DNA from: Allacma fusca | Lineage: Eukaryota > Arthropoda > Collembola > Symphypleona > Sminthuridae | DNA: 64,000 nucleotides | Direction: 5' to 3' | Assembly (NCBI GenBank): GCA_947179485.1 | Contig: OX359250.1 | Location: forward strand, 4,981,661 to 5,045,660 | In this document: positions 1-64,000 of the stretch, one piece after another | How the letters are laid out: each line of letters starts with the position of its first letter | Numbering within the stretch: the stretch's first letter is position 1 | Notes under the pieces: model-generated | Database searches by the model: none | The model's input: the letters and a program-made list of their open reading frames with translations, nothing else | Told to the model about the DNA's origin: nothing | Made by a program: the position numbers and the translations under genes

Positions 1-12
1 TAATATTACGAA

Positions 13-231
13 TTATAATTTTAAACCTGACGCAAATTTGACCACAATATTTTCGCATTCCTTCCATGTCTTTTTTGGAATTGCTTTAGGAAAAGCTTTA
101 GAATATCCATTTAGACCGGACGGCCACCAACAAGACTGGTTATTATCTGTCAGCCAAGATTTGGGCACAATTTCACAAGGAACCGATCCCTCTGAATCCA
201 CTTCCCCCAAGAATTTTACTAAGTTGAACAT
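13..231 (-). CDS. Second ORF of the left-edge DNA transposon
   Basis: A 72-codon open frame starts with ATG 36 bases downstream of the end of the transposase frame, on the same strand. The product begins MFNLVKFLGE and has a C-W-W-P motif near residue 35. Short proteins with an N-terminal V-x-F-x-E strand and a conserved WWP/WPP motif are commonly encoded next to TNP2/DUF4218-like transposases in arthropod genomes; that comparison is from memory, not a search. The frame closes near the window edge, so a spliced continuation outside the window is possible. No function is assigned. It may be non-functional, because the neighbouring transposase is broken. Confidence 0.4.
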   Translation of the reverse strand: MFNLVKFLGEVDSEGSVPCEIVPKSWLTDNNQSCWWPSGLNGYSKAFPKAIPKKTWKECENIVVKFASGLKL

Positions 232-267
232 CTAAAATATAAAATGTTATTTATTTTGATTCAGCAG

Positions 268-2254
268 CTAAACCTCAGGAAGCACAGCGTGACACATGGG
301 GATTAAAGCAAAAAATTTCTCGAAGGGTAACAAGACTAGTTTCACAATTTCCGAGGAAGGCTGAAATATTTCGTACGTGACAGATAAGCATGACTCACTG
401 AATAGAGCAATATTTAATTGCGTAGAACTCACAGGATACTCAAATAAGCAAGAATTTAATGGAATGATTTTTCTACATTTTAAAGACTGTGAACCGTTCA
501 AATTAATAATATCCACAATTTCATAAAATTTTCCCATTTTCATAAAATAACAGTTACGACTGTCCATTCGGAATTTGCAACCATTCACATTCACAGATTT
601 CAAATCTAAAATACTTTGAGTTGGGTTCACTGAAATATTTATTTGACTTCTTTCTTCCAGTCGTCTATGGATTTGTTGTAATGGATGATGTTTAGCTCGG
701 ACAAGTCTTTTCATAATTCCGAGGAAGTTTTCCATAGGGAAAGCGCTGATGTTGTCTAATGGTCCATATATTTTGCACTCATTTGCCAAATGAATAAGGT
801 TGTGAACATTATATACGACATAGTTTACTCCATATAGTTTTGTGAAGTGTTGTACAAAACGATGCATAAGTTGTTCAGCGTATGTGTAATCACTGGAAAT
901 ATTGCTTAACAACATTCTAATGGATACGCTAAAAAGCTTAAAATTGTCGTAAATGGATTTTTTAAGAATTTTCTTTAATACCACAGGTCCCAAATATAGT
1001 AGAAACATGCGTGCTTCAGTGGCCTTCCAACGTTCACATTTTTCTATACGTCGAGGTTTTCGATTAAATTCTATTGGGATTGTCGGTATGCATCTTTTTA
1101 ACCGTTCATTCAGTCTCAACACTTCCGAATTTTGGAGTCGAGTACAAAGCGGTCCCTTAAGCCATATCGACAATAGTTTTCTAGCTACCCCGAGGCAAAC
1201 TAAATGCATATATTCCAGTGGGAATTGAGAGACCATTCCAATTCCAATAATCTCAAGAGGGCTCATAGCTGTAATATACGGCTAATTGTGGTGTTCTTCT
1301 TGGGTACGTTTCTCAAAGGTTTCGTCACATCTAGCTTCAGCGTTTAGTTCAGGAAAAATCATGCGATGAAAATCATACCTTCCTTTAGTTACACATTTCT
1401 CGCAAGAATAGTATCCCATGTGGCCTTTAATACTTTTCACAAAAGCTCGTGCTGGAGAGTCCAAAATGAATGAGCACTTCTGTAGGTTCAATCCATATGA
1501 AATACCTTGACAGTACAATCCATTGTCGCTAATGTATTTCAGCTCGTCCGTAAATTCCAGCAAATAGGATTTTAAGCATTTAGGTTTTTGATTCCCCGCA
1601 AAAAATAGCCACTGCAAATGGTGTATTATCCAGCGATTCGTTTAAAATGCAGAGAATTGGCCAAAACGCTTGGTTAGAATCGTGGAAAAGAGGAATGCCG
1701 TCAATACCGATCCTGCAACTAAGCGTGGTAACATCAGCTTTCATGCCAGCTTGAATTTTCTTTTCCAAACCATGTCTAACACCGAAATATAGGAATTCTC
1801 CACCTGGAATGTTTTGAATATTTGAACTTCTGTTAGTTCCGAGCAATGTCCGGGAAGATAAAGGTAGTTCGGGTAGGTGATCGTGAAGGACATGAAGTAG
1901 TCTTCCAACGGCTTTATGAGAAATGTTTTCCTCGACGGCCCAATTTCTCAACTGAAAATTAACTTCTGTCTTAGATTTCTTGTTTTCTGTTGTTTCTAAA
2001 TCCTCGTTTACAAAATTAGAGATGGTCCGCTTTACACATTGGTTAGTTTCAACGTTATATTCGACTAAATCATAGTCAGGAATTCTAGAAGCTTTATAAT
2101 TTATTAACTCGATATTTTCCACTGTTGGCACTTTTTTGATCAAATACTTTTTAATTCGAATTTCTTCCTGTGCACCTAAAACTGTTTCAATATCTTTTTC
2201 CACAGCACGTTTAACTTGCCTCCGAAACTGGCGTTTTGTTACTGATTTGGACAT
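268..2254 (-). pseudogene. Decayed TNP2/DUF4218-like DNA transposase
   Basis: Three minus-strand frames, 2254-1580, 1617-1282 and 1266-268, read as consecutive parts of one roughly 640-residue transposase-like protein. The first runs from a basic N-terminus (MSKSVTKRQFRRQVKRAVEK) to a region with RIGIDGIPLF and FWPILC. The second carries a zinc-knuckle-like C-x2-C (YYSCEKCVTKGRY). The third carries EYMHLVCLGVARKLL and NVHNLIHL, which resemble TNP2/DUF4218 transposases of CACTA/CMC-like elements. A frameshift in a run of T's near 1600 separates parts one and two, and one in-frame TAG at 1282-1284 separates parts two and three. This is a plain DNA transposon and is probably dead. A GTAAGT donor on the minus strand near 2350 suggests a spliced 5' leader. 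Superfamily placement is by resemblance only. Confidence 0.75.
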
Positions 2255-2339
2255 TATATCTTAAATCAATGTTCACTTTTCTACCCAAATTTATTTTGGT
2301 AAATCAGAAATCATGAGAATTAGGTAATAACTATAAAAA

Positions 2340-2692
2340 ACAAACAGACTTACTTACCGTCTCGTATTTCGATGAGCGCGGGCCGGAAATCCTGATGGAG
2401 GGTTCTGATTGTGAGTAAACAATGGATGATTATGTGGCTGAATTTGAGCCTATGTATAACGATTTACAAATTCTGAGTTTCAAAGCTGAGTTCTAACGGT
2501 AAAACTATGCCAAGTCCACGGACGGATGGAATGTTGTGCTGACGTTCTTCAACCGAAGGTTTTAAACTTCGTGAAGCATTGGATGTATGTCGTCAGTATA
2601 ACGTAAGAAATTAACGTGGATTTCAGCTTACGTTAGCTTTCGTCACTACCATTAACTAAACGTCAACCTAACGTTCGGTGCTCATTGGGTGT
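2340..2692 (-). mobile_element. Putative 5' end of the left-edge DNA transposon
   Basis: Upstream of the transposase the sequence is non-coding and rich in ACGT-centred words (TAACGT, ACGTTA, AACGTC, AACGTT) between about 2590 and 2680. Such clustered subterminal words are typical of CACTA-like transposase binding regions. On the minus strand the putative end reads CCCAATGAGCACCGAACGTT, starting near 2692. The other end lies outside the window, so the terminal repeat could not be confirmed. Confidence 0.35.
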
Positions 2693-4015
2693 GCATTGGA
2701 TCCTAGGGTGTAGTAGTTTAAGATATATTATTAAAGGAAAATTGCACTTGCAATCTCCAACTAATGCCTGATATATATCATACAATAAAACATTAATGTT
2801 ATACTATGTCACAGAGCATAATATTTTAATACAAAAATCTAATAGCTGTCAGCTAACGTGTAGTTAAATGAGCGAGGCGTTAGCCAATTATTATAAAATG
2901 TTGAAATTTTTGATATCTTATGAAACTCGTACGGAAGTGTTCGTGGGCATTAAGAATGTTTATGAAAATTATAATATATTGTTAACGGAATTATTATTTA
3001 AATTTAAGCTATCCGTTATCATGGATCGTTCTCGGATTGAGTATCAACCCGCCCTGCCCGTGGGTTTAGGTAATATTCTGAATTACATGATGGGCAGTCA
3101 GCAGGTTACCTAACAAGTACTAGCAAGACTAACCTCGTACGACCAGGAACACATTATTAATTTTGTTACACTCGTGAGCAAAATGATCTTCAGAAAAAAT
3201 GTTACTTATTCTTGCTTGCATTATCGGACTGGCTTTAGAATGCAAGCTATTGAACCTAAGGTACTAACCCTCATTCGAATTATTTATCTTGGGTTGGAAT
3301 GTTGACACCTTGCTCTTACATTAAAAAGGGTATTGTAAACCTAATGTCTCGCCAGTATTCTAATTAGTGTTTTTTGGTGTTTTTTCTCCGTGTCTGTACT
3401 TGTATTCCTGTTCACACAAGTCAATAAGTCCAGGAAGCACAAAAAGCCCTCAAAATTAAGGAAGGAATATGAGGAAGGTTACGGCACAGCATGAATTCGT
3501 GAGAAAAGCTGCATGGCAGATGTATTGTGAAGAAGCTAAAGTTGAGCTAAGATGATGTTAAGGAGAAGGAGCAGCTGGAAGTTATGAGAAACTGAATACG
3601 TTTTGTAAAATTGAAGCTCAAGACAAAACAGGAAATTAAATACTCCATTCCAATGAGGAGCATTAGTATGCCAGCAGTAGGACGATCTAAGTATCTGCAT
3701 GTGATACCAAACCAGAAGCCGAAATCTAAAATAGGCCGAAAACAAATCAGTAAATTGTCGGTTCTTATGGCAACGCATCATGATGAGTTACAATTGACTA
3801 TTCCGGCAATTCCTAATAAAATTACTATTAATACGTTCTCTATAGATTCAATTCTGTTCATTAGGGATGTAGATATGTAACATAATAAGGTTACTATTCC
3901 AAGCGACCAGATGTGTTGAATGCCGCCCTTCGATCGAGCCGAAAACCTGCGAACCCGTCGGAAGATCCGTTGGAGGAAGATGCTGAGGAGTCCCACACCC
4001 ACCCCAGGTGGGTCA
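2693..4015. other. Intergenic stretch without a supported gene
   Basis: Only short unsupported frames are present, such as 2868-3113 and 3611-3880. Around 3902-4015 one frame has an R/K- and acidic-rich tail (LRSSRKPANPSEDPLEEDAEE) resembling the C-terminal tail of retrotransposon polyproteins. This is weak support for the adjacent LTR-like remnant and nothing more. Confidence 0.3.
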
Positions 4016-4342
4016 TGTCATGATCCAGCTACGCTTTATCATTGCCGCTCGTAATCACAGAGTGACGACGGTTTGGTGTCACGGCTACGCGCCGCGCTTA
4101 TTGACGATTGTTGCTTATTGAAGATAATTATTATTATTGAAAATATAAATTGACTGAAAAAGTCAATATTACTAATATTTATTTTATAAAATGCCAGAAT
4201 GGCAATTGTAATGCTATAAGCATTGAGTTAATGTAAAATGTACTGCGGAGCCTGTGGACTCTGACTGATCCTGTCATTCTAGGTTAAGTTTTCTTCGAAT
4301 AAAGACGTACCTCCCTTATTATAATTTCCTCTTATCACGACA
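4016..4342 (+). mobile_element. LTR-like remnant (fossil)
   Basis: The segment starts TGTCATGATCC and ends in CACGACA, so it has the TG...CA boundaries of a long terminal repeat. An AATAAA signal lies at 4298-4303, about 40 bases from the 3' boundary. A short polyprotein-tail-like stretch precedes it. No second LTR or internal domain was found nearby, so it would be a solo or truncated fossil of an LTR retrotransposon of unresolved family. The call rests on composition and boundaries only. Confidence 0.3.
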
Positions 4343-4459
4343 ATATGCTCCAAAGACCGGAAATATGTATATCAAAAATGCCCTCAATAGGCACCCGTTA
4401 ATGTTTTTTAATTAATAAAAAAATCAGACGAAATCTTATATTGTAGGAAGGTTATTTTT

Positions 4460-5487
4460 CAGGGTGGCTTGATTTAAATCACGTTGATTTAAATCTTGAT
4501 TTAAATCAAGATTTAAATCACTTGATTTTTTTAATATAAATCATTGATTTAAATCAAAATAGAATCTTCAACTTTCACGATTAGGCATAATGTAATTTGG
4601 CGTCTCAAAACGTTGTAAAATGGACATTTGTGCATTTTTATGAATTTTGGACATGAGACCAAATTACATTTGGTCATTTTTAGTACAATTTTGGTATGTT
4701 GCTTTTGGATTTTCTGGACCAGCTGTCACGGTGTCATAAAAGTTACATACAAGCGAGTTTTGAAATATTATATATTACTAGAGCCTCTGCCGGGGATGCT
4801 TGTTTTGTTCCACAGAAGATTCTGTCTCGTTCCGAAATCCAGGGACAAATAAATGTATCTCGATCCCGTCCCGAAATATCACATCGACAATACTCATGTC
4901 CCAAAATTATCCCATCCCGAAAATAAACCAGAATCTACAAAAACATCCCAACATCCAATCTTTCTTAATTAGTACCGTTTTGAAAGTGGCACAATTTAAA
5001 TATGAGAATTTTGTGCCGACAGATATCCACATTTGTTTAAACTGAACATTCCCAAATTGCGAATAATTTTTCTGCCCCGACAGTTTCGACCATCCCGTCA
5101 ATATGTATGCCCAAGCAATAAAAATCCAAATGAGACAGCTGGTATTTGTCCTACACAGCGTTTGACTTCAAAGACAAAACTCAAAAAAATACTTTTGATA
5201 TTTGGGGTTGAACTGCAGCCAGCTTTGTATTCATAATAATACTTGGCTTGCTTTTGCAATTTTCTCTCGATATTTGTTATTAATTGTTCAAGTTTCATTG
5301 GTACTAACAGTGTACAATATTATTAAGACAATTAAAATCCAAAAATTTGTACGGTGATTTAATCGTACGATAGAATTCTGAATTAAAATCAGAAAATGTT
5401 GATTTAAATCAAAAAAATCCGATTTAAATCAAATTAATCTGATTTTTTTGATTTTTTACAAAAAAATCAAAAAAATCAGCAACCCTG
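4460..5487. mobile_element. hAT-type non-autonomous element 1, GATTTAAATC-rich, with perfect TSD
   Basis: A 1028-bp element is bounded by an exact 8-bp target duplication TTATTTTT at 4452-4459 and 5488-5495. The ends are imperfect inverted repeats: CAGGGTGGCTTGATTT on the left, and CAGGGTTGCTGATTTT read inward from the right. Eight-bp duplications with CAGGG(T) ends are typical of hAT transposons. The outer 80-100 bases on each side are packed with the palindromic word GATTTAAATC and GATTTTTT runs. No transposase is encoded. The short internal frames look incidental. Confidence 0.88.
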
Positions 5488-5693
5488 TTATTTTTAGATG
5501 AAGGCTGAATTTGCGTTTACGTTTTTTAGAAGTAACGCTGAGGAAAGCCCAAATATTTTAATGCCTAATTATAAAGATATGTTAAAGGATGAAATTTTAC
5601 AATATTTTAGCCTTGGAACTTGGAAAGCTATTTTCATTTGTGAATATCTGTTTCACTATGCATTGCATATAGATCATTTAACATCACACAAAG

Positions 5694-6328
5694 CAGGGTT
5701 GGTTTGGTTTAAACCAAGGTACAAATTACCTGAAATGTTTATATTTCGTCTTGTAAAATACTTGCATTTTGCATTCCACTATGTAAATCATCTCCTTTAT
5801 TACCTTGCTTTTATTTCATCTTTGTCGTAAACTTATTTACTTACAAGTAGCCATGGCCACATTAGAATCTAAAAATTCTGCCGGATTTCTCGCACAAACC
5901 AGGGAGAGATGGCACAAACTTATGTTCTTGCGACATGTTCTTGGGACATTGGGCCACTTACACAAAACTTTATTCGGACCCCGAGTGGGCTTGTGGCGAG
6001 GGTTACTTGTTAGCATATTATTTAATAAACAAAATGTCAGGGTTAAATTTCAGTGAAGTAAATACTAGTAGCTTTTGGTCTTGCACATTTAGAAATTAGG
6101 AATCGTTTGTAGAATAAAAAGCTTAAAAAAGTTGTGTTTATACTGCATAGTTGTCGTCAAAATTATAACGTCGAATATTTCATGGTTTATAACAACTGAG
6201 TTTGGGAAATAAGTACGTTTGTTCAGTTTTCCAATCCTTTTGCTTATTAATGATTGGGTTTTTTTGGGTTGTAAATTTGTTTAACCAAAAAAAACTGGTT
6301 GCTTGGTTTAAAAAAAACACCAACCCTG
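5694..6328. mobile_element. hAT-type non-autonomous element 2, GGTTTAAACC-rich, with perfect TSD
   Basis: A 635-bp element is flanked by the exact 8-bp duplication ACACAAAG at 5686-5693 and 6329-6336. Its inverted ends are CAGGGTTGGTTTGGTTTAAA and, read inward from the right, CAGGGTTGGTGTTTTTTTTA. Just inside the left end is the palindrome GGTTTAAACC, and a decayed version lies at the right. It shares the CAGGGTTG terminus with element 1 but not the subterminal words, so it is a related yet distinct family. It is non-coding; the 110-codon frame at 5498-5830 that crosses its left edge is chance. Confidence 0.88.
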
Positions 6329-6754
6329 ACACAAAGCACATAACTTTGCCTCTTCACGACGATTTATACTGTATACCAGTTAACTTTTAAGTACAAATTG
6401 CAATTGCACTAACAATTATTGTACTTATCGGTGCAATTATATCCAATAGCTTTTGCAATTACTGCAAGTAACTGCAAGTAACTCATGAACTAATTTCAAG
6501 TTCAACTTCGGTTTTTTGTACAATCTAATTTATTGACACATTTTACCAAGTACCAGTTACGGCATTACTGGTACTTGCATTATCAATTGCAATAAAATTA
6601 GTTTCTTTTATTCCCCAATCTTTGCATCGACAGAAACTATAGCATTTTTGGAGTTATGTGTAAAACCCGTTTCGGAATCTCGGCGTCACGATTTGATGGC
6701 TAGCAAGGATTTATGTTATGGGAGTTACGAGAAAACTCCGCCGGGGATTTTTAC

Positions 6755-6835
6755 GCGGAGTTATTTACGCAGAGAAAACTCCGCGGGAGATTATTACGCG
6801 GAGATTCTTACGCGGAGAAAATTCCGCCGGAGATT
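6755..6835. repeat. Short GCGGAG-type degenerate tandem repeat
   Basis: The words ACGCGGAG and GAAAACTCCGC alternate four or five times. The words are partly self-complementary (GCGGAG against CTCCGC), so the stretch could fold. It runs directly into the 34-bp array. Confidence 0.6.
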
Positions 6836-6837
6836 TT

Positions 6838-7143
6838 TGATCTTTTCTTCAGTTAGGATTTTGAAAGTCGTTGACCTTTTCTTCAGTAGGGATTTTGAAA
6901 ATCATTGACCTTCTCTTCAGTACGGATTTTGAAAATCTTTGACCTTCTCTTCAGTACGGATTTTGAAAATCTTTGACCTTTTCTTCAGTACGGATTTTGA
7001 AAATCGTTGACCTTTTCTTCAGTATGGATTTTGAAAATCGTTGACCTTTTCTTCAGTACGGATTTTGAAAATCGTTGAACTTTTCTTCAGTACGGATTTT
7101 GAAAATCGTTGACCTTTTCTTCAGTACGGATTTTGAAAATCGT
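6838..7143. repeat. 34-bp tandem array, nine copies
   Basis: Nine copies of a 34-bp unit containing CTTTTCTTCAGTACGG and ATTTTGAAAATCGTTGAC were counted by the CTTCAGT word, spaced 34 bases apart from about 6846 to 7118. Copies differ by one or two bases, with the first two the most divergent. No coding frame runs through it. The sequence after the array (7146-7200) is homologous, in inverse orientation, to the block beginning near 39330. Confidence 0.9.
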
Positions 7144-7145
7144 AT

Positions 7146-7365
7146 CAGCAGGGAAATTCGAAACTGATCTACCAGGGAGATTTACAAAAATCCTACCACT
7201 GCCTGTGTCCAGTGACTAATATAATAATTAACCCGTACCCACGCGTGCTCGTGAAGCTAAAAAGTTTTAATGACCAGGCCTTGGGCTCCAGCACTACCTC
7301 GCAGTTTGTGAGGACGAGGGTGAGGGATTCCTCAATCCCTTGTGATGTTGCCTATCTATGATGTC
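7146..7365. repeat. Fragments of two dispersed repeats
   Basis: Bases 7146-7200, reverse-complemented, match 39330-39390; the shared words include GACACAGG and GTAAATCTCCCTGG. Bases 7290-7355 match the reverse complement of 48098-48175, the left end of the GAGGG-rich element; the shared words include CCTCGCAGTTTGTGAGG and CTCAATCCCT. Both are old, truncated copies. Confidence 0.55.
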
Positions 7366-8077
7366 ATGGAGCTTAAAAGATGGGATGAACAGTTTTGCGC
7401 CGACATCCGAAACACGCAAGGGCTGCTGGCTCAATTTTTACTGAAACAACATAAAAGTACTTTCCTTCAGGCTGATACACACACGGACGATTTCCTATGC
7501 TTGTGATATTTGAAAACTCTGTAAATACCACTTGATAGAATGAAGCCTTTACACTTGTCTTGTAAGTGATGCTTAGGGGTTATTTGAATTCTCACATAAT
7601 CATTTCTCTTTGGTGCAAACGCAACGCAAACTGTGGAAATGAAAGTTAAGTTGGCACAGGCTGAGAAGAGGCTCCATCATATCCACTCTCGTTTTTTGTT
7701 CATACTCTACATGCTTTTACTTTATCGCTATAGGAATCCCATACTATTCCAGATCCAAGATCCAAGGGTTGGCTTCCATCTTCCATTCTCACTACCCTTT
7801 GCTTACTATCTTTAACGTGTCTGACGAGAGCTGCGAGGGAGCGTCAGTCTCGATCCACATCTCAATCGCCTATACTACATTACTTCTCTCTTGTAGTACT
7901 AACCTCAATATTGAGGCCAACACTACCGAGACTCTGTTTAAACATTCCAATTTCTGTGTTCTCAAATACATTCACTCTTTTTCTTCGTGTCCAGTCATTC
8001 TCAATTCCTCCACAACAGGGTCTATTTAGTTTCCCTTTCCGTTTTCTCAACTTTTAAGCTCAAAATAATTGTCTGAT

Positions 8078-11000
8078 ATGCACACTCCTGTTTTCTACTC
8101 TGCCCTCGTCGCACTTGTCTGCTGCGTCTCCTTTGGTAAGCATTTTAGTTCTCATAGCCTCGACAACAATCATATAATAGCAATGGACAATGTAATTTGT
8201 TTTTGATTATTTATTTACAGTTTTGTTTATTCAATTATCAAATTTCGATAGTAATTCGGCTTCGGCTCTGATAGATACTGTAATATTATAGTTACATCCA
8301 GTGTAAAAATATATTCTATAAATGCAAATTGCAAAGGAACGACAGACAGTTTAATGTTATTGGACTCATTACACTAGTGTCCAATTTTTCAATGTTACTG
8401 GACTAAATTACACTTGTTTCCAATGTTATTACTTCGGCTGTCAAAATTTGCACATGTTGTACTTACACATAAGTAGATAATTATTATATGGGGGCGGGAA
8501 ATGTACGAGAATTTTATTTTAGACTTTTACTCTCAGCAGAACTTGAACGTAGGAAAAGACTGTAGCTAGCTTATGAGAAATTAAGAGGTGAAAACACGTG
8601 GGGGAATAAATTAGGCGTAGACGCGGATATGCGCTAATAATGTTCAATTATGCACAGAGATGTGCGAATACTTTGCATTGTAATAAAAATACTAAATGAA
8701 ATCTAAAATACTCAATACACATACAAAATACCGCAGTACTATTTTGAAACATACTTTACACAAATATTTCGTAACATATACATACATAGATAGTTCTGAT
8801 ACATTAAATATAAAATACTGTATTTACAATACATTATTAATTAGTGATTAGTCAAATACTTCAACCCGAAAAGGTGCATGCTGACTCATTTATTTTGTTC
8901 ATACCCGAAAAATACACATTTTTTAACGATGCATGGGAATGTCTATCCTTGTCAAGATTCAAAATTACACTTAAAAATGATATTTGTGTTTGTGACGTAT
9001 AGCTTTGCGTGTCGTGAAGACTTACAGATGGCATATATTTGTGGAAATTTATGGTAAAGAAATTACTGTATTTTGACCAAAAGACAAGTACTAATTCAAA
9101 TACAGCAAATCTCACTACATGAAGTAATAAATTACAAAATACATAAAAATACGCTTTCTTACATTTTTACATACGAAATATCCTATTTTCCCTCAACAGA
9201 ACCAACCACCAAAATACTTGCAACGACTAAAAACACGTATTTTCAAATAAAGTTTTTATAAATTATCCTCATCTGGGTATACTGGTATACATGCATATCG
9301 TAAATGTAGAAATGTAATATTACAGGTAGAACACTAGTGTTGATAGCTTTAAATAACTTCATTTTGTTCAAGTTTCCAATTAAAGGACATGCTAAAATTT
9401 TAGCCTCAGTCCTATTTGGTTTTCTAAAAACACCTTCAGATATTCAAATACAATCTATCAAAAAACAAGTTAATCTTCCTGTCAAAAATGGTTACACTCT
9501 GGAGCCTAACATAATGCATTTGTATTGCATAAGATTTACTTTGTTAAGTGTTTCATAGATATGCCTTCATGCTTTAACTTTATGCCTTTCATACACACCC
9601 TCGGACAAGACCATTTCCTTGCCTTGATTAGCAGTTGTGTAGACCTCCCGGATTTTCAGAAACTGAAAACAGAGCATTTTAATGGGCCCAAAATCAAGAT
9701 ATTGTTTGGTCAACAATGACGCAGATAATTGCTAGTGAAGTATTTTTAGAATATCTCGTTAAATTTTGAGGTAGAAGTCATCTAACAATAAATGTCAGTA
9801 CCCAAATTGAAATGTCGTCAAAATTTGAAAGTGGCAAAATAAAACGTTTAGATTGAGGTTTTCCAAGGTTGCTTAAAATTTACAGCCCAATTCGACAAAA
9901 CGGCTGCTCAAAAGTTACTGACAGGACAATGTCAATTAATTATATATATTTTTACGAAGTACCAATGCCATGTTGAAAAACAATCAACAATTCCAACTTG
10001 CCCCATGCTCTCACCAAATAACTGGGTTTCCTACTGAGAACATTAAAAACCAAATACCTAAGTAAGTATGTACCTAAGAATGATTGCCCTGGAGGTCAGA
10101 CTATTGGGTTTCCCTCATAAGCTTTATATCTACTCTACATATTAGTTTCATACGTAAGTAAGTCTTAGAATAAGGATATTTGGGTTTCTACACGAACATT
10201 TCCTCACGATAGTTGCAATGAGAACATTATTATATATGTATACTCTCCATTTTGTGTATCTATTTACACGCTTACTTGGGAAAAAGCAAAACGAATAAAT
10301 ACCTGAAGTCCTCACTAAAAGTAAAAACAAGTCGAAGGTCACCTGGCCAAAATTGTCCACATACACATACATTGTTTCCACACCTTGACTTGAAGCATCA
10401 TGTGTCACACATTCACTTAATTCATGCGATCAGTTTTCCTCACTGAGAAAAATTCTTTGTTACAACATTATCTTCACCGTAAACTTCGTCCAATGGTTGA
10501 TATAGCACTCCAGCTCCAGGTACAACTCCGAATAAGCGCTTACAAATTATAGCCCTCTTTAATTCGAAGAATCCTTATCGTGTCTATGATATACATACAT
10601 ATAGACATGCACATATAAATTCGGAACATATTATTCAAGACGGTACAAAAATGAGCTTAAACAAGTACGTTGTATTAAAACCAACTGAATTGGAAATGCG
10701 ATACACGCTTTATTAAAAGCAGTTATAGGCAAATATTTACGATTAGCATTCCAATGCGATAGGAGCCGTTGTGATGCACCTTTGATGTACTCAAGAATTT
10801 TAATCCAGCTTAAAGATTTCATGTAATTATTGTAGGAAATTTTGTATAGCAGTACTAAGAATTGAAAATCGCCATGCTACATGTCAGTACATGTGCACTA
10901 GATATTCAAGTTTGTACTCGATTTTTGAGTGCCTACAAAATTTGTGACCAATTTGGAGATTGAAGTTTGTTAGTTTGTTACCGTTGGAATTCAAATCATA

Positions 11001-12531
11001 ATTCCTGCTCAAGGTTAATGTTTGCATTTCATTCCAAAACTTGAGTGTCTAATCAAACTTGAAAATTAATCGCTCCTTCTCGCGAAGTCTGGATTACTGT
11101 TCGACTTACAGGATTTTTACTCCCGACATACAGACCAACCTTTCAAGTGCTTAGTGTTGTTTTTCTTCCTTGGCAGTAAATACTTGGATGATTATTTTTT
11201 CGAACAAAGTGATGTTCCCGTAATGCATGGAAAAGTTGAATGCCGCTGTTAGTAATGATGAAATGCGGAATTGAAATATGGCTCGAAATAAAAAAGCCAG
11301 AAATTTTTATAGGAAATAACATCCGACGTATCCCCTCCCCTTTGTGCAACTTTCAGGACGCAAATATTTGCACGCGCTGTAGCGCAGCTCTAACCAAAAG
11401 GTGAAGCAACAGAATGTGAAGTGAACTACCTGTACTTAGGTGTATCTCCGAGACATTTGCGGAAAATTCCTTGTCAATCTGGACAATTTCTGTTGAGCCC
11501 ATATTTGTCCCATTCCCAGCCCATATCCCATGATTTCGAAGTCCCGTCCCAAGAGACTCAGTCCCGTTTCCCCAATTAAGAATGATTTTGGTTGTTATAG
11601 TAATTACACTAGCAAAAATTATTTAAGGTGAAAGGCACACGTCCCGATTAGCTGTATTTCAGGAAAAAATATACAACAAAGGATTCAGCATTCATCATGA
11701 GTAAAATCTGGAATCTTATCCGTCAAAGATGATGGGAACTAATACAATAGCAGGGTCAAAAATAAGTTCATTTAGAATTGACTTCGTTTCTCCTATTATG
11801 CAATTTCCAAAATGGACTTGTACTGTTTCACATCTTTAGCGCTCTCATATATGCACACAAGGGGATTCTGGTCTCCTATTGTTTTGAGATATACGAATAA
11901 TAAGAGTCCTGATTTTGTGTTTGTTCTGCAGCAACATCTCTGGAGTGCTATGTGTGCAGCAGTGCCGAAGCATCAAAGGAATCCAAGAAATGTGGATCCG
12001 GCAAGGACGTAGATGATCAATACAAAATTGATTGTTCCAAAGCGGATGCAAAGTATGGCGGCGATAAGACCGTTGGAAACTGGACCGTGTGCCGGAAAAT
12101 CATCACTTGGGTTGACTACAACTTAAATGAAAACGACAGTGAGTTCATCAATTACCTACAAATTCTTCCTCTCTTCACATTTTCTTAGCTAAAATACTTG
12201 AATAACTTGATAACATTTTTTAACCTCGTGGAGTTTAAAATGTTCCATCAGTCAGTACTACTGTATGTCGTATAAAGTAAAACTTGTGAGATTTAATTTG
12301 ACCCAACTATATTTCACAGCCGCTGGTTCCGATGAGCGGATTCTCCGAAAATGTGGTTACAACGAGGAAAAGCACGCGGATGGCTGCTTCTATCGAGGTG
12401 GTCTTGGTGGACGTCAGCGTGTTTGTAGTTGCAAGACAGACAATTGCAACAGCGCACCGAAAACTTCAATGACCATTGTCACCTTGTTGGGTGCTTTTAT
12501 TCCCGTGTTCATCGTTACCTTGTTCAAATAG
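8078..12531 (+). CDS. Ly6/uPAR-domain GPI-anchored protein (three exons)
   Basis: Coding exons are 8078-8135, 11932-12138 and 12320-12531; phases join cleanly to give 158 residues. Residues 1-19 are a hydrophobic signal peptide (MHTPVFYSALVALVCCVSF) encoded alone in exon 1. The mature part begins LECYVCSS, the standard three-finger start L-x-C-Y-x-C. Further cysteines follow, and the domain closes with CSCKTDNCN, the CxxxxCN signature of Ly6 proteins. A hydrophobic tail (TIVTLLGAFIPVFIVTLFK) after a small-residue stretch indicates a GPI-anchor signal. Relatives in insects (quiver/sleepless, boudin, crooked, bero) act on the extracellular face in septate junctions or as channel modulators; which of these it matches is not clear. 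Intron 1 is 3.8 kb. An AATAAA follows 30 bases after the stop. Confidence 0.93.
8136..11931 (+). other. Intron 1 of the Ly6 gene
   Basis: No further exon was recognised. From about 8655 to 9255 the sequence is unusually rich in AAATACT/AGTATTT words and starts CAGAGATGTGCG, which resembles a hAT end, but no matching right end or target duplication was found. Around 11510-11580 are GTCCCGTCCC/GGGAC words also seen near 4840 and 61730-61810. The rest is AT-rich with no visible structure. Confidence 0.5.
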
Positions 12532-12560
12532 CTGTGCTGTAAATTGTAGGTGCTGTCGGC

Positions 12561-12566
12561 AATAAA
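12561..12566 (+). terminator. Polyadenylation signal of the Ly6 gene
   Basis: A canonical AATAAA lies 30 bases after the stop codon of the Ly6 protein, in the sequence GGCAATAAAAATGC. Confidence 0.6.
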
Positions 12567-13073
12567 AATGCTAAAACTACGAAAAACATGTTTTCAGTCA
12601 TGGGAAATACAAATATACGAGAATTTCTATATGGACATGCATTAGTAATAAATAATGTGTTGTAACCACCGATTTCCGTAGCATTCCTGGCTTTCAAATC
12701 ATTTTTAATAACTTCACTATCAAGGTTTTGATAGCTATGAGTTGCTGGACGTTATGCAGAGAAGTAAATGCACACCTCACATGATCACATCATATTTTTC
12801 CGAATGCTGCAACAAATGATTGGGTTGTTTCATGTTAGAATTAAGTACTTACTGATATAATTTCTACCTTGTTCATTCATCCGATTTTTATGTTAATGTA
12901 ACCAGGGATTATACAACGTTTAATTTTTTGCAACGTGGGGGGGGGGCAAAGGTCCAAATATGATGTACATATATGTACTATATACATAGATATAGTACAT
13001 ATGTATATGCCTGCAGTACCCCATAATTTTTATAATAATTAATATTATTTTATTCCAGCGGCGTAGTTACGGG

Positions 13074-15373
13074 TAGTGCTGTAATTTGTCCTTTTAGTAT
13101 TGTATTGTACTTTGGCGAAAAGTACAAAAGTAGTACAACTAAGATATTGTTTTGTACTCCGAGTTTTGTTTTTGTTTTGTACTTCTATCAGATTGTTTTT
13201 GTTTTTGTACAATCTGTATTGTATTGTTCTAAGGTTCTAGAAGACGCTAGAAATTTGCTAAAGTGATAGTTGTATCTGAGTTCAAGAGCACGTAGGAATT
13301 GATTTGTGCAATTTAGTTGTTTAAAAATTACGTAAAAGATCAAAAAACCAGTCATTGACGAATCTCCCATATAAAATGCATTGAATCTGTTGACGGTCGA
13401 ATTTTGAAGGGTGCAATTCTGTGGCACCAACCTATTTGTGAATAATCCCTGTAATAACCACATTGTAATTTCCAGAAGAACATAATTTCATAAACAATAT
13501 TCACTACCATTGCTTAAAATTAGAATGGATAGAGTAGACGCGTGGGCTCTGATATCTATATTTTCAATTGGCTCAGCCGTTGGCTTTTACCACCTATTTC
13601 ATCGATGTAGAAATGTCCCCTATGCGTGGACTACATTTACAAATCGCATAGTTCGTTTGTTAGACTAGGTCTTTTGTCTTTGTTAGACACAGACTAGATT
13701 TATCCAGGTCAACATTTAAACCATACGGTTAGCCAATTTTATTGATCAGTACCGATTCATTGGTATCATATCTGATGCCATTGAATTGTCATTAATTGAT
13801 TTAATTCATGACCTTTTTCATGACATCTTACTAATCCACATTAAATGTAACCTACAACTAGTACATCTTATCGGTGGCGTCTAATAATCAATATAATAAT
13901 AATAATAATAGGGTTTTATTGGTTGATATAGTGGCCTCAGCCGTTACAACCTTTAATAATCAATATGGTAACAGTCAAAGTCATGCAACTATTAGTGACA
14001 CAGTAAGGTCAATCTGAGGTCATGTGACTATTAGTGACACAGTAAGGTCAATCTGAGGTCATGTGACTATTAGTGACACAGTAAGGTCAATCTGAGGTCA
14101 TGTGACTATTAGTGACACAGTAAGGTCAATCTGAGGTCATGTGACTACTAGTGACACAGTAAGGTCAATCTGAGGTCATGTGACTATTAGTGACACAGTA
14201 AGGTCAATCTGAGGTCATGTGACTACTAGTGACACAGTAAGGTCAATCTGAGGTCATGTGACTACTAGTGACACAGTAAGGTCAATCTGAGGTCATGTGA
14301 CTACTAGTGACACAGTAAGGTCAATCTGAGGTCATGTGACTACTAGTGACACAGTAAGGTCAATCTGAGGTCATGTGACTACTAGTGACACAGTAAGGTC
14401 AATCTGAGGTCATGTGACTATTAGTGACACAGTAAGGTCAATCTGAGGTCATGTGACTACTAGTGACACAGTAAGGTCAATCTGAGGTCATGTGACTATT
14501 AGTGACACAGTAAGGTCAATCTGAGGTCATGTGACTACTAGTGACACAGTAAGGTCAATCTGAGGTCATGTGACTACTAGTGACACAGTAAGGTCAATCT
14601 GAGGTCATGTGACTACTAGTGACACAGTAAGGTCAATCTGAGGTCATGTGACTACTAGTGACACAGTAAGGTCAATCTGAGGTCATGTGACTACTAGTGA
14701 CACAGTAAGGTCAATCTGAGGTCATGTGACTACTAGTGACACAGTAAGGTCAATCTGAGGTCATGTGACTACTAGTGACACAGTAAGGTCAATCTGAGGT
14801 CATGTGACTACTAGTGACACAGTAAGGTCAATCTGAGGTCATGTGACTACTAGTGACACAGTAAGGTCATGTGACCTCAAATTGACCTTATTGGGTCACC
14901 AATAGGGTCATGACAGATTACGGTTTTAAGGGGCGCATGACCTATAATGAAACTTGGTGAGTAACTAGTAGTAAATCACCTATGATTGACTTTATTGGCG
15001 CATTAATGGTCACATGACACTAGAATGACATACTCAATGTAAGTGTATATTTTATATGGGCGATAGTAGGCGAATCTACCAATAATTAGTCAATGCCCAG
15101 TTTTTGTGCTTTGACGTGTTTTTTCACGATTCCAATTACACAAATCAATTCCTATGTGCTCTAGAAATCTATTACAACAATCACTTTAGTAAATTTCTAG
15201 CGTCTCTAGAACCTTGAAACAATACAATTTGGATTGTATTGTTTTTTTCAATTCCTGTTTTGTTTTTGTTTTAGTTTTGTATCTCGAAAATGGATATTGT
15301 TTGTTTAGTTTTGTACCAAAGACAAAAACAATACAAAAGTACAAAACTAAACGAGTACAATATTACAGCACTA
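13074..15373. mobile_element. Long-inverted-repeat element 3 carrying a satellite, perfect TSD
   Basis: This 2300-bp element is flanked by the exact octamer GTTACGGG (13066-13073 and 15374-15381), which is single-copy target sequence of the older element around it. The ends are TAGTGCTGTAATTTGT and, read inward from the right, TAGTGCTGTAATATTG. The inverted repeats continue with gaps for about 300 bases: both arms hold a TTTTGTAC/GTACAAAA-rich zone, then a conserved part with GACGCTAGAAATTT, AAGTGAT and AGGAATTGATTTGTG. Between the arms is the 39-bp satellite. There is no coding capacity. A second member starts at 62859. Confidence 0.88.
13986..14868. repeat. 39-bp satellite, about 22 copies, inside element 3
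   Basis: Near-identical head-to-tail units of 39 bp read TGACTACTAGTGACACAGTA followed by AGGTCAATCTGAGGTCATG. The main variant is CTATTAG against CTACTAG, mixed among the first 14 copies and fixed afterwards, a sign of recent homogenisation. Each unit contains two AGGTCA hexamers in direct orientation five bases apart. The last copy breaks into GGTCATGTGACCTCAAATTGACC, which reverses the motif. There are no spacers and no open frame. Confidence 0.95.
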
Positions 15374-17051
15374 GTTACGGGTAGGCCGTCCTGGCCCGGG
15401 CCAGGGTAAACAAATTAAGGGTCGGGGTAAAACATTTCAACATAGGCCCTCCTAAAGTATTAAAATTTGAACTACGCTTTAATTATGCTGTCCTAGACAA
15501 CAATTACTTTGGCCAACATTAAAAATTGTTCGTCTTGGATCAACTGGAATTTCAAGAGCAGTTGGCGGTTTGTTGGAATGCTGGGGCAACGTTGGCAATC
15601 CCGGCCGAATGTTAGACCAATGTTTCCCAATTTCCAATAATTAGTGTTGACTGGAGTTATAAGCAAATCACAGGGATTACTTATTTTGCCCTAAAACGTG
15701 CTTTAAATTTAAATATCGAAATACTTGAAATAAGATGGTTTGATTATGTTTGGTTGTTGGACCTGTGAGGCGGGTTGTTTTGATGCACATGTCTATATAT
15801 CTGGTACAATTACACCAGGTAAAGATATACGAAGGGTTCACTTAATAACACTTAAGGCACCATGGAGTTGTCTCACTGACAGCAAAATACAGTTATGCAA
15901 GGGGACTGTCAATCCGACACGGATAACTAGTTTAATGAGAATTATGTAACACTTTGCCAAATTTAATGAAAAAAAACTTTTGGTGTAGTTGGGTAATTAT
16001 ATTTTCCAATGTACTTACGTTGAACTTGCACTTTTATTCTGACTCTGACTTGTTCTCCCTTCAAATTCCCAACCTCGACTCCCGAGTTCTGGAGTTTCTT
16101 TCTATCTTCTCCCATGCCCTTTATACATACACTTCCTTGGCATCTAGTACTATCTTTAGGTAAATTATAATCATGAGACGTTCACATGAGTTTTACATTG
16201 TGACACGCTATAACCTCCCCCGATAAAGAAAGCAATGTGACAAAACTGCTTTGCAATCTGTAATAAGTGTTTTTCGGGCTCCACTGAAGACAACGCCAGA
16301 TTCGAGATATTAAAACAATTATACCGGACTACTGCTTCAATGCAACCTTAACCTTCAAAATGACAAGAGTTCTATAAAGATCTATAAAATATTAAAAGGT
16401 AAAAACCTAATTCTCAGAATTGGGGATGAGGCTACACTTACGGTAACCATTTTTACAATGTGATTATATATATATATATCAGTAATATATTATTCAATTT
16501 GGCGTACGGAGAGAATAAAAAGGTTCAACTGTACCCAAAAGCAAGCCAGGAAATAATCTATGAAGTCAACAGTTTTGTAAAAAATTTGCAGAAAGACAAA
16601 ATGTCCCTCAAAATTTGGTGAAATTAAATATCTCGTATTTGCACTATCCTTTGGTATTGTGTACATTGTGCCTGAGACAGATTAGACAGGCCGTCATCTG
16701 CAAATATGCACATATGTATTCATTCCGTTACAGTAAATAGCAGTAAATATTTAAATAATATGCAGATATACAATGTATCAGTACACGCAATGTACATGGC
16801 TACATGGAGGAACTATACTGCAAGTTGCAGTCTGCAAGACAAGGAAAAGGAAGGTCTTATTATGCGACACAAATCATGTCCACCTAAAAAGCTTTATCCG
16901 GAAATCAAACGTTTTTGGAGTCTCTTTTGTTAGTAAGTATTAGAATAATGGTACCAATAAAAATTCGTAAAAAAAGACACACTGGAGGCCCACCCCATGA
17001 TTTACCCTGGCTGAGGGCCAGGGTTAAAAAATTTTTATGACTGCACCACTG

Positions 17052-23955
<6,904 letters not shown>

Positions 23956-24000
23956 GATTGTGTACAGATTGTGGTGACGAAGGTAAATTATTGGCTTAAA

Positions 24001-24006
24001 AATAAA
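24001..24006 (+). terminator. Polyadenylation signal of JNK
   Basis: AATAAA begins 46 bases after the JNK stop codon. The neighbouring minus-strand gene ends only about 140 bases further on, so the two 3' ends converge. Confidence 0.6.
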
Positions 24007-24142
24007 CACAAAAATTTAATGTAATTCTCAAGAAATTTTAAGTCTTTTATTTTTGCTCTTTGGTCACATTTGCATGGGAAGAGTACGGTATTTGTAAATC
24101 AGTAAAATCTCATAGTATGTGAGTTAGATGCCCCACTTTAAA

Positions 24143-24911
24143 TTACGGTAATCCCGAAAATCTCTTCACCAAAGCGTTGTACAAGTTTATAAAAGCGTAC
24201 ACACTAACGCTAAGTATCATGACCAGAACCACTCCAAAGACTGTAGACATTAATGTGCCGTCAATACTAGCTCGACTTGCGAGAGGAGCATTTTCCACTT
24301 CCGCCACAATTGAGCGTAGTTTCTGCAACTCGGCGTATATTCTGTGAATTTTTCCAAATGAGAAATGTTAGCACGGTGGTTAATTATTTGCTGCCAATTC
24401 TTTTTTTGAAATTCAAATACGAGAAACAAAATTAAATTACTTATTTGCAAATAATAATAATCATTGTTATACAAGTTCTGATCGTGAAAATCGAATCAAA
24501 AGCCGGTTGACTAGTATATAACAATTCGTGGAGAAAAAACTTAAGCTAACATTATTCTTTGATTAGAAAACATTCTTACTCTTTTAATGTGAAAATATTG
24601 AATGTCAATAGAATTTGCAAAGATATATTATTAAGAAAATTGTATTTATACTTATCCAATGTAAACTTGATCGAAATAAGTAGTACAAATAATCATTTCG
24701 TATACAAACTAAAAGTGACGTAAATTAGATTTCAACTTACCCATCATTATCTGGATAACTAGCCCCTTCCTTGACACGCCTCCTAGATGTATTTGTTCCT
24801 TCTTCTTGAAAGTGATAATTTTCTTATTATAAATGTTACTTTTAATTGTTTCAGGTAATCAAGATAGAAAAGTTAAGCAGCAGGAAACTTACCAAAATTG
24901 TTCGGCTCCAT
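24143..24911 (-). CDS. Small single-pass membrane protein, three exons, function unknown
   Basis: Coding exons on the minus strand are 24911-24893 (ATGGAGCCGAACAATTTTG, donor GTAAGT), 24822-24741 (donor GTAAGT) and 24341-24143. Phases join exactly to give 99 residues. The product begins MEPNNFENYHFQEEG, then a basic SRRRVKEG, an amphipathic IYAELQKLRSIVAEVE (about 36-51), and one strong hydrophobic segment STVFGVVLVMILSVSVYAF (about 65-83) followed by INLYNALVKRFSGLP. The single C-terminal helix with a short basic tail suggests a tail-anchored or type II membrane protein. No family was recognised. Intron 1 is only 70 bases and its acceptor lacks a pyrimidine tract, the weakest part of the model. 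It is convergent with JNK. A broken copy of its first exon occurs near 36560. Confidence 0.75.
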
Positions 24912-25671
24912 CGTTCCCTGTTCCTAATATTGATTTGTTGTAAAACGCGCTTGCTCACTCTTGAAATGCGCCAGAAAATTCTGCACTTATTATACGCTAT
25001 ATTGTACCATCTCTACCTTGGAAGAAAAACTGGAGAAATGGTTTGGAGCGGGTAACATCCAAGTGACTTTTGCTCGTTGTTATTGTTGTTCGTGGTGTGC
25101 ACATGTGTTAAGGAGAATTGCAAATAAATGCTACAAACAGTGCGGCCTCACGGAAGTGAATGCAGACCGCAGGGAAGTCAACAATGGTACTCACTAATAA
25201 CTCCAGACTCTGGTCATTTTTAAAACCCACATATGATCACAAGTTATATTTTCGTGGAAATTTGTTCAAAGCAATTATGTGAATAAGTTTCATCTGGGTT
25301 ATTATTACCCTATAAATAAGTGTTACTCCTCGTATTTAAAAGCACCTTAGTACGAATTTTTTTTGGCAGCGGTGCATGCTAAATTTTAAAGAAAAATATT
25401 ACAACATTTTGAAAGAGATTCAGACCCTGACATGTAACTTAACATTCTGTATTTGGGGGAATCTGCTCTTTCATATGTATTTCTAGTGATTACATATACC
25501 TACGTATATATTCCAGTTAAATTCCTTACGAATTAGCGTACTAACGAGACGAAAAAATTGGAAGCATAACAATTTTTTTAATAAAATAATAAAACAATTT
25601 GGGAAGGCTTGTCCCCATTTATTTTTCATCGCGGTTGTCGAGAATTATAACCGGTACTTTTGTAATAGAAA
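24841..25671. repeat. Duplicated segment A, copy 1
   Basis: This stretch is closely similar throughout to 36509-37314, in the same orientation. It runs from intron 1 of the small membrane-protein gene through its first exon and upstream region, and into the last codons of the Spätzle gene. Copy 1 holds the intact exon and splice donor and is the functional copy. It includes a 50-base piece near 25005-25055 absent from copy 2. Confidence 0.85.
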
Positions 25672-28600
25672 TGGGAATCGTCCACTCCGTTTACGTCTGG
25701 CACATCTGAGTCATCCAGTCGTGGACTACGATTGAAACTGAATCTTTCCTGAGCCAAATCCGATGACGTCAAGTAACACTTGCAAACACAGCAAGATGGG
25801 AAGCGGAACCAGTCTGAGAATATGCCCCGGCACTCATTCGTTGGGTCAAAGGCTAAGAGTCTATGAAGTCGGTACTGCTGCTCGCATCTACATTAGCATT
25901 CATACTCCAGTTTAATATTATTGATTACGCAACTGTCATTTAAGTTTCTCCACTCATCCACTGCTTTTACATTTATTTTCCTGATTACATATAGTGTACA
26001 CACATAAATTGTTAAAGCTTTCAAGGGGTGTAAGAAAAAAAATCACCTGCAGCCCTCCCGACAATACATTTGACGGTGTTCGAATGTACATTTTTCCCAA
26101 TGAATGTACTGCTCAAAGGGGTACAGATTCAACAGCGCCAACACTTCACCCCGAGTATTATTAGCCCAATAGGGAGCCACCACTTCCTCTTTAACTGGAC
26201 AAGCATTCCTGAAAATATAAATTTTATCTTATTGACGGTATCATTTAAAAACAGCATACTAAACGTAACGAGATATCATATAAAAATTGTCGGCTGAACA
26301 AAATTCAACATCTACGGGAATAAGCGCACAAGAATATTTCACAATTTATAAAAAATTCATGTATCTAATTATTTTCGGAAATTAGTATTGGAGTCTTGCA
26401 TTTGGTTGTGTCAAAAATTTCATGTGGGCTTTGATTTTATAGGGTTTTTATTTTTCCATGTGCAAGTACTCTTTCAGGGAAACCATACTACAATACGTTT
26501 TTGCATTTGTGTACGAATAAGCATGTAGTTTATTAGGATTGATATAACTTCATGCGCTTTACAACTTTCGGAGGCCCGTTGTAGCTGCCCATGAGTGACT
26601 TCGGCTATTGGCTCAAATTCAACTAAATCTTTTTCCCTGACAGCTCATTGATGTGTGATCACCAGTGCGTAAGATCAAGGAGAAAGCCAGGTCATCCTAA
26701 GATACTGGTGTTGTTAATATAACCAATAAAGGTTGACAGCTCCACGATTGACAAATTCATTAGGGCGGAGGAGGGTATGAGTCGGAATATAAACCAATTT
26801 ACTTTTTATAGTTAAAAATCTTTGTACGTAAGCATTTTTGCATAGAGTTTTAGTATCTTATACCTAATCAATCTGATCGATCGGTTCAGAATAAAATTTA
26901 GGGTAATAAATTTATTCTATTAGCATGTAGGAGCTCATTGTGAGCCAAGAAAATTCTAATGCCTTGCTAGCGGCTTTTGGAAAGCTACAATTGTTAATAG
27001 ATGTTGTTGGCAACATCCTCAATTACGTTAGGTTCATATGTTAGCGATACTTGTTGATGTTGCAACCAAAATCGCAAGATAGTTCGAGTTTTATGGAGCA
27101 GTACATATGTACCAGATATGAGTTTTTTCTTAATTATATATATCGTTGGCTAAATTTTAAAAAGAACCATTTTCCTTCCAGACCCCATTTAAAAAGCATA
27201 GGTTGCGAAATATAGCTGGTACTTTTTAAAATTTAGCCAACGTATGAAGAGCTCAGCAGCGAAACGGAATAATAAGGTATTTCTTCGGAAGTGTTAATTC
27301 TTCATCTTATTTATTTTTCGTTGTCTAAAATGAAGCCCACACATAAACCTATAAAGTGTTCAAAAATCATAAATGCTAATTTTGTAATTTTAATATAATT
27401 AATACAAACAAGTATCGTAAAATATACGAAAGATAATATAATACCCCATCTTTACTTGCTCACGAAAGAGTCTCTAATATGTACAGTTTTTGGTGGAAAA
27501 CTGTATAAGTCCATTTTTTAAAAGACACCAATTATATCTGCAGCCGAATTATTTAACCGATAAATTTAGTAATTATTATTGTGTGACAAGACTGTTTGTC
27601 ATTTCCAGGGATGGAAAACGTTACTGACAAATGTTGTGAAAGGGAAGAAATGAACAGATGGGTTGTAATAACGTAAACTAAAAATAATATAAAAACTGAC
27701 TCAGCTGTCAATTTCAAGAGACAGGAGCTACCGGAAGGTGGAAGTAAAGGCCGGCAGCGGTCATATCTAACGTCGAACGCAACTAACCCATCTAATATCA
27801 TCCCCTTGTGGGAGTAAGACATACATACATACGGGCGGTTGACAACCAGGGTTTAATACTTTTTTATATAATTTTAGAATACAAGGGGTGGTCTTCAGTT
27901 AGTGAAATTTTAAAAATACAAGGGGTAATGGGGCTCACTGGGAAAAATATGACTGGTTGGTCTTCAACACATTTTCTTGTACTGTATTAATTTTTTACAC
28001 GCAACCTTTTTGACACTTTTACGATACAAAATTCATCCAGATTCGTAAAAAAATCCCCAAATTCACCAATTTTACGTATTTTCATCAAAATAAAATAAAA
28101 GCTGGTAAAGTTGACCTTTATTAATATGCATCTTGTTTCTTTCTTCGAATTCAGAGAACCGATTATGAAATGTCTCACGTCTCTCCGAACTGTCCGTACG
28201 GTCTACAGGCGGGTTCAGTATGCATAAAAAATTGAATTGTCGGTCGGGTCACCATTGTACAGATCCTTGGGGGTTCGGGCTACATTAGTAAGGGTACGGT
28301 TTGGCCCTTGTAATAATGAAATTATCATTAGAGGGACCACTGTTGCACGTGTCCATACAGATATAACATATAACCCACCATAGAAACATGAAAACCCCCA
28401 CCAGCGGTATTTGCTCGATTTTTTAGAGCCAGGGTGAAAGGAATTAACGAAAGCCCTCAGATTGTACGCGATAAGGCCCAGCCATCTATCTATTTTGAGA
28501 CGTACGGTTACGTTAAAAATTATTGTATTAATCCATCCCTGATTATGACGTTATGGTGGGGGTAGGAGTATGGGAACAAATTGCGTGACAGCAAAAGGAC

Positions 28601-31503
28601 GGTATACGAGCTCAAGTTCTTCTTTTACATAACGTTACTAAAATACGGCCCCTAACTTAAAATACATTTTTATTGGAGATGGCCCATACCGCAGACATTT
28701 CGAGTAAAAATTCGTTTCCACTACGTGTGACTTTTGACTCTAGCTTGAGACTCTATTCTATGGTCACTATAATAGTCTAGTTAATAATGGCATTAACTAT
28801 TTACTATTCATTTTCAGAATTTATCCATAGCTTACATAACCATAGTAGCAGGAAACAAAACTATTTTCCTCATTACGTCATAAAATACTGCTTCTTCTGT
28901 ACGTACATATGTAAGTACTGTCCAAATCCTGATCACACGAGACCAACAGAAATGACAAGACATTTGGATTCGTATTCTTTTCAATACTTGCTTAGGATTT
29001 AGGTAAACCTGCAGTGTTTGTTTATATCTACATACATATTTACTAGCTATGTACATACATGATTAGATCCAGAAACTTAGTTTTTGGGAGTTTTAGTGGG
29101 ATTGTACAGAAAAATGACTGAGAATTGAGACTTGAGATAATTATGGTGTAAGTTTTGGTTTCAAGGGTAACTAATTGAGAAAAAGTTGATCACGGAGGGG
29201 ATGACTCAGCTGAGGCTCAGGTGAAAAACAAGTTGTTGATTGACTTGAAACCTCGTGTGTTTGTGTTACCTCAATAATTGATGATACCTCTCGTTTAAAT
29301 ATTTAGGACCGGAATGACAAGGAATCAACTGCGACATCTTTAACGCTCTTGCAGTTTGTCAGTTGACTCAACCAAAGTTGACCTTTGTGTAAAAAAGCGT
29401 GGGGAGATGAAAGCCGACACATTGTAAACTATGCGAGGAAAGTAGTTCGAGAACTGAGATATGTGTGACCCGAGACAGCCACCCTTTGTTGCACCAAGGC
29501 CTACACATCAAGTTCTGTTTGTGCTTGATCTGGTATTAAGTAATCCATATTTTGATCCAATAACATAATTTTATCAAGGCTTTCGTGCTTTGGGTGCGAG
29601 AGTCTCCAATGAAACCTAAGCTCAAAAGCTCTCTCCTCTTGACATTCTCTGTCAAGCAACAACATTATCTAGGCTGCTGGTTCGCAACCTTTTGGTTCAA
29701 ATGTGCAGTTGCTGATATACCCAGCTCCTCATAATATTTATTATTATCAAACTGTACAAGTGCCAATTTTAGGGAGCGGTGTTACCTCATAAAATCCACG
29801 TCCTCCCAAGGGGTTTTCTTCTTGTAACAATAAAAAGAGATGTAACAACATGCATATATGTTCTACAGATTTTCAAAGCCTGCAATTCTCTTTCCTTGTA
29901 ACTTACTCCACCGAATCTTGAATAATTTAATATTAATTGTATAACTGCATACAGCCTCATTGTGTGAGGCTAGGATTTTTTGCTCCTTCTTTATTACCTC
30001 TTCCCTCTGAAGCTCACACAGAACAAAACTGTACTCTGAGGGGTAAACCTGCTTGTTTTTATTATTTCTTTCATTCATCAGCTCCGACATTTTTTTGAAT
30101 AATTATTGATCTCTCATTCTCTCAGTTGTAAGAATTAGTTTTTCATTTGGATTTGCGCCAATATCTCAAATCACGCATTTTAAACTTCTGACACAGAATT
30201 ATGCTTACTTGTTCATGTAAGTACTTATTTGACGTCCTTATGTCTGTAGTTTACGAGTTTGGGAGTTGAATTCTACAATACCTCCAAAGTATAATATAAT
30301 GCTATAAGACGTATGCCCCAACCTGGGGGAGGGGGTGAATAAAATATTGCAACTTGCAAGTACTCCTTATTGTTCCGTTTTAAACATTAAAGTTTGCTGA
30401 AATTGTTTTCTCAATTCAATGGCATGCTCAATCGAGTTCATATAGTTGGAATTAAAATTGTATTGAACTATCAAATCTTTCTGTACGCATTCTTCCTAGC
30501 TGAGCTGGTAATATTAATTTATTACTGATTTATCTATTCATATATGTATGTATTAGGCTTTGGAGAAAATAATAAATATATATTAGGCTCTCGGACAAAT
30601 AATAAATATATGTTAGGCTTTGGGGGACTTTCTCGATACTTACTTAACAAACTGAATTTTAAATTTGATTCTAATTTGTTACTTAAAGTTTATAATTTTG
30701 AATTCCTGAGCGTATTATAAGCAAAACTTTAAGAGGATACCCAGCGTAGCAAGCTTCCCACGTATTTCACAAATTATTGATTTTTTTTTTTACTTTTGGA
30801 GCTTCAGAACTGTACTAGGATAATTCTGACGTTCATATAACAAAACAATACTCTTTTCAGAAGTAAATTCTTGTCAAATCCAAACAAGACCGCAGTATCA
30901 ACTTGGACAGTAGGTATCTTCACGGTGTCATATCTGTAATTATGCCTATTTCCTTTGAACGGTTCTGATGAAGATGAAATCAGTAGTGGAAAACAAACGT
31001 TTGAATGTTTACACAAATGTCCTTTCCTTTGAGCCAGGGATTCATTTGGGAAGTATGGGTTTGTCTAAGTATATGCGTGAATTGTAGATGACAGTAAAGT
31101 AGGAATATGAAAGCGTTCAAATCCTTTCATTTTCTCGGAACGAAGGAAAGTATTAGCGAAAGCTTCATTGGAATACGAAAAAAACTATTTGTATATATAA
31201 TGAAGGAATTGTACTCTGTATGTATCACTGTATATTTGAATTCTATTAGAGATATGGGAGAGTCTCCTTGTTGACGAAACGCTATACACTACTACACGCT
31301 AAACATTGTGAGTGGGCTGATATTTTAAAAGTTTCAAAGAGAGCACATGGACTTGTCAAGGAAAAAATCCTTGCACCAGAGCACATATATTAAATTGGAC
31401 CTACAGTAACACTTATATGCGGATGAAATTATACTTTACGGATATATGACGCTCCAAACTGCATTTTGATGGAAATGAGCCTAAATGAGGAAATGTTGGA
31501 GAG

Positions 31504-31547
<44 letters not shown>

Positions 31548-32572
31548 GGGGGAATGTGGCACTCTGTCTTGTTTTCATGATTTTAATGACCTCCAAAAGC
31601 GAGCAGAGAGCTCCATGTGATTAAAATGACACTAATGAGTCCAACAAGTATCTACACAAGGGATAGTTTACTGTCGGAGAGATGTGTTGGATCTCAAAAG
31701 AAAAAGGGATTCTAGACGAAAAGAAAAACTGTGTAGTGAGGGATGTAAATGGGACATGATTATTTGACTAATAAGAAGGAGGTTGGGGCTCCTCTCACTC
31801 CGTTTGACAATGTAAATGAAATACTTTCCTTGTAAGTGCATTGTCTCAATGGCATATGCAATGAGCATCTAAAAATGAGAACTTGACTGAAGGAAGGAGT
31901 GAAAAGCCAAAAGCAAATAGAAAAAATATACAAAGAACTCACACGCCCTTGATGTCGGAACGATGAATCTGTTGGGGTGCATCAGCAGCAGCCGCAGAGT
32001 CCACATCCACTTCGGCCTCTTCTGTCGTTGTCCTACTCTTCACTGTCGTTGCCTTTTCCGCATCTTGGAACAGAATGTGCTGAACTGCCTCCGTCGTCAC
32101 CCCCACATCAGTCTCATCATCACTAATCCTTGGATCAAATATTGTGGTTCCTTCTGTGAGGCCTGACCCGTCCGTTGTGGACACTGGCGGGTCACTCGGA
32201 TATCCATCATCCGATGACTTGTACTTGAGCGGACTCCCGGTCACAACATCACTAGTACTACTCACGCTTAGGGGACTCGAGACCGTTTTGTCCGGACTGT
32301 CCGGACTCTCATTGTTCGGGACCTTCGTAGTCCGACTTGAGTCGGGGGTGGTGGGACTCTCCGTAGAGAATTGCGTCACTAAGGGAGGACTTGTGGAAGT
32401 AGTAGTAGGATTGACCGGCTTAAAAAGTTCATCAAATTCACGACCCACACTATTGTTCTCATCTATGGAGTTTCCATTAAATTCCATCCGCAATACACTC
32501 AACTGCCTCACTTCCCCGTACATTCGACGCATCAGCCCTTGGTTCTCAAACACGAACGAGCGGACTGCGTGC
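25626..32572 (-). CDS. spz: Spätzle-family Toll ligand (5' end not resolved)
   Basis: Three exons on the minus strand join in phase: 32572-31943, 26208-26047 and 25887-25626, at least 350 residues. The first is a Ser/Thr/Pro- and acid-rich pro-region starting near [20 protein letters not shown]. The last two encode a cystine-knot domain with [49 protein letters not shown], and finally [17 protein letters not shown]. Spätzle proteins are secreted precursors, cleaved to release the knot, which binds Toll receptors in immunity or development. The knot looks nearer the Spz3/Spz4 type than the Spz1 type, from memory. About 48 residues follow the knot to a TGA at 25626-25628. No dibasic furin site is obvious before CPVK. 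The intron between exons 1 and 2 is 5.7 kb. Signal-peptide exon(s) upstream are unknown. Confidence 0.88.
26809..27765. repeat. Duplicated segment B, copy 1
   Basis: It is similar to 37338-37359 plus 39722-41080 in the same orientation. Shared blocks include GTTAAAAATCTTTGTACGTA, GCATTTTTGCATAGAG, CGAATTATTTAACCGATAAA and CAGGAGCTACCG. Copy 2 is interrupted by two insertions; copy 1 carries the 99-bp MITE. Confidence 0.85.
27144..27242. mobile_element. 99-bp MITE inserted at TA(T)
   Basis: The ends CGTTGGCTAAATTTTAAAAA and, read inward from the right, CGTTGGCTAAATTTTAAAAA are perfect inverted repeats. The element is flanked by TAT on both sides. The duplicate of this locus near 40047 reads TATATATATGAAGAGC with no insert, an empty site that supports recent insertion with a TA or TAT duplication. 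It is non-coding, probably a Tc1/mariner-type derivative. Confidence 0.85.
31508..31545. repeat. (GA)n microsatellite
   Basis: About 18 GA dinucleotides occur in a row in the Spätzle intron. Confidence 0.9.
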
Positions 32573-35500
32573 CTGGTTGGGGTAGCCGGGAAAATATTCA
32601 ACAAATTATGTTAGTGTTTTGTCAAACTGTATGTAATTATTAGGACGGCATTAGTTATGAGGCTGTCAGGAAACCTACAGCAGGGTATTATTTATTGATC
32701 AATTTTGTTAACGCAAAAAATTCAGTATAAAGGCATTCTCATAGCCAGGTTCCCCTTTCTGGGATGGGGTTACGAAGGGGACATTGCTCATTCCAAAAAT
32801 AAACACGGAGGAGCCGTAATAGCAAGCAAGTTTAGCCCCATAGTTTTGAGGCATAAAGTAATTTAATATTAAAGAAATGTAGAGACACACAGTCCATAAA
32901 ACCTACAAAACAACGTGAAATGGCTAAATTGTTTTCTAACCGATACTCTATAGAAGAGTACTTGGAACATAGCGGGAATCCTATGATTCGTGTTTAGTCA
33001 AATGCTAAATAACTTGTACAGGCTAAACTCAAACGTGATTCCCCTTTTTCCAGAGAATTTCCTTCCGATTTTTATCAAAAATTGACTATTGAACACAGCC
33101 CGTTTGAGTTTTAGTATTTCCCAGAAAACAATAATAAATAAAAATATATAATTTATTATTACACATTAAATCAATATTATTCCTACTTTGGAACAAAAAT
33201 AGTGTTCAACCAGGGATATCGTAAAGATTTAACTGTACTGAGCAGTCTGGACAAACTAAGTCAAAATATAGGCAATTCTGAAACATGCTGGGACACTGGT
33301 CCTTCATACAAACGTTCCAATTGTCGGGTAAATGAACCAGGCGTGTAAAGTGTGGCGAAATGTTGGGTTAATACAGAAAACAATAACGGAGCTCATTCGG
33401 CCTGTGACATTTTTTAACTCCCGGTTGTTGCTTTTGGATTTCCCTGCTTTTATTTCGGAGAGTAATATTTGTAACCTGACCCACAGTTTCAGTTGTATAA
33501 TACGTTGATGTTTCAACACAAACTCAAAACATAAACAATAAAAAGCGTCCGGTGACAGATATTGTAAAAGTAATTAATGTTTTCAGCGTCCCGGCATCTT
33601 TTGTCCACTCACAAATTATATTTGCTACTAGCTACTCATTTTTGAACTCTCGTGTCCAGATTTTTACAACATGTATTGACTAGGCCAAAAGATTTTTAGC
33701 ACTGCTTACTGAAGCTAAAGCTAAATGAAATGGCTGCCCTTTAAACTCAAAACATATTTGGTTCCACCGCCCGGCCTCACTGTCAGAGGTTCCGGAGTGC
33801 CTGAATTGTCACCGCCAAAATTAATCTAATGATATTAAAATCTAGTGACACTAATGTTCTACACTGGTACTGGTTTTGGATTTGAGAAAATACATAACAG
33901 ACTATGTATATTGCTGTCTAGAGATGGGAACTACTCAGTACCTTTTGAGCCCTGATTGTTTTTTACTGAATTTAATGTTCGACAATTGACAGCGTGGTTT
34001 TTTTAAAAAAAAGGGAGGAATAGGAGGTTCCATACCAAGGGTACTTATCGCCGGGTAAGTTGCACCAGGACTCTCGACTCAGGTCACATGGTAACCCTAG
34101 GTCAAGTTTAAGTAGCCTAGGAGTCTTGCTGACAATGGGTCTGGAGCAGGTCATCATGTACTCATTCCCAAATGAATGTCCGACAAAGATGATAGCCACC
34201 AGGAAAAAGTCTAGACGTTCTCTCGCAGTTACCTGCGAACATTCATGAAAGCAAAGGATTGGAATTAATGGTCAGTCCTGGGAAAATGTCAGTCCTACTC
34301 AATCACTTTAGAGGTTTTAGCCATGTGAATTTGTACGACAAAAAAATAATTCATTGACAATGTTCATATCATTTGATTTTGCGAAGATGATTTTTGTCAA
34401 GTGTCCAATAAACTACAGTTGACTTTTACAGGAGACAATTTACTGGTATTGGGTGACTCTGTGATTGGGAGGATGTTCGCATAATAATAATCTATCTAAT
34501 CTATGTATCTGAGCCCGATTCGGAAGTACATTAGAAAAGAGCAAGGCTCCAAAAGTCCTGTAACCTGTAACTCTGTTGGTGTTGGTGATAGTTGCCGGCT
34601 AAATACACAGACTTACTCACTCACTCCCTATTTTTTCTTGAAGACATCAGATCCTATGTACAGAGGTGGTTGTATGTATGTTAATGTTTGTACGTGCATA
34701 CGTAATGGAGGTGACTGGGTATATGTATCTCTACATACTGGATTGGATTGGTAGTAGTCGTGAGAGCATCTCCTTTCTGAATCTGAGGCAGATTCTTGAG
34801 CTCTCATGCTGGCTGCTCCTGTCCTATGTCGGGGGTGCATGTACATGTATATACGAGTGTGATCAATCGATTAACCTGTTTGTACAGTTAATACTGTATC
34901 ACTCTACCCCCAATTATATATTTTATTTTATTCTAATTTTTATACGTAACGTAACAACACACCACTTGGATTTACCTCGAAGGTCTTGTTATGAGCTAAC
35001 TTTTTCTTATTTGTTATTTGATGTCCCTTATTCCGTTATTGTTGGGGTTATATCACTATCTAACTATTATTATTATTATTATTATTATTCACCATGTTAT
35101 TGTTTGCATGATATATGTAATTACGAGAAATTTAAAAAAAAAAGGATCTTTAGATAATTACATAATTATTACATTAGATATTTTGAAAGCTAAATATTTC
35201 CTCTGCTCACGAATCGGGCTCGTTTTGTTATTTAAGTAAGTCCAGATCCTTGTAGTGTGATGTGTGTGAATGTGTACAGACAGTACAGAGCACTAGGAAT
35301 ATCTATAATATCTTGTCTGATTTTGTGGAGAGATAGATCTCCCTGTAAATTGGTTCCAGAGGAAGTTTTGGACATGGGATGAGCTTCCAATGTATAGTAA
35401 GTAAAATACAATGAACTCACCATAGTGACAATGAGGAGGTTGACGTTGATGGTGTGTGAAAGAAAACTCCAAAGCAACTACTGCTGGACACACTGGACAT

Positions 35501-36508
35501 GCACACTCACAGGGTAAATAGATGAGGAAGATGTATTAATGTTACAGACATGTTTTAACAAAAATGTCTCCGAGATTTTCCTCACTTCTTTTTGCTGTTA
35601 TTGTGTTGAATGAAATGATGTTGGTTGGAGTGGGACTCCGTCTAAAGTGGTTATAGGAATAGTTGAAACGAGCGGTCAGCAGGACACACTGACGGTAGGT
35701 TGATATGCAGAGAGACAACCCGAGAGAAAAAGCAAGAACACAATCAGAGCCTGTGAATTGACTAAAAGTGAATAAAGGTGTTGTGATGTTTCCCTATGCG
35801 GTTGCTTATGATGACATGATTGTGTGGCTGGTTCCGAGTAAAGTGTGTGAATGAAATGGCTTGAGGTAGTAAAACCAAGATTTTCTCTGTATTCAGACTG
35901 ACGTCTCAAGTGTGTCAAATGTACCGTTACCTGTTCCTCTTCTGCCTTTCTTGTACACCCTTTAGCCAGAGTCAGATTAACTTTTCGATGTTATTAGTCT
36001 TTCCGGCACCCGGCCTATCTTCACTCCACACACCAGTCAACAGCTCAACCCTAAATGGGATTTTCACTTTTTCATCTTCATTAGCATCTTATATACCCTT
36101 CCTTATGCGCCCCTTTGGATGTCTCCTAACACAACACTATATTTGACCAATTCATCCACGACGCAATTCCTTTTATTGGTTATAACACCCTCAGTATCGA
36201 TATAGGGGCACACTATATAGTCATTTATTTGAATGGTCTTCAGAACCAGAAATAGTTACATTTTGATTGGCTTCCTCCCGTTTATTATTTTGTTTTTCTT
36301 TGGGTAATACTATATATAAAGGCTTCGGATGGGAAGGGTGGCGGGTTAAATTTTTAGCTTTTGTGTCTCAGGTTGGGTTTTTGTGTTAGTACTCCTGTCC
36401 AGAAGGTAGACTGGGTGAGTGGGAGGAAGTATACTGTACTATGTATAGGAGAGTGTTCAGGGAATGTTACATATACTATTATAACAATTGTTTTCATACT
36501 TTTCCAAT
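32573..36508. other. Region upstream of the resolved Spätzle exons
   Basis: The signal-peptide exon of Spätzle should lie here or further on. One GTGAGT donor on the minus strand (at 35420-35415) follows a stretch ending CATTGTCACTATG, and the end phase could fit the 32572 acceptor in one frame, but that frame is not hydrophobic. A hydrophobic stretch ALIVFLLFLSGCLSAYQP is open on the minus strand at about 35690-35750, but its donor phase does not match. Neither is called as an exon. Confidence 0.35.
36313..36414 (+). promoter_or_regulatory. Possible plus-strand promoter and first exon
   Basis: TATATAAAGG occurs at 36313-36322, and a GTGAGT donor at 36415-36420 would close a first exon of roughly 70 bases beginning about 30 bases after the TATA box. 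No downstream coding exon was found, so the transcript is hypothetical. Confidence 0.2.
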
Positions 36509-37314
36509 TTTAATTATTGTTTCAGGTAATCCAGATAGAAAAGTTAAGCAGGAGGAAATGTAGAAAAATTGTTATTCGGCTCCATATCGTTCCCTGTTCC
36601 TAATATTGAGTTGTTGTGAAACGCGCTTGGTCACTCTTCAAATGCGCCAGAGAATTCCGCACTTATTAAATGCTATATTGTCGCGGAAAGGATCCAAGTG
36701 ACTTTTGCTAGTTGTTATTGTTGTTCGTGGGGTGCACGTGCACTTGTGTGCAGGAGAATTGTAACTAAATCCTACAAACAGTGCGGCCTCATGGGAGGGA
36801 ATGCAGACCGCAGGAAAGTAATCAATGGGACTTGCTAATAACTCCAGACTCTGGTCATTTTTAAAACCCACATATGATCACAAGTTATATTTTCATGGAA
36901 ATTTGTTCAAAAAACGTTTATGCGAATAAGCTTCACCGGGCTTATTATTACCCTATAAATAAGTGTTACTCCTCGTATTTGAATTCATCTTAGTACGAAT
37001 TTTTTTTGGGAGCGGTGCATGCTAAATTGTAAGGAAAAAATATTACAACGTTTTGAAAGAGATTCAGACCCTGACATGTAACTTAACATTCTGTATTTGG
37101 GGGAATCTGCTCTTTCGTATGTATTTCTAGTCATTACATATACCTACGTATATATTCCAGTTAAATTCCTTACGAACTAGCGTACTAACGAGACGACAAA
37201 ATTGGAAGCATAACAATTTTTTAAATAAAATAATAAAACAATTTGGGAAGGCTTGTCCCCATTTATTTTTCATCGCGGTTGTCGAGAATTATAACCGGTA
37301 CTTTTGCAATAGAA
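36509..37314. repeat. Duplicated segment A, copy 2 (decayed)
   Basis: Closely similar to 24841-25671. It contains a broken copy of the small membrane-protein first exon (minus strand ATGGAGCCGAATAACAATTT near 36575, with the GTAAGT donor lost) and the last 13 codons and stop of the Spätzle gene near 37270-37310. The knot exons that follow in copy 1 are missing: after 37314 only about 24 bases separate it from the start of segment B. It is non-functional. Confidence 0.85.
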
Positions 37315-37337
37315 AATCACACTCATTTCGTTTATAT

Positions 37338-40300
37338 TAGTTAAAAATCTTTGTACGTACTTTATCATTGTTGCAGGGGCAAAATAACGTCCGCCAAAGT
37401 GGGTGGGGGGCAAAGCACCAAAAATCACATATGTATGTACATAATTAATAGCCTATACATAATGAAATAAAATCATATATGTAATTACAATATCGACTAC
37501 CCCCATATATTCTTGCAGATTTTCCAAAATTTGTTTCAGTGACTTTGACACGATCATCACACGAAAATCATTCGACAAACGTTGGGTTTCATTTAGATCT
37601 TTGAAATTAAAGTAGACATTTGAGATGCTCTTATTGTCCTTGTTATTGTACTTGTTGTTATCTTCCATGTAAATGTTTCAAATTTACCGGACTAGTGAAT
37701 AATTATTGAATGAGAGAGAAATCTTGCACAGAGGAATTCTGCTGGCTACAATTTTTTGTCAAGCAGAAGATTCCGCCACCTCGTGGTACAAAAACGTATT
37801 CAGACTCCGTCCCGAAGTAGCATAAGAACAATATTTATTCTTTTATTCGCTTAAATTGTCCCAGACCCAGGAGCCCGGAACTTGGGCCTCCGGCCCCGAT
37901 CAAAAGACCCGTGTAGAGAGAAACACGTATCGTTGTCAGTCAATTCCCCCCAACTATTGGCAACTGTATTTTAAATGTGTGGTTATATAGGGGGCCCATA
38001 TAAGTACAGATAAGGCCCACATAAGTAAAAGTGAGAATGTTCCAAAACGTATTCAGTTTTGCAGAGAGCGCAATTTGCACATCACCAAGGATTAGACTTT
38101 ACAGTTCACACATGCCGGAAATCAGGGCTACGCTACAAGAGACAGAATTTCGGCACAAACTTATGAAATATCTGAAAAATTGCGATTGGTTTCGCATTTC
38201 GCATACAAGTTACAACACAGTAGTGTTTTGAATCTGACTCCCTCCAGAACTTCCATGTAAACATTGGGAGATGAATATTAACATCCAAAGGACCGACATT
38301 ATTTTCTCTCCTTAACCTTAATTTTTCTCTACATTGATTATTATTTTGACCTGGCATATGTCAATAATTCCTAACGTAAGGTCTACAGCCTGATAGCTTA
38401 CTAAACAAGATCATTGGGTTCGTTGAACTGACGTCAAAATATGTTACGAAAATAATTTTATGTGGTACCGAGTACCAAAACCAAATAAGAATATTAATCC
38501 GATTTCGGGTGTATTTATTTTTCAAAATAAAAATTCCAATTCCAATAATTTATTCACATACTTTGATACAATACTAATATTATTTAAATACCTGGAAAAT
38601 ATGTTTTCTATTGCGAACCTTAATAATTAGACCATTAAATCTTCAAACCTTTACGACTTTCAGCAGAAATTTCACATCAAACGTCAAAATTTCCTTCCTA
38701 TAAGTAACTCACGCGACCATTTCTCCCCTGAAATCGAAATAATTTCTGGTTTCATAAATTCAACCAATTATCTACATAGCCTCGGAAATGTAGAACACTA
38801 CTTACTTTCTACAATTTGTTTTTGTGATTCAACTTAACGAAAATCAATCCACATATAAACAATAAAGCCAAATGGTCCTGTGCACCTTATGGTCCTTACG
38901 CAATATAATATTGAAGTTGTTTGGTAATGCATGGTAATAGATGGTATATAATATGTAACACCTATCTCTAGTACATTATGTCCGAAATTAAGTACATGCA
39001 TAAGTATCTGTATCATTTTCATGGCTCCGTGAAGTCGAGGTATTTTTCAAAGATAATAAAAATTGATCCAAAAATTGGCTCTGGACGTTCAGTATCTAAA
39101 TTAAGCCCAACCGCTTTTCAATTCCACCGACATTTTCAATATTTGAAGTATCGGGTTAGGTATTTGAAATAAATATAAACGTAAATTACGATTACGAATA
39201 TTTGTAGCGATGTAATTATAATAGAAATACTTCCGTAATATGGTAAATAAAATACTGATTCCGATATGAATACCAAAAATTAAGGTGTTTGGTTGGACTT
39301 TGATTGCCCCTCCTTGGGAAAAAAGTAGAGGGGACACAGGGGTCGGATTTTTGTAAATCTCCCTGGAAGAGCATTTCTGAATTTCCCTGCTGACTATTAT
39401 CTCCCTTCTAGTAGGTCCTCAACGATTTCAAAAATCCCTGTTGGTAAAAAAAATCCCTTACAAGACGTGAAATCCCTGCCAAATTAGGCCAATCAAGACA
39501 AAAATCCCCGTTTGCTTAACAAATTTCCCTGAAATACGTCAACAAATTTGAAAATCCCTGTCAAAAAAAAGGACAAAGATTTTAAAAATCTCTGTTCGTA
39601 AAAATAAATCCCTTCCCTTTGAGATTTTCCGTGCCAGAAATATTTTTTCCCTGGGAAATCTTCCCGTCTTCCTACAAAAAGGGGATAATGTCCCATCCAG
39701 CAGGCCTATTGTTTTGCCCATGCATTTTTGCATAGAGTTTTGGTATCTTATACGAAATTAATCTGATGGATCCGTTCAAAATAAAATTGAGGATAATAGA
39801 GTATTCCATTAGCGTATAGGAGCTGATTTTGAGTCAAGAATATTCTAACGCCTTGATGGCGGTTTTTGGAAAACTACAAATGTAAATGGATTTTGATGGC
39901 AAGTTGCAACACCCACAATTACGTTAGGTTCTTATATTGTCGTTCCTGACGCGGGGCATAATTGTGGATGCTGCCACCAAAATCACACGACAGTTTGAGT
40001 TTTATGGGATAGTATGAACCAGCTATAAGTTTTATCTTTATGTATGTATATATATGAAGAGCTCAACAGCGAAACGGAATAATAAGGTATTTCTTCGAAA
40101 GTGTTAATTCTTCATCTTATTTCTTTTTCGTTGTCTAAGTCGGAATAAGTCCAGACATAAACCCACAAAATGTTCATAAATCATAAATGCTAATTTTGTA
40201 ATTTTAATATAATTTATACAAACAAGCATCGTAAAATATACGAAAGATAATATAATACCCCATCTTTACTTGCTCTCGAAAGTGCTACTCCAACCGATTA

Positions 40301-41080
40301 TTGATGGAAAACTGTCTAAGTCCATTTTATAAAAATCATGAACTATTTGTGGACGAATTATTTAACCGATAAATTTAGTAGTTATTGTGTGACAATACTG
40401 CATGTCATTTCCAGGGATGGAAAATGTTGCTGAAAAATGTTGTAAAAGGGAAAAAATGAGCGGGTGGGTTTAATAACGTCAAGGAAACCGTGAAGTAGTA
40501 ATTTGGTTAATTAAAATCAAATAATTTACACGAAAACGTAAACAAAACCCGACAGGTTACGTCAGTGTTCGTTTTTGACTATACCTTGCCCGTTAAACCA
40601 ATTTTGCCCTCTAGTTACTCGACACTTACTGGACTTAGGAAGCAGCAAGAAAGTAGGGAGACTAATTTTTCACGAACATACTCACACTGCCAGTAAATAA
40701 GAGCATACGAACAACATTCCAACATTTCATCCGTCCCTTTAAGTTATTCCAGGATTGTTTACTGTAAACAATTCAGAACAGAATGAAATATAACAAGAGA
40801 TTTTGATTTTGTGATCACAAATATTCAAAATGAGCCGGGAAATGTGAGCTGGAAGGACCATAGTCATGTCAATGACAATAAAAGTAATATTTTAAATCCT
40901 ATAATTACTAGAAGAGGTTCCTATTTGTACGAATTTGTCCGTCTTATTTCATTTTTAACATCGTAGGGGAAATGGTTGAAGAACACTATGCAACAAATTC
41001 TTCGACCAAGCGTAAAATTGCTAATCAATTTCAAGAAACAGGAGCTACCGAAAGGTGGACGTAAAGACCCGCAGCGGTTC
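37338..41080. repeat. Duplicated segment B, copy 2, with two insertions
   Basis: Segment B resumes after an insert at 37360-39721 and is interrupted again at about 40490-41020. Both inserts are absent from copy 1. Outside them the two copies align with small differences and the same order. Confidence 0.8.
37360..39721. mobile_element. Insertion of about 2.4 kb in segment B copy 2
   Basis: Comparison with copy 1 shows the inserted DNA directly. Near its left edge is GGGGCAAAATAACGTCCGCC (from 37377); read inward from its right edge is GGGCAAAACAATAGGCC, so short inverted ends are likely. The right third (39330-39700) is a degenerate array of AAATCCCTG(T/C) words, homologous to 7146-7200. No transposase frame or clear target duplication was found; it may be composite. 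Confidence 0.55.
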
Positions 41081-41440
41081 CATCCCCTTTTGGGGATGTT
41101 TCCCTAATAATACCCCTGTCCCTGACGCGTATATAAAGTCTCCCTTTACCTAATGCAAAGTTTACCCTATCCCCTACAGTATAAATTATCCCGATTCCTA
41201 ACGCATAATTTTTCCGTACCCCTAAACACTAAAGCAAAGTTTTCGCCGTACATATCCCTAAAACAAAGTTATTCTAAACCTAACGGATACAGCGCCCCCT
41301 ATCACATAAATTAACCCTTATCTCTAACACATAAATTCGCCAGTATACTTGACGGACATATAAAGTTTCCCTTATATATCTAACGTATAAAGTTTCCCTG
41401 TCCCGAAGGGATTGGGACACAAAAACACGCACGTACTCAC
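41081..41440. repeat. Degenerate CCTAACGCATAAAGTTTCCC-type repeat
   Basis: The words CCCTAT, CCTAACG and ATAAAGTTTCCC recur irregularly at about 35-50 base spacing from 41100 to 41400. It looks like a decayed tandem or subterminal array with no coding content. Confidence 0.5.
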
Positions 41441-41999
41441 ATTTTATAATAGTAAAGAAAGGAAAGATACATGTTACTTGAAAATTAAAGCAAATATTAA
41501 GAATTTCATGTGAAGCTATTATAATGCTACAATAATAATTTATTATTGACTACAAGTATAGGCCTAATAATTTTGGAACAAGTCCTTACCAAATCTTGTT
41601 GTAATTTAATAAAAACTGATGGAAAGAGTAGATTCCTTTCATAGATTACGATTCTGAAATAATTTAGTCGGGGTATCATAGTTTGAAATACACGAGAGGT
41701 CAAAGGTCACCTGTGTAATTCATTGCAGTGCTCGGGTACGCTGACGGAGCACAAATGTATGTACCTATTATACACCGCAAATTGTTCCTACTCCGCCTTG
41801 GATTTGGAAAACTCGTTATGGAGGATATGATGATGGGGTGCATAGCCAACAAGAAGAGACGGCCATGAAGGTATTAGTAATGACGCCGACGAGCCAGTCC
41901 TTAGGTGGTTACTCCAAGGAGAACCAGAAAAAGGGAGAGATGTGAAGCTGTTAGGTCTAGAAACGAGGTAATGATACAACGATACAAGTGACATAAACG

Positions 42000-43345
42000 A
42001 ACTCAAGTTTCTCCACCAATACCAATACCGACAAACTACGGAAATGTGTGATCACTCTTAGGACGAAAACATTACCCGGTTAGAAAAATGTCTCAAGGGA
42101 AAAGCAAGAGCAGCTGTCCTTCCTATCCTTAGATTGGCGCAAAATGTAGACCACGTGATGCAGACACTGGAGAATGTTTTTGGTAGATGAGACCAAATCA
42201 TCAAGTCAATGATTTCGAAATTCAAAATTTGTGTCTCACCAACTGCAAAGAAACCCGATTCTTTGATCCAATTCTGGAACCTCGTCTCAAACCTTGCAGA
42301 AATAATAAACAGCTGAAGCTGTCTGAAAAAGTCGTTGGAAGACTGTTAAGGGAACAGCCACAAATGTCAACATCACAAAATGCCCAGTTTACAGACCCAT
42401 GGACCCCACTGACATTAATGCGACATATTCACAAGACTTGACTGACCCACCACTAGTGATTGCAACATCCACCAGGGCTTAACTTACAGGAACTAAATTA
42501 TGCCATTATCGGAGCTTGATTCTAATTCTAAATGAGTCAGATTCATATTCAATGTGCAATGTGTTATGGCACCAGTGAACGAAATATTAAAAAATTCATT
42601 GCTTTTTTAATATGCGCGTCTAAAAGGAATCCTGGTTATGTCTTGAAAACTGCTCGCGAAATTATTGCGACATCAAACAGGATAAAGACCCATTGACTAA
42701 GACACTCGAAGCAATCAAATAGCGCAGGGACCCACTGACTATTTTGATGTTGACATTTGTGGCCTTTCCCTAAGACAGATTAAAATCTATGCTACTTTTA
42801 CTTATTCCGGACATGGTCAGTAGACGGCGCTAGCGCGGAGACTACCATGACAAATGGAGATAATAAAAACCAATTGGCCTTATCTGAATGACATTCCGTT
42901 CTCTTCTACGTTCAACGCTAACTAAGGCGATTTTAATTGGCTCGGACAACATTTTACTGTCCACTCTTCGAAAACTGCCCCAGGGACACTGGAAAGATCC
43001 GGACATGGCAACTTTCCAATTTCAAATAGAGTGGACAGTGTGGACACCAAATTCGTATTCATCTTCAGCTGAGTCTGAATTGATGAAGATCATCAAGGAA
43101 TCTTCCTCTACGGAAAATTTTGGCGTGCGAAAAAGAAGAAAATTCGCAGTTTTTGACGCGGCTTGCAAGTCATTTGGAGTTAGTCTAAACGACTGTCTCT
43201 TAAAGGGCCCAGATCTTTTAAATTCATTTCCTGCAGTATTGTGGAGATTTAGAAGACATGATGAGTTTACCATGCAAGTCGTAATTTTCGCAGAATGTTC
43301 TCCAGCATCCACTTTATTCTACAAATGTGACGCAGAAGAATGATG
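42000..43345 (+). mobile_element. BEL/Pao retrotransposon fossil (gag and pol pieces)
   Basis: Two pieces are recognisable. At 42050-42300 a gag-like stretch with RLEKCLKGKARAAV, resembling the DUF1759 region of BEL/Pao elements. At 42888-43343 a protease/RT-border piece with ILIGSDN, EWTVWTPN and FGVSLNDCLLKGPDLLNSFP, typical of BEL/Pao reverse transcriptases. The element is truncated and broken in several places. No LTRs were identified. It is a fossil of moderate to high age. Confidence 0.7.
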
Positions 43346-44151
43346 AGGAACTTTTGAAATTACACGATCGAAAGTCATGGAGAGTTTTAGGACCCACAAA
43401 TTTTCATAGGAAAACCTTGAATTAATAAAGAATTCGTCAACTTATTTTTGTGAACATTGAACAAAGCACAGGTTCCTTTCCCAAGTTGAAAATTGGTTAC
43501 AGGTCTTAAGGTTAACATCTACTGTGAGCAATTATTGATAAATTATGCTTATTTGCGTTAGTGGTGGATATAATATGCTATTACTTAAAACCCTTACAGA
43601 ATCTACTTGTAAAAATATGACCTGAAACAAATACCAGTGCATCGGGCTTCAGAGGATATGTAGCTCTTTACTAGGATAAGTATAGGATTCAAAGTTTTAA
43701 TAAAATCGTAAGGAATGCCTCATCGTTCTAAATACGCGTGCATTGGGGTGTTGTTATAGGAAGAATCGACTGTCTTATCACCGTCATAGTGTAAATTTAA
43801 GGAAAAAACTTAGTCACAACGTACAAGCGTTGTCGTTAATGAACTAATGTCCATATGGAATTTGTTACAAAAAAGCTGAAAATTTTATTGTTATTAGGTT
43901 TATATCCCTGACATAAGTGTCAGAAACTTAGATGGTTGGAGGATTAATGGAGTGGCCGAAAGAATATGACTCTGAAGACGACTGTTATTGTCAATATAGT
44001 AACTGTGTTTCAAAAACAGCAAGAAAATAAATACGCTTGCCAGGGATTTGCCCACTTTTATTTTACAATGGCATATACTCATTACAATAAAGTTTTCAGG
44101 TCTTAATATCATTCCAAAAAAATATCTTATTGTTTTTGCGGCATCCACGTA

Positions 44152-44326
44152 CAGGAAAAACTCGATATAACGGATGGCTCTACAACGGAAATTTAGTTAC
44201 ACCGGACAGATTTGTTTGTCCGGCTCCCATATAACCAATGCTAAAATTATTGCATACAACGGACATTTTTTATAGCGGACAAATTTTACTGGTCCCCTGG
44301 AAATCCGTTATATCGAGTTTTTCCTG
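44152..44326. mobile_element. pogo/Tigger-type MITE
   Basis: A 175-bp element has inverted ends CAGGAAAAACTCGATATAAC on both sides, perfect over at least 20 bases, and flanking TA dinucleotides (44150-44151 and 44327-44328). The CTCGATATAACGGA end is characteristic of pogo/Tigger-like elements. It is non-coding. Confidence 0.85.
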
Positions 44327-44429
44327 TAATTGTTCTATTGGTAAGTTTTGATACCTGACATAACATATTTGACTGTACCGAATCTCTGGACAGAACTCAT
44401 GACACCACACTTCTCCCTTAACTTTGATT

Positions 44430-45392
44430 CAGGGACGGGATATCGGAAAAATACGGATTTAAATTCGGATTCGAATACTTTCTAGTTTCGATTTCAATTT
44501 TAATTATTTTTAATAATACTTAAAAATTTGAATTCCGATACGGATTCCAATATATTTGAATACTTGCTGAATTTGAATTCCGATTCAAATACTTTTCGGA
44601 TATTCGTACAATTTACGGGAATTTATTTAAAAGAACAATTTAATCGCAAAAAAATAAGCAATACATAACACATTAAGCGTTTTTGCATCTATACATTACC
44701 ACGTAATCATTTAATATAAATTTAAGCGCAGAAAACACACGCTCAACTGAAATTTCAGTAACTAGAAAAGCAAGGATTGATCCAATAACAGTTTTTAAAA
44801 ATTCGGAGTAATCTGTTAAGCTGTCTAACTACTTTTCCGGTTAGTTTTTTCTGACAGTATATATTTGCAAATCGATTTGTTTGATAACACATGGTAACTA
44901 AAATGCACTTCAACGGAATTAGTTTTACGCATCCCATGATGAGAACAAGATTTAAGAAAGAAGAAACTTGATTCACTTGATCGTCCTGTAAGACCTGCAC
45001 CATGCGGCTATCTCATCCTATTGTAGGAATTTTTACTAAAAGGGCTTTAATTCTTTGCCCATTACCAACCATACACTTTTCGTTTACCAAACGTTCGTTA
45101 TTTGCCCTTTGGGTTTTATAATTGCATGTGCGGCTTTCAAAAAATGCTACCTATGAACATTTTCTCGCACGTGACAGTATAAAACCCAATGAAATCGATA
45201 CTTTATTGGAATCGGAATTCGTTAAAAAACATTCGAATACCGATTCGAATACCCTTGTTTTTATTCTAATCCAATTTCGGATACAAATACGGTGGTGACT
45301 TGTTTTCCGATTCTAATATCGATTCGGATACCCGAATTTTTTGAATATAATTCCGATTCTAATTCCGATTCGAATTCGAATTCCCGTCCTTG
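44430..45392. mobile_element. hAT-type non-autonomous element 4, ATTCGAATTC-rich, with perfect TSD
   Basis: A 963-bp element is flanked by the exact octamer CTTTGATT (44422-44429 and 45393-45400). Its ends are CAGGGACGGGATATCGG and, read inward from the right, CAAGGACGGGAATTCGAATT. Both outer 150 bases are dominated by the words ATTCGGATTC, GATTCGAATA and TCCGATTC, which are mutually complementary. The centre shows no transposase. A related left end occurs at 58357. Confidence 0.87.
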
Positions 45393-46349
45393 CTTTGATT
45401 ATATCTATAGCTGACCCATTAGTCCAAAAATTATCAAAACAACATTTAAAATTCTTTTGAGGAATTTTAGAACGTGCCGTACGGATGATTCACGTACATT
45501 TTTACTTATGAAAGAAATTATACCGACAAATTATTTTATTTCATTCCTTCTTATCTGAGTAATTAATGCTGACCTGATTGATTTTTTCTAATTCAGCATT
45601 AACAGCAGTATGGAAATTAACAACTGGCCCTATAGTGCCACTCTTGATACACAATACTTTGCAACTCTAAAAGTGTGCGAATTAATTACAAGAACAAATG
45701 GCAGTACAAGAGTAAACATTGAAATCTAACCAATAACATGTAATTCAAACTCGGGATGATCATTCCACTGACGCAAAAGTTACAAATAATACAACATGAT
45801 ACTGATATTATGTAACTTCAATGCTTTTCTGATATACTTTTTGCCAATGTGCATTGATTTCATTATTGGTCTCTTCCAAAAATTTTATTACCGTCAATAT
45901 GTTTGAATTTTCCCAAGAATTGCGGTTAACAAATTCAAAACAAAATGCAGAACGGTTAGGAAATTTCAACAATTATTTATTTAGGTTAGCCCGCTATTTG
46001 CAAGAGTACAACAAATTGTTTCATAGATGTACCATGAAATCCCTAAACTATTACAGTTAACTAAAAGATTTTGTAAAAAAGCTGTGAAATTGCATGTACA
46101 CACAGAAATCCCGATTCGGTTTAGTTAATTTTTCAGGGGTCCACTTTTTAACCATGGCCCATACGTTATGTAAAGCAAAAGCAACTCAAACATTTTGGCT
46201 AGACAACGGAATTGACTTTTGGGAAAATTGTGAATGGGGATTGAAAATGGCCTGGAAGCTCGCCTGACTTCATTCCGTCTTAGTTTTTAGGAGCCAGCTT
46301 AAAAAGCAATGTTGAGGATCTTGTGATTCAGAGATTTCCCAGTCCCAAC
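45393..46349. other. Spacer between two elements
   Basis: AT-rich and without a supported frame. The 68-codon frame at 45854-46060 has no family features. Confidence 0.5.
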
Positions 46350-47580
46350 CAGAGCTGCGCTCAAGTCAAGTAAATCCCAAACTTGACCCTGAACTTGACT
46401 TGACCCTGACAGTCAAGTAGGTTTTTCAGACGGTCTTGAACTTGACGGTTCATGGTCAGACAATTACTTGAAAATTCAGGGTCAAGTATTCAAGTACTTT
46501 CCGCGTAACTTGAACCTGGTCAAGTATAGCAGGGACAACTCTTGACTTGACCATGACTTGACCATGACCCGAACTTGAACTTGACTTGAACTGTCAAGTT
46601 TTTAAAAAAATAGAAATAGAAAAATAGTATTCACACTTAAAATACACCAAGTACACCATTTATGGTTAAAACTTAGCAAATAACAATATTATTCACAATT
46701 GTCAAGCTTCTCCAAGTAAATTTTGAGTTGCTGCTTCAGTTGGATATTTTAATGTCTTGTGTTTTAGTTTTAGCCAACCTTCAATCACGAGAAACTACGA
46801 ATAGTCTCTGCTAATTGTAAGGTAAACAGTCTTTTAGAAGTAAGTAAATCATTTCCCATTGAATTTTCCTGTTAATAATAATTACTGACGCTAACATTCA
46901 AGTTTGGGTTGTGCTTCACTGAAAATATCTACAGTTCAGCGTCCACCCTGTTAATGAAACAAACTGGCTTATGTGGTAGTGTTTAACGTTTTACAGATGT
47001 TAAATTGTTTAGAATGAAAAGAGTACTTGGATTTAAGTAACTTGATTGATTAATAACGCGTTTATTTTATACAACAATCGAACATTGAACACTGTTGCTT
47101 TCATAGGTGCTGCTCCAAAGTTTTTATATTCGTTTTCTTTCGTTCACTATTACAGCTGTGGCTTTCCAATATCTAGAGATATTGAATCGTAACCCAAAAA
47201 TATGTAGTTTAGAAGAGCATGTATGGATACGGAGTCTCGGAGTAACGATAACATTATGAAAGAAAACCTATTGAAATATATAGTGCCACAACTTCGATAT
47301 GCGTAACGTTTCGTTACTTGAATAAGTACTTGAAATACTCATGGTTCATGGTCAAGGATTTATACATTTTTACTTGACCATGAACATGACTTGACTCTCA
47401 AGTAGAATTTTTTGTCTTGACCATGATAACTACTTGATTTCAAATCTCAGGGTCAAGTAGAATAAATAACTTGACCATGCCTTGAATGTTCAAGTATCCA
47501 TTATATTTTACTTGACCATGACCCGAACTTGACCATGACTTGAAATACTCATGGTCTACTTGAACTTGAGCGCAGCTCTG
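46350..47580. mobile_element. hAT-type non-autonomous element 5, CTTGACCATGA-rich, with perfect TSD
   Basis: A 1231-bp element is flanked by the exact octamer GTCCCAAC (46342-46349 and 47581-47588). Its inverted ends are CAGAGCTGCGCTCAAGT and, read inward from the right, CAGAGCTGCGCTCAAGTT. The outer 250 bases on each side consist almost wholly of CTTGA, TCAAG, CATGGTCAAG and ACCATGACTTGA words. The centre is ordinary AT-rich DNA without a transposase. A partial copy ends at 60309. Confidence 0.9.
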
Positions 47581-48090
47581 GTCCCAACAACGACACCAGT
47601 GACTTCCATGAAGCGATAATCCATATTCGAAGGAAGACATAAAAATGACATGAATGGTTTGGAGAAGCTCCTCTGGTCCTATCCTCAAAGACTGGACGAG
47701 GTGAGGAATGCTGAAGGAGATCGAATATTTTATACCGAATCGATTTTTTACTTTTTAGTTTCCTGACCGTAACTCCTGTAATTTTTGACTGATTGTTTTA
47801 AAGTATCATTTCCTATCCCGAATACAGTTCGCTACTAAAGCATATACCGTCTGTTATTTAATTATTATTGTGCAGCATGATTCGAACTTAAAAACCAAAA
47901 GTGGCAAAGGCTATTGACTACCCTGTGTATGTACTTAGTTGCAATTGGTTTCTGATTTCAGGAATTGTGGTTTTGGATAAAGCACAACTATTACATAACT
48001 ACCATACGCCATAATTGTAGCGACAAAATGAATGCACAGTCACAAACCAATCTCCTTTCCTCATTTTTCAATTGAACGAGTGGGACCTGT

Positions 48091-49369
48091 CATACATGGG
48101 CACCCTCACGAGGGATTGAGGGTTGCCTCGCCCTCTCCCTCGTCCTCGCCCTCACAAACTGCGAGGGTGATGGCGAGTACACGTTGATTTTAGGTGCCCT
48201 CATGAACATGAGGGAGAGGACCTATGAATAGGATGTGAACGAAAGAGGGGGAGGCAGAGTGCACATGTAAGCCCTCATGACCTTCTCTTACCTTAATCGT
48301 TATGCGAAAATCATACATATATTGTTCTGTAGCAAGACCAACTACATAACGTCTTAGGTACATGGTTTATGGCCCTGCGCAAAAATCCCAGTTTTAATTT
48401 TTAAAAGTAAAAGGCCCTCTTGTTTAGGTGAAAATTTCTCATATTAAACTCCAGAAAAAAATTTCATTTTAGGATGTCGGGGAGACATTGTCATTTGTAA
48501 ACAAGGGCACCTGGGCTTTATATTTGATTAATGCAGTTTTCAGACCCTACTATTGAATATTACTGGTCTGAGGTTGTGGAACATATTTGTGACTAATCTT
48601 TATTAACCGGAGACGTAGAAAACAGCTTTGATCAATAATAGTCATTTTCTGAGCTACTGAATCGATTATAATGACGAATTATTGTCAAAGACCAACAAAA
48701 ATGTCTTTTATAACAAAATATTGTAGTTTGACTACTGAATGTTTTTCATTTTGCCGACAATTAAAATATAAGGATGATAGGCACTTTTTACCGATGAATT
48801 AGAATTTTAAACTTGTTTTTTACGTTATGTTGAGGACAAAACATTGTAAATTTTTCAAGTTTTTTATACTTTTTACAATTATGTCAACCACGAAACCTAA
48901 TATGTACCTGTACCCAAATACCTGTGTAAAACCTGCACCAATAAAGGGCACTATTTTGAACACAGTAGTTTATTTCAACAACAAGTTTTTTAAAATTTCT
49001 TTTGAACGCTAGGTTGTAGGAAGTTTTATAAACTTTATAAGCTAACCAAAAGTTCCGTACGTTCAGAACTGGGGGGAATGTTGATACTTATTGAAGTTGT
49101 CATAGTTTAACCAAGTGTCTGCGAAAAAGTTATTTGAAGGCACAGGTATTGTAGGAAATTGTAGGGGGGTTATTTACGCGTAATATAAAATAACGAGGGC
49201 CCTCATGAGTGCGAGGGAGAGGGGTGTATTTTAAAAGTAGCCCCTCACGAGGGCGAGGACGAGGACAACCCGTAACGTGTTGCTCGATTGATGACGAGGG
49301 AGAGTGCGAGCAGGCTATATTCCATCCCTCGCACAAAGAGGCAGAGGGGGAGAAAAACGCCCATCTATG
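48091..49369. mobile_element. Non-autonomous element 6, CGAGGG-rich, with perfect TSD
   Basis: A 1279-bp element is flanked by the exact octamer GGACCTGT (48083-48090 and 49370-49377). Its ends are CATACATGGGC and, read inward from the right, CATAGATGGGC. Both outer 150 bases are GAGGG/CCCTC-rich on an otherwise AT-rich background: GCGAGGGTGA and CCTCGCCCTC on the left, GAGGGCGAGGACGAGG on the right. The octamer duplication suggests hAT, though the end differs from the CAGGG type. No coding frame is supported. A truncated copy lies at about 7290-7355. Confidence 0.85.
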
Positions 49370-49673
49370 GGACCTGTTCGTGAGACATTCAAATTTACAC
49401 GCTAGGGAGGAGTTTGGGCATAGAATATAGTGGTTTGTGGTTTCATACCTTTGTTATTTACATTTATTGCCCGCAATGTTCCTGGCTATGCAGTACTGTA
49501 CAAATAATGCAACATTCAGCATAAGGACTTTCAAACTACTTTCAAAACTTCTTCAAACTTGAAAATTGGATTCTAACCACATACCAGAATTTATATCAAA
49601 ACTAGAGATGAAAATTAATTTGAAAGCTTAGATCCAGATTTCAAATTAGATTCAAACATGAAATTAATTCTAC

Positions 49674-50145
49674 ACTTGAATCTAAATCCAAACTTGAATC
49701 TAAATCCAAACTTGAATCTAAATCCAAACTTGAATCTAAATCCAAACTTGAATCTAAATCCAAACTTGAATCTAAATCCAAACTTGAATCTAAATCCAAA
49801 CTTGAATCTAAATCCAAACTTGAATCTAAATCCAAACTTGAATCTAAATCCAAACTTGAATCTAAATCCAAACTTGAATCTAAATCCAAACTTGAATCTA
49901 AATCCAAACTTGAATCTAAATCCAAACTTGAATCTAAATCCAAACTTGAATCTAAATCCAAACTTGAATCTAAATCCAAACTTGAATCTAAATCCAAACT
50001 TGAATCTAAATCCAAACTTGAATCTAAATCCAAACTTGAATCTAAATCCAAACTTGAATCTAAATCCAAACTTGAATCTAAATCCAAACTTGAATCTAAA
50101 TCCAAACTTGAATCTAAATCCAAACTTGAATCTAAAACCAAACGA
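49674..50145. repeat. 18-bp satellite, about 26 copies
   Basis: The unit AATCTAAATCCAAACTTG repeats almost without change. Because 18 is a multiple of three and the unit lacks stops in several frames, long chance frames arise on both strands (LNLNPN, FGFRFK and SLDLDS repeats). Flanking sequence to about 49620 and 50345 contains decayed versions of the unit. No element boundary was found. Confidence 0.95.
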
Positions 50146-50345
50146 GAACCTAAATCCAAACTTGGACGTGAGTCTATTCCTGAATCTACATTCAAACCGC
50201 AGAAGTTCGATCCACACACGAATCTAAATTCAAACTTAAAATGAAATGTTAACTCAAGAACAAAAGTGGAATTTACATCTAAGGGTGAATCTAAATCCTT
50301 TGAACGTAAATTTAAACTTAAATTTTGAACTAAACTTGAGCACAA

Positions 50346-52194
50346 AACCAAAGTTTAATTTAAATCCGAGCTTATTTACAACACTTTGCGAATGACGTTC
50401 CACAACAACAGAATCAACAAGTCACACCTTGTAGTTACACTTGTAATTTACAACCACGATAACAAAATACCTTGGCACAAAACAATACAATATTAAACCC
50501 AGACATGGCAAAAGTAGCAAAAACACAATGCGAACTTAAAATATTCCAGCGTACGTGCCTATTCAAGTATTACGTGACGCCAAAATTCGCTAAATGTGAC
50601 CATAACCAACCGATAGTAGCGCCAAGATAACGCTTCCATTGGACCACCACCCACCTAAAATAGCATAACGGTACTTCTATCTTTACAGACTTCCCAAAAT
50701 ACTTACAAAATGTTTAAGAGCAAAAGGTCGTTCTTTATAGCGCTAGACCAATTATATTTATAATTATTGAGAATCAATGGCTCAACATGACTGTTACTTA
50801 AATTGCAAGTAGCACTGTCTGCGTAATGTCACAAAATAATTATAAGCATTAAAGAGGAATTGGTTCTGGCCTGCTAGAGCTTCCCTGCCTTCTAATGCTT
50901 TCCTTGGGATCAGAGGTCCCGGAACCATCCCATAAGTCATGACAACCAACATGAGACTACTATCTTGGCCTCACACAACTCACTATAGGTGTCACAGGAC
51001 GTACATCCCATAAGCAATGACATCAACCATGAGACAGTGGGACAAAATTCATATTTCCTACTTTATAACTTTAATTCATTTCGTGACAAGCGACTGTTAT
51101 CTATATAGGATAAAATCCGCCGATGGAAGGCAAACAAAAATTGATAATTTTTCTTGGCTATCAAAAATACACCTACATTACATTACATTCCCTTTTCAAG
51201 AAGTCCCGTTCGGATTTGTTATCATATATTGCTTGAACTGAATCTCCCTTAAAATGTCATTTCTAAAAAATTAGGCCAACGCTAAAGCATGCCAGGAGCA
51301 CACAAAGTCGGTAAAGAAGCAAAATGGTTTATATGGGCTAATTTTTAATGAACGCATCCTGTAACCACGGCCGCATTTCTAGGTTTTAAGCCATTCGATT
51401 CTTTTACACATGTAACAACATATTTATAATAACAAGAACAAATATTTAACAGTCAAATTGTTTAAATTCGTGGGTAATCTCGTAAAAAAATCGGGTTTTG
51501 GGATATCCGTTCCGGATTTTCCCGCGTCAACTCAAACGTTTCTGAAGTTAAATTACACTTTAATAAGTATATATTTTTCTCAAAATTTTTGATCGTGATA
51601 CCTCCAAGAAATCAAATTTTACACACTGGAATCCGGGAAAATCCATGATTTCTCAGGGTGTGGGCGTAACAATTTTGATGATAACTTTTTAAATCAACAA
51701 TTTGTATTGCCAAAAAAACAAGGAATCAATGGAAAGCAATGGAAGTAACCGGAAAATAATTTTTTAAACCGAATCCAATACATGCAGTGTAAAAAAAGTC
51801 AAAGCTAGGAAGGTAAAGGTTAAATTGCTTCCCATCCCCATTTCATAGATGGATGGGATTTATTTGTGAGTGTAGGCGACTGGGAATGCCCAGGCCTGGT
51901 GGAAGCTGAACATTGCCGTATGAATAGCAGAGGGTTTTTCAGTCGCAGTGAAATCTTAGGTTGGAATGAACCTGACTGTGATACAGTTTATTGTGTGATT
52001 ATTTATTATTAGTTTATTTATTTTATTTTTTTTTCTTTTAGTTTATTTATGTGATATAGTCCTTCTGTGTACAGTTTATTTGAGCGGAGTTGACCTAATA
52101 AGAAGATTCATAATTCCCAAATAATTCCTGACCTCATCTTCATGTCTTGGTTGTGGATTTTCGAGCAAGATTGTAAAAATTATAAAATCCAGTT
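50346..52194. other. Intergenic stretch upstream of PTEN
   Basis: No gene was supported. It includes a short imperfect direct repeat with CCCATAAG(T/C)(C/A)ATGAC at about 50931 and 51007, and a T-rich tract (TTTATTTTATTTTTTTTTC) near 52018. Confidence 0.45.
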
Positions 52195-55069
<2,875 letters not shown>

Positions 55070-55237
55070 AAACGTTTTAAACACTTTACCAAAAAATATA
55101 ATTTAATGAAAACGGTATAAAATTATTATAATATTATATTAATAATAATTAATTCACAATCGCCCTCGCCCGCCTCTCTTCATCCCCAACAACCGATATA
55201 AAAGATATACAGTTTTCTCATCAACCTCTTAGCTACA

Positions 55238-55243
55238 AATAAA
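55238..55243 (+). terminator. Candidate polyadenylation signal of PTEN
   Basis: AATAAA lies about 170 bases after the PTEN stop, the first exact match downstream. Confidence 0.45.
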
Positions 55244-58170
55244 TATATTATGCAAAAGAACTACACTAGCTACTATGTAATAAGTAATTATAATGGATAC
55301 AACTATGGGAGCGATACTACTACAATTATCTTCCCAGATGTCCTAGGTCCTAATACGTAATTCACACACATCTATTTCTTTTTTTCCTTTTTGAAAATCA
55401 AATCTGTGTTCTTTTTATAACAACAAAATTAGAAAATACAACCAAGATGAAATGCGCTAAAATACCTCTTTCTGTAACTTCTTTATTCCTTTCGATTGTC
55501 ATGTCTCTGTATTTATCAACGCATTCTGACTCAGCCATCAGTGGGCTCGGACTTTACTTTCTTGTCTATTAAAATTTCTCATTAACTAATTTCAATTTAA
55601 GAGATTAGTTCTTCACCCTTACTCTATATTTTGTTATGTCATGCCCCGTCATGATTCTTGTTTTTCTGTTCGTATCTACAATTTGATTTGTGGAGGAACG
55701 ACTCCACTCGAGTCCTTCCTTTTGGGGAAGCTGGGTCATTCAAATACTCTATTGGGCATGGCTGGTCGGACTATTTCTGGAATAACACTACAAAATAGCC
55801 TGTAAGTGTATATTATTTCCTTCTATGACCCAATGTTTAATTAACTCATCATATTAAGCAAAAATAATTACAATTTAACTACTAGTATCAGCTATAACAT
55901 ATTTACACAATTACCAAATTGTCTATCAGACAATCAGCCTCACAGTCGGTTGTGTCAACAATGCCGCCAGAGCTGGTTCCAGTAATTGTCATTACTTCTT
56001 CCTATACCCGAAGAGTACCGATTCAATAATATACGTAAGGGATTATTTTCCAAGTTGTTGTTTTTCTGCTTATGCATAGTTTTACTGCTTTCTTTATACA
56101 TCAATGTAATTCTCATAACATTTTAGCAATGACTGTCGGATCAAGTCTGGAGCACGCTTTGGGACTACCGCATTCTGCCAGATTGCGTTACACGTGAGCT
56201 CGAATGCAATGGAGATGAAATTATACCCTAGAAAGTTTGGAAAGTCTAGGTTTCTACTTTCACCCCTTTGGTTATTTATTCAAGTACCAATTTATACAAG
56301 TGCTGATCGAAATACTTCGATCGATTGAGCCTGTGATGTGTTCCAAGTGATTGCGAAGCAGTGTAAATGAAGTGCAAGGCTTTGCTGGGCGTTGTTGTTA
56401 CGCGTAATATCAAGTTTGTATAAGCTTAGATTTTTAGATTTGGTGCAATACATAATACCTGTGTGAAATAATAAGAAATGTTTTATATATCGAAATATTA
56501 CTTCAGTTGTATTTGGTGTGATTTTTAGTGTAACTTAGGAGTTATTTCTTATTTATAATCTTGATTTTATTCAAGCCGAATTTATGTGCTGCTGTTGTTT
56601 GCAAATGTTGCCGTAATAGAGGTATCGATAATCGACGAATGAAGGGAAGTTCAATTTTGTTGTTCCCTTACTACTTGCATTTGAGGAGAGCATAAGCCTA
56701 TTATGGGGGAGAAGCCCTGCTTACTTGGGAGGACTAGTGTTTGAGACCTGTGTCTCGTCAAAAATTACTTGATAGTTCTGTTATTTTACTACAGGGATAA
56801 ATTTCACTTATTTGGTAACAGCAGTGATGTAGTTACAGTTAGGTCGCTCTGGCCCGGGCCAAGTAAAAAATGTCAATGTAGACCTTCGAAATTATCGATA
56901 ATAATTACATTAAATTCACAAGGACTGGAAACTTTAGTTGATTTTCTAGAACTTATGGCTTGTACGAAAATGTATTTCTGCCTGTATTCGAGGATGGAAT
57001 TATCTGTACATGCATCAAAATAAAACCTTCAAAAGGTTTTTATACAGCTTTAGGACGTGTTCAATATTTACAATTTCAATGCTCTTTGCGTGCGGTTGGT
57101 TAAATACTCCGATAAATCCCGAATTTGTTTTACAGATTAATCTAAAAATGTATAATTTTACATGGTTAACACTGTTAGCAGTCGTATATTGCAGCTGCAG
57201 AATTAATGAAACAATCAAGTTTTTGATGTCTAGAACGCCTGATTTTAAAGAATTTTGGAATCCATTTGCATCCTCGGAATCAAATTATTGGTAACAAAAA
57301 ATTGGCATTAAAAAATTTACTTGTATACACTGAAAACTAGTCCATCAATTTGATGGGTCAGGACCAGGATAAAAAGTATGACTATCACTGGATAACAGCA
57401 GTCATGCCGCAATATCATCCCCCTAACAAGAAAATCATCATTGAAATCATGTACTGTTCTACCTGTTCACTTCCTGATTGTGTTACAGACAGATAAATTA
57501 AGTCAAAGCATTATTATTATTTTTATTCTCCTTAGCTCTCACTGTTGGGGTTTACCGGGGTTGCAACACATCTTGACATTAATTGATTCATCCTCACTAA
57601 TTACAAGAACGTCGGAGTTACCAAATGGGTTTTTATGTCAGAGCAATATGCAAATACTGACCGGCTTGCTCCGGTTCATAACTTGAAGAGAATATTGCGT
57701 TATTAACTTACCTGGGCTCTACTAAAAAGAGGATTGGGCTTGGATTACTGAGCTTGTAATGGGCCGTAAAATTGGCTTCGTTACACATGGCACTGTTTGT
57801 AGTTATTCATTTGAAAATAGAATGCATATCTTTATCTTTAACTTAACCTAAAGCATCACTTACATTAGCGAACCGCAAGGAACTGGGAAGGCATGCCAGA
57901 TATTTCTACCAGCGCAGTGCGTTGTAGGGTTCAGGTTAGAGAGATGCATAAAAAAGTTGGAGCGGATTTTAAGTGTGGCTGGCACTGCCACGACGCTCGC
58001 GCTTATGCTACTACGAGCACTGCACAGCCAGCATTTGCACTAGGGCGTAAAGACAGCTCCTAGTTGCTCGAGTGGTAGCTCGGACTTAGAAAATTTTTGC
58101 TCTCCTCTGCTCTGTACTCTGCCTGCTTTTTACATTGCAAGTTGCTCCTCACAATGTTGCTTGCTTTACT
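55244..58170. other. Intergenic stretch downstream of PTEN
   Basis: No gene was supported. At 56821 begins CAGTGATGTAGTTACAGTTA, then CTCTGGCCCGGGCCAAG, a second left end of the hAT-like family at 13056; its right end was not located. The frames at 57010-57294 and 57441-57686 show only scattered hydrophobic residues. Confidence 0.45.
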
Positions 58171-59060
58171 CTATGGTACTCCATCCATCTCTCACAGATT
58201 ATGTAGACACTATACAAACTGGCACCTATGTACCCTCAGTACTTGCTACGGTTGTGTACTTAAATATTTATGGTCCTAAATACGACTTCAAGGACTCAGC
58301 TAACCCTTGCAGTTGCATTTTAGTACATATCAATCAAAGTATACTCAACTCATAAACAAGGATGTGAATCGGAATTAGATTTGAAAATTTGAGGATTTTA
58401 ATTCATATTGGAATTCCAAATAATTCCCAGGAAGTATTTTAATTCAAAATCGCATTCAAAAACATTTTTGGAATCGGAATTGGCATTCAAATATTTTTTA
58501 CTGAATTCCGATTAAAATAAAGTATTGTTTTTAATGGTGTATTTCATCAAGTGTACATACTTAAATATAAATTTAAAATTGTCGCAATGTTTTAGTTACA
58601 ACTTAAAGTTAATCAAAGAGCATTGGCGAACTAAAAATGGGCCGAAAGAAAATTAGTAATGTTAGAGTTCAAATATCAGTTGAACGTGCTTTTTCAGCTC
58701 TTAAAATTTTACTTAATGACCTGCGGGGGAAACATGCAATAATAATAATTATTATCCTCAGTATAATTTAAACCAAGAAGGTCCTTGCATTTAAAAGATT
58801 CATAATGTAATTAACTTTGAAGAATTTGTAGTTGTTGTTGTCTGGATTGACTACCTCTACTCAATTATTGTTATTGCTCATACATGCCATAAGAAGGGGA
58901 GGAATAATAATAAAATTCCATGTTTTACGATCCACATGAATTATGTTATATTTGTACGGACCCAAAGGTAAGGTGTGTAAGTAAGTGTGGAAGTTGCATT
59001 TGGAGGTTCAAGTTTGTATAGTGTCTACATAATCTGTGAGAGATGGATGGAGTACCATAG
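58171..59060. repeat. Inverted repeat with one arm ending at the assembly gap
   Basis: Bases 58171-58220 and 59011-59060 are exact reverse complements over 50 bases (CTATGGTACTCCATCCATCT at the outer end). The right arm stops at the first N. The left arm presumably continues to the left of 58171, so its partner would lie in the gap. A related element-4-like left end (CAAGGATGTGAATCGG) lies in the loop at 58357. Confidence 0.85.
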
Positions 59061-59260
59061 NNNNNNNNNNNNNNNNNNNNNNNNNNNNNNNNNNNNNNNN
59101 NNNNNNNNNNNNNNNNNNNNNNNNNNNNNNNNNNNNNNNNNNNNNNNNNNNNNNNNNNNNNNNNNNNNNNNNNNNNNNNNNNNNNNNNNNNNNNNNNNNN
59201 NNNNNNNNNNNNNNNNNNNNNNNNNNNNNNNNNNNNNNNNNNNNNNNNNNNNNNNNNNNN
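59061..59260. other. Assembly gap, 200 N
   Basis: Exactly 200 unknown bases, a round number suggesting a placeholder size. Frames running through it are meaningless. Confidence 0.99.
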
Positions 59261-59520
59261 ACGGGAACACAAATACCTTCATCAAGCTTGAACCCGTTCC
59301 CAAACCCGTTCCCGAAATCCCGGGTCTGCTGAACATGTTCCTGAACCTGGTCCCAAAGTATTTGGGAACATTAATTAGACACCCGAACTCGAACCCGTTC
59401 CCGAACCCAATTCCCGGGTGTATCCGGATTCCAAAAGTAGCTCTAAATGAAACACGTTCGGGTTTTGAAGTAATTCTCAGATTACTTGGTCATGGTTTTA
59501 TACGCGCGTTTCGGGTCCAA
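59261..59520. repeat. GTTCCCGAACC-type low-complexity array
   Basis: The words CCCGTTCCC, CCCGAACC and GGGAACA recur irregularly. They are mutually complementary, as in the ends of elements 1, 2 and 4. The left part is lost in the gap. Probably the end of another non-autonomous element. Confidence 0.55.
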
Positions 59521-59526
59521 CGTCAT

Positions 59527-60309
59527 TCTGACTTGACCATGACCCGAACTTGACCATGAACTTGAACTTTCAATACTTTTGGTGGATTTTATTGGAGAAA
59601 AAATTTATATTTATAATGAAAGCGAACTTGGGTTTCTAACACACTAGGTTTCACCTAGCAATTTGCAAGCAAATGCCTCTAAAAATAATGAAATAATGTA
59701 TTTTTGGTCCCTTTCAATGAACGTATGGTGGTACACTGGAGATCTACTCTTATTTCGTGTACCGGGTGGGTCTGGTGACTCATTGTCAGTTGACATTTTT
59801 GGTGACACAGCTCCTTTTAGGTTTTGTTGACACATACTATTATAAACATGGTTGCGAACATTTTTAAATCAATTTACACGGAGCCATATGAATGTTGAGC
59901 GTTCTTGTGTAATTGCGTACACGGAACAAATTAACAAGTGCCACTTAAAGTGATGCATTAAATGCCGTTTTAGGTTTTATTTAATACAGTGAATCTTAAG
60001 TGAATTGAAATTCCCTCAGCCATGAAGAATTGCGTAAACAAAATTACTTGAACTTGTACACGAAAAACTCAAGTTCGTAGTTAAGTACTTCTTAATTTTT
60101 ACTTGAACATGACCAAGTACTATGGTTCAAGTAAAATAATTATTCTTGACCGCGAACTAGCCTTGAGGTAAGAAATCATGGTCAAGTCCATGAAATACCT
60201 GAACACGACTCGAACCGTTCATGGTTTTTAATTTATTTACTTGACCACGACCCGAACGCGAACTTGACTTGAAATATTCGTGTACTACTTGTACTTGTGC
60301 GCAGCTCTG
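59527..60309. mobile_element. Partial copy of element 5 family
   Basis: It starts abruptly with TGACTTGACCATGACCCGAA and ends with GTGCGCAGCTCTG at 60309, the same right end as element 5. CTTGA/TCAAG words fill both outer parts. The left terminus is missing, so no target duplication can be checked (the octamer after the right end is CATTTAAT). Confidence 0.75.
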
Positions 60310-60479
60310 CATTTAATTTACCCCAATGACCTCATACAATTCCCGGGGATAATCCATTGTGAACCGGGTAGTACAGGAAATGTCAGATCACCATGGCCAA
60401 ACACATTCAAGGTCTCCTCAAAACGCATGTAAGTTAAGAATATTGGAAAAAACGATATTTATTTTAACTCTACTCCAAA

Positions 60480-60670
60480 AGGTGCACATCCTTCCTCGAA
60501 GGATAGGGCTTATAGGCATATAAATAGGATAGGCATTAAAATCGAGCTTCTTATGTAGGTAGGATAGGATAGTAACCGAAGTATTCAGCGTGCAAAAATA
60601 GGAATAGGATAGGCAGCGTTTTGTACTGCAAGTCTAAAGGAATATAGGCAGGACTTGGTTTCATACAAAT
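60480..60670. repeat. AGGATAGGATAGG-type array
   Basis: AGGATAGG and ATAGGCA words recur through this stretch. Element ends were not identified. Confidence 0.5.
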
Positions 60671-60860
60671 GTTGCCTAAAATATAGGAAGGAATCCTCGG
60701 ATTTAGTGTATATGTATGTCGGATAAGAGAGCGTCCATAAATGATGTCATCAAAATTTTGTATGTTTTAAGAAGACCCCCTCATACTGCCATCACCTCCT
60801 GTCATCAAATAGTGTAGTGACGGACGCACCATTGATGATGACGTCAGCAAGACTGAACGC

Positions 60861-60999
60861 ACTCCAGAATCGCCCAAAAATTATGAATGTCTTACCTTTG
60901 TTGGGTGGAAACCATTGCGATACGATATTTGCTGGAGGAACCGTGGGTAACACATAACTTACTAACAAGATATGCACAATTTTTGGGCGATTCTGGAGT
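60861..60999. repeat. Short inverted repeat with 22-base perfect arms
   Basis: Bases 60861-60882 (ACTCCAGAATCGCCCAAAAA and two more) are the exact reverse complement of 60978-60999, separated by 95 bases. A TGACGTCA palindrome lies just outside at about 60838. It may be the tip of a small foldback element. Confidence 0.75.
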
Positions 61000-61554
61000 A
61001 TTTTCAGGCTCTTTCACCGTTGTAAATTCAGTGTGGTTTCTGCGGTTTCAGAATGAGTATTCATTAATATCGTCGCGGTTCATTCTTCCCAACAGCTTTA
61101 AAATATTTAATTTTCTTTTTCTGATTGCTGCTTAGTTTTTTCATTTTGATATGTTTGAGCAATGTTTAATTTTCCATACAGACTATTATGTCGAGTCGGA
61201 AGTGGTTAAAAGATGAATGAACAAATGCTGGTGACGGAAATGTTCTACTACTTGCAAATACGTATTGCATGTGGGGCGTCTTATAAAACGTGATACTATA
61301 TTGTAGTTCAATTTAATTTAAAGATCTTCACCTCTTCCACTCTATTTTTGATTTTTAAACAATTTTGTGCATACTATTTTCATGGATCTGCAAGTATGCA
61401 AGTTAATTTTATTTCGACTCGACAAAGCTTCTAATTTTTTTACTCTTGAATGAAAATATACAAAATCAAATATTGCTCTAGCTGGTCAAAATTACAAACT
61501 AAGGTGTCATACATTATTACGTATAACGTACTATTGCATATAAACAAATCTGAA

Positions 61555-61830
61555 TAAAGAACCCGGATACGAGTACGGGTACGACGCATATACGCAAGTA
61601 TGTGTACAATGTTCGAGTTTTTTCCCGGTACGGGTACAATGCTGGTACAGGTACATAGTTTGAGATTGCATTTCGGTTACGGGTATGAAAATTGTGTACC
61701 CGGATTAGGGCATCTACTGGGGACAACCTTTTTGTCCCGTCGACAATTCTGTCGTCCCGAAATCCTCGGGACAAAAAAAATTCGTCCCGATTCAGTCCCG
61801 AAATAACATGGGGACAACAGGGGGTTCCTT
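61555..61830. repeat. GGGTAC and GTCCCG low-complexity arrays
   Basis: Bases 61560-61710 are rich in ACGGGTACG and CCCGGTAC; 61720-61810 are rich in GTCCCGA and GGGACA. The second type also occurs near 4840 and 11540. No boundaries were resolved. Confidence 0.5.
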
Positions 61831-62059
61831 AAATTGTATGCGTTTCGATTACTGTAGAACAAAATGTTTGTGCCAAAGTGGTTCAAATGCAAACGCTTCG
61901 GAAAAAATGATCGAGGAGTGTAAAAGGACGGTCCCAGGAAAATACCCTTAGACTATTTTTCTTAAAAGGGAAAATCAGTTTTCATATCCAACGACAATGA
62001 TTAACACGGTAGAAATATGAAAACATTTGTTTTCCCAGTTTTACCTCTTCAAAATAATA

Positions 62060-62665
62060 GTTGAACGTCATCCAACATGTCGGAAGATAATACTATTTTC
62101 ATGTCGGCTGAAATCTCCCGACATACTCCCGATTGCTGAAGAAGAAAAAATTTCATGTGGGGTAAAATCTCCCGACATGTCGGATGTCAGAAGAAGAAAA
62201 AATTCGTGTCGGCTAAAATCTTCCGACATATGTCAGATGTAGGAAGAAGAAAAAAATTTTCATGACGGGTAAAATCTCCCGAGATATGTCGAATGTCGGA
62301 AGAAGAAAAAAATCATGTCGGGTAAAATCTCCCGACATATGTCGGATGTCGGATAAAATCAACATTTTGTCGGATGTCGGCTAGAACTGTAAAAAATAAC
62401 GTGTCGGCTAAAATCACCCGACATGTCGGCTAAAATCACCCGACATGTCGGCTAAAATCCACACAAATCCAGACAATGTCGGTGGATTCTGACCGACAAT
62501 GTCGGATGTCGGCTACTATCTCGAAATGTCTCGTCGGCGTCGGCTAGAAACTTTTCCGCGTCGGATGTCGGCCAAAATCGCCCGACATTGTCGGCCAAAA
62601 TCCCATTTTGCCCGACAATTGTCGGCTAAAATCTCCCGACACATGTCGGATGTCGGCTAAAATTT
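62060..62665. repeat. TGTCGG/CCGACA-rich array
   Basis: Words TGTCGGATGTCGG, TGTCGGCTAAAATC and CCCGACATGTCGG recur more than 20 times with varied spacing. The unit is self-complementary through CCGACATGTCGG. Chance frames are present but vary in composition. Near its right end are repeats of GGGCATTTT (62695-62730). Confidence 0.85.
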
Positions 62666-63584
62666 TACTTCCCAATATGCCCAAAATTATGGCACGTTGG
62701 CGGGCATTTTGGGCATTTTGGGCATATTCAGCTTGCCAGGCATATATGCAAGGGCATTTTCAATCGACATTCCCTACCTGTAAAGCACCAAGAGTTGAAT
62801 GTATTAATTGGCAAAATAATGGTAAAGCAAAACACCCTAATTTTTTGTTTGTTACAGGTAGTGCTGCAATAATGTTTTTTTCACCAAGTTTTGTTTTGTT
62901 TTTTTGAACAATACAAATATTCATAAAAGAATCCATATTGTTCTACGGATGATGTAGAAGACGTTAGAAATTTGTGAAGCTGATTATTGTATTTTAGTAC
63001 ATGAGCATATAGTAGAAGATGAAGTAAAGGTCCGCATTCGAAGAACGTTAAAACAAAATACAGATTTTAACTAACTTTAGGCGGATCTGCTTAACAACTG
63101 TTATGTAATACAAGGATTAAACCTTTTATTAGCAGTTTCTAAGGGTGTAAGGCCTAAGGTAATTACATAAATCGCAGACACCTTATATCAACAAATAATT
63201 GTGGTGGGTCTTACCTAGCGTTAACTATACGCATCATTTTAGGTTAGTCCTACGCATTGATTTAATTAATAACCTGTATTGTTTTCTTGGATTCCTTAGG
63301 CCTATTCTATTTCTGTGGTCTTCCTGTAAACTATAGACTGATTAGAACATTTTAGGATCAAAATTTATAGTTAGGTATCGGAGTCATCCTTGAGCATTTT
63401 ATTAAAAACAGCACAAAATTGAATTTCAGCAGTGGAGGTGAAATTTTTCCAAATACGTACTCGTGTCGAACAGAAATTGATTTCGTTGATAATATCCAAT
63501 GTACCCAAACGTCTAATAACAGTACAGGTAACAATTAATTACTCAGTTGACCGCAAGTAGGCATTCTAAGTTACTCAAATTGAG

Positions 63585-64000
63585 GTCTTGGATCTACTTG
63601 CAACTTTTAACCCACTAAGGTCAAATTATGGCCTTGGATCTACTTGCAACTTTTAATCCACTAAGGTCAAATTATGGCCGTGGATCTACTTGTAACCTAA
63701 AAAGGTCAAATTATGGCCTTGGATCTACTTGTAACCTACAAAGGTCAAATTAGAAATATCTATCTTAAGGCATGCACGTTAGACCTAAGTCTCCTTAAAC
63801 AGGCGAACGCGAGCGACCTGTTGTATTACTCAATTGCAACTGGCCGCTTCGCAACCCGCCCAAAGTAAAGTGTACAGGACAATCTGCAATGGGCCCACCT
63901 GATGGCCCGAGCAGTATCTCTCTCCAACTAGGTGAGAGAGAACCCCTAAAATACATACATACATACAAAGGTCAAATTATGGCCTTGGATCTACTTGTAA
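63585..64000. repeat. Tandem array of AAGGTCAAATTATGG units, interrupted
   Basis: Units of roughly 45-55 bp contain AAGGTCAAATTATGGCC and TTGGATCTACTTG(C/T)AAC. Four or more copies lie before about 63750 and another follows at 63968. Between them is an insert ending in (ACAT)n. Confidence 0.8.
63751..63968 (+). mobile_element. Short insert with (ACAT)n tail, SINE-like
   Basis: About 215 bp of unrelated sequence with higher GC interrupts the AAGGTCAAATTATGG array and ends in ATACATACATACATAC just before the array resumes. A microsatellite tail suggests a short retroposed element. No RNA polymerase III box was confirmed. Confidence 0.4.

Follow-up and report, generated by a model that had tools for sequence, protein, structure and literature searches.

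The six elements E1–E6 of the springtail Allacma fusca described here are non-autonomous hAT-type elements, and in two sets of related families of this genome the letters of the repeated subterminal words have changed in place, probably because the reading enzyme altered its recognition. Across four hAT subfamilies the positions of the half-sites are largely kept, whereas their letters have changed together. Subterminal repeats specific to a family were already known; literature searches returned no published title on in-place change of subterminal arrays (search on the subject) and none on springtail hAT elements (search on the organism).

Six elements and their genomic copies

The window, that is the whole stretch of 64,000 nt that was analysed, was taken from assembly GCA_947179485.1 (contig OX359250.1, forward-strand positions 4,981,661–5,045,660). 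It had been read as holding six complete elements with perfect 8-bp duplications, and all six start and end pairs and all six octamers were found to be exact. The features, none with an assigned strand, are as follows:

4460..5487: E1, non-autonomous hAT-type element, TIR CAGGGTGGC/CAGGGTTGC, TSD TTATTTTT
5694..6328: E2, TIR CAGGGTTGG, TSD ACACAAAG, single copy of the word GGTTTAAACC
13074..15373: E3, TIR TAGTGCTGTAAT, TSD GTTACGGG, ends rich in GTACAA/ACAATA
44430..45392: E4, TIR CAGGGACGG/CAAGGACGG, TSD CTTTGATT, words of the ATTCGAA/GAATCGG type
46350..47580: E5, TIR CAGAGCTGCGCTCAAGT at both ends, TSD GTCCCAAC, word ACTTGA(CC)
48091..49369: E6, TIR CATACATGGGC/CATAGATGGGC, TSD GGACCTGT, word CCCTC(G/A)
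59532..60309: partial copy of the E5 family that carries E5 words and whose right tip ends at 60309

The 8-bp duplications together with the TIRs argue for hAT-type transposition of E1–E6. The first 8 bases of the two ends are alike at 7 or 8 of 8 letters in all six elements, and the tip of E6 is CAT, as it is in its hAT relatives L022/L038. A window scan for 8-bp direct repeats flanking 150–4500 bp with alike inverted tips, its tip letters and thresholds having been chosen after the six were seen, returned the six elements and one AT-rich pair (13040–13901), and the same scan on three shuffled windows returned no pair. Arrays at 59261, 60480, 61555 and 62060 had been proposed as possible further families; arrays do exist near 59–62 kb of the window, but the scan found no end pair with a duplication there and the stretch 59532–60309 carries E5 words, a left tip having been looked for in this partial copy and not found.

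Copies elsewhere in the genome were found to have these boundaries in common. Exact 8-bp duplications were present in all 20 sampled further copies of E3–E6 and at six of seven further E1 loci (L002–L008), the seventh (L007) differing at two of eight letters. Among the genome pieces listed, the full element is covered by 18 of 116 for E1 (1–1028, own copy counted), 33 of 43 for E4 (1–963), 30 of 48 for E5 (1–1231) and 36 of 44 for E6 (1–1279). Among the two top-ranking pairs listed for each locus, 13 of the 29 E2-relative loci (L040–L068) have a CAGGG-type pair with an exact duplication; many of the loci without such a pair are partial matches. The copies of E5 are 97–100% alike, so this family probably underwent a recent burst. 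The interior of E3 contains a tandem array with a 39-bp unit (13980–14869).

Five of the elements had also been described as having ends made of many copies of a family word. To examine word excess, each end was shuffled 200 times and the commonest 6-mer of its outer 220 bp was scored against the shuffles. In E1, E5 and E6 the count was matched by 0/200 shuffles at both ends, in E3 by 0/200 on the left and 3/200 on the right, and in E4 by 19/200 on the left and 0/200 on the right. Many copies of a word were not borne out for E2, which has no 6-mer excess (its score was matched in 200/200 shuffles on the left and 125/200 on the right) and just one exact GGTTTAAACC, the multiple copies sitting in genome relatives such as L051. 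Exact copies of the words first proposed are also few in E4 (three, overlapping) and E6 (three), and the true word unit is shorter and degenerate.

Replacement of letters at kept positions

The half-sites of E1 are inverted GATTT (GATTTAAATC). E2 itself gave no alignment with the ends of E1, but its relatives in the genome, such as L051, have ends that can be aligned with them, those of E1 and L051 being 77% alike. Over positions 23–97 of this comparison, position 2 of the pentamer is changed in 9 of 10 half-sites (GATTT is retained at position 27 of L051), the other half-site letters in 0 of 40 and the spacer letters in 10 of 25. E1 and the E2 relatives carry a single array, spelled GATTT in E1 and GGTTT in the E2 relatives, and not two unrelated words. 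When E2 and seven relatives were compared, the left ladder was complete in L051 and L053 alone; in E2, L040, L042, L043, L052 and L056 blocks are absent and the inner sites are displaced. At the right end, the first three half-sites of E1 and L053 agree, followed by a one-base offset, and single sites differ.

The second set consists of four hAT subfamilies with transposase cores 49–61% identical, in which half-sites fall on exactly the same bases across 110 bp while the spacers are 34–60% alike. Their words are CGGATAGGAT, CGGATCGGAT or CGGTTCGGAT; at sites 13 and 32 the letters are CGGATAGGAT in L080, L083 and L082, CGGATCGGAT in L088 and CGGTTCGGAT in L107. With half-site letters set family by family after the arrays were seen, the coincident positions in the first 110 bp number 10 for L080–L107 (of 11 and 12) and L082–L107 (of 10 and 12), nine for L080–L082 (of 11 and 10), eight for L088–L107 (of 8 and 12), and seven for both L080–L088 (of 11 and 8) and L082–L088 (of 10 and 8). 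Shifted arrays gave a mean of 0.4–0.5 coincidences, with 0/2000 reaching the observed number. Spacer identity across subfamily pairs ranges from 13/38 (L082–L107) to 25/42. Shared ancestry by itself preserves positions to some degree, and L092 breaks the ladder, one block being absent. The earlier proposal that subterminal words expand and turn over rapidly is supported as to turnover, since words differ between related families, but not as to rapid expansion: it does not fit the four subfamilies compared, in which cores are 49–61% identical and positions largely kept while letters change.

One change common to many sites could also come from recombination among the repeats, by gene conversion or by a switch of template while the gap left by excision is repaired, and not from selection for binding. 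Gap repair of this kind is known to occur in cut-and-paste elements. We consider this origin unlikely given the mixed arrays (15 CGGTT and 7 CGGAT at the 3-prime end of L107; 16 CGGAT and 4 CGGTT in L088) and the GATTT retained in L051. Moreover, the spacers between switched sites differ from one another, which disfavours long converted tracts; short-tract conversion could still help as a contributor.

hAT-encoding relatives

At least 11 families have defined ends of their own, each with its own word. Arrays lie downstream of hAT domains at 39 of 70 loci (29 of 45 clusters) and are rarer elsewhere, occurring in 1 of 30 upstream stretches and in 11 of 100 overlapping window pieces outside the six elements. 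This distribution speaks against a view in which local slippage or microsatellite growth in fast-evolving ends generates the arrays, which would then have no part in binding and would owe their equal positions to shared ancestry. Such an origin would fit the plain tandem ends of L015, L085 and L100 and the likeness that E1 and L051 ends retain, but it appears improbable when the sites are separate, in both orientations and at equal positions even where spacers are 13/38 alike, and when a single letter is altered in many of them.

The search for partners covered 70 hAT loci. E4 has a hAT-encoding relative in L101, an element of 3083 bp with the exact duplication AAATTAAC that resembles both E4 ends; its hAT dimer domain scores above the Pfam cut-off and its BED-like finger below (17.1 vs 20.6). 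L022/L038 are hAT relatives of E6, with the TIR and 30 bp at 90%, a weaker case than that of L101 and E4. No hAT-encoding partner was found among the 70 hAT loci for E1, E2, E3 or E5. The proposed check for autonomous hAT elements with the same word gave candidate partners for E4 and, less strongly, E6 only; hAT transposase loci do carry family-specific words in their own ends. On another view the six would belong to different, unrelated sorts of element that happen to duplicate 8 bp, some of them (E3 and E5, without partner) not hAT. This would accommodate the four missing partners in a survey of hAT loci only, and other superfamilies such as P elements also make 8-bp duplications, but CAG/TAG tips with 8-bp duplications are hAT-like, and for both E4 and E6 there are hAT-encoding relatives whose arrays are of the same type, which makes this view very improbable.

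Among the subfamilies with kept positions, L080 spans 3319 bp with ATTTGGAT on both sides, and its BED and hAT dimer domains both score above cut-off. The BED domain (PF02892) is above the Pfam cut-off in L080, L082, L088 and L092 (two exon halves joined) and the hAT C-terminal dimerisation domain (PF05699) at the L080, L082, L088, L092 and L101 loci in one search and in L080 and L101 in another.

High array scores at L091, L018, L024 and L077 belong, or may belong, to neighbours and not to the transposase itself. L091 seemed to have E5-like words and TIR at its end; it was rejected as partner of E5 because the match to its copies L078 and L086 breaks off some 250–270 bp past the domain, where a different word (ATTTCGC) is found, and the E5-like end is that of a neighbour. 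L018 was rejected as its E5-like tip faces the opposite way. The TAGTAGTC array had grouped L023 with L098/L105; it may be a neighbour's, since the coding part of L023 sides with L017/L018.

The BED finger and a proposed mechanism

L080 and L082, which have a common word, are identical at 22 of 25 residues in the BED second half (core 61%), and family pairs with different words at 12–17 of 25, L080 matching L088 at 14 and L092 at 16. The first half is identical at 16 of 27 residues in all three comparisons of L080 (with L082, L088 and L092). In the Hermes BED–DNA structure, base contacts fall in the second half (PMC10368747). At the residues equivalent to Hermes 66, 69 and 70 we find G/S-G-Y with CGGATAGGAT, T-R-N with CGGATCGGAT and A-K-N with CGGTTCGGAT. 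This covariation of helix and word covers four lineages, in which the word-sharing pair is also the closest in core (61% vs 49–56%), and suggests the BED domain as the putative binder of the subterminal words.

We consider it likely that E1–E6 are moved in trans by hAT transposases, with docking positions fixed and letters drifting with the BED recognition helix. The BED zinc finger would bind a half-site about 5 bp long that occurs in direct or inverted pairs and is repeated across the outer 100–250 bp of each end. Several transposase subunits would dock on such an array and so keep the end in place for cleavage. The geometry of the protein–DNA complex would fix the docking positions, so that half-sites stay at a constant distance from the tip. 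As the recognition helix changes, sites would be replaced one by one with new letters in the same places, and non-autonomous elements with the new letters would then be amplified. We infer that half-site spacing is under selection and that letters were replaced in a site-by-site order.

More tentatively, hAT ends in general could be a fixed docking ladder whose word is replaced in place with the BED helix; a genome with many families would then be a natural record of the BED recognition code, and word switching might free sibling families from each other's transposase. A joint change of specificity in a transposase and its dozen scattered sites, with mobility kept, poses the same problem as in any many-site regulator. 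One genome seems to hold this change at several stages, the positions serving as internal control, which would offer a direct route to the BED-finger code and to predicting which transposase moves which non-autonomous family.

Comparison with known systems

Ac/Ds, Tol2 and Tag1 have transposase-bound subterminal repeats with family-specific letters, as in Allacma, although the words differ, and we know of no registered array across families in these systems. Hermes of Musca domestica likewise makes 8-bp duplications. Ac/Ds, Tol2 and Tag1 are named in the papers on Herves and Hermes (PMC3143072, PMC10368747). Short repeats at the outer ends of Hermes, arranged differently at its two ends, are bound by the transposase BED finger via the helix that precedes the third zinc ligand (PMC10368747). 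Hermes, however, is a single family whose repeats follow one short motif (AAGT/AAGC), whereas Allacma has at least 11 families with their own words, and related Allacma families have positions in common, not letters. In Herves of Anopheles gambiae a repeated subterminal CG/AATTCAT motif suffices for transposase binding, and its authors state that binding regions vary in sequence among hAT elements; the excerpt available describes no set of close relatives with motifs switched at fixed places (PMC3143072). Similarly, the available part of a survey of CGG-binding proteins reports hAT-derived BED/Hermes domains with diverse motifs, often CGG, those of four hAT proteins matching the subterminal regions of their elements, but this is a protein-side survey without array positions or in-place replacement (PMC8097297).

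Further array comparisons

A half-turn (5.2-bp) spacing of half-sites is only suggestive. Over 17 ends, 0/300 letter shuffles reach the common 5.2-bp spacing (18 periods tried); when the lags of each end were shifted together, 19/1000 reached 5.2 bp and 6/1000 reached 5.15 (8 periods tried), and this lag-shift test gave no signal at 5.0 or 10.5 bp. L098 and L105, with nine half-sites each, have positions 16, 21, 26, 45 and 63 in common; they were left out of the proof because the pair is without a same-word control. Candidate BED halves in both are weak matches, recognised also by eye, and the same inspection saw none in L023. In L094 and L108, a pair likewise left out of the proof and alignable over no more than 227 bp at the end, 15 of 15 half-sites lie at equal positions.

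Edges, duplications and genome copies of the six elements

The six edges and six flanking octamers put forward in a sequence-only reading were all exact in the window. These non-autonomous hAT-type elements are listed below with their full-length pieces among the genome matches listed (392.7 Mb searched); counts include the element's own copy and are lower bounds, 40 candidates having been scored.

E1, 4460-5487: at least 18 among 116 matches
E2, 5694-6328: no full-length twin; similarity is 71-79% in the longest relatives and reaches 94% in shorter pieces
E3, 13074-15373: at least 9 among 162 matches
E4, 44430-45392: at least 33 among 43 matches
E5, 46350-47580: at least 30 among 48 matches, 97-100% alike
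E6, 48091-49369: at least 36 among 44 matches

A window scan for 8-bp direct repeats flanking 150-4500 bp with similar inverted tips, for which tip letters and thresholds were chosen after the six elements had been seen, returned these elements plus one AT-rich pair (13040-13901); no pair was returned from three shuffled windows. The chromosome carrying the window (48.06 Mb) is listed as X2 in the Allacma fusca chromosome table of PMC10427803 (Table 2).

The octamers proved to be duplicated at other insertions as well, with exact 8-bp duplications in 20 of 20 further copies of E3-E6 (five of each, chosen along the ranking). For E1, six of seven further loci have an exact duplication, the one at L007 differing in two of eight letters. 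Among the E2 relatives, 13 of 29 loci had, within the best two pairs per locus, a pair of CAGGG type whose duplication was exact. E3 contains an internal array of approximately 23 copies of a 39-bp unit (13980-14869, 98% alike) and its partial genome matches end at steps of ~39 bp; unit number therefore seems to vary among copies. Head-to-tail E3 copies exactly 8 bp apart occur at G000 C12:4973818-4977947 and C10:61647584-61650580, as if one had inserted at the other's duplication or the unit had been amplified. Copies of E4 and E5 lie 1-5 kb apart at three places (44430-47580 in the window, G000 C10:57064344-57068481 and C1:8785204-8792002), as a raw count.

Five of the six had also been read as having ends made of many copies of a family-specific word; the repeated unit, here called a half-site, is ~5 bp long and occurs in either orientation. 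With 200 shuffles of each end as reference, word enrichment in the outer 220 bp was above all shuffles at both ends of E1, E5 and E6, the left end of E3 and the right end of E4. The right end of E3 was reached by 3 and the left end of E4 by 19 of the 200. The reading did not stand for E2, which was above all shuffles at neither end and holds a single exact copy of GGTTTAAACC.

hAT-encoding partners and arrays beside transposase domains

Related transposases had been proposed to drive these families, and hAT-encoding elements with matching ends were found for E4 and, less strongly, for E6; none with the same ends as E1, E2, E3 or E5 occurs among 70 hAT loci. The candidate partner of E4, locus L101, spans 3083 bp flanked by exact AAATTAAC copies, has tips CAGGGATGAAAATTCGAATCGG and CAGGGATGCAATATCGGAAAAAT (versus CAAGGACGGGAATTCGAATTCGAATCGG and CAGGGACGGGATATCGGAAAAAT in E4), and is predicted to encode, in several open pieces, a dimer domain and a BED-like zinc finger, the latter below the Pfam cut-off. 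The end of the candidate E6 partner, L022/L038, is CATAGATGCACATTTT with CCCTC words, versus CATAGATGGGCGTTTT in E6, with 30 bp in common at 90%.

The PF05699 profile search gave at least 150 matches (150 scored of 860 candidates), all over the cut-off. The loci surveyed were 30 plus 40 more by rank (mostly one per equal score, a few skipped), a non-random sample picked by score and mostly examined at the 3-prime end only, with the 1 kb past the domain covered in the 40 added loci; they form 45 clusters at 80% identity. Arrays, defined as one 7-mer at least five times within 220 bp, were found downstream of the domain in 39/70 loci; by cluster, the best member had one in 29/45. These counts are rough, some arrays being neighbours' and some own arrays lying farther out. 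Neighbouring insertions are common around these loci, and the E5-like end beside L091 belongs to one. Counts for such arrays elsewhere were 1/30 stretches upstream of the domain, 0/350 shuffles and 11/100 overlapping one-kb pieces from the rest of the window, excluding the six elements (these pieces lie at 6.5-9 kb, 39 kb, 49.5-50 kb and 60-62.5 kb). An equal score is shared by three hAT domains spaced exactly 9813 bp apart (G000 C8:28181777, 28191590 and 28201403), as in tandem duplication.

In eleven hAT families a word-bearing 3-prime end could be assigned as the family's own, its position being set, to within a few bases or better, by the boundaries of copies or by a duplication:

L011 group, word CTATTCTA
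L017/L018, word CCTTG
L022/L038, word CCCTC
L024 group, word CTCGAACTC
L034 group, word TTCAGTTCAATTCA
L073/L076, word TACTTACTC
L087/L106, word CAGTCC
L078/L086/L091, word ATTTCGC
L080 group; L092/L107; L101, also word-bearing

L090 and L099 have 665 bp in common without a clear word. Downstream of L094 and L108, the last 227 bp show 89% similarity and have 15/15 half-sites in place, and there is no alignment between domain and end; ends may have been exchanged between elements, or these may be neighbouring copies.

Half-sites keep their places while letters change

Places were kept while letters changed in two sets of relatives. The first comprises L080, L083, L082, L088 and L107, which all start with TAAG and have an array in common. 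The duplication of L080 is ATTTGGAT; L107 (1.84 kb, CCAGGATC at both sides) is apparently a deletion derivative. Half-sites lie at 13, 18, 32, 37, 43, 48, 53, 65/66, 84, 89, 94 and 106 from the tip, some being absent in most families. Between subfamilies, position and strand coincide at 7 to 10 half-sites of 8 to 12 present, with letters defined per family once the arrays had been seen; circular shifts gave a mean of 0.4-0.5 coincidences, and 0/2000 reached the observed value in each of six pairs. Spacers agree at 13/38 to 25/42. The ten letters at sites 13 and 32 are CGGATAGGAT in L080, L083 and L082, CGGATCGGAT in L088 and CGGTTCGGAT in L107, and letters are less regular at 43, 48 and 84. 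Whole 3-prime arrays are mixed in L080 (CGGAT 17, AGGAT 7), L088 (CGGAT 16, CGGTT 4) and L107 (CGGAT 7, CGGTT 15); the 5-prime ends hold CGGAT 21 and AGGAT 3 in L080, and CGGTT 17 and CGGAT 9 in L107. L092, whose core is 96.3% identical to that of L107, lacks one block of the array, and its inner sites are therefore shifted.

The second set pairs E1 with L051, a relative of E2; the ends of the two can be aligned, and their interiors are unrelated. Half-sites lie at 12/13, 17/18, 27, 32, 39, 44, 51, 56, 65, 79, 87 and 92 and read GATTT in E1, where L051 has GGTTT at all but 27. Over positions 23-97 the second letter is changed in 9/10 half-sites, versus 0/40 other half-site letters (Fisher's test, 4e-9); 10/25 spacer letters are changed. 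L053 has the same ladder, offset by one base from 78 onward, and blocks of it are missing in E2, L040, L042, L043, L052 and L056. The right ends of E1 and L053 match at 11, 20 and 34, beyond which most sites are one base out of step. The pattern of two of these words occurs at 412 genome places and the reversed pattern at 0, with GATTT kept at the second site in most of the ~100 places listed. To judge from the sequences, a change from GATTT to GGTTT that left one site behind would fit; the change may also have run in the opposite order, from GGTTT to GATTT. In L033, L016 and L015 a single word (CCTTC) is kept at similar positions, often at most one base apart.

The BED finger and the word

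BED fingers occur as two exons in L080, L083, L032, L082, L088 and L092, and those of L080, L082, L088 and L092 passed the Pfam cut-off. Core identities of these four transposases (444-460 columns) are 61.0% (L080-L082), 54.6% (L080-L092), 48.7% (L080-L088), 53.2% (L082-L092), 50.7% (L082-L088) and 55.6% (L088-L092). In the first half of the finger, L080 agrees with L082, L088 and L092 at 16/27 each. In the second half, L080 and L082, which have the same word, agree at 22/25 and L032 and L082 at 21/25, with 12/25 to 17/25 in the remaining pairs of the four. Base contacts of the Hermes finger are reported for the side chains of Q64, S66, N67 and R70 and the main chain of R63 and T65, preceding zinc ligand H71 (PMC10368747). 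With residues numbered backward from the third zinc ligand rather than placed by superposition, the equivalents of Hermes 66-69-70 are G-G-Y (L080), S-G-Y (L082), T-R-N (L088) and A-K-N (L092). The relation between helix and word is a correlation across four lineages, two of them sisters.

The best account is that docking places in hAT ends are probably fixed and that the letters there change along with the BED helix. We infer that the words are bound and their spacing selected, and likewise the order of change; the 5.2-bp spacing of half-sites is suggestive only. Family-specific subterminal words as such are already known: the regions bound differ between hAT elements according to the Herves authors (PMC3143072), and hAT-derived domains are described with diverse motifs matching subterminal regions (PMC8097297). 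In-place word change among related hAT families was not found in the portion of the literature covered, most subscription papers lying outside it, and is perhaps new.

Other features of the window

49674-50164: 27 tandem copies of an 18-bp unit (98% alike), ~300 bp past E6
62859: E3-like tip TAGTGCTGCAATAATG without partner end, near ATGTCGG arrays (~62080-62660) and GGTACGGGTAC-like words (~61570-61710)
59061-60240: 200-base N run (59061-59260), followed by CCCGTTCCCGAA-like words and, after these, words of E5
22818-23171 and 53510-55069: open frames, by eye a candidate JNK-type kinase exon and PTEN-like phosphatase
268-2260, minus strand: three open frames, by look a candidate repeat-encoded protein
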